From Chondrosia reniformis (lineage: Eukaryota; Porifera; Demospongiae; Chondrillida; Chondrillidae): a stretch of DNA of 64,000 nt. Each line of letters opens with the position of its first letter. Within the stretch, counting starts at the first letter, position 1. Made by a program: the position numbers and the translations under genes. The DNA lies in NCBI GenBank assembly GCA_947172415.1, contig OX359190.1, positions 310,001 through 374,000 of the forward strand. Reading direction: 5' to 3'. The notes beneath the pieces were generated by a model. The model was not told the DNA's origin, did not search any database, and was given only the letters and a program-made list of their open reading frames with translations. This document shows positions 1 through 64,000 of the stretch, one piece after another.

Positions 1-329
1 ATGGCAGAGGAGGGACGCACCACACGACAGGCTGTGACTGTCTTACCAAACCCTCCCCCACCCAGGGACACACAGGTAGGAATGTCTTAATGGTTGCTAA
101 GCAACCATCTAAAAATACTGATTCTTGTGTTTTCAGGTCCAGAGTCTCTTTCCTGCAAATGTGTGTCCTATGTGCCACAGTTGCCATAGCAACCCCACCC
201 CCTCACTACCTCAGGATATGTCTATTGCTACTCATGTATTCTTCCTCACGTTCTACAGCACCAATCTTGTCCTCTGATACGACTGCGCTGGAATGGCAAT
301 GTGTTAGATTATACACTTCCAACACATAG
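1..329 (+). pseudogene. PEX12: PEX12 3'-end fragment, copy 1 (cut by window edge)
   Basis: This is the last part of peroxin-12, the RING-type E3 subunit of the peroxisomal import receptor export complex. The window opens inside the exon that encodes the proline-rich linker (residues LPNPPPPRDTQ, exon end 75, donor GTAGGA). After a 61-base intron the RING exon starts at 137 (CPMCHSCHS). Near 199-204 the run that reads ACC ACC C in sister copies has lost one base, so the frame shifts before the second half of the zinc finger. A further 4-base loss lies near 289. The fragment ends with ACATAG at 324-329. The same lesions occur in the copy at 49856-50224. It converges on TRIM gene T1, and the two 3' ends are under 300 bases apart. 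PEX12 identity rests on the linker plus RING match to the human protein; non-function is inferred from the frameshifts. Confidence 0.82.
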
Positions 330-610
330 TTACTATATAAATATCTATATTGACATGTGATATTAACTCTTTCTATGAAAGATGTTATTAAATTCATTGT
401 CCTTTTTATTATTTTGTCCATTTTCAATTGAACAAAGTGACTGGCTTTTTGAGGGAAAGTTACCAAATTAGGAAAACACTTGTAATGTAATTTGTAAATA
501 AAAATATGAATTGATAAATAAATTGAAACTCGTTGTACAACTAATCTAATAATTTCAATAAACTAATTAAATAATTGTTCACAGTTAACAAACTTGTTCT
601 CTAAACGTTC

Positions 611-2800
611 TCAAAGTACTACTACTCTACTGCTATGCTGATCTGCTATGTAAATGAGTCCATCACTATCAACTGCTACACCACGAGGACCATTCAATCC
701 AATATCAGTCACTTCATGGACACACTGTCCATCTTGTGTGAAGATGCTGAGCTCATTATTAGCACTCCGTGAAGCTACCACTATATGTCCATCACTTGTG
801 ACTGCTATACCTTCTGGATCCTTCACAATGCCATTACCAAACTGCCTAATAAACTGACCATTCTGCTGAAACACTTGAATGCGATTATTATTACCATCTG
901 TGACATACACCAAATCATCAGGTGTTATGAGAATGTAATTTGGGTAATTAAACTCTCCTTCAGCTTCACCCTCGTGACCAAACCTGTACAGGAATGTACC
1001 TTCTTCTGTAAACACAGAAACACAATGACCTCCAAACTCTGCCACAAATATATGTCCCTCCTTGTTAACTGCCAAACCACATGGATTACTAAGTTGACCT
1101 TGATCTTCACCTTTTCCTCCAAACTGCCTTACAAATTCACCAGCTGCTGTGTAGATACTGATGTAGCCATTACTCCAATCACTAACTATCACATTCCCTG
1201 TTCTGCTTAGTGCTATTCCAAACAACCAACCACCATACTTGACTTTGAAGCTTCTTATAACTTGACCTTGTCTGTTTAGGATAGTCACTTGTCCATTATT
1301 ATCTGAACAGTATAGCAAACCATCCGGACCTACTGCAACACCCAAATACCGAGAACCTGATGGATGCTTGAACTCCTGCTTGACTGCAGTAATTCCACTA
1401 GTACCAACTATCTTCACCTCTACTGGACTGCCTGCTACATCATGTCCTCCAACAGTCACACTCAGATGGCACTTCTCTGATGGAACACTTACAAACTGCA
1501 CCTCATATGTGCCATCTCTCATGTCTGCTACTTTACCAAACACAGGAACACCTGCTGTCACAGGACGAAGGACAGCCAACACTTTCTCTCCTCCTCTGCA
1601 CTCATTGCTTCTCTCGTCTCTTGTCATCACCTTCAATTGCAAAGGAGGTTTCTTAGGAATTCTTGTTCCGCAGGTAATGACGTTATCCTTCACTTCCACT
1701 CCTTCCATAGTGCAGTTTGGTGGATGGGGACTGTGATGGATGCTTCCAAGTGATGAGATGTACTTTTCCACTTCTTCTCGATCACAGCTCTTCAGACCAA
1801 CAGAAGGTTGGATGGAGGCTCTTGGCATTGAGATACTGCTGCTGAGAGATGACATGCGACTAACAATCTTCTTTGTCGCTGATAACTGCTCTTCTGTTGT
1901 TCCATTCAAACTCATCTCTTCTGACAGGCAATGGAATGCATCAAGCTTCTTCAGACTGACCTTCAATTCTCTCTCACGTCTCTCAAGTTCTCTTCTTCCC
2001 TTGTCTTCTGCTTCCCTCACTTCACCAGCAAGACCATCACAGCGGGCTGTCACCATGGCAAACAGATGCTCCTTCATTCCAGCAATCTCTCCCAATGCAT
2101 TCTCAGACTGCTGTTGGAGACTAGCTTTGCTGTCCTGCACTTCTTGGAGAGCAGATCTGATTGCCTTCCTTTGAGTCCTCACGGATGAAAGGCACTGCGT
2201 CAGAGTGGTCTTGTTCGACTCTCCCAGCTTATCGTCAATGTACGACACTTCATGAGAATGGTGAGGTTCGATCGATCGACAAATGTGACAAATCATTTCT
2301 TCACAAGTGTGACAGTAAAGTTCGCAATTCTTTCTGTGTTTCGAGCATTTGAACAAATCCTCTTTCTTACCGCCTTGCTCAAACACTCCTTGCAACGGCT
2401 TTAATTCGTGTTTTTTAAGGAACTTGTGAGATTTGTGTTCATCGACGCATTCCTGGCAAATGAACGCATCGCAAGTCGAGCAGAAACTTACGGCCGATCT
2501 CTCTTCTTCGTGTTCCCCTTGACAGATGACGCCTTCCTTCCGGTACTGGTTGCTCAAAGCCTTCCTCAGAGCGAACGGATGGTCAGAAAGATCCTTGAGA
2601 GACAAGGAGAACACTTCCTCGCAAATCTTGCAGGAGATGCTGCGATGGAGAATCTTCTCTCGGCATTCTACCTTCTTGCACAAAGCTAACGAGTGGAGAC
2701 ACGGTAGACATTTCAACTCTTCTACTTTCTCTCCGCAACCGACACAAGAGAGACTAAGCTCGCTGGACTGAAGGAGTGGGACCGCTGGAAGCTCCGCCAT
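611..2800 (-). CDS. TRIM-NHL protein T1
   Basis: Single-exon, 729-residue tripartite-motif protein, a likely RING E3 ligase with an NHL recognition domain. Order: RING 19-60 (C19, C22, C34, H36, C41, C46, C57, C60; the spacing H-x4-C-x4-C is wider than the usual H-x2-C-x2-C, so E2 binding is uncertain), B-box 1 at 93-131, B-box 2 at 152-183 (C152, H155, C163, C166, C171, C174, H183), coiled coil about 190-315, filamin-type repeat about 360-465 and six NHL repeats 475-729. Start: the ATG at 2800 follows the sequence GTCTGCAA, which is shared by seven of the nine genes. Stop TGA at 613-611. Lack of introns beside intron-rich neighbours suggests retro-origin (inference). Loop residues include SDWSN (blade 2) and VKDPEG (blade 5). 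The N-terminal half matches T5 (DEHKSHKF, HSHEVSY) but the C-terminal half matches T8, so the gene is mosaic. TRIM-NHL relatives act in RNA binding, ubiquitylation or innate immunity; this target is unknown. Confidence 0.95.
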   Translation of the reverse strand: MAELPAVPLLQSSELSLSCVGCGEKVEELKCLPCLHSLALCKKVECREKILHRSISCKICEEVFSLSLKDLSDHPFALRKALSNQYRKEGVICQGEHEEERSAVSFCSTCDAFICQECVDEHKSHKFLKKHELKPLQGVFEQGGKKEDLFKCSKHRKNCELYCHTCEEMICHICRSIEPHHSHEVSYIDDKLGESNKTTLTQCLSSVRTQRKAIRSALQEVQDSKASLQQQSENALGEIAGMKEHLFAMVTARCDGLAGEVREAEDKGRRELERRERELKVSLKKLDAFHCLSEEMSLNGTTEEQLSATKKIVSRMSSLSSSISMPRASIQPSVGLKSCDREEVEKYISSLGSIHHSPHPPNCTMEGVEVKDNVITCGTRIPKKPPLQLKVMTRDERSNECRGGEKVLAVLRPVTAGVPVFGKVADMRDGTYEVQFVSVPSEKCHLSVTVGGHDVAGSPVEVKIVGTSGITAVKQEFKHPSGSRYLGVAVGPDGLLYCSDNNGQVTILNRQGQVIRSFKVKYGGWLFGIALSRTGNVIVSDWSNGYISIYTAAGEFVRQFGGKGEDQGQLSNPCGLAVNKEGHIFVAEFGGHCVSVFTEEGTFLYRFGHEGEAEGEFNYPNYILITPDDLVYVTDGNNNRIQVFQQNGQFIRQFGNGIVKDPEGIAVTSDGHIVVASRSANNELSIFTQDGQCVHEVTDIGLNGPRGVAVDSDGLIYIADQHSSRVVVL

Positions 2801-2960
2801 TTGCAGACCTCGCCTAGTTGCTGTATTCGGTAAATGTTTATTCTATCTGTCTGTTGTTTGTCTAATTTTAGTAATCAGTTCAGTTGTTACTATTTTGGTA
2901 CTTTATGGTTTATGTAACAATCTATAGATCGATTTTAATTAAGCTTTATTGTTTATGTAG
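2801..2960 (-). promoter_or_regulatory. Conserved TRIM 5' proximal block
   Basis: About 150 bases directly upstream of T1 recur almost unchanged upstream of all nine TRIM genes, including those with different distal flanks. On the minus strand it holds AT-rich sequence, a TACTAA/AATTAG pair that could be a branch point and 3' splice site of a 5'-UTR intron, and then the leader up to GTCTGCAAATGG. Its retention beside every copy suggests it carries the core promoter or leader. That role is inference; I see no clear TATA box. Confidence 0.4.
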
Positions 2961-4192
2961 ATCGATTTTAGTATTTGTCGCTTAAATCATTCTTAAAACT
3001 TGTAGGAAAGTTTTATTAGTTTTATTATATTAAAGTATAGTATTAGTAAATTGATAAGGAAGATTATGTATATTCATTTATGTACATTAATATCAAAATG
3101 GCAGTCGTCGGGTAAAGTTGTTTGCAAATGGAATGGTAATTTAATTATAGCGTTTCTTTTTAAGATTGAGGTTGTTTCATTTCCTTCTACTTGTCTTACA
3201 CTCGTAAATTTGTCTTTGTAACCTAAACGTTGATAAAGTCTGCATTATTACATTACAAGTGTTTCCTTTTGCACTTGTAGCAATCTTTTCAGAACGTTGA
3301 GGATATTTAATTGGAGGATTCTCAATAGTTTTTCTAGTTCACTTTGATGTCTGTTTGTTTGATGAAGTGATATGTTACAAATAGCTCTGGTTTGAGTGTG
3401 AGTTTTGACATTTTGGAATATGACAACTGATGTAACATTTTATTAAATTAATCTGTACGTACTGTAGACATTTCACAAGTACATTTGAATAATACTTTGT
3501 AGAAAATTGAGCACATGATATTTGGATTTCAAATTCTGTGTACATTGTATGTATGTAAGTTCTAAGAATACCTGCAAAAGTTAATTGTTCAAAAGCTGGA
3601 CTTTAATTAATCACAGCTGTTACTATGTAGTTTTAGGTGCTTGTGCTATGATATTATTTGTACTTATGAAATTATTGGGAAGGGCAATGTAGAATGTTCA
3701 TTCTATAGGATGCTATCATAAGTTGTTTATAGAAAAATACAAGTTTTTTAGAATTGTAGAGTGTGCAATTGTTTTATATATAAAGGGACTGTATCATACA
3801 GTATTAATTGGAGTGATTTGTATGGTTTAAAATTGGTTTGAACAAAGAATCTTTTAAATGTTTGTGGCAATTATTTGACATAAACAATAGCTCCATTTAG
3901 AGTTTGTTACAGGTCAAGTGTTTGGAACCAATTAGTAACTGATTAACACGTGATAAGGCTAACTGATTAACAGGTGACAGAAGTGTTGTGACTACTGAAA
4001 TTTAAGTTAATTTACTATATATCACTTTTATGGGAATCTATCTTCTGACAACCTGTAGATTTATTATAATTCTAACAACCATGTCTGGTATAGCAATGGC
4101 TAATTTGCCTTTTATACTTGACCACTCCCCCTCTTGTCTTTGACCACGCCCTCTTACCTGACCACTCCCCCTCTATTTATATTCCTGGACAG
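2961..4192. other. Intergenic duplicon spacer, T1 upstream
   Basis: AT-rich DNA without a convincing gene. The same sequence, with small indels, lies upstream of T5 (about 34660-35882) and T8 (about 52850-54049), so it belongs to the T1/T5/T8 type of duplicon. A short hairpin (ACAAGTG / CACTTGT) sits near 3257-3281. The end near 4120-4180 has TTGACCACTCCCC-type short repeats belonging to the PSMD6 intron. Confidence 0.7.
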
Positions 4193-4537
4193 AGACCTCT
4201 CCAGATTTGTGGCAATGGGACGTTTGAACTGCAGAATAGACAGAGTAGCTAGAGTAGTGGAAACTAACAGACCGGACCAGAAGAACTACCACTATCAGGT
4301 GAGCACTACTAACGTGAGGCAGACCCTCCAGTCCTCCATGTTTTGTTGAGGGGAAATGTCAAATCTAAGAAATCTAATAGTCTTAAAGTCTTTAAAGTCT
4401 TTATTTTTGTGGTTACTCCTTCCAGTATACTATATACATGTAACGTTTCCTTCTTCTTGTCCTCTTATTAGGCGACCATCAAGCAGGGAGACTTGTTACT
4501 GAACAGGTTACAGAAGTTGAGCAAGATCAACATTTAG
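4193..4537 (+). pseudogene. PSMD6: PSMD6 (Rpn7) last two exons, fragment 1
   Basis: Two exons encode the extreme C terminus of proteasome 19S lid subunit Rpn7/PSMD6. Exon 4193-4298 reads [18 protein letters not shown] then [15 protein letters not shown] and ends at a GTGAGC donor. Exon 4472-4537 reads ATIKQGDLLLNRLQKLS and stops at TAG. Human PSMD6 ends with very similar residues (ETNRPDSKNWQYQ, KKGDLLLNR). The acceptor CTGGACAG is intact. The last exon lacks one isoleucine codon (KINI rather than RIINI). No upstream PSMD6 exons are present; the T1 spacer precedes it, so this is a captured 3' end, not a whole gene. Confidence 0.88.
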
Positions 4538-4765
4538 CAGTTGTTTGACTCTTAAAACTTTGAACTGTCTCTGTGATAATCATGATTTTAGAGTTGTAAT
4601 GTTCAGTTGACAATTATATAATACATTTACATACTGAATACATATTTGCATTATGTGAAAAAATTGATTTTAATAAGTTAGTCTTGTGCAAGTTATAATG
4701 TGCTGGGACTAGTAGTACTGTTATTGAGTGTCATGTAAAGGGACACTCGTCAGCTGAGACACCAC

Positions 4766-4795
4766 TTGTATATTCTTGTATATTCTTGTATATTC
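4766..4795. repeat. (TTGTATATTC)3 minisatellite
   Basis: Three tandem 10-base units in the PEX12 intron before the linker exon. The same array occurs before each PEX12 fragment with 3 to 6 units. Confidence 0.9.
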
Positions 4796-4968
4796 AAGGG
4801 GAAATGAAAGTTATAATTGACTGCTTGAGGTCACATAAAAATTACTATATAAAGAATATTTCTCATCACTTTCTGGAGTGTGTTTAGCTGTACTTTAGAG
4901 AATGCTGAAATAACAGACTAGAAACTCCAACTGCTCTTTCTAGTTACTAGTAGAGCTCTCTACTTTAG

Positions 4969-5294
4969 GTGTCTCTCTGTGACCATGTTGGGTGCAGCCT
5001 ACGTGATGAGGTTCCTTGACTGGTGATGGCAGAGGAGGGACGCACCACACGACAGGCTGTGACTGCCTTACCAAACCCTCCCCCACACAGGGACACACAG
5101 GTAGGATTGTCTTAATGGATTGTCTTAATGGTTGCTAGGCAACCATCAAAAACTACTGATTCTTGTGTTTACAGGTCCAGAATCTTTTTCCTGCAAATTT
5201 GTGTCCTATGTGCCACAGTTGCCATAGCAACCCCACCACCCTCACTACATTAGGTTATGTCTATTACTACTCATTCATTCTTCCTTTTTATTAA
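4969..5294 (+). pseudogene. PEX12: PEX12 3'-end fragment, copy 2
   Basis: The linker exon 4969-5100 begins after CTACTTTAG with residues CLSVTMLGAAY. One G is lost in the DWWM codons, giving a TGA (GAC TGG TGA), so the exon is broken. The RING exon 5175-5294 keeps the first two zinc pairs, but the second half reads YVYYYSF where YVYCYSC is expected, losing two metal ligands, and it stops early at TAA. It converges on T2. The same damaged RING occurs at 55036-55155, which ties the two copies together. Confidence 0.82.
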
Positions 5295-5484
5295 TTTGTC
5301 CATTTTCAATTGAACTCTTTGAGGTTACCAAATAAGAAAAACACAATTATATAATTTGTAAATATCATCAATTGAACTTTAAATTGAAACTGAATAATCA
5401 TTGCACAATTACTCATTTAATAATAAATAAAATCTATAAATTTTAATAAAATGTTCAGTTAACAAACTTGTTCTCTAAAAGTTC

Positions 5485-7680
5485 TCAAAGTACTACTACT
5501 CTATTGTTATAACTATCTGCTATGTAAATGAGTCCATCACTATCAACTGCTACACCATAAGGACCATTCAATCCAATATCAGTCACTTCATGGACACACT
5601 GTCCATCTTGTGTGAAGATGCTGAGCTTATTAGCACTCCATGAAGCTACCACTATATGTCCATCACTTGTGACTGCTATACCTCGTGGATACTTCACAAT
5701 GCCATTACCAAACTGCCTAATAAACTGACCATTCTGCTGAAACACTTGAAGGCAATTATCTCCTCCATCTGTGACATACACCAAATCATCAGGTGTTATG
5801 AGAATGTAACCAGGGCAATTAAACTCTCCTTCAGCTTTACCCTTGTGACCAAACCTGTACTGGAATGTACCTTCTTCTGTAAACACAGAAACACAATGAC
5901 CTCCACACTCTGCCACAAATATATGTCCCTCCTTGTTAACTGCCAAACCAAATGGTCCACTAAGTTGACCCTGATCTTTACCTTTACCTTTACCTTTTCC
6001 TCCAAATTGCTTTACAAATTCACCAGCTGCTGTGTAGATACTGATGTAGCCATTACTATAGTCACTAACTATCACATTCCCTGTTCTGCTTAGTGCTATT
6101 CCAAACAATCTACGACCATTCTTGACTTTGAAGCTTCTTATAACTTGACCTTGTCTGTTTAGGATAGTCACTTGTCCATTGTTATCTGAACAGTATAGCA
6201 AACCATCCGGACCTACTGCAACACCCAAATACTGAGAACCTGATGGATGCTTGAACTCCTGCTTGACTGCAGTAATTACGCTACCACCAACTACCTTCAC
6301 CTCTACTGGACTGCCTGCTACATCATGTCCTCCAACAGTCACACTCAGATGGCACTTCTCTGATGGAACAAACTGCACCTCATATGTGCCATCTCTCATG
6401 TCTGCTACTTTACCAAACACAGGAACACCTGCTGTCACAGGACGAAGGACAGCCAACACTCTCTCTCCTCCTCTGCACTCATTGCCTCTCTCGTCTCTTG
6501 TCATCACCTTCAACTGCAAAGGAGGTTTCTTTATCCAAGGTCTCATTCTGCAGGTAATGACATTATCCTTCACTTCCACTCCTTCCATAGTGCAGTTTGG
6601 TGGATGGGGACCGTGATGGATGCTTCCAAGTGATGAGATGTACTTTTCCACTTCTTCTCGATCACAGCTCTTCAGACCAACAGAAGGTTGGATGGAGGCT
6701 CTTGGCATTGAGATACTGCTGCTGAGAGATGACATGCGACTGACAATCTTCTTTGTCACTGATAACTGCTCTTCTGTTGTTCCATTCAAACTCATCTCTT
6801 CGGACAGGCAATGGAATGCATCAAGCTTCTTCAGACTGACCTCCAATTCTCTCTCGCGTCTCTCAAGTTCTCTTCTTCCCTTGTCTTCTGCTTCCCTCAC
6901 TTTAGCAGCAAGACCATCACAGCGGGCTGTCACCATGGCAAACAGACGCTCCTTCATTCCAGCAATCTCTCCTAACGCATTCTCAGACTGCTGTTGGAGA
7001 CTAGCTTTGCTGTCCTGCACTTCTTGGAGAGCAGATCTGATTGCCTTCCTTTGAGTCCTCACGGATGAAAGGCACTGCGTCAGAGTGGTCTTGTTGGACT
7101 TTCCTAGCTTATCGTCAATGTACGACACTTTGTGGGAATGGTGAGGTTCGATAGAAGAGCAAATGTGACAAATCAATTCTTCACAAGTGTGACAGTAAAG
7201 CTTGCAATTTTCCTTGTGTTTCGAGCATTTGAACAAATTCTCTTTCTTACCGCCTTGCTCAAACACTCCTTGCAACGGCTTCATTACGTGTTTCTTCAAA
7301 ACTTTTCGAGTTTTATGGTGATCGACGCATTCCTGACAAATGAACGCATCGCAAGTCGAGCAGAAACTAACGGCCGATCTCTCTTCTTCGTGTTCCTCCT
7401 GACAGATGACGCCTTCCTTCCGGTACTGGTTGCTCAAAGCCTTCCTCAGAGCGAACGGATGGTCAGAAAGATCCTTGAGAGACAAGGAGAACACTTCCTC
7501 GCAAATTTGGCAGGAGACGCTGCGATGGAGAATCTTGTCTCGACATTCTACCTTCTCGCACAAAGCTAACGAGTGGAGACACGGTAGACATTTCAACTCT
7601 TCTACTTTCTCTCCGCAACCGACACAAGTGAGACTAAGCTCTAACTGAATGAGTGGGACCGCTGGATCAAGCTCCGCCAT
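5485..7680 (-). CDS. TRIM-NHL protein T2
   Basis: Intact 731-residue member of the family described at T1 (RING, two B-boxes, coiled coil, filamin, NHL). The N terminus is distinctive: MAELDPAVPLIQLELSLTC, shared only with T9. The filamin domain lacks two residues before the SEKC segment. The blade 2 to 3 connection is lengthened by a lysine-glycine run (GGKGKGKGKDQGQLS) encoded by a repeated TTTACC on the plus strand. Loop residues: KNGRRLFG, SDYSNG, SGPFG, AECGGH, DGGDNCL, VKYPRG, NGPYG, ADSYNN. T9 is its duplicate and shares every top-face loop; the differences are scattered, for example V or E in KKH(V/E)MK, K or E in LAA(K/E)V, and Y or H after SNG. Confidence 0.95.
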   Translation of the reverse strand: MAELDPAVPLIQLELSLTCVGCGEKVEELKCLPCLHSLALCEKVECRDKILHRSVSCQICEEVFSLSLKDLSDHPFALRKALSNQYRKEGVICQEEHEEERSAVSFCSTCDAFICQECVDHHKTRKVLKKHVMKPLQGVFEQGGKKENLFKCSKHKENCKLYCHTCEELICHICSSIEPHHSHKVSYIDDKLGKSNKTTLTQCLSSVRTQRKAIRSALQEVQDSKASLQQQSENALGEIAGMKERLFAMVTARCDGLAAKVREAEDKGRRELERRERELEVSLKKLDAFHCLSEEMSLNGTTEEQLSVTKKIVSRMSSLSSSISMPRASIQPSVGLKSCDREEVEKYISSLGSIHHGPHPPNCTMEGVEVKDNVITCRMRPWIKKPPLQLKVMTRDERGNECRGGERVLAVLRPVTAGVPVFGKVADMRDGTYEVQFVPSEKCHLSVTVGGHDVAGSPVEVKVVGGSVITAVKQEFKHPSGSQYLGVAVGPDGLLYCSDNNGQVTILNRQGQVIRSFKVKNGRRLFGIALSRTGNVIVSDYSNGYISIYTAAGEFVKQFGGKGKGKGKDQGQLSGPFGLAVNKEGHIFVAECGGHCVSVFTEEGTFQYRFGHKGKAEGEFNCPGYILITPDDLVYVTDGGDNCLQVFQQNGQFIRQFGNGIVKYPRGIAVTSDGHIVVASWSANKLSIFTQDGQCVHEVTDIGLNGPYGVAVDSDGLIYIADSYNNRVVVL

Positions 7681-7830
7681 TTGCAGACCTCGCTTAGTTG
7701 CTGTATTTGATAAATGTTTATTCTATCTGTCTGTAATTTTAGTAATCAGTTCAGTTGTTACTATTTTGGTACTTTATGGTTTATGTAGCAATCGATAGAT
7801 CGATTTTAGATTTATTGTTTATGTAGATCG

Positions 7831-7951
7831 TTTTTAGTATTTTGAATTATGTTTTTGAATTATCTATTCTATCAAATCTATTAGAACTTCTAGAAGAACT
7901 TTGTCTAATAGATTTAAGTTAGCACAAAAACATAATTCAAAATACTAAAAA
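7831..7951. mobile_element. Palindromic MITE-like hairpin element
   Basis: A 121-base foldback with perfect 27-base arms (left 7831-7857, right 7925-7951; arm core TAGTATTTTGAATTATG). An inner pair AAATCTATTAGA / TCTAATAGATTT surrounds a central CTTCTAGAAG palindrome, so nearly the whole element can form one hairpin. A second copy lies at 57695-57814. Half-copies with the same arm occur near 15080, 39829 and 46707. No coding capacity; non-autonomous element is the likely class. Confidence 0.65.
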
Positions 7952-8303
7952 GAAGTCATCATTGTCTATATCTCCGTAGGTCCAAACTAAGTTTAAATCT
8001 AGTTTTGCATCAGTTTCGTGTAGTTAACAGTTATATTGCAAACTCGAATGAGCAAGATCACACTCTAATGTAAATAGACCTATTTGAAGAATATATACAT
8101 TTTTATTTTTATGTATAGGTTTGCAATTAGTAACTGATTAACACCTTATAAGGCTAACCATACAGAAGTGACTACACAGCTTCTGACAACCATGTCTGGT
8201 ATAGCAATGGCTAATTTGCCTTTTATACTTGACCACTCCCCCTCTTTTCTTTGACCACGCCCTCTTACTTGACCACTCCCCCTCTATTTATATTCCTGGA
8301 CAG
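7952..8303. other. Intergenic spacer, T2 upstream
   Basis: AT-rich sequence ending in the TTGACCACTCCCC short repeats and the CTGGACAG acceptor of the PSMD6 exon. It is repeated upstream of T9. No gene seen. Confidence 0.6.
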
Positions 8304-8409
8304 AGACCTCTCCAGATTTGTGGCAATGGGACGTTTGAACTGCAGAATAGACAGAGTAGCTGGAGTAGTGGAAACTAACAGACTGGACCAGAAGAACTAC
8401 CACTATCAG
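8304..8409 (+). pseudogene. PSMD6: PSMD6 penultimate exon only, fragment 2
   Basis: Single exon with acceptor CTGGACAG and donor GTGAGC encoding the Rpn7 segment ending DQKNYHYQ. The intron start is conserved to about 8537, then the sequence jumps to unrelated DNA, so the terminal exon has been deleted. The T9-side copy at 58230-58335 has the same truncation. Confidence 0.85.
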
Positions 8410-9040
8410 GTGAGCACTACTAACGTGAGGCAGACCCTCCAGTCCTCCATGTTTTGTTGAGGGGAAATGTCAAATCTAAGAAATCTAATAGTCTTAAAGT
8501 CTTTAAAGTCTTTATTTTTGTGGTTACTCCTTCCAGTGTATTATATGCAAATAGATTTTAATAAGTTGGTCCTGCACAAGTTATAATGCAGCAACTTTTA
8601 TACACAGATTACAAAACTACATGCTTGTTATACAATTATTTACAAGAGTATACTGAATGCTAAATGTTACATGGCTTATAGTTTAAAATAGATTTATGGC
8701 TTATAAAAACGTTATATACGTCAAAATTGGAAGATGCTACGTACATCGATAATCCGTAATACATTAATTAAATATTGAGGTTAGACTGTTCGTTTTGATT
8801 CTTTGAGGAAAGTAAAGCGTGGAATACATTGAAGCACTGGTTAATCATAGCGACTCACAGCCAGCAGCACGTAGGCCATGCAATGACACAACTCCAATAC
8901 GCGCTCGCATGTATAAACAATATATAGTCCGTATTTTTGCTTTTAAATTAGACCGTGAATTCATATGCATACAATTTTCCTTAATTATATCCTATATGCT
9001 GCTCCCATTCTTCATCCACATGTACAAGTAGGTGATGCTT
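8410..9040. other. Spacer between PSMD6 fragment and satellite
   Basis: Remnant of PSMD6 intron followed by about 500 bases of AT-rich DNA with no convincing gene. Nearly the same sequence is at 58336-58985. It marks the boundary where the duplicon meets the satellite. Confidence 0.6.
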
Positions 9041-11205
9041 AACATTCAGTCTACTTTAAGTACCGAATGAAAATGGGAACACTTTGGGTCTACAACTACT
9101 AAACAATTTAGTGCTGTAACTCTTCCAAATGAAGAGATATGAATCTGAAACTCTATCTCAGTATTCACAGAGATGTATGAAAGTCATCCAATGAGTTTTG
9201 CAAATTTTGATATCTATTCAAATTTGCCCTATATCTCTCACCATACGTATCTCTCACCATACATTAAATTTGTATACAAGAATCTATTGTACATTTAGTT
9301 CAATAACTCTGTCAATTGGAAAGATGTACATGTGAAGCTGAAACTTGTTGTCAGCATTCACAGACATACATAAAGCATATCCAAAGAGTTTTACAAATTT
9401 TGATGTTCACTCATTTTTGCCCTATCTCTCACCATACATTAAATTTGTATAGCAGAATCTAATGTACATTTAGTGGTGTAACTCTGTCAATTGGAAAGAT
9501 GTGTAGCTGAAACTTGCTGTCAGCATTCACAGCTATCCTTAAAGCATATCCAAAGAGTTTTGCAAATTTTGATGTTCACTCACATTTGCCCTATATCTCA
9601 CCATACATTAAATTTGTATACAAGAATCTAATGTACATTTAGTGCTGTAACTCCGTCAATTGGAAAGATGTGAAGCTAAAACTTGTTGTCAGCATTCACA
9701 GACATCCTTAAAGCATATCCAAAGAGTTTTACAAATTTTGATGTTTACTCATATTTGCCCTATATCTCACCATACTTTAAATTTGTATACAAGAATCTAA
9801 TGTACATTTAGTGGTGTAACTCTCTCAATTGGAAAGATGTGAAGCTGAAACTTGCTGTCAGCATTCACAGCTATCCTTAAAGCATATCCAAAGAGTTTTG
9901 CAAATTTTGATGTTCACTCATATTTGCCCTATTTCTCACCATACTTTAAATTTGTATACAAGAATCTAATCTACATTTAGTGCCGTAACACTGTCAATTG
10001 GAAAGATGTGAAGCTGAAACTTGCTGTCAGCATTCACAGCTATCCTTAAAGCATATCCAAAGAGTTTTACAAATTTTGATGTTTACTCATATTTGCCCTA
10101 TATCTCACCATACTTTAAATTTGTATAGCAGAATCTAATGTACATTTAGTGGTGTAACTCTCTCAATTGGAAAGATGTGAAGCTGAAACTTGCTGTCAGC
10201 ATTCACAGCTATCCTTAAAGCATATCCAAAGAGTTTTGCAAATTTTGATGTTCACTCATATTTGCCCTATTTCTCACCATACATTAAATTTGTATAGCAG
10301 AATCTAATGTACATTTAGTGCTGTAACTCTGTCAATTGGAAAGATGTGAAGCTAAAACTTGTTGTCAGCATTCACAGACATCCTTAAAGCATATCCAAAG
10401 AGTTTTACAAATTTTGATGTTCACTCATATTTGCCCTATATCTCACCATACATTAAATTTGTATAGCAGAATCTAATGTACATTTAGTGGTGTAACTCTG
10501 TCAATTGGAAAGATGTGTAGCTGAAACTTGCTGTCAGCATTCACAGCTATCCTTAAAGCATATCCAAAGAGTTTTGCAAATTTTGATGTTCACTCACATT
10601 TGCCCTATATCTCACCATACTTTAAATTTGTATACAAGAATCTAATGTACATTTAGTGCTGTAACTCCGTCAATTGGAAAGATGTGAAGCTAAAACTTGT
10701 TGTCAGCATTCACAGACATCCTTAAAGCATATCCAAAGAGTTTTGCAAATTTTGATGTTCACTCATATTTGCCCTATATCTCACCATACTTTAAATTTGT
10801 ATACAAGAATCTAATGTACATTTAGTGCTGTAACTCTGTAAATTGGAAAGATGTGAAGCTGGAACTTGTTGTCAACATTCACAGACATCCTTAAAGCATA
10901 TCCAAAGAGTTTTACAGATTTTGATGTTCTATCATATTTGCCCTATCTCTCACCATACTTTAAATTTGTATAGGAGAATCTAATGTACATTTAGTGCTGT
11001 AACTCTGTCAATTGGAAAGATGTGAAGCTGAAACTTCCTGTCAGCATTCACAGCTATCCTTAAAGCATATCCAAAGAGTTTTACAAATTTTGATGTTCAC
11101 TCATATTTGCCCTATATCTCACCATACTTTAAATTTGTATACAAGAATCTAATCTACATTTAGTGCCGTTCCTCTGTCAATTGGAAAGATATGAAGCTGA
11201 AACCT
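9041..11205. repeat. 169-bp satellite array, mainly subfamily A
   Basis: About a dozen head-to-tail units of roughly 169 bases. Markers such as AATTGGAAAGATGTGAAGCT recur near 9317, 9491, 9658, 9827, 9997, 10166, 10337, 10504, 10672, 10843 and 11011. Units contain CAGCATTCACAG, CATATCCAAAGAGTTTT and TTTGCCCTAT. The first unit, around 9110-9250, belongs to a second subfamily (B) with CTTCCAAATGAAGAGATATG. Adjacent pairs of units differ in a repeating manner (GTGGTGTAACTC versus GTGCTGTAACTC, GCTATCC versus GACATCC), suggesting amplification of multi-unit blocks. No coding frame. Confidence 0.92.
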
Positions 11206-11935
11206 CTTGGCTGTATGCACATATAGCTATACAGTATATCCTGCTAGTTTTGTAAAATTTCAAAAAAGGATACCCGAGTTACTGCAGATCGAATAATACC
11301 CTATTCTAAAGTATTGAAGATTCGCCAACCACAAGCGTTTTCATAGGCAATTACTTTATTTAAATAGAAGATAAAACCTTATAATAGTAGGCCTACCTGG
11401 ACACATCTCTATGGTGGTTGCGGTTCCCATAGAGGTTGGTAGCGCTTAGACTCTGAAGCTGTCTCCTAATCGGTTGGTGCCATAGAGACGTGCTCACCAA
11501 TAATCCGGATTTCGGGGGGGGGTTCCACGTAATGTGGGATTGGCATCTGATATCTTAGGATTCATATGAGTCGGCCATATCGAGAAGAACTGGTTCTTCT
11601 CACGTAAGTGACACCCAAAGCTCAACTCGGCAGAGCGTTACCACCGATCCCGGCCTCTGAGCGTCGTGGATGGTAGCGTTCGGTATGGTCCAATTTTTTT
11701 CCTTTGGAGTTTCTTTAGCAGTCGATTGACGATTTTTCACTTTAGCGACATCCATATATTATAATATGGACAGATACTACGTACTTCAAAAGAATCAAGT
11801 ATTACAGAGTGAATATCCATGTGTATTAAAATCTTTAAAAGCGTTCTCGTCATTCAAAATATACATATAAAAGTACCGTATTTTCAATATTCCCTTCTCT
11901 AGGTCGGCCATTTATATTATTACGAAACTCCCGTA
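11206..11935. repeat. ~725-bp core element inside satellite, copy 1
   Basis: A non-satellite block that interrupts the array and recurs at 12881-13600 and 61801-62525. Its centre (11391-11700) is much more GC-rich than the surroundings and nearly identical in all three copies, apart from a G run (9, 7 and 7 G). It contains several potential hairpins: CTCTATGG/CCATAGAG near 11408-11436, GAGAAGAAC/GTTCTTCTC near 11581-11600, and CGTTACCA/TGGTAGCG near 11636-11676. An A-box-like AGCTCAACTCGGCAGAGCG is followed about 55 bases later by a T7 run, which would suit an RNA polymerase III transcript. No protein is recognised. It could be a structured RNA gene, a SINE-like insert or the core of a higher-order repeat; I cannot choose. 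Confidence 0.7.
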
Positions 11936-12110
11936 CATTAAATTTCTATACAAGAATCTAATGTACATTTAGTGTAATAACTCTGTCAATTGGAAAGATG
12001 TGAAGCTGAAACTTCTTGTCAACATTCACAGACATACATAGAGCATATCCAAAGAGTTTTACAAATTTTGATGTTCACTCATATTTGTCCTACGTACGTA
12101 CTTTAAATTA
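11936..12110. repeat. Single subfamily A satellite unit
   Basis: One direct-orientation 169-bp unit directly after the core element, as also seen after the other two core copies. Confidence 0.8.
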
Positions 12111-12780
12111 AGATATAGAAAGTTAATGTATGGTGAGAGATAGGGCAAATTTTAAGTTTCATCAAAATTTCACAAACCCATTGGACATGCTCTATAGATG
12201 TCTGTGAATGCTGACACAAAGGTTTAGCTTCATATCTCTCCATTTGATAGAGTTACAGCCCTCAATGTACATTAAATTAAGATATAGAAAGTTAATGTAT
12301 GGTGAGAGATAGGGCAAATTTAAAGTTTCATCAAAATTTCAAAAACCCATTGGACATGTTGTATAGATGTCTGTGAATGCTGACACAAAGGTTTAGCTTC
12401 ATATCTCTCCATTTGATAGAGTTACAGCCCTCAATGTACATTAAATTAAGATATAGAAATTAAAGTTAATGTATGGTGAGAGATAGGGCAAATTTTAAGT
12501 TTCATCAAAATTTTACAAACCCATTGGACATGCTCTATAGAAATCTGTGAATGTTGACACAAAGGTTTAGCTTCATATCTCTCCATTTGATAGAGTTACA
12601 GCCCTCAATGTACATTAACTTCTGGTATTGAAAGTTAATGTATGGTGAGAGATAGGGAAAATTTTAAGTTTCATCAAAATTTCAAAAACCTATAGGACAT
12701 GTTGTATAGATGTCTGTGAATGCTGACACAAAGGTTTAGCTTCATATCTCTCCATTTGATAGAGTTACAGCCCTCAATGT
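12111..12780. repeat. Satellite units in inverted orientation (subfamily C)
   Basis: Four units of about 169 bases reading TATGGTGAGAGATAGGGC, GAATGCTGACACAAAGG and TAGAGTTACAGCCCTC. These are the reverse complement of diverged satellite units (compare TTTGCCCTATCTCTCACCATA in the direct array). The array therefore switches strand here and the two orientations can pair. Confidence 0.88.
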
Positions 12781-12880
12781 ACGTATCTCACCATACATTA
12801 AATTTGTATACAAGAATCTAATCTACATTTAGTGCTGTAACTCTGTCAATTGTAAAGATATGAAGCTGAAACTTCTTGGC
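12781..12880. repeat. Partial direct satellite unit
   Basis: Part of a direct subfamily A unit joining the inverted block to the second core element. It ends in the same TATGAAGCTGAAAC junction that starts the other core copies. Confidence 0.75.
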
Positions 12881-13600
12881 TGTATGCACATATAGCTATA
12901 CAGTATATCCTGCTAGTTTTGTAAAATTTCAAAAAAGGATACCCGAGTTACTGCAGATCGAAAAATACCCTATTCTAAAGTATTGAAGATTCGCCAACCA
13001 CAAGCGTTTTCATAGGCAATTACTTTATTTAAATAGAAGATAAAACCTTATAATAGTAGGCCTACCTGGACACATCTCTATGGTGGTTGCGGTTCCCATA
13101 GAGGTTGGTAGCGCTTAGACTCTGAAGCTGTCTCCTAATCGGTTGGTGCCATAGAGACGTGCTCACCAATAATCCGGATTTCGGGGGGGTTCCACGTAAT
13201 GTGGGATTGGCATCTGATATCTTAGGATTCATATGAGTCGGCCATATCGAGAAGAACTGGTTCTTCTCACGTAAGTGACACCCAAAGCTCAACTCGGCAG
13301 AGCGTTACCACCGATCCCGGCCTCTGAGCGTCGTGGATGGTAGCGTTCGGTATGGTCCAATTTTTTTCCTTTGGAGTTTCTTTAGCAGTCGATTGACGAT
13401 TTTTCACTTTAGCGACATCCATATATTATAATATGGACAGATACTACTTCAAAACAATCAAGTATTACAGAGTGAATATCCATGTGTATTAAAATCTTTA
13501 AAAGCGTTCTCGTCATTCAAAATATACATATAAAAGTACCGTATTTTCAATATTCCCTTCTCTAGGTCGGCCATTTATATTATTACGAAACTCCCGTACA
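12881..13600. repeat. ~725-bp core element, copy 2
   Basis: Second copy of the GC-rich core described at 11206. Same order of hairpins, A-box-like motif and T7 run (near 13361). A 77-codon minus-strand frame at 13292-13062 exists only from a TTG and shows no recognisable domain, so I do not call it a gene. Confidence 0.72.
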
Positions 13601-13760
13601 TTAAATTTCTATACAAGAATCTAATGTACATTTAGTGCAATAACTCTGTCAATTGGAAAGATGTGAAGCTGAAACTTCTTGTCAACATTCACAGACATAC
13701 ATAAAGCATATCCAAAGAGTTTTACAAATTTTGATGTTCACTCATATTTGTCCTACGTAC
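13601..13760. repeat. Single subfamily A satellite unit
   Basis: One direct unit after core copy 2, matching the arrangement at 11936 and 62526. Confidence 0.8.
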
Positions 13761-15005
13761 ATTAACTTCATATAGCAGTAATAAAAAGTACATTAAGGGC
13801 TGTAGCTATTCCAAATGAAGAGATATGAATCTGAAACTCTATCTCAATATTCACAGAGATGTATAAAAGGCATCCAATGAGTTTTGCAAATTTTGATATT
13901 TACTCAAGTTTGCCCTATTTCTCATCATACATTAACTTCATATAGATGTAATTTATAGTACATTAAGCGCTTTAACTCTTCCTAAAGAAAAGATATGAAT
14001 CTGAAACTCTATCTCAGTATTCACAGAGATGTATGAAAGGCATCCAATGAGTTTTGCAAATTTTGATATCTACTCAAATTTAACTCTCACCATATAGATG
14101 TAATTTAAAGTACATTAAGTGCTGTAACTCTTCCAAATGAAGAGATATCAATCTGAAATTCTATCTCAGTATTCACAGAGATGTATGAAAGGCATCCAAT
14201 GAGTTTTGCAAATTTTGATATCTATTCAAATTTGCCTTTTCTCTCACCATACGTACATTAACTTCATATAGATGTAATTTAAAGTACATTAAGAGCTGTA
14301 ACTCTTCCAAATGAAGAGATATCAATCTGAAACTCTATCTCAGTATTCACAGAGATGTATGAAAGGCATCCAATGAGTTTTGCAAATTTTGATATTTACT
14401 CAAATTTGCCCTATCTCTCACTATACATTAACTTCATATAGATGTAATTTAAAGTACATTAAGTGCTATAACTCTTCCAAATAAAGAGATATGAATCTGA
14501 AACTCTATCTCAGTATTCCCAGAGATGTATGAAAGGCATCCAATGAGTTTTGCAAATTTTGATATTTACTCAAATTTACCCTATATCTCACAATACACAA
14601 ACTTCATATAGATGTAATTTATAGTACATTAAGGGCTGTAACTCTTCCAAATAAAAAGATATAAATCTGAAACTCTATCTCAGTATTCACAGAGATGTAT
14701 GAAAGGCATCCAATGAGTTTTGCAAATTTTGATATTTACTCAAATTTGCCCTATCTCTCACAATACATTAACTTCATATAGATGTAATTTAAAGTACATT
14801 AAGTGCTGTAACTCTTCCAAATGAAAAGATATGAATCTGAAACTCTATCTCAGTATTCCTAGAGATGTATGAAAGGCATCCAATGAGTTTTGCAAATTTT
14901 GATATTTACTCAAATTTACCCTATCTCTCACCATACATTAACTTCATATAGATGTAATTTAATGTACATTAAGTGCTGTAACTCTTTCATATGAAGGGAT
15001 ATGAT
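13761..15005. repeat. Satellite array, subfamily B
   Basis: About seven direct units of roughly 170 bases with CTTCATATAGATGTAATTTA, CTTCCAAATGAAGAGATAT, CTATCTCAGTATTCACAGAG and GGCATCCAATGAGTTTTGC. Clearly the same ancestral repeat as subfamily A but well diverged. The units here are more regular than at 9041. Confidence 0.9.
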
Positions 15006-15648
15006 TTTTGGCTTGCTGGTGCTTAAGCCAAAAATGGAGTTGAGTTAATACATATATTATACGTATATTGTTTTTGTAGATTTTAGTATTTTGAATTATG
15101 TTTTTGTGTTAATATGCCACTAACTACTGCTACTTAAATCATGTGTGCTTAAAACTATTTAAATTGTCCTATATACCAGTTAGAACTTGCGTAGCAAAGA
15201 CAAAGAAAGTCATCGTTGTCTATAGCTACGTATATATGTGCAAACTAACTTTAATTCCAGTTTTGCAGCAGTTTCGTTAACACATGCAGTTATATTATAG
15301 TTAAGCTTTATTGTTTATGTTGCAAACTATAGATCGATTTTACTATGGTTCGTATCTATACCAGTGGAAGGTACTGACATGTGTAATATATACTTATAAA
15401 AAGCTCATTCAACTGTCTGAAATAATTCGGAAACATTTTGTTGATATATATCAAAACATTGAATAAAGCTTCTAAATACATTCATTGTACAAGAAAATAG
15501 AAACTTTTGAAAGTGTAAATGAACTTTTGAAAGTGTAAATGAATTTGTAATTTATGCCCACAGCAAACGAGAGTAAGGTTTTTCAAGCAACGATATTAGT
15601 AGAGCATTTGTAATTAAGAAAATGGCTGCTGGCTAGTAATTTCAGACG
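15006..15648. other. HUS1 upstream region with TRIM-flank remnants
   Basis: No gene seen. The part near 15080-15120 carries half of the palindromic element arm, and sequences such as ATAGATCGATTTTA are typical of TRIM upstream DNA. From about 15400 it matches the spacers between T3 or T4 and their HUS1 copies (CGGAAACATTTTGTTGATAT). The satellite appears to have replaced a TRIM gene that once stood here (inference). Confidence 0.5.
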
Positions 15649-17497
15649 ATGCGTTTTAGAGGCAAACTTGGAAATGTTGCAAATATTATGCAGTTAACAC
15701 GTAATTGTTCACTCTCTGCTCGCGTTTGTGAGTTTGTAGATCGTTTTCTGTTGCTGCAGGAGTTGTGACTTCATTGAGCAAAGCGAAGAAGGACTGCGTT
15801 ATCAAACTGTCTCTAACGAAAGTGTGTTTCATCGGAGTAGAGTCTGGTGTGCTGGGAGGAATCAGTTTGTGGAGCGAGATACAGCAAGTAGGTCTCAGCT
15901 GTCCCAACTGTATAGCTACGAGTGGTCGTGATGTTAGAGTAGTGATGACCTCCCTCCCCTGGGGTAGACACATGACTGATGTAACTATTGCATTGAATAG
16001 TATTGCATTGAATAGTATATAAAATGGGTGTTACTATTGCATTGACTAGTATATAAAATGGGTGTTACTATTGCATTGAATAGTATATAAAATGGGTACA
16101 TACTCTCTGGACGTGTGTCTCACTGTAGAACAAGTACTTTGATGATTACCATATTGAGGGAAGAGACGAGAGAAATGAGATTTATTTGGAATGCAATTTA
16201 GAGCAGTTGTCTCGCGCTCTTAAATCTGCTCAGAATGCTCAACTGTTAAAAATAAAACTTGCCAGAAAGGAGGGAGCCATTTTATCCATTGAAGTCATCC
16301 AGGTACTCCCACCCCCCTCCCCTGGGGTAGACACACCTCTGTATATAGTCCAGTCATCCAGGTACTCCCACCCCCCTCCCCTGGGGTAGACACACCTCTG
16401 TATATAGTCCAGTCATCCAGGTACTCCCACCCCCCTCCCCTGGGGTAGACACACCTCTGTATATAGTCCAGTCATCCAGGTACTCCCATCCCCCTCCCCT
16501 GGGGTAGACACACCTCTGTATATAGTCCAGTCATCCAGGTACTCCCACCCCCCTACCCTGGGGTAGACACACTTCTGTATATAGTCCAGTCATCCAGGTA
16601 CTCCCACCCCCCTACCCTGGGGTAGACACACCTCTGTATATAGTCCAGTCATCCATGTACTCCCACCCCCCTCCCCTGGGGTAGACACACTTCTCTATCA
16701 TCCACTGACCTCACTAGACATTTCATACTCACTCTCAATAGATACAGTCAGTTCCACTAAGTTGCTGAAGGTGTTCCTTCTCTCTCTAGCCTACCCTCTC
16801 CAGCATGCAGCGTCAGCTGGTCCACGAGGTCCCAGTAGTGCTAGTTCCTCCTCGACTGTGGGGAGACTACCAGGAGCCAGTAATGCCAGACATCAATGTC
16901 AGCATCTACCTACCTCTCCTCAAGTCCATTAAGACACATGTCGACCGGATGAAACACATTAGCCCATATTTGGTAAGTCCATATTTCCATATTTGGAAGG
17001 CATAACCATATTTGGTAGCTCATATGAGCTGTTTCCATTTCAGTTTGTTAGTGCCAACATGGCTGGTGAATTTAAACTCAGAGTGGAGACAGATACAGTT
17101 ACCGTGGGAACACTCTTTTCAAACTTACAGAACCACAGATTTGGTAAGTCATGTCACATGACCCGCATGTGACAGTCATGTGATTGCCTTCTTTACAGAT
17201 GGTTGTGATGATCAAGGAGATGCAGAATACATGTTTGAAGCATGTATTAACGGTAAAAGGTTTTCTTCATTTTTGGGGACACCATTTATACCAAATAAGG
17301 CAATTTGTAGTGAGTGGTAATAGCATATGGTTTGCATGCTCATGTTGTGTGATAATTGACTTGACACTCAAATCCCTTGCATCACACGAGTGTCTCAATC
17401 TCTCCCTTCAGATGTGGTGGACGGAAGAGCTGTCCAGGTGTTTCTGTTGCACGATGAAGTTTGCATTCAACTGTACTTTCCTGCAATTGCAAAGTGA
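15649..17497 (+). CDS. HUS1: HUS1 checkpoint clamp protein, intact copy
   Basis: Subunit of the 9-1-1 (RAD9-RAD1-HUS1) sliding clamp loaded at damaged DNA in the nucleus. Seven exons join in one open frame of 277 residues (human 280): 15649-15700, 15760-15887, 16129-16302, 16790-16972, 17044-17143, 17199-17309, 17412-17497. All junctions are GT-AG. Diagnostic segments: MRFRGKLGNV start, GGISLWSEIQQ, EQLSRALKSAQNAQLLKIKL, LWGDYQEPVMPDINVSIYLP, VQVFLLHDEVCIQLYFPAI end; each aligns with human HUS1. Intron 3 is filled by a 59-bp minisatellite whose units repeat the exon 3 donor. This is the only copy of three with no frame damage, so it is probably the functional gene, though an unseen copy elsewhere is possible. 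It lies upstream of the CDK fragment, about 120 bases away. Confidence 0.95.
15986..16100. repeat. HUS1: 34-bp minisatellite, HUS1 intron 2
   Basis: About three units of ATTGCATTGAATAGTATATA plus AAATGGGTGTTACT. The first unit is shortened. The same intron in HUS1 copy 2 has about eight units and in copy 3 about two. Confidence 0.85.
16294..16700. repeat. HUS1: 59-bp minisatellite, HUS1 intron 3
   Basis: Seven units of 59 bases (starts 16294, 16353, 16412, 16471, 16530, 16589, 16648). Each contains GTCATCCAGGTACTCCC, identical to the exon 3/intron 3 boundary, then a C-rich tract and ACACCTCTGTATATAGTCCA. The array begins inside the exon end, so it seems to have grown by duplication of the splice junction itself. 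Confidence 0.93.
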
Positions 17498-17618
17498 CTT
17501 TTTAGTGCATTTTATATACTGTATATTGAAAATTTATGCATCCGGATATTTCTAGTAAAATTACGTAAAACTTGTTTAACTGGCGGGAGTTGGGCGCCTG
17601 GAACAAGACTGAAGGGAT

Positions 17619-18400
17619 ATGGTTTCGTTGGAGGATAAAATGGACAATTACGAGAAGTTGGAGAAGATTGGAGAAGGGACGTACGGAGTAGTGTACAAAG
17701 CGAAGGAGAAGAACACCTCCAAGCTGGTGGCAATGAAAAAGATTCGCTTGGACGTGTGAGGACGCACATTGCGACACTTATTAGCAAGGCGAAACGACTG
17801 AATAGACTGTCGCCTTTGCCGCACAAAGCCTTTATTGATGTGGTTATTTTGACGCTTTATACAGTCCTCTTGGACTTGGTATGACTGAACTTGAACAAGT
17901 TGAAGAAACTAAAAATTATAAACACATTAAAAATTATCGTTAAATTTGACCATGCATGTCAGAAACCTCTTGTATCCTCATCCAAAGCTCTCACTAGATT
18001 TAGTTCCCTATAGGCCTTCTACTGTAGAAAGGATGTAGTATGTAAGAAAGTGTTTTTACTCATAGCTAGTGTATATCTAATACACCATTTTTCTTACATG
18101 CTACATTTAAAGGCCTATAGGGAACTAAACCTAGTGAGAGCTTTGGATGAGAATACAGGAGTCTTCTCCTTCAACTTCCCTTCTTCTCCACGTGTGTGTA
18201 GTGACTTTGAAGGTGTTCCTTCCACCACGATACGTGAAATCTCTTTGCTGAGAGAGCTGAGTCACCCAAACATAGTGACTCTCTACCAGATCCTACACTT
18301 GGACCAGAAACTGTATCTCGTGTTTGAGTTTCTGGACTACAACCAGAAGCAGTACATTGACAGTTGTGGTGTTGCCGGGATACCCAGCCAACATGTAAAG
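17619..18400 (+). pseudogene. CDK1/2-type kinase, N-lobe only (truncated)
   Basis: Two exons encode the start of a cyclin-dependent kinase. Exon 17619-17755 has the glycine loop [11 protein letters not shown] and the ATP lysine in VAMKKIRL. Exon 18202-18400 has the PSTAIRE-type cyclin helix as [17 protein letters not shown], then [10 protein letters not shown] and the hinge [15 protein letters not shown]. The frame joins without a break (17755 donor GTGAGG, 18202 acceptor GTAG, 18400 donor GTGAGT). The next exon, which should carry HRDLKPQN and the DFG motif, is absent: a GACCAC-type minisatellite and then PSMD6 exons follow. The catalytic core is missing, so no active kinase can be made from this locus unless exons are far away. 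PSTTIRE differs from PSTAIRE by one residue. CDK1 versus CDK2 cannot be decided from the N-lobe. Confidence 0.85.
17966..18161. repeat. Foldback inverted repeat in CDK intron
   Basis: Arms 17966-18050 and 18089-18161 are imperfect reverse complements (CTCATCCAAAGCTCTCACTA against TAGTGAGAGCTTTGGATGAG; TTCCCTATAGGCC against GGCCTATAGGGAA; TGTAAGAAA against TTTCTTACA). The spacer is about 38 bases. The structure fits a short non-autonomous foldback element inserted in the intron. No other copy seen in the window. Confidence 0.7.
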
Positions 18401-18419
18401 GTGAGTTGTGCTTATTATA

Positions 18420-18800
18420 GCACTCCCATCTTACTTGACCACTCCCCATCTTACTTGACCACTCCCCCTCTTGTGCCTGACCACACCCCCATCTTACTTG
18501 ACCACACACTATCTTACTTGACCACTCCCCCTCTTGTGCCTGACCACACCCCCATCTTACTTGACCACACACTATCTTACTTGACCACTCCCCCTCTTGT
18601 GCCTGACCACACCCCCATCTTACTTGACCACACACTATCTTACTTGACCACTCCCCCTCTTGTGCCTGACCACACCCCCATCTTACTTGACCACACCCTA
18701 TCTTACTTGACCACACCCCCATCTTACTTGACCACACCCCCATCTCACTGGACCACACCCCCATCTCACTAGACCACACCCCATCTTACTTGACCACTCC
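18420..18800. repeat. GACCAC-type minisatellite
   Basis: Built of ~21-base modules CTTACTTGACCACNCCCC, arranged in places as a 63-base higher-order unit (for example from 18479) repeated about four times. Open frames on both strands here are by-products of the repeat. Shorter versions precede most PSMD6 fragments and occur at 25595-25702. Confidence 0.9.
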
Positions 18801-18867
18801 CCTCTTGTTCCTAACCACTCCCCCTCTTATCCTTGAATACTCCCCCTCTATTTATATTCCTGGACAG

Positions 18868-19206
18868 AGACCTCTCCAGATTTGTGGCAATGGGACGTTT
18901 GAACTGCAGAATAGACAGAGTAGCTGGAGTAGTGGAAACTAACAGACCGGACCAGAAGAACTACCACTATCAGGTGAGCACTACTAACGTGAGCCAGACC
19001 CTCCAGTCCTCCATGTTTTGTTGAGGGGGAATGTCAGATCTAAGAAATCTAATAGTCTTAAAGTCTTTATTTTTGTAGTTACTCCTTCCAATGTACTATA
19101 TACATGTAACGTTTCCTTCTTCTTGTCCTCTAATTAGGCGACCATCAAGCAGGGAGACTTGTTACTGAACAGATTACAGAAGTTGAGTAGGATTATCAAC
19201 ATTTAG
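18868..19206 (+). pseudogene. PSMD6: PSMD6 last two exons, fragment 3
   Basis: Exon 18868-18973 ([18 protein letters not shown] through DQKNYHYQ) and exon 19138-19206 (ATIKQGDLLLNRLQKLSRI then INI and TAG). Both splice sites are intact and there is no internal stop, making this the best-preserved PSMD6 end in the window. It follows the truncated CDK directly, so a CDK-PSMD6 fusion transcript is conceivable. Upstream PSMD6 exons are missing. Confidence 0.88.
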
Positions 19207-19280
19207 CAGTTATTTGACTCTTAAAACTTTGAACTATCTCTGTATGATAATCATAATTTTAGAGTTGTAACTGAGACTAC

Positions 19281-19310
19281 TTGTATATTCTTGTATATTC
19301 TTGTATATTG
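19281..19310. repeat. (TTGTATATTC)3 minisatellite
   Basis: Three 10-base units in the expected position before the PEX12 linker exon. Confidence 0.88.
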
Positions 19311-19476
19311 AAGTGGAAATAAAGTTATAATTGACTGAGGTCACATATAATTACTATATATAGAATATTTCCCATCACTTTCTGGAGTGTGTTTAGCTGT
19401 ACTTTTGAGAATGCTGAAATAACAGACTAGAAACTCCAACTGCTCTTTCTAGTTACTAGTAGAGCTCTCTCCTTAG

Positions 19477-19847
19477 GTGTCTCTCTGTGACCATGTTGGG
19501 TGCAGCCTACGTGCTGAGGTTCCTTGACTAGTGGATGGCAGAGGAGGGACGCACCGCATGACAGGCTGTGACTGCCTTACCAAACCCTCCCCCACCCAGG
19601 GACACACAGGTAGGATTGTCTTAATGGTTGCTAAGCAACCATCTAAAACTACTGATTCTTGTGTTTACAGGTCCAGAGTCTCTTTCCTGCAAATGTGTGT
19701 CCTATGTGCCACAGTTGCCATAGCAACCACACCACCCTCACTATCTCCATTGCTACTCATTTGTCGCCAATCTCTGACACAACTACCTACACTGGAATGG
19801 CAATGTGTTTGATTATACTTCCAACACAGGCAGTTGCTACTGTATAA
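19477..19847 (+). pseudogene. PEX12: PEX12 3'-end fragment, copy 3
   Basis: Linker exon 19477-19609 carries a TAG in place of the first tryptophan of LDWWM. RING exon 19671-19847 keeps NVCPMCHSCHS but has lost the segment SGYVYCYSC, so the second zinc site is gone; the remaining frame runs on to a late TAA. Converges on T3. Confidence 0.8.
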
Positions 19848-20071
19848 ATATGGAATTATTGAAATGTGACATTAACTATTTCTATGAAATTCTTTTATTA
19901 TTTTGTCCATTGTTTGTAAACATTATTCTCTTTGAGGTTACCAAATAAAGAAAGCACTTGTAATGTAATTATAAATGTAGTTTGTAAATAAACAATGAAT
20001 TAAACTTTAAATTGAAACTGAATAAATTGTAATAAATGTTCACAGTTAACAAACTTGTTCTCTAAAAGTTC

Positions 20072-22267
20072 TCAAAGTACTACTACTCTACTGTTTTTAC
20101 TATCTGCTATGTAAATGAGTCCATCACTATCAACTGCTACACCTCGAGGGCAATTTAATCCAATATCAGTCACTTCATGGACACACTGTCCATCTTGTGT
20201 GAATATACTGAGCTTATTAGCTCTCCGTGAAGCTACCACTATATGTCCATCACTTGTGACTACTATACCTTCTGGATGCTTCACAATGCCATTACCAAAC
20301 TGCCTAATAAACTGACCATTCTGCTGAAACACTTGAATGCGATCATTATTACCATCTGTGAAATACACCAAATCATCAGGTGTTATGAGAATGTAATTTG
20401 GGTAATTTGGGTAATAAAACTCTCCTTCAGCTCTACCCTCTTGACCAAACCTGTACAGGAATGTACCTTCTTCTGTAAACACAGAAACACAATGACCTCC
20501 CCTCTCTGCCACAAATATATGTCCCTCCTTGTTAACTGTCACACCATATGGATTACTAAGTTGACCTTGATCTTTACCTTCTCCTCCAAACTGCCTTACA
20601 AATTTACCAGCTGCTGTGTAGATACTGATGTAGCCATTACGAAAGTCACTAACTATCACATTCCCTGTTCTACTTAGTGCTATTCCAAACAACCAATCAC
20701 CACTCATGACTTTGAAGCTTTTTATAACTTGACCTTGTCTGTTTAGGATAGTCACTTGTCCATTGATATCTGAACAGTATAGCAAACCATCTGGACCTAC
20801 TGCAACACCCAAATACTCAGAACCTGATGGATGCTTGAACTCCTGCTTGACTACAGTAATTACGCTACCACAAACTACCTTCACCTCTACTGGACTGCCT
20901 GCTACATCATGTCCTCCAACAGTCACACTCAGATGGCACTTCTCTGATGGAACACTTGCAAACTGTACCTCATATGTGCCATCTCTCATGTCTGCTACTT
21001 TACCAAACACAGGAACACCTGCTGTCACAGGACGAAGGACGGCCAATCCTTTCTCTCCTCCTCTGCACTCATTGCCTCTCTCGTCTCTTGTCTTCACCTT
21101 AAAGTGAAGAGGTTTCTTTATCCTAGGACTCATTCTGCAGGTAATGACGTTATCCTTCACTTCCACTCCTTCCATAGTGCAGTTTGGTGGATGGGGACTG
21201 TGATGGATGCCTCCAAGTGATGAGATGTACTTTTCCACTTCTTCTCGATCACAGCTCTTCAGACCAACAGAAGGTTGGATGGAGGCTCTTGGCATTGAGA
21301 TACTGCTGCTGAGAGATGACATGCGACGGACAATCTTCTTTGTTACTGATAACTGCTCTTCTGTTGTTCCATTCAAATTCATCTCTTCTGACAGGCTATG
21401 GAATGCATCAAGCTTCTTCAGACTGACCTTCAATTCTCTCTCGCATCTCTCAAGTTCTCTTCTTCCCTTGTCTTCTGCTTCCCTCACTACAGCAGCAAGA
21501 CCATCACAGCGGGCTGTCACCATGGCAAACAGATGCTCCTTCATTCCAGCAATCTCTCCTAACGCATTCTCAGACTGCTGTTGGAGACTAGCTTTGCTGT
21601 CCTGCACTTCTTGGAGAGCAGATCTGATTGCCTTTCTTTGAGTCCTCACGGATGAAAGGCACTGCGTCAGAGTGGTCTTGTTGGACTCTCCCAGCTCATC
21701 GTCAATGTACGACACTTTGTGGGAATGGTGAGGTTCGATCGATCGACAAATGTGACAAATCATTTCTTCACAAGTGTGACAGTAAAGTTCGCAATTCTTA
21801 TTGTGTTTCGAGCATTTGAACAAATCCTCTTTCTTACCGCCTTGCTCAAACACTCCTTGCAACGGCTTCATTTCGTGTTTCTTGAAGAATTTACTTATTT
21901 TATGAAGATCGACGCATTCCTGGCAAATGAACGCATCGCAAGTCGAGCAGAAACTTACGGCCGATCTCTCTTCTTCGTGCTCCCCTTGACAGATGACGCC
22001 TTCCTCCCGGTACTGGTTGCTCAAAGCCTTCCTCAGAGCGAACGGATGGTCAGAAAGATCCTTGAGAGACAAGGAGAACACTTCCTCGCAAATCTTGCAG
22101 GAGACGCTGCGATGTAGAATCTTCTCTCGACATTCTACCTTTTCGCACAAAGCTAATGAGTGGAGACACGGTAGACATTTCAACTCGTCTACTTTCTCTC
22201 CGCAACCGACACAAGAGAGACTAAGCTCGCTGGACTGAAGGGGTGGGACCGCTAGAAGCTCCGCCAT
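20072..22267 (-). CDS. TRIM-NHL protein T3
   Basis: Intact 731-residue family member; domain order as in T1. Particular features: B-box 1 tail DLHKISKFFKKHEMK; a cysteine after the filamin domain (VVCGSVIT); blade 4 entry duplicated to YYPNYPNYILI (three extra residues); blade 2 entry VMSGDWLFG and SDFRNG; blade 3 AERGGH; blade 5 VKHPEG with IVV instead of IAV; blade 6 NCPRG and ADSKNS. Blades 5 and 6 match T4 exactly in their loops while blades 1 to 4 do not, pointing to exchange between paralogs. Divergent from HUS1 copy 2, with 503 bases between the start codons. Confidence 0.95.
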   Translation of the reverse strand: MAELLAVPPLQSSELSLSCVGCGEKVDELKCLPCLHSLALCEKVECREKILHRSVSCKICEEVFSLSLKDLSDHPFALRKALSNQYREEGVICQGEHEEERSAVSFCSTCDAFICQECVDLHKISKFFKKHEMKPLQGVFEQGGKKEDLFKCSKHNKNCELYCHTCEEMICHICRSIEPHHSHKVSYIDDELGESNKTTLTQCLSSVRTQRKAIRSALQEVQDSKASLQQQSENALGEIAGMKEHLFAMVTARCDGLAAVVREAEDKGRRELERCERELKVSLKKLDAFHSLSEEMNLNGTTEEQLSVTKKIVRRMSSLSSSISMPRASIQPSVGLKSCDREEVEKYISSLGGIHHSPHPPNCTMEGVEVKDNVITCRMSPRIKKPLHFKVKTRDERGNECRGGEKGLAVLRPVTAGVPVFGKVADMRDGTYEVQFASVPSEKCHLSVTVGGHDVAGSPVEVKVVCGSVITVVKQEFKHPSGSEYLGVAVGPDGLLYCSDINGQVTILNRQGQVIKSFKVMSGDWLFGIALSRTGNVIVSDFRNGYISIYTAAGKFVRQFGGEGKDQGQLSNPYGVTVNKEGHIFVAERGGHCVSVFTEEGTFLYRFGQEGRAEGEFYYPNYPNYILITPDDLVYFTDGNNDRIQVFQQNGQFIRQFGNGIVKHPEGIVVTSDGHIVVASRRANKLSIFTQDGQCVHEVTDIGLNCPRGVAVDSDGLIYIADSKNSRVVVL

Positions 22268-22770
22268 TTGCAGACCTCGCCTAGTTGCTGTATTCGGTAA
22301 ATGTTTATTCTATCTGTCTGTTGTTTGTCTAATTTTAGTAATCAGTTCAGTTGTTACTATTTTGGTACCTTATGGTTTATGTAGCAATCTATAGTATAGG
22401 TTTATGTTAGAACTTGGAGCTTGCGTAGGAAAGTCATCATTGTCTATAGCTACAGATTGCAGTATATGGTTTGTATATTTAGCTATACAAGTGGACAGTT
22501 ACTGACATTTGTAATACTTATAAAAAACTCATTCAACTATGTGATTTGCACATGTAATTCGGAAACATTTTGTTGATATATTTCAAAACAAAGCTTCTAA
22601 ATACATGCATTAAGAACTAGAGAAAATAGAAACTTTTGAAAATGTACATGAATTTGTAATTTATGCAAACAGCAAACAGCAAACGAGGTTTTTGAAAAAC
22701 AAGAAGAACTAGAGTATAGTAGAGAGCATTTTTAATTAAGAAAATGGCTGCTGGCTAATAATTTTAGACG
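22268..22770. promoter_or_regulatory. Divergent intergenic region T3 / HUS1 copy 2
   Basis: 503 bases between opposed start codons, containing the conserved TRIM leader block near T3 and the HUS1-side block near 22550-22770. The same layout recurs between T4 and HUS1 copy 3 (29411-29939). It must carry whatever drives both genes; no specific site recognised. Confidence 0.45.
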
Positions 22771-25590
22771 ATGCGTTTTAGAGGCAAACTTGGAAACGTT
22801 TCCAATATTATTCAGTTAACACGTAACGATTCACTCTCTCTGTTCGCGTTTGTGAGTTTGTAGATCGTATTCTGTTGCTGCAGGAGTTGTGACTTCATTG
22901 AGCAAAGCGAAGAAGGATTGCGTTATCAAACTGTCTCTAACGAAAGTGTGTTTCATCGGAGTGGAGTCTGGTGTGCTGGGAGGAATCAGTTTGTGGAGCG
23001 AGATACAGCAAGTAGGTCTCAGCTGTCCCAACTGTATAGCTACGAGTGGTCGTGATGTTAGAGTAGTGATGACCCACCTCCCTCCCCTGGGGTAGACACA
23101 TGACTGATGTTACTATTGCATTGAATAGTATATAAAATGTATGTTACTATTGCATTGAATAGTATATAAAATGGGTGTTACCATTGCATTGAATAGTATA
23201 TAAAATGTATGTTACTATTGCATTGAATAGTATATAAAATGGGTGTTACCATTGCATTGAATAGTATATAAAATGTATGTGACTATTGCATTGACTAGTA
23301 TATAAAATGGGTGTTACTATTGCATTGAATAGTATATAAAATGGGTGTTACTATTGCATTGAATAGTATATAAAATGGGTACATACTCTCTGGACGTGTG
23401 TCTCACTGTAGAACAAGTACTTTGATGATTACCATATTGAGGGAAGAGACGAGAGAAATGAGATTTATTTGGAATGCAATTTAGAGCAGTTGTCTCGCGC
23501 TCTTAAATCTGCTCAGAATGCTCAACTGTTAAAAATAAAACTTGCCAGAAAGGAGGGAGCCATTTTATCCATTGAAGTCATCCAGGTACTCCCACCCCCC
23601 TCCCCTGGGGTAGACACACCTCTGTATATAGTCCAGTCATCCAGGTACTCCCACCCCCTCCCTTGGGGTAGACACACCTCTGTATATAGTCCAGTCATCC
23701 AGGTACTCCCACCCCCCTCCCCTGGGGTAGACACACCTCTGTATATAGTCCAGTCATCCAGGTACTCCCACCCCCCTCCCCTGGGGTAGACACACCTCTG
23801 TATATAGTCCAGTCATCCAGGTACTCCCACCCCCCTCCCCTGAGGTAGACACACCTCTGTATATAGTCCAGTCATCCAGGTACTCCCACCCCCCTCCCCT
23901 GGGGTAGACACACCTCTGTATATAGTCCAGTCATCCAGGTACTCCCACCCCCTCCCCTGGGGTAGACACACCTCTGTATATAGTCCAGTCATCCAGGTAC
24001 TCCCACCCCCTCCCCTGGGGTAGACACACCTCTGTATATAGTCCAGTCATCCAGGTACTCCCACCCCCTCCCCTGGGGTAGACACACCTCTGTATATAGT
24101 CCAGTCATCCAGGTACTCCCACCCCCCTCCCCTGGGGTAGACACACCTCTGTATATAGTCCAGTCATCCAGGTACTCCCACCCCCCTCCCCTGGGGTAGA
24201 CACACTTCTGTATATAGTCCAGTCATCCAGGTACTCCCACCCCCCCTCCCCTGGGGTAGACACACCTCTGTATATAGTCCAGTCATCCAGGTACTCCCAC
24301 CCCCCTCCCCTGGGGTAGACACACCTCTGTATATAGTCCAGTCATCCAGGTACTCCCACCCCCCTCCCCTGGGGTAGACACACTTCTGTATATAGTCCAG
24401 TCATCCAGGTACTCCCACCCCCCTCCCCTGGGGTAGACACACCTCTGTATATAGTCCAGTCATCCAGGTACTCCCACCCCCCTCCCCTGGGGTAGACACA
24501 CTTCTCTATCATCCACTGACCTCACTAGACATTTCATACTAACTCTCAATAGATACAGTCAGTTCCACTAAGTTGCTGAAGGTGTTCCTTCTCTCTCTAG
24601 CCTACCCTCTCCAGCATGCAGCGTCAGCTGGTCCACGAGGTCCCAGTAGTGCTAGTTCCTCCTCGACTGTGGGGAGACTACCAGGAGCCAGTAATGCCAG
24701 ACATCAATGTCAGCATCTACCTACCTCTCCTCAAGTCCATTAAGACACATGTCGACCGGATGAAACACATTAGCCCATATTTGGTAAGTCCATATTTCCA
24801 TATTTGGAAGGCATAACCATATTTGGTAGCTCATATGAGCTGTTTCCATTTCAGTTTGTTAGTGCCAACATGGCTGGTGAATTTAAACTCAGAGTGGAGA
24901 CAGATACAGTTACCGTGGGAACACTCTTTTCAAACTTACAGAACCACAGATTTGGTAAGTCATGTCACATGACCCGCATGTGACAGTCATGTGATTGCCT
25001 TCTTTACAGATGGTTGTGATGATCAAGGAGATGCAGAATACATGTTTGAAGCATGTATTAACGGGAAAAGGTTTTCTTCATTTTTGGGGACACCATTTAT
25101 ACCAAATAAGGCAATTTGTAGTGAGCGGTAATATCATATGGCTGGCATGCTCATGTTGTGTGATAATTGACTTGACACTCAAATCCCGAGTTAAGTTAAC
25201 AGTTTTAGACTTTGAGCTTCTAAACACATTTACCAAATTCTTTCTCCAAATGCTATTCGAGGACACTCGAATCTTCATATATTTTGAGTTGTTTAGAATT
25301 TACTGTTTAAACATATTACTATATTTCTGTCAGTACCTTTGAAGTGTGTTAACTAAAGGTTGTGTTTTAGTTACAAAACTCTGTGTCCATCAAAGTGGTC
25401 TTGCCTCACATGAGTGTCTCAATCTCTCCCTTCAGATGTGGTGGACGGAAGAGCTGTTCAGGTGTTTCTATTGCATGATGAAGTTTGCATTCAACTGTAC
25501 TTTCCTGCAATTCAAAGTGACTTTTTAGTGCATTATATATACTGTATATTGAAAATTTATGCATCCGGATATTCTAGTAAAATTATGTAA
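22771..25590 (+). CDS. HUS1: HUS1 copy 2, altered C terminus
   Basis: All seven exons are present: 22771-22822, 22884-23011, 23412-23585, 24601-24783, 24855-24954, 25010-25120, 25436-25590. Exons 1 to 6 are open and nearly identical to the intact copy (N-terminal change to NVSNIIQLTR). In exon 7 one base is lost after PAI (ATTGCAAAG became ATTCAAAG), so the stop is bypassed and the tail becomes QSDFLVHYIYC and further residues, giving about 300 residues. The last intron has gained roughly 210 bases. The clamp fold may tolerate a tail change, so this is either a variant gene or an early pseudogene. Its intron 3 minisatellite is the longest of the three. Confidence 0.8.
23112..23385. repeat. 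HUS1: 34-bp minisatellite, HUS1 copy 2 intron 2
   Basis: About eight units of the ATTGCATTGAATAGTATATA repeat, alternating between AAATGGGTGTTAC and AAATGTATGTTAC variants, which suggests duplication of a two-unit block. Confidence 0.88.
23577..24510. repeat. HUS1: 59-bp minisatellite, HUS1 copy 2 intron 3
   Basis: About sixteen 58-60-base units, each with TCATCCAGGTACTCCC identical to the exon 3 donor junction. Length variants come from the C tract. Compare seven units in the intact gene and eight in copy 3. Confidence 0.93.
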
Positions 25591-25594
25591 AACT

Positions 25595-25702
25595 GACCAC
25601 ACCCCCATCTTACTGGACCACACCCCCATCTTACTGGACCACACCCCCATCTTACTTGACCACACCCCATCTTACTGGACCACACCCCCATCTTACTGGA
25701 CC
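25595..25702. repeat. GACCAC-type minisatellite
   Basis: Five modules of the CATCTTACTGGACCACACCC type, directly downstream of HUS1 copy 2. Same family as 18420-18800. Confidence 0.85.
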
Positions 25703-25826
25703 ATCCATCCGACTTGATGAAGCACTTGCAGATAAATCGTATGGGTCTGAAGCAACTGTTGTACTTCTGCCATTGAACTTTCACGAAACCTTGTATAGTC
25801 CAAATGATATAGCGATGACAGGTAAT
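25703..25826 (+). other. Possible exon fragment of an unrecognised gene
   Basis: An open stretch reads RLDEALADKSYGSEATVVLL followed by PLNFHETLYSPNDIAM, then a possible donor (GACAG GTAATT) at 25826. The composition looks protein-like and does not repeat elsewhere in the window. I do not recognise the family. It lies between a minisatellite and PEX12 exon 2, so it may be a captured single exon, or chance. Confidence 0.3.
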
Positions 25827-25907
25827 TGGGAATTTTACATTTTTCATAGACAATGGAAATACATCGCAACCTTTGCACAGTGTTCAGTTAACTGTCTCTT
25901 TCGACAG

Positions 25908-27039
25908 TTTATTAGATTTTGTGTTATTAGGAGAATCGTTTGTGGAGTACTTTTACAATTTAGAAAGATTGAAGCCACTCCCCCAACCACGCCTACCTCT
26001 GAGGAACCGCCTGTTCTCTCTACTCTTTGTGGTTGGTCATTAAACACTTTCAACTTGTGCAGTTCAAATGTAGTGACATTGTCCGTCTCAGTAGGTAGGA
26101 CTTCCTTATGTCAAGATGAAAATGGAGGACATTTATCATCTCTCTTGTGAGCAGCAGGACAGTGGAGAGACTGTACCACATCAGTGGAAGTGGTTTGTGA
26201 AGATGTACCCAATCCTTCATTTCATAGAGGAGGTCAGTTTAAGTTGTTACCATGGCAACCTAGTCCTCACCCTACTCTCCATACTGTGTAGGTTGTAAAA
26301 TTCTTATTTAATTTCTCTTATTTGATTGAGAAAAGTAAATATTATTTCCTTGAGCTGCAGATGAGTGGAGTATGTCTGAATGGTCACACTAGGGAGAGGG
26401 TAGGAGGAAGTGTCAGGTGAGCTGGGACTAGTAGTACTGTTATTGAGTGTCATCTAAAGGGACACTCGCCAGCTGAGACACCACTTGTATATTCTTGTAT
26501 ATTCTTGTATATTGAAGGTGAAATAAAAGTTATAATTGTGTGAGGTCATGTATAAATTACTATATATAGAATATTTCCCATCACTTTCTGGAGTGTGTTT
26601 AGCTGTACTTTTGAGAATGCTGAAATAACAGACTAGAAACTCCAACTGCTCTTTCTAGTTACTAGTAGAGCTCTCTACTTTAGGTGTCTCTCTGTGACCA
26701 TGTTGGGTGCAGCCTACGTGCTGAGGTTCCTTGACTGGTGGATGGCAGAGGAGGGACGCACCACACGACAGGCTGTGACTGTATTACCAAACCCTCCCCC
26801 ACCCAGGGACACACAGGTAGGACTGTCTTAATGGTTGCTAGGCAACCATCTAAAACTACTGATTCTTGTGTTTACAGGTCCAGAGTCTCTCTCCTACAAA
26901 TGTGTGTCCTATGTGCCACAGTTGCCATAGCAACCCCACCACCCTCACTATCTCCATTGCTACTCATTTGTCGCCAATCTCTGACACAACTACCAATGTA
27001 TTTGATTATACACTTCCAACACATGTACTGTATAAATAA
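25908..27039 (+). pseudogene. PEX12: PEX12 exons 2-6, copy 4
   Basis: The longest well-preserved PEX12 fragment. Exon 2, 25908-26031 (GESFVEYFYNLERLKPLPQ); exon 3, 26095-26232 (VGLPYVKMKMED to HQWKWFVKMYPILHFIEE); exon 4, 26292-26416 (YLIEKSKYYFLELQM to RERVGGSV); exon 5, 26684-26816 (MLGAAYVLRFLDWWM to NPPPPRDTQ); exon 6, 26878-27039. Exons 3 to 5 are open and join in frame. Exon 2 has a small insertion at its start, exon 1 is missing, and the RING exon has lost SGYVYCYSC and the following ligands. Segments align in order with human PEX12 (LLPYLKVKLEKL, FLQFLDWW, LPTPPPP). Converges on T4. Confidence 0.85.
26485..26514. repeat. (TTGTATATTC)3 minisatellite
   Basis: Three 10-base units within the PEX12 copy 4 intron between exons 4 and 5. 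This places the array's original home in that intron. Confidence 0.88.
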
Positions 27040-27262
27040 TTATATTGAATTATTGAAATGTGACATTAACTATTTCTATGAAATTCTTTTATTATTTTGT
27101 CCATTGTTTGTAAACATTCTCTTTGAGGTTACCAAATAAAGAAAGCACTTGTAATGTAATTATAAATGTAATTTGTAAATAAACAATGAATTAAACTTTA
27201 AATTGAAACTGAATAAATTGTAATAAATGTTCACAGTTAACAAACTTGTTCTCTAAAAGTTC

Positions 27263-29410
27263 TCAAAGTATTACTACTCTACTGTTTTTACTATCTGCTA
27301 TGTAAATGAGTCCATCACTATCAACTGCTACACCTCGAGGGCAATTCAATCCAATATCAGTCACTTCATGGACACACTGTCCATCTTGTGTGAAGATGCT
27401 GAGCTTATTAGCTCTCCGTGAAGCTACAACTATATGTCCATCACTTGTGACTGCTATACCTTCTGGATGCTTCACAATGCCATTACCAAACTGCCTAATA
27501 AACTGACCATTCTGCTGAAACACTTGAATGCGATTATTATTACCATCTGTGACATACACCAAATCATCAGGTGTTATGAGAATATAACGAGGGTAATAAA
27601 ACTCTCCTTCAACTTCACCCTTGTGACCAAATCTGTACAGGAATGTACCTTCTTCTGTAAACACAGAAACACAATGACCTCCAACAAATATATGTCCCTC
27701 CTTGTTAACTGCCACACCAAATGGATTACTAAGTAGACCTTGACCTTTACCTTTTCCTCCAAACTGCCTTACAAATTCACCAGCTGCTGTGTAGATACTG
27801 ATGTAGCAATTATTATAGTCACTAACTATCACATTCCCTGTTCTACTTAGTGCTATTCCATACAAAAAACCACCATTCTTGACTTTGAAGCTTCTTATAA
27901 CTTGACCTTGTCTGTTTAGGATAGTCACTTGTCCATTGTAATCTGAACAGTATAGCAAACCATCCGGACCTACTGCAACATCGTAATACTCAGAACCTGA
28001 TGGATGCTTGAACTCCTGCTTGACTGCAGTAATTACGCTACCACCAACTACCTTCACCTCTACTGGACTGCCTGCTACATCATGTCCTCCAACAGTCACA
28101 CTCAGATGGCACTTCTCTGATGGAACACTCGCAAACTGCACCTCATATGTGCCATCTCTCATGTCTGCTATTTTACCAAACACAGGAACACCTGCTGTCA
28201 CAGGACAAAGGACAGCCAACACTTTCTCTCCTCCTCTGCACTCATTGCCTCTCTCGTCTCTTGTCATCACCTTCAACTGCAAAGGAGGTTTCTTGGCAAA
28301 GCTTCTGCAGGTAATGATGTTGCAGTTTGGTGGATGGGGACCGTTATGGATGCTTCCAAGTGATGAGATGTACTTTTCCACTTCTTCTCGATCACACCTC
28401 TTCAGACCAACAGAAGGTTTGATGAAGGCTCTTGGCATTGAGATACTGCAGCTGAGAGATGACATGCGACTGACAATCTTCCTTGTCACTGATAACTGCT
28501 CTTCTGTTGTTCCATTCAAACTCATCTCTTCTGACAGGCTATGGAATGCATCAAGCTTCTTCAGACTGACCTTCAATTCTCTCTCACGTCTCTCAAGTTC
28601 TCTTCTTCCCTTGTCTTCTGCTTCCCTCACTTCACCAGCAAGACCATCAGAGCGGGCTGTCACCATGGCAAACAGATGCTCCTTCATTCCAGCAATCTCT
28701 CCCAACGCATTCTCAGACTGCTGTTGGAGACTAGCTTTGCTGTCCTGCACTTCTTGGAGAGCAGATCTGATTGCCTTCCTTTGAGTCCTCACGGATGAAA
28801 GGCACTGCGTCAGAGTGGTCTTGTTGGACTCTCCTAGCTTATCGTCAACATACGACACTTTGTGGGAACGATGCGGTTCGATAGAAGAGCAAATGTGACA
28901 AATCATTTCTTCACAAGTGTGACAGTAAAGTTCGCAATTCTTATTGTGTTTCGAGCATTTGAACAAATCCTCTTTCTTACCGCCTTGCTCAAACACTCCT
29001 TGCAACGGCTTCATTTCGTGTTTCTTGAAGAATTTACGTATTTTATGCAGATCGACGCATTCCTGGCAAATGAACACATCGCAAGTCGAGCAGAAACTAA
29101 CGGCCGATCTCTCTTCTTCGTGTTCCTCCTGACAGATGACGCCTTCCTTCCGGTACTGGTTGCTCAAAGCCTTCCTCAGAGCGAACGGATGGTCAGAAAG
29201 ATCCTTGCGAGACAAGGAGAACACTTCCTCGCAAATCTGGCAGGAGACGCTGCGATGGAGAATCTTCTCTCGACATTCTACCTTCTCGCACAAAGCTAAC
29301 GAGTGGAGACACGGTAGACATTTCAACTCTTCTACTTTCTCTCCGCAACCGACACAAGAGAGACTAAGCTCGCTGGACTGAAGGGGTGGGACCGCTGGAA
29401 GCTCCGCCAT
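27263..29410 (-). CDS. TRIM-NHL protein T4 (shortest, two in-frame deletions)
   Basis: Intact 715-residue family member. The filamin domain lacks about ten residues that in sisters read TMEGVEVKDN (here PPNCNIITC), and the blade 3 B-C loop lacks three residues (FVGGHC where others have FVAECGGHC). Both deletions keep the frame. One coiled-coil cysteine pair and SERA-region changes (ARSDGL, KPSVGLKRC) are private. Loops: SDYNG, KNGGFLYG, SDYNNC, SNPFG, YYPRY, DGNNNR, VKHPEG, NCPRG, ADSKNS. The RING and both B-boxes keep all ligands. Divergent from HUS1 copy 3. Confidence 0.94.
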   Translation of the reverse strand: MAELPAVPPLQSSELSLSCVGCGEKVEELKCLPCLHSLALCEKVECREKILHRSVSCQICEEVFSLSRKDLSDHPFALRKALSNQYRKEGVICQEEHEEERSAVSFCSTCDVFICQECVDLHKIRKFFKKHEMKPLQGVFEQGGKKEDLFKCSKHNKNCELYCHTCEEMICHICSSIEPHRSHKVSYVDDKLGESNKTTLTQCLSSVRTQRKAIRSALQEVQDSKASLQQQSENALGEIAGMKEHLFAMVTARSDGLAGEVREAEDKGRRELERRERELKVSLKKLDAFHSLSEEMSLNGTTEEQLSVTRKIVSRMSSLSCSISMPRAFIKPSVGLKRCDREEVEKYISSLGSIHNGPHPPNCNIITCRSFAKKPPLQLKVMTRDERGNECRGGEKVLAVLCPVTAGVPVFGKIADMRDGTYEVQFASVPSEKCHLSVTVGGHDVAGSPVEVKVVGGSVITAVKQEFKHPSGSEYYDVAVGPDGLLYCSDYNGQVTILNRQGQVIRSFKVKNGGFLYGIALSRTGNVIVSDYNNCYISIYTAAGEFVRQFGGKGKGQGLLSNPFGVAVNKEGHIFVGGHCVSVFTEEGTFLYRFGHKGEVEGEFYYPRYILITPDDLVYVTDGNNNRIQVFQQNGQFIRQFGNGIVKHPEGIAVTSDGHIVVASRRANKLSIFTQDGQCVHEVTDIGLNCPRGVAVDSDGLIYIADSKNSRVVIL

Positions 29411-29939
29411 TTGTACACCTCGCCTAGTTGCTGTATTCGGTAAATGTTTATTCTAATTGTCTGTTGTTTGTCTAATTTTAGTAATCAGTTCAGTTGTTAC
29501 TATTTTGGTACTTTATGGTTTATGTAGCAATCTATAGTACAGGTTTATGTTAGAACTTGGAGCTTGCGTAGGAAAGTCATCATTGACTATAGCTACAGAT
29601 TGCAGTATATGGTTTAGCTATACAAGTGGACAGTTACTGACATTTGTAATACTTATAAAAAGCTCATTCAACTATGTCATTTGCAAATGTAATTATGAAA
29701 CATTTTGTTGATATATTCAACATTGAATAAAGCTTCTAAATACATTCATTGTATTATACCAAGAAGAACTAGAGAAAATAGAAACTTTTGAAAATGTACA
29801 TGTTTGTAATTTATGCAAACAGCAAACAGCCAACAGCAAACGAGATTTTTGAAAAACAAGAAGAACTAGAATATATAGTAAATTTTAGTAGAGAGCATTT
29901 TTAATTAAGAAAATGGCTGCTGGCTAGTAATTTCAGACG
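29411..29939. promoter_or_regulatory. Divergent intergenic region T4 / HUS1 copy 3
   Basis: 529 bases, a diverged duplicate of 22268-22770. Contains the conserved TRIM leader block (except GTACAC for GCAGAC just before the ATG). No specific binding site recognised. Confidence 0.42.
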
Positions 29940-30246
29940 ATGCGTTTTAGAGGCAAACTTGGAAATGTTGCAAATATTACGCAGTTAACACGTAATTGTT
30001 CACTCTCTGTTCGCGTTTGTGAGTTTGTAGATCGTTTTCTGTTGCTGCAGGAGTTGTGACTTCATTGAGCAAAGCGAAGAAGGACTGCGTTATCAAACTG
30101 TCTCTAACGAAAGTGTGTTTCATCGGAGTGGAGTCTGGTGTGCTGGGAGGAATCAGTTTGTGGAGCGAGATACAGCAAGTAGGTCGCTGTCCCCAACTGT
30201 ATAGCTACAAGTGGTCGTGATGATAGAGTAGTAATGACTGATGTAA

Positions 30247-30315
30247 CTATTGCATTGACTAATATACAAAATGGGTGTTACTATTGCATTGAATAGTATA
30301 TAAAATGGGTACTTA
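30247..30315. repeat. HUS1: 34-bp minisatellite, HUS1 copy 3 intron 2
   Basis: About two units, the shortest version of this array. Confidence 0.8.
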
Positions 30316-30506
30316 CTCTCTTGACGTGTGTCTCACTGTAGAACAAGTACTTTGATGATTATCATATTGAGGGAAGAGACGAGAGAAATGAGATTTATTT
30401 GGAATGCAATTTAGAGCAGTTGTCTCGCGCTCTTAAATCTGCTCAGAATGCTCAACTGTTAAAAATAAAACTTGCCAGAAAGGAGGGAGCCATTTTATCC
30501 ATTGAA

Positions 30507-30965
30507 GTCATCCAGGTACTCCCACCCCCCTACCCTGGGGTAGACACACCTCTGTATATAGTCCAGTCATCCAGGTACTCCCACCCCCCTCCCCTGGGGT
30601 AGACACACTTCTGTATATAGTCCAGTCATCCAGGTACTCCCACCCCCCTCCCCTGGGGTAGACACACCTCTGTATATAGTCCAGTCATCCAGGTACTCCC
30701 ACCCCCCTCCCCTGGGGTAGACACACCTCTGTATATAGTCCAGTCATCCAGGTACTCCCACCCCCCTCCCCTGGGGTAGACACACCTCTGTATATAGTCC
30801 AGTCATCCAAGTTCTCCCACCCCCTCCCCTGGGGTAGACACACCTCTGTATATAGTCCAGTCATCCAGGTACTCCCACCCCCCTCCCCTGGGGTAGACAC
30901 ACCTCTGTATATAGTCCAGTCATCCAAGTTCTCCCACCCCCCTCCCCTGGGGTAGACTACACTTC
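30507..30965. repeat. HUS1: 59-bp minisatellite, HUS1 copy 3 intron 3
   Basis: About eight units with the reiterated CATCCAGGTACTCCC junction; two units have drifted to CATCCAAGTTCTCCC. Confidence 0.92.
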
Positions 30966-31610
30966 TCTATCATCCACTGACCTCACTAGACATTTCACAC
31001 TAACTCTTAATAGATACAGTCAGTTCCACTAAGTTGCTGAAGGTGTTCCTTCTCTCTCTAGCCTACCCTCTCCAGCACACAGCGTCAGCTGGTCCACGAG
31101 GTCCCTGTAGTGCTGGTTCCTCCTCGACTGTGGGGAGACTACCAGGAGCCAGTAACGCCAGACATCAATGTCAGCATCTACCTGCCTCTCCTCAATCCAT
31201 TAAGACACACGTTGACTGGATGAAACACATTAGCCCATATTTGGTAAGTCTTTATTTCCATATTTGGAAGGCATAACCATATTTGGTAGCTCATATGAGC
31301 TGTTTCCATTTCAGTATGTTAGTGCCAACATGGCTGGTGAATTTAAACTCAGAGTGGAGACAGATACAGTTACCGTGGGAACACTCTTTTCAAACTTACA
31401 GAACCACAGATTTGGTAAGTCATGTCACATGACCCGCATGTGACAGTCATGTGATTGCTTTCTTTACAGATGGTTGTGATGATCAAGGAGATGCAGAATA
31501 CATGTTTGAAGCATGTATTAACGGGAAAAGGTTTTCTTCATTTTTGGGGACACCATTTATACCAAATAAGGCAATTTGTAGTGAGTGGTAATAGCATATG
31601 GCTTGCATGT

Positions 31611-31640
31611 TGTACATTCTTGTATATTCTTGTATATTGA
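31611..31640. repeat. (TTGTATATTC) minisatellite at HUS1/PEX12 junction
   Basis: About three 10-base units, the first drifted (TGTACATTC), sitting at the point where HUS1 copy 3 is cut and PEX12 DNA begins. Confidence 0.8.
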
Positions 31641-31808
31641 AAGGGAAATAAAAGTTATAATTGACTGAGGTCACGTATAAATTACTATATATAGAATAGT
31701 TCCCATCACTTTCTGGAGTTTGTTAGGCTGTACTTTTGAGAATGTTGAAATAACAGACTAGAAACTCCAACTGCTCTTTCTAGTTACTAGTAGAGCTCTC
31801 TACTTTAG

Positions 31809-32100
31809 GTGTCTCTCTGTGACCATGTTGGGTGCAGCCTACGTGCTGAGGTTCCTTGACTGGTGGATGGCAGAGGAGGGACGCACCACACGACACAGGC
31901 TGTGACTGCCTTACCAAACCCTCCCCCACCCAGGGACACACAGGTAGGATTGTCTTAATGGTTGCTAGGCAACCATCTAAAACTACTGATTCTTGTGTTT
32001 ACAGGTCCAGAATCTTTTTCCTGCAAATGTGTGTCCTATGTGCCACAGTTGCCATAGCAACCCCACCACCCTCACTACATCAGGATATGTCTATTGCTAA
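31809..32100 (+). pseudogene. PEX12: PEX12 3'-end fragment, copy 5
   Basis: Linker exon 31809-31943 has a two-base insertion (CGACACAGG for CGACAGG) that brings a TGA into frame after the RTT segment. RING exon 32005-32100 keeps CPMCHSCHS and SGYVYC but stops at TAA directly after that cysteine. Converges on T5. Confidence 0.82.
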
Positions 32101-32317
32101 TAATTCATTCTTCCTTTTTATTAATTTGTCTTTTCAATTGAACAAAGTGACATTTTACTGGGTAGGTTACCAAATAAGGAAAACACTTGAATATAATTTG
32201 TAAATAAACATCATCAATTGAACTTTAAATTGAAACTGAATAATCATTGCACAATTACTCATTTAATAATAAATAAAATCTAAATGTTCAGTTAACAAAC
32301 TTGTTCTCTAAAAATTC

Positions 32318-34501
32318 TCAAAGTACTACTACTCTACTGTTATTACAATCTGCTATGTAAATGAGTCCATCACTATCAACTGCTACACCATAAGGACCAT
32401 TCAATCCAATATCAGTCACTTCATGGACACACTGTCCATCTTGTGTGAAGATGCTGAGCTTATTAGCACTCCGTGAAGCTACCACTATATGTCCATCACT
32501 TGTGACTGCTATACCTTCTGGATTTCTATTACCAAAGCTATTACCAAACTGTCTAATAAACTGACCATTCTGCTGAAACACTTGAATGCAATCATTAAAA
32601 CCATCTGTGACATACACCAAATCATCAGGTCTTATGAGAATGTAATGAGGGCAATAAAACTTTCCTTCAGCTTTACCCTTGTGACCAAACCTGTACAGGA
32701 ATGTACCTTCTTCTGTAAACACGGAAACACAATGAACCCCACACTCTGCAACAAATATATGTCCGTCCTTGTTAACTGCCACACCAAATGGATTACTAAG
32801 TTGACCTTCATCTTTACCTTTTCCTCCAAACTGCCTTACAAATTCACCAGCTGCTGTGTAGATACTGATGTAGCCATTACTAATGTCACTAACTATCACA
32901 TTTCCTGTTCTACTTAGTGCTATTCCAATCAATGAACCACCACTCTTGACTTTGAAGCTTCTTATAACTTGACCTTGTCTGTTTAGGATAGTCACTTGTC
33001 CTCTCTTATCTGAACAGTATAGTAAACCATCCGGACCTACTGCAACATCCAAATACTCAGAACCTGATGGATGCTTGAACTCCTGCTTGACTGCAGTAAT
33101 TACGCTACCACCAACTACCTTCACCTCTACTGGACTGCCTGCTACATCATGTCCTCCAACAGTCACACTCAGATGGCACTTCTCTGATGGAACGCTTGCA
33201 AACTGCACCTCATATGTGCCATCTCTCATGTCTGCTACTTTACCAAACACAGGAACACCTGCTGTCACAGGACGAAGGACAGCCAACACTTTCTCTCCTC
33301 CTCTGCACTCATTGCCTCTCTCGTCTCTTGTCATCACCTTCAAGTGAAGAGGTTTCTTGGCAAAGCTTCTACAGGTAATGACGTCATCCTTCACTTCCAC
33401 TTCTTCCATAGTGCAGTTTGGTGGATGGGGACTGTGATGGATGCTTCCAAGTGACGAGATGTACTTTTCCACTTCTTTTCGATCACAGCTCTTCAGACCA
33501 ACAGAAGGTTGGATGGAGGCTCTTGGCATTGAGATACTACTGCTGAGAGATGACATGCGACTGACAATCTTCTTTGTCACTGATAACTGCTCTTCTGTTG
33601 TTCCATTCAAACTCATCTCTTCTGACAGGCAATGGAATGCATCAAGCTTCTTCAGACTGACCTTCAATTCTCTCTCGCGTCTCTCAAGTTCTCTTCTTCC
33701 CTTGTCTTCTGCTTCCCTCACTTCAGCAGCAAGACCATCACAGCGGGCTGTCACCATGGCAAACAGATGCTCCTTCATTCCACCAATCTCTCCCAACGCA
33801 TTCTCAGACTGCTGTTGGAGACTAGCTTTACTGTCCTGCACTTCTTGGAGAGCAGATCTGATTGCCTTCCTTTGAGTCCTCACGGATGAAAGGCACTGCG
33901 TCAGAGTGGTCTTGTTGGACTCTCCCAGCTTATCGTCAATGTACGACACTTCATGAGAATGGTGAGGTTCGATCGATCGACAAATGTGACAAATTATTTC
34001 TTCATAAGTGTGACAGTAAAGTTTGCAATTCTCTTTGTGTTTCGAGCATTTGAACAAATCCTCTTTCTTACCGCCTTGCTCAAACACTCCTTGCAACGGC
34101 TTTAATTCGTGTTTTTTAAGGAACTTGTGAGATTTGTGTTCATCGACGCATTCCTGGCAAATGAACGCATCGCAAGTCGAGCAGAAACTTACGGCCGATC
34201 TCTCTTCTTCGTGTTCCTCCTGACAGATGACGCCTTCCTTCCGGTACTGGTTGCTCAAAGCCTTCCTCAGAGCGAACGGATGGTCAGAAAGATCCTTGAG
34301 AGACAAGGAGAACACTTCCTCGCAAATCTTGCAGGAGATGCTGCGATGGAGAATCTTCTCTCGACATTCTACCTTCTCGCACAAAGCTAATGAGTGGAGA
34401 CACGGTAGACATTTCAACTCTTTTACTTTCTCTCCGCAACCGACACAAGAGAGACTAAGCTCGCTGGATTGAATGAGTGGGACCGCTGGAAGCTCCGCCA
34501 T
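32318..34501 (-). CDS. TRIM-NHL protein T5 (B-box 2 zinc ligand lost)
   Basis: Open 727-residue family member. In B-box 2 the sequence is LYCHTYEEIICHIC: the cysteine that is a zinc ligand in the other eight genes (LYCHTCEE) is tyrosine here, because CAC AAG on the plus strand became CAT AAG (near 34002-34007). The module may be unstable. The filamin part is shortened (CRSFAKKPLH). Blade 5 entry is changed and longer by one: GNSFGNRNPEG. Other loops: SDKRG, KSGGSLIG, SDISNG, AECGVH, YCPHY, DGFNDC, NGPYG, ADCNNS. The N-terminal third matches T1. Its upstream spacer is the T1/T8 type. Confidence 0.94.
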   Translation of the reverse strand: MAELPAVPLIQSSELSLSCVGCGEKVKELKCLPCLHSLALCEKVECREKILHRSISCKICEEVFSLSLKDLSDHPFALRKALSNQYRKEGVICQEEHEEERSAVSFCSTCDAFICQECVDEHKSHKFLKKHELKPLQGVFEQGGKKEDLFKCSKHKENCKLYCHTYEEIICHICRSIEPHHSHEVSYIDDKLGESNKTTLTQCLSSVRTQRKAIRSALQEVQDSKASLQQQSENALGEIGGMKEHLFAMVTARCDGLAAEVREAEDKGRRELERRERELKVSLKKLDAFHCLSEEMSLNGTTEEQLSVTKKIVSRMSSLSSSISMPRASIQPSVGLKSCDRKEVEKYISSLGSIHHSPHPPNCTMEEVEVKDDVITCRSFAKKPLHLKVMTRDERGNECRGGEKVLAVLRPVTAGVPVFGKVADMRDGTYEVQFASVPSEKCHLSVTVGGHDVAGSPVEVKVVGGSVITAVKQEFKHPSGSEYLDVAVGPDGLLYCSDKRGQVTILNRQGQVIRSFKVKSGGSLIGIALSRTGNVIVSDISNGYISIYTAAGEFVRQFGGKGKDEGQLSNPFGVAVNKDGHIFVAECGVHCVSVFTEEGTFLYRFGHKGKAEGKFYCPHYILIRPDDLVYVTDGFNDCIQVFQQNGQFIRQFGNSFGNRNPEGIAVTSDGHIVVASRSANKLSIFTQDGQCVHEVTDIGLNGPYGVAVDSDGLIYIADCNNSRVVVL

Positions 34502-35882
34502 TTGCAGACCTCGCCTAGTTGCTTTATTTGGTAAATGTTTATTCTATCTGTCTGTTGTTTGTCTAATTTTAGTAATCAGTTCAGTTGTTACTATTTTGGT
34601 ACTTTATGGTTATGTAGCAATCTATAGATCGATTTTAATTAAGCTTTATTATTTATGTAGATCGATTTTAGTATTTGTCGCTTAAATCATTCTTAAAACT
34701 TGTAGGAAAGTTTTATTAGTTTTATTATAAATTGATAAGGAAGAATATGTATATTCATTTATGTACATTAATATTTGCAGATCAAAATGGCAGTCGTCGG
34801 GTAAAGTTGTTTGCAAATGGAATGGTAATTTAATTATAGCGTTTCTTTTTAAGATTGAGGTTGTTTCATTTCCTTCTACTTGTCTTACACTCGTAAATTT
34901 GCCTTTGTAACCTAAACGTTGATAAAGTCTGCATTATTACATTACAAGTGTTTCCTTTTGCACTTGTAGCAATCTTTTCAGAACGTTGTGGATATTTAGT
35001 TAGAGGATTCTCAATAGTTTTTCTAGTTCACTTTGATGGACCATGTTTCTTTGTTTGATATGTTACAAATAGCTCTGGTTTGAGTGTGAGTTTTGACATT
35101 TTGGAATATGACAACTGATGTAACATTTTATTAAATTAATCTGTACTTACTGTAGACATTTCACAAGTACATTTGAATAATACTTTGTAGAAAATTGAGC
35201 ACATGATATTTGGATTTCAAATTCTGTGTACATTGTATGTATGTAAGTTCTAAGAATACCTGCAAAAGTTAATTGTTCAAAAGCTGGACTTTAATTAATC
35301 ACAGCTGTTACTATGTAGTTTTAGGTGCTTGTGCTATAATATTTATTTGTACTTATGAAATTATTGGGAAGGACAATGTAGAATGTTCATTTTATAGGAT
35401 GATCATCGGCTATCATAAGTTGTTTATAGAAAAAATACAAGTTTTTTAGAATTATAGAGTGTGCAATTGTTTTATATATGATCTGTAAAGAGTCTGTGTC
35501 ATACAGTATTAATTGGAGTGATTTGTATGGTTTAATTAAAATTGGAACAAAGAATCTTTTAAATGTTTGTGGCAATTATTTGACATAAACAATAGCTCCA
35601 TTTAGAGTTTGTTACAGGTCAAGTGTTTGGAACCAATTAGTAACTGATTAACACGTGATAAGGCTAACCATACAGAGGTGACTACTGAAATTTAAGTGCT
35701 TTACTATACACAGCACTTTTAAGTGAATTTATCCATTATAATTCTGGCAACCATGTCTGGTATAGCAATGGCTAATTTGCCTTTTATACTTGACCACTCC
35801 CCCTTGTCCTTGACCACTCCCCCTCTTACTTGACCACGCCCTCTACTTGACCACACCCCCTCTTTTTATATTCCTGGACCGA
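34502..35882. other. Intergenic duplicon spacer, T5 upstream
   Basis: Same spacer as 2801-4192, with the TRIM leader block nearest T5. About 1.1 kb of AT-rich sequence without a gene, then TTGACCAC short repeats before the PSMD6 exon. Confidence 0.7.
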
Positions 35883-36227
35883 GACCTCTCCAGATTTGTG
35901 GCAATGGGACGTTTGAACTGCAGAATAGACAGAGTAGCTTGAGTAGTAGAAACGAACAGATCGGACCAGAACTACCACTATCAGGTGAGCACTACTACCG
36001 TGAGCCAGACCCTCCAGTCCTCCATGTTTTGTTGAGGGGAAATGTCAGATCTAAGAAATCTAATAGTCTTTAAAGTCTTTAAAGTCTTTATATTTGTGGT
36101 TCCTCCTTCCAGTGAACTATATACATGTAACATTTCCTTCTTCTTGTCCTCTCATTAGGCAACCATCAAGCAGGGAGACTTGTTACTGAACAGATTACAG
36201 AAGTTGAGCAGGATTATCAACATTTAG
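35883..36227 (+). pseudogene. PSMD6: PSMD6 last two exons, fragment 4 (dead)
   Basis: Exon about 35883-35984 and exon 36159-36227. The acceptor CTGGACAG is mutated to CTGGACCG. The exon has a TGA (GTA GCT TGA, where sisters read GTAGCTGGAGTAGTG) and lacks one codon near DQNYHYQ. The last exon remains open (ATIKQGDLLLNRLQKL). Clearly a pseudogene copy. Confidence 0.88.
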
Positions 36228-36482
36228 CAGTTGTTTGACTCTTAAAACTTTGAACTGTCTCTTTGATAATCATAATTTTAGAGTTGTAATGTTCAGTTGA
36301 CAATTATAAAATACATTTACATACTGAATACATATTTGTAATATGTGAAAAAATTGATTTTAATAAGTTAAAATGCAACAACTTCTAAATATATATACAA
36401 CTATTAACCATGTACAGTGTATATAGTTTACAAAACTGTATGCTTGTTATACAATAATTTACAAGAGTATACTATTGAGTAA
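36228..36482. other. PSMD6 downstream DNA
   Basis: Short AT-rich stretch joining the PSMD6 stop to PEX12 exon 4 remnants. Nothing recognised. Confidence 0.5.
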
Positions 36483-37179
36483 AGTAAATATTATTCCCTT
36501 GAGCTGTGGATGAGTGGAGTGTGTCTGAATGTCACACTAGGGAAAGGGTAGGAGGAAGTGTCAGGTGAGCTGGGACTAGTAGTACTGTTATTGAGTGATA
36601 TGTAAAGGGACACTCGTCAGCTGAGACACCACTTGTATATTCTTGTATATTCTTGTATATTCTTGTATATTCTTGTATATTGAAGGGGAAATAAAGTTAT
36701 AATTGACTGAGGTCACGTATAAATTACTATAAATAGAATATTTCCCATCACTTTCTGGAGTGTGTTTAGCTGTACTTTTGAGAATGTTGAAATAACAGAC
36801 TAGAAACTCCAACTGCTCTTTCTAGTTACTAGTAGAGCTCTCTACTTTAGGTGTCTCTCTGTGACCATGTTGGGAGCAGCCTACGTGCTGAGGTTCCTTG
36901 ACTGGTGGATGGCAGAGGAGGGACGCACCATACGACAGGCTGTGACTGTCTTACCAAACCCTCCCCCACCCAGGGACACACAGGTAGGATTGTCTTAATG
37001 GTTGCTAGGCAACCATCTAAAACTACTGCTTTTTGTGTTTACAGGTCTCTTTTCCTGAGTCAAATGTGTGTCCTATGTGCCACAGTTGCCATAGCAACCC
37101 CACCACCCTCATTACCTCAGGATATGCTACTCATGTGTCATTCCTCACGACTGCCTACACTGGAATGGCAGTGTGCTAG
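36483..37179 (+). pseudogene. PEX12: PEX12 exons 4 (partial), 5, 6, copy 6
   Basis: Exon 4 remnant 36483-36566 (equivalent of LELWMSGVCLN) has a one-base loss (AATGTCAC for AATGGTCAC). Linker exon 36851-36983 is open. RING exon 37045-37179 has a changed start (SFPESNVCPMCHSC) and loses the VYCYSC segment, ending in TAG. Converges on T6. Confidence 0.82.
36632..36681. repeat. (TTGTATATTC)5 minisatellite
   Basis: Five 10-base units in the PEX12 exon 4-5 intron. Confidence 0.9.
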
Positions 37180-37466
37180 ATTATATATTTCCAACACATA
37201 GCTACTGTATAAATATCTACACTGACATGTGACATTAACTATTTCTATGAAACATGTTATATATTTAATTCATTGTCCATTTTCAATTGAACAAACAGAT
37301 CTTTGAGTGGATTTACCAAATAAGGAAAACACTTGAATATAATTTGTAAATAAACATAATTGAACTTTAAATTGAAACTGAATAAATCATTATACAACTA
37401 ATAATTTAATAATTTCTATAAATTTGTAAAATGTTCACATTTAACAAACTTGTTCTCTAAAAGTTC

Positions 37467-39653
37467 TCAAAGTACTACTACTCTACTGTTATTACTATCT
37501 GTTATATAAATGAGTCCATCACTATCAACTGCTACACCACAAGGACCATTCAATCCAATATCAGTCACTTCATGGACACACTGTCCATCTTGTGTGAAGA
37601 TGCTGAACTTATTAGCACTCCATGAAGCTACCACTATATGTCCATCACTTGTAACTGCTATACCTTTTGGAACCTTCACAATGCCATTACCAAACTGCCT
37701 AATAAACTGACCATTCTGCTGAAACACTTGAATGCGATGATTATCACCATCTGTGACATACACCAAATCATCAGGTATTATAAGAATGTAATTTGGGTAA
37801 TTAAACTCTCCTTCAGCTTTACCCTTGTGACCAAACCTGTGCAGGAATGTACCTTCTTCTGTAAACACAGAAACACAATGACCCCAATACTCTGCCACAA
37901 ATATATGTCCCTCCTTGTTAACTGCCACACCAAAGAGATTACTAATTTGACCTTGACCTTTACCTTTTCCTCTAAACTGCCTTACAAATTCACCAGCTGC
38001 TGTGTCGATACTGATGTAGCCATTACTAATGTCACTAACTATCACATTCCCTGTTCTACTTAGTGCTATTCCACACAAACAACCACCATTCTTGACTTTG
38101 AAGCTTCTTATAACTTGACCTTGTCTGTTTAGGATAGTCACTTGTCCTCTGTTATCTGAACAGTATAGCAAACCATCCGGACCTACTGCAACACCCAAAT
38201 ACTGAGAACCTGATGGATGCTTGAACTCCTGCTTGACTTCAGTAATTCCGCTAGCACCAACTACCTTCATCTCTACTGGACTGCCTGCTACATCATGTCC
38301 TCCAACAGTCACACTCAGATGGCACTTCTCTGATGGAACACTTGCAAACTGCACCTCGTATGTGCCATCTCTCATGTCTGCTACTTTACCAAACACAGGA
38401 ACACCTGCTGTCACAGGACGAAGGACAGCCAACACTTTCTCTCCTCCTCTGCACTCATTGCCTCTCCCGTCCCTTGTCATCACCTTCAAGTGAAGAGGTT
38501 TCTTTATCCAAGGTCTCATTCTGCAGGTAATGACGTTATCCTTCACTTCCACTCCTTCCATAGTGCAGTTTGGTGGATGGGGACCGTGATGGATGCTTCC
38601 AAGTGATGAGATGTACTTTTCCACTTCTTCTCGATCACAGCTCTTCAGACCAACAGAAGGTTGGATGTAGGCTCTTGGCATTGAGATACTGCTGCTGAGA
38701 GATGACATGCGACTGACAATCTTCTTTGTCACTGATAACTGCTCTTCTGTTGTTCCATTCAAACTCATCTCTTCTGATAGGCAATGGAATGCATCAAGCT
38801 TCTTCAGACTGACCTTCAATTCTCTCTCGCGTCTCTCAAGTTCTCTTCTTCCCTTGTCTTCTGCTTCCCTCACTTCAGCAGCAAGACCATCACAGCGGAC
38901 TGTCACCATGGCAAACAGATGCTCCTTCATTCCAGCAATCTCTCCTAACGCATTCTCAGACTGCTGTTGGAGACTAGCTTTGCTGTCCTGCACTTCTTGG
39001 AGAGCAGATCTGATTGCCTTCCTTTGAGTCCTCACGGATGAAAGGCACTGCGTCAGAGTGGTCTTGTTCGACTCTCCCAGCTTATCGTCAATGTACGACA
39101 CTTTGTGGGAATGGTGAGGTTCGACAGTGGAACATACGAGACAAACCATTTCTTCACAAGTGTGACAGTAAAGTTCGCAATTCTTACTGTGTTTCAAGCA
39201 TTTAAAGAAATCCTCTTTCTTACCGCCTTGCTCAAACACTCCTTGCAACGGCTTCATTTCGTGTTTCTTCAAGACTTTTCGAGTTTTATGATGATCAACG
39301 CATTCTTGGCAAATGAACGCATCGCAAGTCGAGCAGAAACTTACGGCCGATCTCTCTTCTTCGTGTTCTTCCTGACAGATGACGCCTTCCTTCCGGTACT
39401 GGTTGCTCAAAGCCTTCCTCAGAGCGAACGGATGGTCAGAAAGATCCTTGAGAGACAAGGAGAACACTTCCTCGCAAATCTTGCAGGAGACGCTGCGATG
39501 GAGAATCTTCTCTCGACATTCTACCTTCTCGCACAAAGCTAACGAGTGGAGACACGGTAGACATTTCAACTCTTCCACTTTCTCTCCGCAACCGACACAA
39601 GAGAGACTAAGCTCGCTGGACTGAAGGGGTGGGACCGCTGGAAGCTCCGCCAT
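37467..39653 (-). CDS. TRIM-NHL protein T6
   Basis: Intact 728-residue member. B-box 2 differs from sisters around the ligands (FFKCLKHSKNC, MVCLVCSTVEPHH) while all ligands remain. Loops: SDNRG, KNGGCLCG, SDISNG followed by ISIDTAAG, FRGKGKGQGQISNLFG, AEYWGH, DGDNHR, VKVPKG, ASWSANKF, NGPCG, TDSNNS (threonine instead of the usual alanine in IAD). Several loops carry cysteine or tryptophan not seen in sisters. The upstream DNA is of the FBXO7 type, shared with T7. Confidence 0.95.
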   Translation of the reverse strand: MAELPAVPPLQSSELSLSCVGCGEKVEELKCLPCLHSLALCEKVECREKILHRSVSCKICEEVFSLSLKDLSDHPFALRKALSNQYRKEGVICQEEHEEERSAVSFCSTCDAFICQECVDHHKTRKVLKKHEMKPLQGVFEQGGKKEDFFKCLKHSKNCELYCHTCEEMVCLVCSTVEPHHSHKVSYIDDKLGESNKTTLTQCLSSVRTQRKAIRSALQEVQDSKASLQQQSENALGEIAGMKEHLFAMVTVRCDGLAAEVREAEDKGRRELERRERELKVSLKKLDAFHCLSEEMSLNGTTEEQLSVTKKIVSRMSSLSSSISMPRAYIQPSVGLKSCDREEVEKYISSLGSIHHGPHPPNCTMEGVEVKDNVITCRMRPWIKKPLHLKVMTRDGRGNECRGGEKVLAVLRPVTAGVPVFGKVADMRDGTYEVQFASVPSEKCHLSVTVGGHDVAGSPVEMKVVGASGITEVKQEFKHPSGSQYLGVAVGPDGLLYCSDNRGQVTILNRQGQVIRSFKVKNGGCLCGIALSRTGNVIVSDISNGYISIDTAAGEFVRQFRGKGKGQGQISNLFGVAVNKEGHIFVAEYWGHCVSVFTEEGTFLHRFGHKGKAEGEFNYPNYILIIPDDLVYVTDGDNHRIQVFQQNGQFIRQFGNGIVKVPKGIAVTSDGHIVVASWSANKFSIFTQDGQCVHEVTDIGLNGPCGVAVDSDGLIYITDSNNSRVVVL

Positions 39654-40475
39654 TTGCCGACCTCGCCTAGTTGCTGTATTCGGTAAATGTTTATTCTATC
39701 TGTCTGTTGTTTGTCTAATTTTAGTAATCAGTTCAGTTGTTACTATTTTGGTACTTTATGGTTTATGTAGCAACTATAGATCGATTTTAGTTTAGCTTTA
39801 TTGTTTATGTAGATCCATTTTTAATAGTATTTTGAATTATGTTTTTGTGTTAATTTTGTAAACTTTTAATTTTATACTCCTTACCTTCTGCTATTAAATA
39901 AGCTTAAAAAGTTATAAGGAAAGTCAACATTGTACAAACTATAGTATTGTATCAGTTAAATTGTGCAATTAGCACACTCACGTGCTAATTGTTTAAAAGC
40001 TTAAAATTAATAAAGTTTTAACACATTCACTCGAATGAGCGAGATCACACGATCAACTAATGTAAATTGACAAGGAAGAATATATTTTTTTATGTACATA
40101 TATATTCATTTTTGTGTATATAGGGTTACAGATCAAAATGGCAGTCGTCATGTAATTGCAAGTTGAATACGGAACTTTATTTCTTTTTTTAAGAAAGTGC
40201 TTCATTTTCTTCTACTTGTCTCACACTCGCAACTTGTATTTATCTTTTAGTGTAACCTAGTTAAGTAAGGTTTATTTTGTGACACACCTCATTGAGTCAA
40301 TTATAATGGAGACATTCTGTTATATTCAAAGAGTTTCAGACAATTAGGACTGCGCATGCATTACTCTTCACCAAATATATTTAAGACAAACATTTGAGTT
40401 ACATTTACAGTACATTATATACATCATAACTTCAACTGTTTCAATACAGTTAAAAGTTTAAAAGTGAAAAGTGCC
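39654..40475. other. Intergenic region T6 / FBXO7 copy A
   Basis: Starts with the conserved TRIM leader block. A half-copy of the palindromic element arm lies near 39829-39850. The remainder is AT-rich with no gene seen. Transcripts of T6 and FBXO7 copy A point the same way (minus). Confidence 0.6.
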
Positions 40476-42456
40476 TTAATATCGAGGCTTTGATCTAAAA
40501 AAGTAACGGAATGGATCCGAGTATATTCCTCCAGCACTTGGTGGGCGTGTCCCAGGAAAAAGATCAAACTCTCCACCTATATACACATAAACAACAAGTA
40601 CTTTAACAAATATTTATTTATAAAAAATGAAGTGACAAAATTATATTATTACCAGGAGGGGGGAGTATGGAATCTTTACCTATAATCCCAGGGAGTGGGG
40701 TGGTGCAACAGGTGGCAGTGTCACACTGTTACTGTACAATTCCATATTTCTGTACAACATTTCAATCTTCTGTAAATGTAGCTTTACGTATTTAGACTTC
40801 CAATTTACATTCTTCAATTCCAATTGGTACTTTAACACTGCATCTATCACATTGAAAATTATGTGTGAGGGTAAAACCCTTAATTAGAAACCAATTTGAC
40901 TTACATTGAGATCCAAAGTCTCTCATTAACAAGTTTTTCCAAAAGAAGTCCTCGTTGCTCAGTTGATTGAATTCTGTTTACCATTTCCATGGCAACCAAA
41001 CTGTGACAATCTAAATACTTCAACACTTTAAACTACACAGTTTAAAAATCTGTTTGAAACAATGATTATTGTATAACAATGTCAGTACCTTTAGTTCAAC
41101 GGGAAGACCTGAAAATGTTCCTTGTACAATCCAACCTAAGTCTTGGAGAATTAGTGGGCATCATTTAGAACATTGATCATACAGTACATCATGTACTCAC
41201 TGGACCAGATGACCTTTAGAAGAGGTTCAACTAGTAGATTCTCCAATTTATACTGAACCTTACAAGATTTTATATCCTTGGTAGAAAAGGAGAATGAGAT
41301 ATATAATAGTTGATAAAATGTGTAATTTTACATGTATACACAGTATATCATTACTGGTTCATCTCGACACTGGGGAAAATGAATAAAATTCTGTAAGTGT
41401 CTTGATTTTGGTCGAGGAGAATGATTTTCTGGTCAAATTTTAGTCCAAATTTTTCTGGTAATTATTTACTACGTACAATCCTATTATTCAATATCAGTAA
41501 TGGAACTGTACACTTTATTCTAATAATAATAAAGCATTAATTACAGTCTGTAGAATACCTTTATTAAAGGTTACACTCTCTTCACTAAACTGATTTGGCT
41601 TCACTTGACAGCTAAACACTTTCACTTTACCTACAGACACACAAGTACAAGCTGTTTCAGCAAGTCTCTTAACTTACCATGGAGGATACAGGTACTGCCC
41701 ATCATAGTACAGACTATCTTGCACCTCTGCTGAGACACGCCCTCTTCTGCCACGCCCACTTTATTCTGTCTCTTCATAACACTTATGTAAACGAATTCCA
41801 TTTGATATAGACCATTTGAGGGGAAACCCCTTGGTAATACCCTTCCTTTATTGCTATCTGCTTCAAAACCTCTGTAAATGAAGGAAAATAAAAATGGCCT
41901 CCACAGTGTTACGCGGAGGGTTGGACCTGTATGCTGATTGAAGGATCTCCCCCTTTCGTGACAGACATGGTACTGCTACAGAGCTGCTCTCGGAGAGGCC
42001 ATCTTCACATGCACCACTCAGATCTGGACCAGGTGGGAGTGATTCAGTGACACTTCCTCTTTGGGGGTGTGTCCTAGTGGGCGTGTCCTATCTCTGGTAG
42101 GTGTGGCAATACTCTGGAGACATGAAGCTATTTCAACCATTTCATCTTGTCCAGCAACCTCTTCACTTTCTGCTGTCCAGTCCTCCAGCACCCAAATCAC
42201 GTCCCCATGCACCAGTCCGAGAGAGACTTTCCCTCGCCACTCAGTACATCTCTTCCGTTGAGTGATAATTCGTGTTTAATGGAACTATCAGTTAAGAGAC
42301 ATATAAGTGATGGGCTATTAAAAGGTAATATAAGCGCCTAGCTTACTCTACCGGGATTCCCAAAATGTTTCATTTCAGTTCACTTAGAGTCACCTTCTGA
42401 TCCACTTGTAAGGAAATGGTTCGATTGACTTGTTTACTTTTGATCCGAATCTTCAT
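40476..42456 (-). pseudogene. FBXO7: FBXO7-like gene, copy A (frameshifted)
   Basis: F-box only protein 7 is a substrate adaptor of SCF ubiquitin ligases and a proteasome regulator. Pieces in order on the minus strand: N-terminal ubiquitin-like start MKIRIKSK with ISLQVDQKVTLSELK (42456 down to about 42370); second Ubl exon around 42320-42010 (LVSLGLVHGDVIWVLEDW-like); FP-domain exon around 41905-41690 (FEADSNKG, FPSNGLYQMEF); F-box exon around 41010-40905 (LVAMEMV, FFWKNLLMRDF in another frame); C-terminal GGEFDLFPGTRPP and DPFRYF to TAA at 40476. A TGA follows SELK, and the F-box exon has a two-base loss that shifts frame, so it is likely non-functional. Identity rests on the Ubl, FP and C-terminal similarity to human FBXO7. 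Exon boundaries are approximate. Confidence 0.7.
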
Positions 42457-42483
42457 GCTGAGAAATAAGGGAAAAAAAATAAA
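42457..42483. promoter_or_regulatory. FBXO7/PEX12 divergent start gap, copy A
   Basis: Only 27 bases separate the FBXO7 ATG (minus, 42456) from the PEX12 ATG (plus, 42484). The gap is purine-rich (AAATAAGGGAAAAAAAATAA). Transcription of both must start within the opposite gene or share this core. The arrangement is repeated at 48605-48640. Confidence 0.5.
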
Positions 42484-44032
42484 ATGGCTGACGATACGCC
42501 TCTCAGCATTCGCTTTCTCTCTCTCTCCCTCCCAACCTTCTTCGAGCTACTAGCAAAGGATGGACTGGAAGGAGCGCTAAGAAAGGCGGTTCAGTTCGCC
42601 ACTAAAGCAATGTGTTCCGCTTTGGCTGCAGTCTACTTTTCCAGTACCGAATGGAGAATAGTGAGATCGTTCAAGCAGCAGTTGATGGAATCTTCATTTT
42701 GACTCAAGGTATGTACGCTACTTGCGAGTCGTGCAATGTAGGAATGTCGCAGTGTTGAAATGTTAGTCAACTGAACAAGGTCTGGCTGAGCGACGAAATG
42801 TTGTAAAATAGTACACGGAATATTTTAATATTTTAATATCTTAATATTTAGTCTATCTTAATATTTATTTTTATAATTTCGACAGTTTTTGTGTTATTAG
42901 GAGAATCGTTTGTAGAGTACTTTTACAGTTTAGAAAGATTGAAGCCACTCCCCCAACCACGCCTACCTCTGAGGAACTGCCTGCTCTCTCTACTCTTTGT
43001 GGTTGGTCATTAAACACTTTCAACTTGTACAGTTCAAATGCAGTGACATTGTCCGTCTCAGTAGGTAGGACTTCCTTATGTCAAGATGAAAATGGAGGAC
43101 ATTTATCATCAGTCTTGTGAGCAGCAGGACAGTGGAGAGACTGTACCACATCAGTGGAAGTGGTTAGTGAAGATGTACCCAATCCTTCATTTCATAGAGG
43201 AGGTCAGTTTAAGTTGTTTCCATGGCAACCTAGTCCTCAGCCTCCTCTCTATTCTGTGTAGGTTGTAAAGTTGTTGTTTATTTTCTCTTATTTGATTGAG
43301 AAAAGTAATTATTATTCCCCTTGAGCTGTGGATGAGTGGAGTATGTCTGAATGGTCACACTAGGGAGAGGGTAGGAGGGAGTGTCAGGTGAGCTGGGACT
43401 AGTAGTACTGTTATTGAGTGTCATGTAAAGGGACACTCGTCAGCTGAGACACCACTTGTATATTCTTGTATATTCTTGTATATTCTTATATATTCCTGTA
43501 TATTCTTGTATATTGAAGGGGAAATAATAGTTATATATAATTGACTGAGGTCACGTATAAATTACTATATATTGAATATTTCCCATCACTTTTTGGAGTG
43601 TGTTTAGCTGTACTTTTGAGAATGCTGAAATAACAGACTAGAAACTCCAACTGCTCTTTCTAGTTACTAGTAGAGCTCTCTACTTTAGGTGTCTCTCTGT
43701 GGCCATGTTGGGTGCAGCCTACGTGCTGAGGTTCCTTGACTGGTGGATGGCAGAGGAGGGACGCACCATACGACAGGCTGTGACTGTCTTACCAAACCCT
43801 CCCCCACCCAGGGACACACAGGTAGGATTGTCTTAATTGTTGCTAAGCAACCGTCTAAAAATACTGATTCTTGTGTTTACAGGTCCAGAGTCTCTTTCCT
43901 GCAAATGTGTGTCCTATGTGCCACAGTTGCCATAGCAACCCCACCACCCTCACTACCTCAGGATATGTTTATTGCTACTCATGTATCATTCCTCACATTC
44001 TACAGCACCAATCTTGTCCTCTGACACGATAG
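42484..44032 (+). pseudogene. PEX12: PEX12, most complete copy (exons 1-6, copy 7)
   Basis: All six exons are present. Exon 1, 42484-42708 (MADDTPLS, LPTFFELLAKDGLEGALRK); exon 2, 42886-43001 (VFVLLGESFVEYFYSLERL); exon 3, 43065-43202; exon 4, 43262-43387; exon 5, 43689-43821; exon 6, 43883-44032 with both zinc half-sites (CPMCHSC, YVYCYSC, HQSCPLTR). In exon 1 the PEX12-like frame changes near 42645 (YRMENSEIVQ continues in another frame). Exon 4 has one extra C (TATTCCCCTTGAG) that creates a stop. The RING exon ends in TAG right after CPLTR, about 17 residues early. Despite full exon content it is therefore probably a pseudogene. An undetected intron inside exon 1 could explain the first shift, not the second. 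Confidence 0.83.
43456..43515. repeat. (TTGTATATTC)6 minisatellite
   Basis: Six units, with two drifted (TTATATATTC, CTGTATATTC), in the PEX12 exon 4-5 intron. Confidence 0.88.
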
Positions 44033-44355
44033 CCTACACTGAAATGGCAATGTGTTAGATTATACACTTCCAACACATAGTTACTGTATAAATATCTATA
44101 TTGACATGTGATATTAACTCTTTCTATGAAAGATGTTATTAATTTCATTGTCCTTTTTATTATTTTGTCCATTTTCAATTGAACAAAGTGACTGGCTTTT
44201 TGAGGGAAAGTTACCAAATTAGGAAAACACTTGTAATGTAATTTGTAAATAAAAATATGAATTGATAAATAAATTGAAACTCGTTGTACAACAATAATTT
44301 CAATAAACTAATTAAATAATTGTTCACAGTTAACAAACTTGTTCTCTAAACGTTC
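44033..44355. other. Convergent 3' region PEX12 copy 7 / T7
   Basis: AT-rich 3' DNA with AATAAA signals for the plus strand near 44248-44275 and TTTATT (minus-strand AATAAA) near 44155. It matches the T1 and T8 3' regions. Typical of all nine PEX12/TRIM junctions. Confidence 0.6.
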
Positions 44356-46545
44356 TCAAAGTACTACTACTCTAAAGTTATTACTATCTGCTATGTAAAT
44401 GAGTCCATCACTATCAACTGCTACACCAAGAGGAACATTCAATCCAATATCAGTCACTTCATGGACACACTGTCCATCTTGTGTGAAGATGCTCAGTTTA
44501 TTAGCACTCCATGAAGCGACCACTATATGTCCATCACTTGTGACTGCTATACCTAGTGGAATCGTCACAATGCCATTACCAAACTGCCTAATAAACTGAC
44601 CATTCTGCTGAAACACTTGAATGCGATTATTTCCTCCATCTGTGACATACACCAAATCATCAGGTGTTATGAGAATGTAACTTGGGCAATTAAACTCTCC
44701 TTCAGCTTTACCCTCGTGACCAAACCTGTACAGGAATGTACCTTCTTCTGTAAACACGGAAACACAATGAACCCCACATTCTGCCACAAATATATGTCCC
44801 TCCTTGTTAACTGCCACACCTAATGGATTACTAAGTTGACCTAGATCTTTACCTTTTCCTCTAAACTGCCTTACCAATTCACCAGCTGCTGTGTAGATAC
44901 TGATGTAGCCATTATCAATGTCACTAACTATCACATTCCCTGTTCTACTTAGTGCTATTCCAATCAATGAACCACCATTCTTGACTTTGAAGCTTCTTAT
45001 AACTTGACCTTGTCTGTTTAGGATAGTCACTTGTCCATTGTTATCTGAACAGTATAGCAAACCATCCGGACCTACTGCAACACCCAAATACCCAGAACCT
45101 GATGGATGCTTGAACTCCTGCTTGACTGCAGTAATTACGCTACCACCAACTACCTTCACCTCTACTGGACTGCCTGCTACATCATGTCCTCCAACAGTCA
45201 CACACAGATGGCACTTCTCTGATGGAACACTCGAAAACTGCACCTCATATGTGCCATCTCTCATGTCTGTTACTTTACCAAACAGAGGAACACCTGCTGT
45301 CACAGGACGAAGGACAGCCAACACTTTCTCTCCTCCTCTGTACTCATTGCCTCTCTCGTCTCTTGTCTTCACCTTCAATTGCAAAGGAGGTTTCCTTATC
45401 CAAGGTCTCATTCTGCAGGTAATGACGTTATCCTTCACTTCCACTCCTTCCATAGTGCAGTTTGGTGGATGGGGACTGTGATGGATGCTTCCAAGTGATG
45501 AGATGTACTTTTCCACTTCTTCTCGATCACAGCTCTTCAGACCAACAGAAGGTTGGATGGAGGCTCTTGGCATTGAGATACTGCTGCTGAGAGATGACAT
45601 GCGACTGACAATCTTCTTTGTCACTGATAACTGCTCTTCTGTTGTTCCATTCAAACTCATCTCTTCTGACAGGCATTGGAATGCATCAAGCTTCTTCAGA
45701 CTGACCTTCAATTCTCTCTCGCGTCTATCAAGTTCTCTTCTTCCCTTGTCTTCTGCTTCCCTCACTTCAGCAGCAAGACCATCGCAGCGGGCTGTCACCA
45801 TGGCAAATAGATGCTCCTTCATTTCAGCAATCTCTCCTAACGCATTCTCAGACTGCTGTTGGAGACTAGCTTTGCTGTCCTGCACTTCTTGGAGAGCAGA
45901 TCTGATTGCCTTCCTTTGAGTCCTCACGGATGAAAGGCACTGCGTCAGAGTGGTCTTGTTAGACTTTTCTAGCTTATCGTCAATGTACGACACTCTGTGG
46001 GAATGGTGAGGTTCGATCGATCGACAAATGTGACAAATCATTTCTTCACAAGTGTGACAGTAAAGTTCGCAATTCTTTCTGTGCTTCAAGCAATCGAACA
46101 AATCCTCTTTCTTACCGCCTTGCTCAAACACTCCTTGCAACGGCTTCATTTCGTGTTTCTTTAAGAATTTACGCGTTTTATGATGATCAACGCATTCCTG
46201 GCAAATGAACGCATCGCAAGTCGAGCAGAAACTTACGGCCGATCTCTCTTCTTCGTGTTCCTCCTGACAGATGACACCTTCCTTCCGGTACTGGTTGCTC
46301 AAAGCCTTCCTCAGAGCGAACGGATGATCAGAAAGATCTTTGAGAGACAAGGAGAACACTTCCTCGCAAATCTGGCAGGAGACGCTGCGATGGAGAATCT
46401 TCTCTCGACATTCTACCTTCTCGCACAAAGCTAACGAGTGGAGACACGGTAGACATTTCAACTCTTTTACTTTCTCTCCGCAACCGACACAAGAGAGACT
46501 AAGCTCGCTGGACTGAAGGGGTGGGACCGCTGGAAGCTCCGCCAT
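44356..46545 (-). CDS. TRIM-NHL protein T7
   Basis: Intact 729-residue member. Private changes: FDCLKHRKNC before B-box 2, KLEKSNK after it, NEYRGGEK and CHLCVTV in the filamin domain. Loops: SGYLG, SDNNG, KNGGSLIG (as T5), SDIDNG, FRGKGKDLGQLSNPLG, AECGVH (as T5), NCPSY, DGGNNR, VTIPLG, ASWSANK (as T6), NVPLG, ADSNNF. The patchwork of T5-like and T6-like loops in one gene argues for conversion between paralogs. Upstream DNA is the FBXO7 type. Confidence 0.95.
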   Translation of the reverse strand: MAELPAVPPLQSSELSLSCVGCGEKVKELKCLPCLHSLALCEKVECREKILHRSVSCQICEEVFSLSLKDLSDHPFALRKALSNQYRKEGVICQEEHEEERSAVSFCSTCDAFICQECVDHHKTRKFLKKHEMKPLQGVFEQGGKKEDLFDCLKHRKNCELYCHTCEEMICHICRSIEPHHSHRVSYIDDKLEKSNKTTLTQCLSSVRTQRKAIRSALQEVQDSKASLQQQSENALGEIAEMKEHLFAMVTARCDGLAAEVREAEDKGRRELDRRERELKVSLKKLDAFQCLSEEMSLNGTTEEQLSVTKKIVSRMSSLSSSISMPRASIQPSVGLKSCDREEVEKYISSLGSIHHSPHPPNCTMEGVEVKDNVITCRMRPWIRKPPLQLKVKTRDERGNEYRGGEKVLAVLRPVTAGVPLFGKVTDMRDGTYEVQFSSVPSEKCHLCVTVGGHDVAGSPVEVKVVGGSVITAVKQEFKHPSGSGYLGVAVGPDGLLYCSDNNGQVTILNRQGQVIRSFKVKNGGSLIGIALSRTGNVIVSDIDNGYISIYTAAGELVRQFRGKGKDLGQLSNPLGVAVNKEGHIFVAECGVHCVSVFTEEGTFLYRFGHEGKAEGEFNCPSYILITPDDLVYVTDGGNNRIQVFQQNGQFIRQFGNGIVTIPLGIAVTSDGHIVVASWSANKLSIFTQDGQCVHEVTDIGLNVPLGVAVDSDGLIYIADSNNFRVVVL

Positions 46546-46892
46546 TTGTAGACCTCGCCTAGTTGCTGTATTTGGTAAATGTTTATTCTATCTGTCTAAT
46601 TTTAGTAATCAGTTCAGTTGTTACTATTTTGGTACTTTATGGTTTATGTAGCAATCTATAGATCGATTTTAGTACTTTATTGTTTATGTACATCGATTTT
46701 CAATATTATTTTGAATTATGTGTTGTGTTAATATACTACTAATTTTAACCATGTGTGCTTAAAACTATTTAAATTGTCCAACCTGTGAGTTGTGAAACTT
46801 TATAGATTGATTTTAGTTAAGCTATAGCAATGGACATTTCAGCTGCATTCAGAAACATTTCTATAAAGCTCATTCAATAGCAGAACTGCCTT
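46546..46892. other. Intergenic region T7 / FBXO7 copy B
   Basis: TRIM leader block followed by AT-rich DNA including an eroded half of the palindromic element arm near 46707. No gene seen. Confidence 0.55.
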
Positions 46893-48604
46893 TTACTCTG
46901 TAAATCTGGTAGCTATAGAACTTTTTAAAGTTTGATTCAAGTGTAAACGTAAAGTGAAGAGTAACGCATATAAAGTATATCTTTGAATATAACGGATGTC
47001 ACTCTCATCAATAAAGTGATCTAAAAAGTAACGGAATGGATCCGAGTATATTCCTCCAACAGCTGGTGGGCGTGTCCCAGGAAAAAGATCTCCACCTACA
47101 TACACATACACAACAAGTATTTTAACAAATATTTATTTATAATAAAATGAAGTGACAAAATTATATTATTACCAGGAGGGGGGAGTATGGTGGGGTGGTG
47201 CAACAGGTGGCAGTGTCACACTGTTACTGTACAATTCCATATTTCTGTACAAAATCTCTTTATTCTTCAACATTTCAATCTTTTGTAAATGTAGCTTTAT
47301 GTATTTAGACTTCCAATTTACAGTCTTCAATTCCAATTGGGACTTTAACACTATCACATTGAAAATTATGTGTGAGGGTAAAATCCTTAATTAGAAACCA
47401 ATTTGACTTACATTGAGATCCAAAGTCTCTCATTAACAAGTTTTTCCAAAAGAAGTCCTCTTTGCACAGCTGATTGAATTCTCTGATTACCATTTCCATG
47501 GCAACCAAAATCTGACAATCTAAATGCTTCAACATGGAGAATGAATATTATCGTCACATTTTAGCTCAAATTCTTTCAGCTACGTATAATCTTATTATTC
47601 AAAATCAAAATCAGTAATGTAACTGCACACTTTATTCTAATAATAATAATGCATTAATTACAGTCTGTAGAATACCTTTATTAAAGGCTACACTTTCTTC
47701 ACTAAACTGATTTGGCCTCACTTGACAGCTAAACACTTGTCCTTTCACTTTACCTGTAGACACACAAGTACAAGCTGTTTCAGTATCTCTCTAACTTACC
47801 ATGGAGGATACAGGTACTTCCCATCATAGTACAGACTATCTTGCACCTCTGCTGAGACACGCCCTCTTCTGCCACGCCATCATCTGCCACGCCCACTTTA
47901 TCCTGTCTCTCCATCACACCTTTGCAAATGTATTCCATTTGATATAGACCATTTGAGGGGAAATCCCTTGGTAATACCCTTCCTTCATTGCTATCTGCTT
48001 CAAAACCTCTGTAACTGAGTTCCGCATGAAGGAAAATAAAAATGGCCTCCACAGTGTTAGGTGGAGGGTTGGACCTGTATACTGATTAAAGGATCTCCCT
48101 TTTGTGACAGACATGGCACTGCTCTAGAGCTGCTCTCGGAGATGCCATCTTCACATGCACCACTCAGATATGGACCAGGTGGGAGTGGTTCAGTGACACT
48201 TCCTCTTTGGGGGTGTGTCCTAGTGGGCGTGTCCTACCTCTGGTAGGTGTGGCAATACTCTGGGGACATGGAGCTATTCCAACCATTTCATCTTGTCCAG
48301 CAACCTCTTCATTTTCTGCTGTCCAGTCCTCCAGCACCCAAATCACGTCCCCGTGCACCAGTCCGAGAGAGACTAGGGACTTTCCCTCGCCACTCAGTAC
48401 ATCTCTTCCGTTGAATGATAATTCGAGTTTGGAACTACCAGATAAGAAATTCAAAGTGATGGGCTATTAAAAGGTAATATAAGCGCCTAGCTTACTCTAC
48501 CTTACTTACCAGTTCCTGGAAAATATTTCTTTTCAGTTCACCTTCTGATCCACTTGTAAGGAAATGGTTCGTTTGACTCGTTTACTTTTGATCCGAATCT
48601 TCAT
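46893..48604 (-). pseudogene. FBXO7: FBXO7-like gene, copy B
   Basis: Better preserved than copy A. Minus-strand pieces: exon 1 from ATG 48604 (MKIRIKSKRVKRTISLQVDQ), second Ubl exon from 48463 (FNGRDVLSGEGKSLVSLGLV then HGDVIWVLEDW), FP domain about 48020-47800 (FIFLHAELSYRGFEADSNEG, FPSNGLYQMEYICKGV, CKIVCTMMGSTCILHG), F-box exon about 47535-47415 (LVAMEMVIREFNQLCKEDFF then WKNLLMRDFGSQ), a linker exon about 47357-47170 (KSKYIKLHLQK), and the C-terminal GGDLFPGTRPP exon, whose frame runs on to 46893. Exon 1 has lost ten bases after QVDQKV, so the frame ends at TGA. Without that, most exons are open. FBXO7 assignment is by domain order and motif likeness. Confidence 0.72.
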
Positions 48605-48640
48605 GGCTGCAGAAAAGTAAGGGAAAATCCCGAAATAAAA
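48605..48640. promoter_or_regulatory. FBXO7/PEX12 divergent start gap, copy B
   Basis: 36 bases between opposed ATGs (48604 minus, 48641 plus), homologous to 42457-42483 with a short insertion. Confidence 0.48.
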
Positions 48641-50224
48641 TGGCTGACGATACGCCTCTAGATCTCATGATCAACAGTCGCTTGCTCTCTCTCTCCCCCT
48701 CCCAACCTTCTTAGAGCTACTATGAAAGGATGGAAAGGCGCTAAGAATGGCAGTTCAGTCACTAAAGTAATGTGTTCCGCTTTGGCTGCGATCTACTTTT
48801 CCAGTACCGAATGGAGTACAGTAAGATCGTTCAAGCAGCAGTTGATGGAATCTTCATTTTGACTCAAGGTATGTACGCTACTTGCGAGTCGTGCAATGTA
48901 GGAATGTCGCAGTGTTGAAATGTTAGTCAACTGAACAAGGTCTGGCTGAGCGACGAAATGTTGTAAAATAGTACATTACAGTATATTTTAATATTTTAAT
49001 ATCTTAATATCTTAATATTTAGTCTATCTTAATATTTTTTTTATATTTTTCGACAGTTTTTGTGTTATTAGGAGAATCGTTTGTAGAGTACTTTTACAGT
49101 TTAGAAAGATTGAAGCCACTCCCCCAACCACGCCTACCTCTGAGGAACCGCCTGTTCTCTCTACTCTTTGTGGTTGGTCATTTAACACTTTCAACTTGTG
49201 CAGTTCAAATGTAGTGACATTGTCCATCTCAGTAGGTAGGACTTCCTTATGTCAAGATGAAAATAGAGGACATTTAACATCAGTCTTGTGAGCAGCAGGA
49301 CAGTGGAGAGACTGTACCACATCAGTGGAAGTGGTTTGTGATGTACCCTATCCTTCATTTCATAGAGGAGGTCAGTTTAAGTTGTTACCATGGCAACCTA
49401 GTCCTCGCCCTACTCTCTCTTCTGTGTAGGTTGTAAAATTGTTGTTTATTTTCTCTTATTTGATTGAGAAAAGTAATATTATTCCCTTGAGCAGTGGATG
49501 AGTGGAGTGTGTCTGCTGAATTAGGGAGAGGGTAGGAGGAAGTGTCAGGTGAGCTGGGACTAGTAGTACTGTTATTGAGTGTCATCTAAAGGGACACTTG
49601 CCAGCTGAGATACCACTTGTATATTCTTGTATATTCTTGTATATTCTTGTATATTCTTGTATATTGTGTATTAAGTTTGTATATTGAAGGGGAAATAAAA
49701 GTTATAATTGACTGAGGTCATGTATAAATTACTATATATAGAATATTTCCCTTCACTTTCTGGACTGTGTTTAGCTGTACTTTAGAGAATGTTGAAATAA
49801 TAGACTAGAAACTCCAACTGCTCTTTCTAGTTACTAGTAGAGCTCTCTACTTTAGGTGTCTCTCTGTGACCATGTTGGGTGCAGCCTACGTGCTGAGGTT
49901 CCTTGACTGGTGGATGGCAGAGGAGGGACGCACTACCTTACCAAACCCTCCCCCACCCAGGGACACACAGGTAGGAATGTCTTAATGGTTGCTAAGCAAC
50001 CATCTAAAAATACTGATTCTTGTGTTTTCAGGTCCAGAGTCTCTTTCCTGCAAATGTGTGTCCTATGTGCCACAGTTGCCATAGCAACCCCACCCCCTCA
50101 CTACCTCAGGATATGTCTATTGCTACTCATGTATTCTTCCTCACGTTCTACAGCACCAATCTTGTCCTCTGATACGACTGCGCTGGAATGGCAATGTGTT
50201 AGATTATACACTTCCAACACATAG
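48641..50224 (+). pseudogene. PEX12: PEX12 exons 1-6, copy 8
   Basis: Exon 1 from 48641 is badly eroded (frameshifts and a TAG in the FFELL segment). Exon 2 49057-49172 is open. Exon 3 49236-49370 has TAA after MKIEDI. Exon 4 49430-49548 is shortened. Linker exon 49856-49970 has an internal deletion (GRTT to LPNP). RING exon 50032-50224 carries the same one-base loss as copy 1 at the window start. The tail of this copy and copy 1 are the same sequence, so it marks the left part of the large segmental duplication. Confidence 0.84.
49618..49668. repeat. (TTGTATATTC)5 minisatellite
   Basis: About five 10-base units, the last drifted, in the PEX12 exon 4-5 intron. Confidence 0.88.
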
Positions 50225-50505
50225 TTACTATATAAATATCTATATTGACATGTGATATTAACTCTTTCTATGAAAGATGTTATTAAATTCATTGTCCTTT
50301 TTATTATTTTGTCCATTTTCAATTGAACAAAGTGACTGGCTTTTTGAGGGAAAGTTACCAAATTAGGAAAACACTTGTAATGTAATTTGTAAATAAAAAT
50401 ATGAATTGATAAATAAATTGAAACTCGTTGTACAACTAATCTAATAATTTCAATAAACTAATTAAATAATTGTTCACAGTTAACAAACTTGTTCTCTAAA
50501 CGTTC

Positions 50506-52695
50506 TCAAAGTACTACTACTCTACTGCTATGCTGATCTGCTATGTAAATGAGTCCATCACTATCAACTGCTACACCACGAGGACCATTCAATCCAATAT
50601 CAGTCACTTCATGGACACACTGTCCATCTTGTGTGAAGATGCTGAGCTCATTATTAGCACTCCGTGAAGCTACCACTATATGTCCATCACTTGTGACTGC
50701 TATACCTTCTGGATGCTTCACAATGCCATTACCAAACTGCCTAATAAACTGACCATTCTGCTGAAACACTTGAATGCGATTATTATCACCATCTGTGACA
50801 TACACCAAATCATCAGGTGTTATGAGAATGTAATTTGGGTAATTAAACTCTCCTTCAGCTTCACCCTCGTGACCAAACCTGTACAGGAATGTACCTTCTT
50901 CTGTAAACACAGAAACACAATGACCTCCAAACTCTGCCACAAATATATGTCCCTCCTTGTTAACTGCCAAACCACATGGATTACTAAGTTGACCTTGATC
51001 TTCACCTTTTCCTCCAAACTGCCTTACAAATTCACCAGCTGCTGTGTAGATACTGATGTAGCCATTAAAAAAGTCACTAACTATCACATTCCCTGTTCTG
51101 CTTAGTGCTATTCCAAACAACCAACCACCATACTTGACTTTGAAGCTTCTTATAACTTGACCTTGTCTGTTTAGGATAGTCACTTGTCCATTATTATCTG
51201 AACAGTATAGCAAACCATCCGGACCTACTGCAACACCCAAATACCGAGAACCTGATGGATGCTTGAACTCCTGCTTGACTGCAGTAATTCCACTAGTACC
51301 AACTATCTTCACCTCTACTGGACTGCCTGCTACATCATGTCCTCCAACAGTCACACTCAGATGGCACTTCTCTGATGGAACACTTACAAACTGCACCTCA
51401 TATGTGCCATCTCTCATGTCTGCTACTTTACCAAACACAGGAACACCTGCTGTCACAGGACGAAGGACAGCCAACACTTTCTCTCCTCCTCTGCACTCAT
51501 TGCTTCTCTCGTCTCTTGTCATCACCTTCAATTGCAAAGGAGGTTTCTTAGGAATTCTTGTTCCGCAGGTAATGACGTTATCCTTCACTTCCACTCCTTC
51601 CATAGTGCAGTTTGGTGGATGGGGACTGTGATGGATGCTTCCAAGTGATGAGATGTACTTTTCCACTTCTTCTCGATCACAGCTCTTCAGACCAACAGAA
51701 GGTTGGATGGAGGCTCTTGGCATTGAGATACTACTGCTGAGAGATGACATGCGACTGACAATCTTCTTTGTCACTGATAACTGCTCTTCTGTTGTTCCAT
51801 TCAAACTCATCTCTTCTGACAGGCAATGGAATGCATCAAGCTTCTTCAGACTGACCTTCAATTCTCTCTCACGTCTCTCAAGTTCTCTTCTTCCCTTGTC
51901 TTCTGCTTCCCTCACTTCACCAGCAAGACCATCACAGCGGGCTGTCACCATGGCAAACAGATGCTCCTTCATTCCAGCAATCTCTCCCAACGCATTCTCA
52001 GACTGCTGTTGGAGACTAGCTTTGCTGTCCTGCACTTCTTGGAGAGCAGATCTGATTGCCTTCCTTTGAGTCCTCACGGATGAAAGGCACTGCGTCAGAG
52101 TGGTCTTGTTCGACTTTCCCAGCTCATCGTCAATGTACGACACTTTGTGGGAACGATGTGGTTCGATAGAAGAGCAAATGTGACAAATCAATTCTTCACA
52201 AGTGTGACAGTAAAGTTTGCAATTCTCTTTGTGTTTGGAGCATTTGAACAAATCCTCTTTCTTACCGCCTTGCTCAAACACTCCTTGCAAGGGCTTCATT
52301 TCGTGTTTCTTTAAGAATTTACGCGTTTTATGAAGATCGACGCATTCCTGGCAAATGAACACATCGCAAGTCGAGCAGAAACTTACGGCCGATCTCTCTT
52401 CTTCGTGTTCCTCCTGACAGATGACGCCTTCCTTCCGGTACTGGTTGCTCAAAGCCTTCCTCAGAGCGAACGGATGGTCAGAAAGATCCTTGAGAGACAA
52501 GGAGAACACTTCCTCGCAAATCTGGCAGGAGACGCTGCGATGGAGAATCTTCTCTCGACATTCTACCTTCTCGCACAAAGCTAACGAGTGGAGACACGGT
52601 AGACATTTCAACTCTTCTACTTTCTCTCCGCAACCGACACAAGAGAGACTAAGCTCGCTGGACTGAAGGGGTGGGACCGCTGGAAGCTCCGCCAT
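50506..52695 (-). CDS. TRIM-NHL protein T8 (partner of T1)
   Basis: Intact 729-residue member. From the stop to 51732 it is the same as T1 base for base except at three places, giving SDFFNG for SDWSNG, DGDNNR for DGNNNR and VKHPEG for VKDPEG. The N-terminal half is different from T1 (DLHKTRKFLKKHEMK, HKENCKLYCHTCEELICHIC, IEPHRSHKV, DDELGKSNK) and resembles a mix of T2 and T4. All zinc ligands are present. The upstream spacer is the T1/T5 type. The contrast between halves shows recombination within the coiled-coil region. Confidence 0.95.
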   Translation of the reverse strand: MAELPAVPPLQSSELSLSCVGCGEKVEELKCLPCLHSLALCEKVECREKILHRSVSCQICEEVFSLSLKDLSDHPFALRKALSNQYRKEGVICQEEHEEERSAVSFCSTCDVFICQECVDLHKTRKFLKKHEMKPLQGVFEQGGKKEDLFKCSKHKENCKLYCHTCEELICHICSSIEPHRSHKVSYIDDELGKSNKTTLTQCLSSVRTQRKAIRSALQEVQDSKASLQQQSENALGEIAGMKEHLFAMVTARCDGLAGEVREAEDKGRRELERRERELKVSLKKLDAFHCLSEEMSLNGTTEEQLSVTKKIVSRMSSLSSSISMPRASIQPSVGLKSCDREEVEKYISSLGSIHHSPHPPNCTMEGVEVKDNVITCGTRIPKKPPLQLKVMTRDERSNECRGGEKVLAVLRPVTAGVPVFGKVADMRDGTYEVQFVSVPSEKCHLSVTVGGHDVAGSPVEVKIVGTSGITAVKQEFKHPSGSRYLGVAVGPDGLLYCSDNNGQVTILNRQGQVIRSFKVKYGGWLFGIALSRTGNVIVSDFFNGYISIYTAAGEFVRQFGGKGEDQGQLSNPCGLAVNKEGHIFVAEFGGHCVSVFTEEGTFLYRFGHEGEAEGEFNYPNYILITPDDLVYVTDGDNNRIQVFQQNGQFIRQFGNGIVKHPEGIAVTSDGHIVVASRSANNELSIFTQDGQCVHEVTDIGLNGPRGVAVDSDGLIYIADQHSSRVVVL

Positions 52696-54049
52696 TTGTA
52701 GACCTCGCCTAGTTGCTGTATTCGGTAAATGTTTATTCTATCTGTCTGTTGTTTGTCTAATTTTAGTAATCAGTTCAGTTGTTACTATTTAGGTACTTTA
52801 TGGTTTATGTAGCAATCTATAGATCGATTTTAATTAAGCTTTATTGTTTATGTACATCGATTTTAGTATTTGTCGCTTAAATCATTCTTAAAACTTGTAG
52901 GAAAGTTTTATTAGTTTTATTATATTAAAGTATAGTATTAGTAAATTGATAAGGAAGAATATATATTCATTTATGTACATTAATATTTGCAGATCAAAAT
53001 GGCAGTCGTCGGGTATAGTTGTTTGCAAATGGAATTTAATTATAGCGTTTCTTTTTTTGAGGTTGTTTCATTTCCTTCTACTTGTCTTACACTCGTAAAT
53101 TTGCCTTTGTAACCTTTGCCGTTGATAAAGTCTGCATTATTACATTACAAGTGTTTCCTTTTGCACTTATAGCAATCTTTTCAGAACGTTGAGGATATTT
53201 AATTGGAGGATTCTCAATAGTTTTTCTAGTTCACTTTGATGTCTGTTTGTTTGATGAAGTGATATGTTACAAATAGCTCTGGTTTGAGTGTGAGTTTTGA
53301 CATTTTGGAATATGACAACTGATGTAACATTTTGTTAAATTAATCTGTACGTACTGTAGACATTTCACAAGTACATTTGAATAATACTTTGTAGAAAATT
53401 GAGCACATGATATTTGAATTTCAAATTCTGTGTACATTGTATGTATGTAAGTTCTAAGAATACCTGCAAAAGTTAATTGTTCAAAAGCTGGACTTTAATT
53501 AATCACAGCTGTTACTATGTAGTTTTAGGTGCTTGTGCTATAATATTATTTGTACTTATGAAATTATTGGGAAGGGCAATGTAGAATGTTCATTCTATAG
53601 GATGATCATCGGCTATCATAAGTTGTTTATAGAAAAAATACAAGTTTTTTAGAATTATAGAGTGTGCAATTGTTTTATATATGATCTGTAAAGAGTCCGT
53701 GTCATACAGTATTAATTGGAGTGATTTGTATGGTTTAATTAAAATTGGTTTGAACAAAGAATCTTTTAAATGTTTGTGGCAATTATTTGACATAAACAAT
53801 AGCTCCATTTAGAGTTTGTTACAGGTCAAGTGTTTGGAACCAATTAGTAACTGATGAACACGTGATAAGGCTAGCCATACAGAAGTGACTACTGAAATTT
53901 AAGTGCTTTACTATACACAGCACTTTTATGTGAATTCATCATTATAATTCTGGCAACCATGTCTGGTATAGCAATGGCTAATTTGCCTTTTATACTTGAC
54001 CACTCCCCTCTTACTTGACCACTCCCCCTCTATTTATATTCCTGGACAG
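52696..54049. other. Intergenic duplicon spacer, T8 upstream
   Basis: Same spacer as 2801-4192 with scattered small indels. No gene seen. Confidence 0.7.
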
Positions 54050-54387
54050 AGACCTCTCCAGATTTGTGGCAATGGGACGTTTGAACTGCAGAATAGACAG
54101 AGTAGCGGAAACTAACAGACTGGACCAGAAGAACTACCACTATCAGGTGAGCACTACTAACGTGAGGCAGACCCTCCAGTCCTCCATGTTTTGTTGAGGG
54201 GAAATGTCAGATCTAAGAAATCTAATAGTCTAAAGTCTTTAAAGTCTTTATTTTTGTGGTTACTCCTTCCAGTGTACTATATACATGTAACGTTTCCTTC
54301 TTCTTGTCCTCTTATTAGGCGACCATCAAGCAGGGAGACTTGTTACTGAACAGGTTACAGAAGTTGAGCAAGATTATCAACATTTAG
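54050..54387 (+). pseudogene. PSMD6: PSMD6 last two exons, fragment 5
   Basis: Exon 54050-54146 has lost nine bases (GTAGCTGGAGTAGTGG became GTAGCGG), removing three residues in frame. Exon 54319-54387 is intact (ATIKQGDLLLNRLQKLSKI). No stop is present, but the upstream part of the gene is absent. Confidence 0.86.
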
Positions 54388-54615
54388 CAGTTGTTTGACT
54401 CTTAAAACTTTGAACTGTCTCTGTGATAATCATGATTTTAGAGTTGTAATGTTCAGTTGACAATTATATAATACATTTACATACTGAATACATATTTGCA
54501 TTATGTGAAAAAATTGATTTTAATAAGTTAGTCTTGTGCAAGTTATAATGTGCTGGGACTAGTAGTACTGTTATTGAGTGTCATGTAAAGGGACACTCGT
54601 CAGCTGAGACACCAC

Positions 54616-54655
54616 TTGTATATTCTTGTATATTCTTGTATATTCTTGTATATTC
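54616..54655. repeat. (TTGTATATTC)4 minisatellite
   Basis: Four 10-base units; the T2-side counterpart at 4766 has three. Confidence 0.9.
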
Positions 54656-54828
54656 AAGGGGAAATGAAAGTTATAATTGACTGCTTGAGGTCACATAAAA
54701 ATTACTAAATAAAGAATATTTCTCATCACTTTCTGGAGTGTGTTTAGCTGTACTTTAGAGAATGCTGAAATAACAGACTAGAAACTCCAACTGCTCTTTC
54801 TAGTTACTAGTAGAGCTCTCTACTTTAG

Positions 54829-55155
54829 GTGTCTCTCTGTGGCCATGTTGGGTGCAGCCTACGTGCTGAGGTTCCTTGGCTGGTGGATGGCAGAGGAGGG
54901 ACGCACCCCACGACAGGCTGTGACTGCCTTTCCAAACCCTCCCCCACCCAGGGACACACAGGTAGGATTGTCTTAATGGATTGTCTTAATGGTTGCTAGG
55001 CAACCATCTAAAACTACTGATTCTTGTGTTTACAGGTCCAGAATCTTTTTCCTGCAAATTTGTGTCCTATGTGCCACAGTTGCCATAGCAACCCCACCAC
55101 CCTCACTACATCAGGATATGTCTATTACTACTCATTCATTCTTCCTTTTTATTAA
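54829..55155 (+). pseudogene. PEX12: PEX12 3'-end fragment, copy 9
   Basis: Linker exon 54829-54961 is open (LRFLGWWMAEEG with D to G). RING exon 55036-55155 has the damaged YVYYYSF and early TAA also seen in copy 2. Converges on T9. Confidence 0.82.
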
Positions 55156-55349
55156 TTTGTCCATTTTCAATTGAACTCTTTGAGGTTACCAAATAAGAAA
55201 AACACAATTATATAATTTGTAAATATCATCAATTGAACTTTAAATTGAAACTGAATAATCATTGCACAATTACTCATTTAATAATAAATAAATTCTATAA
55301 ATTTTAATAAAATGTTCAGTTAACAAACTTAATTGTTCTCTAAAAGTTC

Positions 55350-57545
55350 TCAAAGTACTACTACTCTATTGTTATAACTATCTGCTATGTAAATGAGTCC
55401 ATCACTATCAACTGCTACACCATAAGGACCATTCAATCCAATATCAGTCACTTCATGGACACACTGTCCATCTTGTGTGAAGATGCTGAGCTTATTAGCA
55501 CTCCATGAAGCTACCACTATATGTCCATCACTTGTGACTGCTATACCTCGTGGATACTTCACAATGCCATTACCAAACTGCCTAATAAACTGACCATTCT
55601 GCTGAAACACTTGAAGGCAATTATCTCCTCCATCTGTGACATACACCAAATCATCAGGTGTTATGAGAATGTAACCAGGGCAATTAAACTCTCCTTCAGC
55701 TTTACCCTTGTGACCAAACCTGTACTGGAATGTACCTTCTTCTGTAAACACAGAAACACAATGACCTCCACACTCTGCCACAAATATATGTCCCTCCTTG
55801 TTAACTGCCAAACCAAATGGTCCACTAAGTTGACCCTGATCTTTACCTTTACCTTTACCTTTTCCTCCAAATTGCCTTACAAATTCACCAGCTGCTGTGT
55901 AGATACTGATGTGGCCATTACTATAGTCACTAACTATCACATTCCCTGTTCTACTTAGTGCTATTCCAAACAATCTACGACCATTCTTGACTTTGAAGCT
56001 TCTTATAACTTGACCTTGTCGGTTTAGGATAGTCACTTGTCCATTGTTATCTGAACAGTATAGCAAACCATCCGGACCTACTGCAACACCCAAATACTGA
56101 GAACCTGATGGATGCTTGAACTCCTGCTTGACTGCAGTAATTACGCTACCACCAACTACCTTTACCTCTATTGGACTGCCTGCTACATCATGTCCTCCAA
56201 CAGTCACACTCAGATGGCACTTCTCTGATGGAACAAACTGCACCTCATATGTGCCATCTCTCATGTCTGCTACTTTACCAAACACAGGAACACCTGCTGT
56301 CACAGGACGAAGGACAGCCAACACTCTCTCTCCTCCTCTGCACTCATTGCCTCTCTCGTCTCTTGTCATCACCTTCAACTGCAAAGGAGGTTTCTTTATC
56401 CAAGGTCTCATTCTGCAGGTAATGACGTTATCCTTCACTTCCACTCCTTGCATAGTGCAGTTTGGTGGATGGGGACCGTGATGGATGCTTCCAAGTGATG
56501 AGATGTACTTTTCCACTTCTTCTCGATCACAGCTCTTCAGACCAACAGAAGGTTGGATGGAGGCTCTTGGCGTTGAGATACTGCTGCTGAGAGATGACAT
56601 GCGACTGACAATCTTCTTTGTCACTGATAACTGCTCTTCTGTTGTTCCATTCAAACTCATCTCTTCGGACAGGCAATGGAATGCATCAAGCTTCTTCAGA
56701 CTGACCTCCAATTCTCTCTCGCGTCTCTCAAGTTCTCTTCTTCCCTTGTCTTCTGCTTCCCTCACTTCAGCAGCAAGACCATCACAGCGGGCTGTCACCA
56801 TGGCAAACAGATGCTCCTTCATTCCAGCAATCTCTCCTAACGCATTCTCAGACTGCTGTTGGAGACTAGCTTTGCTGTCCTGCACTTCTTGGAGAGCAGA
56901 TCTGATTGCCTTCCTTTGAGTCCTCACGGATGAAAGGCACTGCGTCAGAGTGGTCTTGTTGGACTCTCCCAGCTTATCGTCAATGTACGACACTTTGTGG
57001 GAATGGTGAGGTTCGATAGAAGAGCAAATGTGACAAATCAATTCTTCACAAGTGTGACAGTAAAGCTTGCAATTTTCCTTGTGTTTCGAGCATTTGAACA
57101 AATTCTCTTTCTTACCGCCTTGCTCAAACACTCCTTGCAACGGCTTCATTTCGTGTTTCTTCAAGACTTTTCGAGTTTTATGGTGATCGACGCATTCCTG
57201 ACAAATGAACGCATCGCAAGTCGAGCAGAAACTAACGGCCGATCTCTCTTCTTCGTGTTCCTCCTGACAGATGACGCCTTCCTTCCGGTACTGGTTGCTC
57301 AAAGCCTTCCTCAGAGCGAACGGATGGTCAGAAAGATCCTTGAGAGACAAGGAGAACACTTCCTCGCAAATTTGGCAGGAGACGCTGCGATGGAGAATCT
57401 TGTCTCGACATTCTACCTTCTCACACAAAGCTAACGAGTGGAGACACGGTAGACATTTCAACTCTTCTATTTTCTCTCCGCAACCGACACAAGTGAGACT
57501 AAGCTCTAACTGAATGAGTGGGACCGCTGGATCAAGCTCCGCCAT
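55350..57545 (-). CDS. TRIM-NHL protein T9 (partner of T2)
   Basis: Intact 731-residue member with the T2-type N terminus (MAELDPAVPLIQ) and the lengthened GGKGKGKGKDQGQLS connection. All six D-A loops and all B-C loops are as in T2, apart from Y to H right after SDYSNG. Remaining differences are scattered over the whole protein (KIEELK, HEMKP, SISTPRA, TMQGVE, SPIEVK). This pair therefore diverged by ordinary point change, unlike T1 and T8. Confidence 0.95.
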   Translation of the reverse strand: MAELDPAVPLIQLELSLTCVGCGEKIEELKCLPCLHSLALCEKVECRDKILHRSVSCQICEEVFSLSLKDLSDHPFALRKALSNQYRKEGVICQEEHEEERSAVSFCSTCDAFICQECVDHHKTRKVLKKHEMKPLQGVFEQGGKKENLFKCSKHKENCKLYCHTCEELICHICSSIEPHHSHKVSYIDDKLGESNKTTLTQCLSSVRTQRKAIRSALQEVQDSKASLQQQSENALGEIAGMKEHLFAMVTARCDGLAAEVREAEDKGRRELERRERELEVSLKKLDAFHCLSEEMSLNGTTEEQLSVTKKIVSRMSSLSSSISTPRASIQPSVGLKSCDREEVEKYISSLGSIHHGPHPPNCTMQGVEVKDNVITCRMRPWIKKPPLQLKVMTRDERGNECRGGERVLAVLRPVTAGVPVFGKVADMRDGTYEVQFVPSEKCHLSVTVGGHDVAGSPIEVKVVGGSVITAVKQEFKHPSGSQYLGVAVGPDGLLYCSDNNGQVTILNRQGQVIRSFKVKNGRRLFGIALSRTGNVIVSDYSNGHISIYTAAGEFVRQFGGKGKGKGKDQGQLSGPFGLAVNKEGHIFVAECGGHCVSVFTEEGTFQYRFGHKGKAEGEFNCPGYILITPDDLVYVTDGGDNCLQVFQQNGQFIRQFGNGIVKYPRGIAVTSDGHIVVASWSANKLSIFTQDGQCVHEVTDIGLNGPYGVAVDSDGLIYIADSYNNRVVVL

Positions 57546-57694
57546 TTGCAGACCTCGCTTAGTTGCTGTATTTGATAAATGTTTATTCTATCTGTTTGTA
57601 ATTTTATTAATCAGTTCAGTTGTTACTATTTTGGTACTTTATGGTTTATGTAGCAATCTATAGATCGATTTTAGTTAAGTTTTATTGTTTATGA
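57546..57694 (-). promoter_or_regulatory. Conserved TRIM 5' proximal block of T9
   Basis: Same block as 2801-2960, here in the T2/T9 variant (TCGCTTAGTTGCTGTATTTGAT on the plus strand, within its limits). Confidence 0.38.
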
Positions 57695-57814
57695 TTTTAG
57701 TATTTTGAATTATGTTTTTGAATTATCTATTCTATCAAATCTATTAGAACTTCTAGAAGAACTTTGTCTAATAGATTTAAGTTAGCACAAAAACATAATT
57801 CAAAATACTAAAAA
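57695..57814. mobile_element. Palindromic MITE-like hairpin element, copy 2
   Basis: 120-base foldback equal to that at 7831-7951, with ~26-base arms and the CTTCTAGAAG centre. Confidence 0.65.
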
Positions 57815-58229
57815 GAAGTCATCATTGTCTATATCTCCGTATGTCCAAACTAAGTTTAAATCTAGTTTTGCATCAGTTTCGTGTAGTTAACAGTTATATT
57901 GCAAACTCGAATGAGCAAGATCACACTCTAATGTAAATAGACATATTTGAAGAATATATACATTTTTATATACAGGTATTTTATGTATATGTATAGGTTT
58001 GCAATTAGTAACTGATTAACACCTTATAAGGCTAACTGATTAACAGGTGACACAGAAGTGTTGTGACTACTGAAATTTAAGTTAATTTACTATACATATC
58101 ACTTTTATGGGAATTTATCTTCTGACAACCTGTAGATTTATTATAATTCTAACAATCATGTCTGGTATAGCAATGGCTAATTTGCCTTTTATACTTGACC
58201 ACGCCCCCTCTATTTATATTCCTGGACAG
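57815..58229. other. Intergenic spacer, T9 upstream
   Basis: AT-rich, counterpart of 7952-8303 but with an extra ~70 bases also found in the T1-type spacer (CTGATTAACAGGTGAC). No gene seen. Confidence 0.55.
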
Positions 58230-58335
58230 AGACCTCTCCAGATTTGTGGCAATGGGATGTTTGAACTGCAGAATAGACAGAGTAGCTGGAGTAGTGGAAA
58301 CTAACAGACCGGACCAGAAGAACTACCACTATCAG
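58230..58335 (+). pseudogene. PSMD6: PSMD6 penultimate exon only, fragment 6
   Basis: One exon with intact splice sites; R to C in [11 protein letters not shown]. The terminal exon is missing as in fragment 2. Confidence 0.85.
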
Positions 58336-58985
58336 GTGAGCACTACTAACGTGAGGCAGACCCTCCAGTCCTCCATGTTTTGTTGAGGGGAAATGTCAAA
58401 TCTAAGAAATCTAATAGTCTTAAAGTCTTTAAAGTCTTTATTTTTGTGGTTACTCCTTCCAGTGTATTATATGCAAATAGATTTTAATAAGTTGGTCCTG
58501 CACAAGTTATAATGCAGCAACTTTTATACACAGATTACAAAACTACATGCTTGTTATACAATTATTTACAAGAGTATACTGAATGCTAAATGCTACATGG
58601 CTTATAGTTTAAAATAGATTTATGGCTTATAAAAACGTTATATACGTCAAAATTGGAAGATGCTACATCGATAATCCGTAATACATTAATTAAATATTGA
58701 GGTTAGACTGTTCGTTTTGATTCTGTCAGGAAAGTAAAGCGTGGAATACATTGAAGCGCTGGTTAATCATAGCGACTCACAGCCAGGTTTAGCAGCACGT
58801 AGGCCATGCAATGACACAACTCCAATACGCGCTCGCATGTATAAACAATATATAGTCCGTATTTTTGCTTTTAAATTAGACCGTGAATTCATATGCATAC
58901 AATTTTCCTTAATTATATCCTATATGCTGCTCCCATTCTTCATCCAAATGTACAAGTAGGTGATGCTTAACATTCAGTCTACTTT
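58336..58985. other. Spacer between PSMD6 fragment and second satellite
   Basis: Counterpart of 8410-9040 with few differences. No gene seen. Confidence 0.6.
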
Positions 58986-61800
58986 AAGTACCGAATGAAA
59001 ATGGGAACACTTTGGGTCTACAACTACTAAACAATTTAGTGCTGTAACTCTTCCAAATGAAGAGATATGAATCTGAAACTCTATCTCAGTATTCACAGAG
59101 ATGTATGAAAGTCATCCAATGAGTTTTGCAAATTTTGATATCTATTCAAATTTGCCCTATATCTCTCACTATACGTATCTCTCACCATACATTAAATTTG
59201 TATACAAGAATCTATTGTACATTTAGTTCAATAACTCTGTCAATTGGAAAGATGTGAAGCTGAAACTTGTTGTCAGCATTCACAGACATACATAAAGCAT
59301 ATCCAAAGAGTTTTACAAATTTTGATGTTCACTCATATTTGCCCTATATCTCACCATACTTTAAATTTGTATACAAGAATCTAATGTACATTTAGTGGTG
59401 TAACTCTCTCAATTGGAAAGATGTGAAGCTGAAACTTGCTGTCAGCATTCACAGCTATCCTTAAAGCATATCCAAAGAGTTTTGCAAATTTTGATGTTCA
59501 CTCATATTTGCCCTATTTCTCACCATACTTTAAATTTGTATACAAGAATCTAATCTACATTTAGTGCCGTAACACTGTCAATTGGAAAGATGTGAAGCTG
59601 AAACTTGCTGTCAGCATTCACAGCTATCCTTAAAGCATATCCAAAGAGTTTTACAAATTTTGATGTTTACTCATATTTGCCCTATATCTCACCATACTTT
59701 AAATTTGTATAGCAGAATCTATTGTACATTTAGTTCAATAACTCTGTCAATTGGAAAGATGTACATGTGAAGCTGAAACTTGTTGTCAGCATTCACAGAC
59801 ATACATAAAGCATATCCAAAGAGTTTTACAAATTTTGATGTTCACTCATATTTGCCCTATATCTCACCATACTTTAAATTTGTATACAAGAATCTAATGT
59901 ACATTTAGTGGTGTAACTCTCTCAATTGGAAAGATGTGAAGCTGAAACTTGCTGTCAGCATTCACAGCTATCCTTAAAGCATATCCAAAGAGTTTTGCAA
60001 ATTTTGATGTTCACTCATATTTGCCCTATTTCTCACCATACTTTAAATTTGTATACAAGAATCTAATCTACATTTAGTGCCGTAACACTGTCAATTGGAA
60101 AGATGTGAAGCTGAAACTTGCTGTCAGCATTCACAGCTATCCTTAAAGCATATCCAAAGAGTTTTACAAATTTTGATGTTTACTCATATTTGCCCTATAT
60201 CTCACCATACTTTAAATTTGTATAGCAGAATCTAATGTACATTTAGTGGTGTAACTCTCTCAATTGGAAAGATGTGAAGCTGAAACTTGCTGTCAGCATT
60301 CACAGCTATCCTTAAAGCATATCCAAAGAGTTTTGCAAATTTTGATGTTCACTCACATTTGCCCTATATCTCACCATACTTTAAATTTGTATACAAGAAT
60401 CTAATGTACATTTAGTGCTGTAACTCTGTCAATTGGAAAGATGTGAAGCTAAAACTTGTTGTCAGCATTCACAGACATCCTTAAAGCATATCCAAAGAGT
60501 TTTACAAATTTTGATGTTCACTCATATTTGCCCTATTTCTCACCATACATTAAATTTGTATAGCAGAATCTAATGTACATTTAGTGCTGTAACTCTGTCA
60601 ATTGGAAAGATGTGAAGCTAAAACTTGTTGTCAGCATTCACAGACATCCTTAAAGCATATCCAAAGAGTTTTACAAATTTTGATGTTCTATCATATTTGC
60701 CCTATCTCTCACCATACATTAAATTTGTATAGCAGAATCTAATGTACATTTAGTGGTGTAACTCTGTCAATTGGAAAGATGTGTAGCTGAAACTTGCTGT
60801 CAGCATTCACAGCTATCCTTAAAGCATATCCAAAGAGTTTTGCAAATTTTGATGTTCACTCACATTTGCCCTATATCTCACCATACTTTAAATTTGTATC
60901 CAAGAATCTAATGTACATTTAGTGCTGTAACTCCGTCAATTGGAAAGATGTGAAGCTAAAACTTGTCAGCATTCACAGACATCCTTAAAGCATATCCAAA
61001 GAGTTTTACAAATTTTGATGTTCTATTATATTTGCCCTATTTCTCACCATACATTAAATTTGTATAGCAGAATCTAATGTACATTTAGTGCTGTAACTCT
61101 GTCAATTGGAAAGATGTGAAGCTGAAACTTGCTGTCAGCATTCACAGACATCCATAAAACATATCCAAAGAGTTTTGCAAATTTTGATGTTCACTCATAT
61201 TTGCCCTATTTCTCACCATACATTAAATTTGTATACAAGAATCTAATGTACATTTAGTGCTGTAGCTCTGTCAATTGGAAAGATGTGAAGCTGAAACTTC
61301 CTGTCAGCATTCACAGCTATCCTTAAAGCATATCCAAAGAGTTTTGCAAATTTTGATGTTCACTCATATTTGCCCTATATCTCACCATACTTTAAATTTG
61401 TATACAAGAATCTAATGTACATTTAGTGCTGTAACTCTGTCAATTGGAAAGATGTGAAGCTGGAACTTGTTGTCAGCATTCACAGACATCCTTAAAGCAT
61501 ATCCAAAGAGTTTTACAGATTTTGATGTTCTATCATATTTGCCCTATCTCTCACCATACATTAAATTTGTAGAGCAGAATCTAATGTACATTTAGTGCTG
61601 TAACTCTGTCAATTGGAAAGATGTGAAGCTGAAACTTCCTGTCAGCATTCACAGCTATCCTTAAAGCATATCCAAAGAGTTTTACAAATTTTGATGTTCA
61701 CTAATATTTGCCCTATATCTCACCATACTTTAAATTTGTATACAAGAATCTAATCTACATTTAGTGCCGTTCCTCTGTCAATTGGAAAGATATGAAGCTG
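58986..61800. repeat. 169-bp satellite array, second locus
   Basis: Sixteen or so direct units; the first is subfamily B, the rest subfamily A. The array is about four units longer than at 9041-11205. Some multi-unit blocks repeat internally (for example the stretches around 59210-59700 and 59720-60230), showing block amplification. Confidence 0.92.
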
Positions 61801-62525
61801 AAACCTCTTGGCTGTATGCACATATAGCTATACAGTATATCCTGCTAGTTTTGTAAAATTTCAAAAAAGGATACCCGAGTTACTGCAGATCGAATAATAC
61901 CCTATTCTAAAGTATTGAAGATTCGCCAACCACAAGCGTTTTCATAGGCAATTACTTTATTTAAATAGAAGATAAAACCTTATAATAGTAGGCCTACCTG
62001 GACACATCTCTATGGTGGTTGCGGTTCCCATAGAGGTTGGTAGCGCTTAGACTCTGAAGCTGTCTCCTAATCGGTTGGTGCCATAGAGACGTGCTCACCA
62101 ATAATCCGGATTTCGGGGGGGTTCCACGTAATGTGGGATTGGCATCTGATATCTTAGGATTCATATGAGTCGGCCATATCGAGAAGAACTGGTTCTTCTC
62201 ACGTAAGTGACACCCAAAGCTCAACTCGGCAGAGCGTTACCACCGATCCCGGCCTCTGAGCGTCGTGGATGGTAGCGTTCGGTATGGTCCAATTTTTTTC
62301 CTTTGGAGTTTCTTTAGCAGTCGATTGACGATTTTTCACTTTAGCGACATCCATATATTATAATATGGACAGATACTACTTCAAAACAATCAAGTATTAC
62401 AGAGTGAATATCCATGTGTATTAAAATCTTTAAAAGCGTTCTCGTCATTCAAAATATACATATAAAAGTACCGTATTTTCAATATTCCCTTCTCTAGGTC
62501 GGCCATTTATATTATTACGAAACTC
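61801..62525. repeat. ~725-bp core element, copy 3
   Basis: Third copy of the GC-rich core described at 11206. It includes the hairpin-forming CTCTATGG/CCATAGAG and GAGAAGAAC/GTTCTTCTC pairs, the A-box-like AGCTCAACTCGGCAGAGCG and the T7 run near 62291. Confidence 0.72.
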
Positions 62526-62690
62526 CCGTACATTAAATTTCTATACAAGAATCTAATGTACATTTAGTGCAATAACTCTGTCAATTGGAAAGATGTGAAG
62601 CTGAAACTTCTTGTCAACATTCACAGACATACATAGAGCATATCCAAAGAGTTTTACAAATTTTGATGTTCACTCATATTTGTCCTACGT
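62526..62690. repeat. Single subfamily A satellite unit
   Basis: One direct unit following the core, as at 11936. Confidence 0.8.
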
Positions 62691-63885
62691 ACGTACTTTA
62701 AATTAAGATATAGAAAGTTAATGTATGGTGAGAGATAGGGCAAATTTTAAGTTTCATCAAAATTTCACAAACCCATTGGACATGCTCTATAGAGATCTGT
62801 GAATGCTGACACAAAGGTTTAGCTTCATATCTCTCCATTTGATAGAGTTACAGCCCTCAATGTACATTAACTTCTGGTATAGAAAGTTAATGTATAGTGA
62901 GAGATAGGGCAAATTTTAAGTTTCAACAATATTTCACAAACCCATTGGACATGTTGTATAGATGTCTGTGAATGCTGACACAAAGGTTTAGTTTCATATC
63001 TCTCCATTTGATAGAGTTACAGCCCTCAATGTACATTAAATTAAGATATAGAAAGTTAATGTATGGTGAGAGATAGGGCAAATTTAAAGTTTCATCAAAA
63101 TTTCAAAAACCCATTGGACATGTTGTATAGATGTCTGTGAATGCTGACACAAAGGTTTAGCTTCATATCTCTCCATTTGATAGAGTTACAGCCCTCAATG
63201 TACATTAAATTAAGATATAGAAATTAAAGTTAATGTATGGTGAGAGATAGGGCAAATTTTAAGTTTCATCAAAATTTTACAAACCCATTGGACATGCTCT
63301 ATAGAAATCTGTGAATGTTGACACAAAGGTTTAGCTTCATATCTCTCCATTTGATAGAGTTACAGCCCTCAATGTACATTAAATTAAGATATAGAAAGTT
63401 AATGTATAGTGAGAGATAGGGCAAATTTTAAGTTTTATCAAAATTTCAAAAACCCATTGGACATGCTCTATAGAGATCTGTGAATGCTGACACAAAGGTT
63501 TAGCTTCATATCTCTCCATTTGATAGAGTTACAGCCCTCAATGTACATTAACTTCTGGTATTGAAAGTTAATGTATGGTGAGAGATAGGGAAAATTTTAA
63601 GTTTCATCAAAATTTCAAAAACCTATTGGACATGTTGTATAGATGTCTGTGAATGCTGACACAAAGGTTTAGCTTCATATCTCTCCATTTGATAGAGTTC
63701 CAGCCCTCAATGTACATTAAATTAAGATATAGAAAGTTAATGTATGGTGAGAGATAGGGCAAATTTTAAGTTTCATCAAAATTTCACAAACCCATTGGAC
63801 ATGCTCTATAGAGATCTGTGAATGCTGACACAAAGGTTTAGCTTCATATCTCTCCATTTGATAGAGTTACAGCCCTCAATGTACG
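62691..63885. repeat. Inverted satellite block (subfamily C), second locus
   Basis: About seven inverted units (four at 12111). Same TGGTGAGAGATAGGGC and GCTGACACAAAGGTTTAGC markers. Confidence 0.88.
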
Positions 63886-64000
63886 TATCTCACCATACTT
63901 TAAATTTGTATACAAGAATCTAATCTACATTTAGTGCTGTAACTCTGTCAATTGTAAAGATATGAAGCTGAAACTTCTTGGCTGTATGCACATATAGCTA
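63886..64000. repeat. Direct satellite unit and start of a fourth core
   Basis: A direct unit leads into CTTGGCTGTATGCACATATAGCTA, the first bases of the core element, which is cut by the window end. The order matches 12781-12900 exactly. Confidence 0.75.

Follow-up and report, generated by a model that had tools for sequence, protein, structure and literature searches.

Among TRIM genes, it is chiefly the vertebrate SPRY class that is known for expansions with fast-evolving recognition domains, and TRIMs with an NHL domain are more familiar as conserved regulators of development. Each propeller blade is a four-strand meander, which places the D-A and B-C loops together on one face and the A-B and C-D loops on the opposite one. 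Species-specific TRIM sets are tied to SPRY in a 2008 survey, which assigns the NHL/IGFLMN TRIMs to the conserved group 1 and describes an IGFLMN-related expansion in worm and fly (PMC2533329). Zebrafish LIN41 is reported to touch an RNA hairpin via 14 named residues (PMC5908797), Brat is described as binding RNA, and Mei-P26 and Thin as having a basic top patch. By analogy, the closest precedent for the family described here is provided by the WD40 propellers of Podospora HET-D/HET-E, for which four strongly selected codons per repeat, two of them around a conserved d-a loop residue and the other two in the b-c turn, are reported together with concerted evolution (PMC1805685).

The window analysed is a stretch of 64,000 nucleotides from chromosome 2 of the sponge Chondrosia reniformis (positions 310001-374000), in an assembly of 117,379,552 bases and 15 contigs; odChoReni1.1 is reported to total 117.37 Mb, in 14 chromosomes plus the mitochondrion (PMC12181767). 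The original prediction placed nine paralogous NHL proteins here, and their open reading frames do lie at 611..57545 of the window on the minus strand, with the ATG of T1 at 2800 and that of T9 at 57545. All nine are intact, single-exon and on the minus strand, and encode TRIM-NHL proteins of 715-731 residues counted from MAEL and numbered from the ATG: T1 (611..2800, 729 residues), T2 (5485..7680, 731), T3 (20072..22267, 731), T4 (27263..29410, 715, with a 9-residue gap near residue 364 and a 3-residue gap in the blade 3 B-C loop), T5 (32318..34501, 727), T6 (37467..39653, 728), T7 (44356..46545, 729), T8 (50506..52695, 729) and T9 (55350..57545, 731). Since the block with T1 and T2 (42..8158) is duplicated as T8 and T9 at 49937-58036 (96.8% over 8182 aligned columns), the nine genes amount to ~7 independent samples; pairwise identity is 96.7% for T1/T8 and 98.6% for T2/T9.

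Upstream of the nine genes, good conservation is limited to the last ~120-170 bp before the ATG, and the ~600 bp past the stop are 78-99% alike per 50-column block, with gaps; promoters may differ from one member to another. Arrays of a ~169-bp satellite (9248-11203, 12098-12782, 13597-15004, 59176-61804 and 62693-63884) sit past the high-coordinate end of both the T1-T2 and the T8-T9 blocks. The window also holds an open reading frame fragment in three copies (16129-16386, 23412-23786 and 30342-30599), near 59-bp tandem repeats and Hus1-like by Pfam (middle copy tested), and a kinase fragment at 18014-18769, slightly below the Pfam cut-off. Pfam searches with eight other open reading frames of the window gave nothing beyond these two fragments, NCBIfam gave propeller matches below cut-off and nothing else, and neither Rfam matches nor tRNAs were found in the window.

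In Pfam scans, T1 and T9 both have B-boxes (PF00643) in two stretches, with filamin (PF00630) and NHL (PF01436, 98-99 bits) domains above cut-off, in an order that matches TRIM-NHL (class VII TRIM) proteins. The closest solved relatives are the NHL domains of TRIM71, Thin, TRIM2, TRIM3 and Brat. In T1, a RING-like segment (residues ~13-62) precedes the B-boxes (~88-190), a coiled-coil region (~191-330) that rests on a sequence match to TRIM3 and TIF1-beta chains across the B-box/coiled-coil region, the filamin domain (~359-460) and the NHL propeller (475-729). Pfam RING models gave no match at E 0.001 in T1 or T9, the two proteins scanned, and the putative ligase activity therefore rests on a conserved Cys/His pattern, C-x2-C...C-x2-C-x-H-x4-C-x4-C...C-x2-C, whose spacing is unusual among TRIMs. 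Eight of its nine positions are invariant in 52/52 paralogs and the ninth in 51; for all 25 putative zinc-ligand positions, 22 are invariant in 52/52 and the remaining three in 51. By eye on the sequence, no secretion signal is evident in the family proteins, which are probably cytosolic E3 ubiquitin ligases. Two further features were observed outside the propeller. Synonymous diversity in the B-box region (residues 88-190, 52 paralogs) is 0.24-0.26 versus 0.06-0.09 in other segments, as though at least two ancient versions of the B-boxes had been kept and exchanged among genes, and at residues ~376-390 of T1-T9 a short cassette switches among a few forms (GTRIPKK, RMRPWIKK, RSFAKK and similar).

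A genome search with T1 returned 61 rows, corresponding to at least 60 loci, with 34 on chromosome 2 at 180-458 kb and the others in small groups or as single copies, and yielded at least 52 intact full-length paralogs, each at least 82% identical, both counts being lower bounds as the search scored the best candidates. Eight of the 60 loci were left unused as interrupted, incomplete or below 82% (L018, L053 and L063-L068), L018 and L053 each being split into two frames, and L049 was retained despite differing in its final few residues. Linkage and site tests were run on 48 paralogs, with L059-L062 additionally excluded. A second array, ~55% identical to T1, lies on chromosome 9 at 7.16-7.30 Mb, with copies also on contigs C3, C7, C14, C1 and C8, and stops, which may fall on either side of the start codon, are reported for many of its rows. 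This C. reniformis chromosome 9 array served as replicate group B (21/22 cluster members used), together with groups C (14/18) and D (8/8); the best matches in this assembly of one C and one D member are at 44-45%, and both groups are presumably from another organism.

In the alignment of T1-T9, the strings that the original prediction gave for three loops (B-C of blade 2, D-A of blades 5 and 6) all occur as written, and the A-B and C-D loops are, as it claimed, almost unchanged bar a few exceptions (RPDD and NKDG in T5, IPDD in T6). Its central proposal, that variable residues share one face of a constrained scaffold and recur at corresponding positions in each blade, is borne out in the 52 paralogs. 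Sites above 1.5 bits number 30 of 729, and 25 of these are in the NHL domain, every one in a D-A or B-C loop (25/96 versus 0/155 other classed NHL residues; Fisher p=4e-12, a value that is not blind since the loop boundaries, set by motif, and the lattice were drawn after the variable sites were known). A lattice of four positions in each of the six blades, 24 in total, covers 22 of these 25 sites: x1 and x2 flank the D-A loop Pro and x3 and x4 follow the B-C Asp, or in either case the equivalent residue. Off the lattice, the three remaining hypervariable sites (610, 618 and 639) are also within D-A/B-C loops. For T1, whose propeller is encoded by codons 475-729 (614..1378, minus strand), the lattice codons are 484, 486, 501, 502, 525, 527, 542, 543, 572, 574, 589, 590, 619, 621, 636, 637, 661, 663, 678, 679, 704, 706, 721 and 722. 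Mean pairwise identity among the 48 paralogs is 0.916 off the lattice and 0.291 on it, and 46 of the 48 have distinct faces.

Independent checks of the lattice came from the LIN41 contacts and from paralog groups B, C and D. Among the most variable NHL sites, the lattice accounts for 17/25 in B, 15/25 in C and 13/34 in D, and the top loops for 23, 24 and 25, respectively, group D being the weakest replicate. Chance can be dismissed, since a pattern seen in nine sequences recurs in 52 paralogs and three further groups. The lattice is rich in Trp, Tyr, Asn, Gly and Arg; relative to the whole protein, Trp is enriched 9-21-fold and Tyr 5-8-fold in all four groups (the T1 family being group A).

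All 14 LIN41 contact residues could be located in the chain sequence: 13 of them coincide with x1-x4, and the remaining one, Cys563, is the residue preceding x1 (p=1.5e-14 for at least 13 on the lattice, with contacts placed anywhere among 255 positions). The lattice thus falls on the known ligand face of a solved relative. Burial of these residues would have refuted the original prediction, an objection that the LIN41 contacts answer in place of a structural model; by this comparison the lattice of T1-T9 would be exposed. The ligand that LIN41 holds with these same positions is an RNA hairpin, and this, like the RNA binding of Brat and the basic patches of Mei-P26 and Thin, would fit faces with distinct RNA targets, be they viral, transposon or endogenous mRNA, in a TRIM71/LIN41- and Brat-like repertoire for post-transcriptional silencing. 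Arg is indeed enriched at the lattice, ~2-fold in groups A and C, 2.8-fold in D and 1.2-fold in B, but Lys is depleted in all four groups, and net lattice charge is -3 to +4 in the 52 paralogs (none reaching +5), with means of 0.0, -0.2 and -1.1 in B, C and D, respectively, and a highest single value of +5, in C. The LIN41 face is strongly basic (+8) and conserved within TRIM71/LIN-41, whereas in the sponge the contact positions are hypervariable and a basic RNA-binding upper face of this type is not found, and we regard RNA targets as unlikely. Since the face is variable, aromatic-rich and near-neutral on a ligase-like scaffold, we infer many different protein targets instead.

The claim of an excess of nonsynonymous change in the D-A/B-C loops was tested by diversity ratios and site by site, and stood in both. 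The piN/piS ratio is 2.05 at the lattice (CI 1.42-3.26) and 1.64 over all top loops (1.24-2.22), compared with 1.07 for the other 72 top-loop residues, 0.48 (CI 0.28-0.88) for A-B/C-D loops, 0.45 for all non-top NHL residues and 0.43 for residues 1-474. By lattice position it is 1.95 for x1 (0.77-7.43), 4.09 for x2 (2.93-6.62), 1.73 for x3 (1.17-3.20) and 1.55 for x4 (1.02-3.29), such that, taken singly, the x1 interval dips below 1 and that of x4 is barely above it. Lattice piN reaches 0.438, whereas synonymous diversity is 0.061 for the propeller outside its top loops and 0.109 for residues 1-474. Loops are in general less constrained, and interrupted copies do occur (L018, L053), as relaxed constraint on exposed loops combined with birth-and-death evolution would have it, with no need for a recognition function. 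Relaxation cannot, however, raise piN 4-7 times over synonymous diversity (0.06-0.11), and on this ground we reject it as very improbable; moreover, the 72 other residues of the same loops stay at a ratio near 1, and variation is confined to ~4 positions per blade that are Trp/Tyr-rich in all four groups.

The site test (self-written FUBAR-type code, kappa fixed at 2.5, FastTree trees, posterior >0.9, 48 paralogs) called 39 of 255 NHL sites with one tree: 20 of the 24 lattice positions, 15 more in top loops and four outside (487, 576, 587 and 632). The lattice sites missed were 525 (0.0), 590 (0.12), 636 (0.19) and 543 (0.89). With per-blade trees, 33 sites were called, 28 in top loops, including 15 of the 24 lattice positions and hence missing nine. 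Reassortment, which breaks the tree assumption of this test, was controlled for in part: in four null simulations with reassortment, 3-9 of 255 sites and 1-4 of 24 lattice sites were called, and the control segment (residues 13-474) gave 12 of 462.

Evidence for such reassortment comes from linkage among biallelic sites in the 48 paralogs, where mean r2 falls from 0.32 below 10 bp to 0.17 at 10-30, 0.04 at 30-60 and 0.055 at 60-120 bp, then to 0.02-0.03 beyond 240 bp and 0.021-0.025 beyond 480 bp, with a background of 0.021. All four gametes are present in 4495 of 5565 site pairs, and distance matrices of segments (blades, domains) mostly correlate weakly (-0.10 to 0.32; 0.53 for coiled coil and blade 6). 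Codons are thus reassorted over tens of base pairs on a shared scaffold. None of the 4-residue words of blade 1 recurs in another blade, and exchange therefore appears to take place between genes at the same blade.

Over codons 322-729, T1 and T8 differ at lattice codons 542, 543, 637 and 661 and at silent codon 541, and nowhere else; many codons differ upstream of 322. Five of the changes are clustered in nine bases at codons 541-543, as might be expected if the variation were made by dedicated codon-targeted mutagenesis, whether adenine-templated and retroelement-like or deaminase-based. Third positions inside lattice codons are also raised ~3-fold (four-fold sites 0.149 vs 0.041; NNY 0.052 vs 0.018), indicating that selection may not be the whole story. 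Yet the T8 word at 541-543 is one base off GAC ATT TTT, found at two other paralogs, so that conversion plus one mutation is enough and a special mutation event at these codons can be discarded. Other top-loop codons are hardly raised (four-fold 0.050 vs 0.038; NNY 0.014 vs 0.021), and the lattice is unaltered in two recent pairs that have 17 (T2/T9) and 35 (L017/L045) nucleotide differences outside it, from which it follows that change of the face is episodic. Pure adenine templating is contradicted and was rejected because 12 of 61 variable lattice nucleotides are without A, whereas variation in a diversity-generating retroelement is confined to template adenines. We consider dedicated mutagenesis of any of these kinds extremely unlikely; the raised synonymous third positions perhaps stem from repeated multi-step changes, and the simplest account would be short-tract conversion among near-identical genes, hardly visible outside lattice codons, together with point mutation and selection.

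Seven proteins from other public contigs (P0002, P0003, P0009, P0018, P0022, P0028 and P0030) are also family members, with a best identity of 89-93% to the 52 paralogs, and differ at 12-19 of the 22-24 lattice sites compared. In searches of the C. reniformis assembly, P0002 had no counterpart above 93% and P0022 none above 92%. Repertoires may hence differ between haplotypes or individuals, which would suit faces directed not at microbes but at transposon-encoded or polymorphic self proteins, in intragenomic conflict or an allorecognition-like recognition of self type; the closest propeller analogue, HET-D/HET-E, is itself reported to act in allorecognition (PMC1805685). A cytosolic protein would, however, presumably meet the proteins of another individual solely after cell fusion, and we hold conflict with transposons or self-type recognition to be improbable.

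The sponge family resembles HET-D/HET-E/HNWD, as described, in having a beta-propeller with four selected positions per repeat, in a recombining family whose scaffold is homogenised while selection diversifies the face. As in HET-D/E, the selected positions fall in the d-a and b-c loops of each blade (35 of the 39 called, four lying outside), and members exchange sequence, judging from linkage decay, the four-gamete test and the weakly correlated segment distances. The propellers differ in being NHL in the sponge and WD40 in the fungus, on RING-like/B-box rather than NACHT/WD proteins. HET-D/HET-E repeats are described as near-identical within and between genes and exchanged as units, in contrast to the apparent same-blade exchange in the sponge, and the fungal genes are tied genetically to incompatibility. 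With TRIM71/LIN41, TRIM2/3, Brat, Mei-P26 and Thin the family shares domain order and NHL fold, and in LIN41 the ligand sits on the same face and positions (PMC5908797), but these relatives are few genes (five human NHL/IGFLMN TRIMs; PMC2533329), unlike the dozens of sponge paralogs with different faces. Vertebrate group-2 SPRY TRIMs (TRIM5-like) are similarly described as multiplying, with positive selection acting on their recognition domain; here, by contrast, the variable domain is NHL and the host a sponge. Among the matches listed in the open-access literature, there was no report of a hypervariable TRIM-NHL family or of a sponge TRIM-NHL expansion.

The lattice, its nonsynonymous excess, the match to LIN41 contacts, the conserved zinc ligands, the tandem arrays and the reassortment are all observed here. 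The genes are nearly identical and their proteins differ mainly at ~24 binding-face residues, as expected of a germline-encoded recognition repertoire. We therefore favour, as the likely reading, a germline TRIM-NHL family, probably of E3 ligases, whose variable top face is selected to bind different targets. Tandem duplication and short-tract gene conversion would keep the scaffold uniform and move lattice codons between genes, with diversifying selection maintaining different faces; each protein would bind its own target, probably a protein or peptide, and then ubiquitinate it. The selective force would come from targets within cells that are foreign, whether viral or microbial, or antagonistic in some other way. 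Families with immune or antagonistic targets typically show diversifying selection on the binding residues of arrayed genes, which makes such targets the best guess here, and intracellular non-self recognition is our best inference as to function.

On a ligase-like scaffold, the sponge thus appears to have adapted the NHL propeller into a recognition face that varies between paralogs. To the fuller proposal of an antibody-like, combinatorial ubiquitin-ligase repertoire in the sponge germline, with a 24-residue Trp/Tyr-rich face, short-tract exchange, differences between haplotypes or individuals, and intracellular non-self recognition, we give about an even chance; if true, a solution with four positions per blade, like that of HET-D/HET-E, would have arisen independently. 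What sponge cells may recognise with these dozens of faces, and whether such binding ends in ubiquitination, are now testable questions, and the lattice would offer a natural library of binders on one scaffold.
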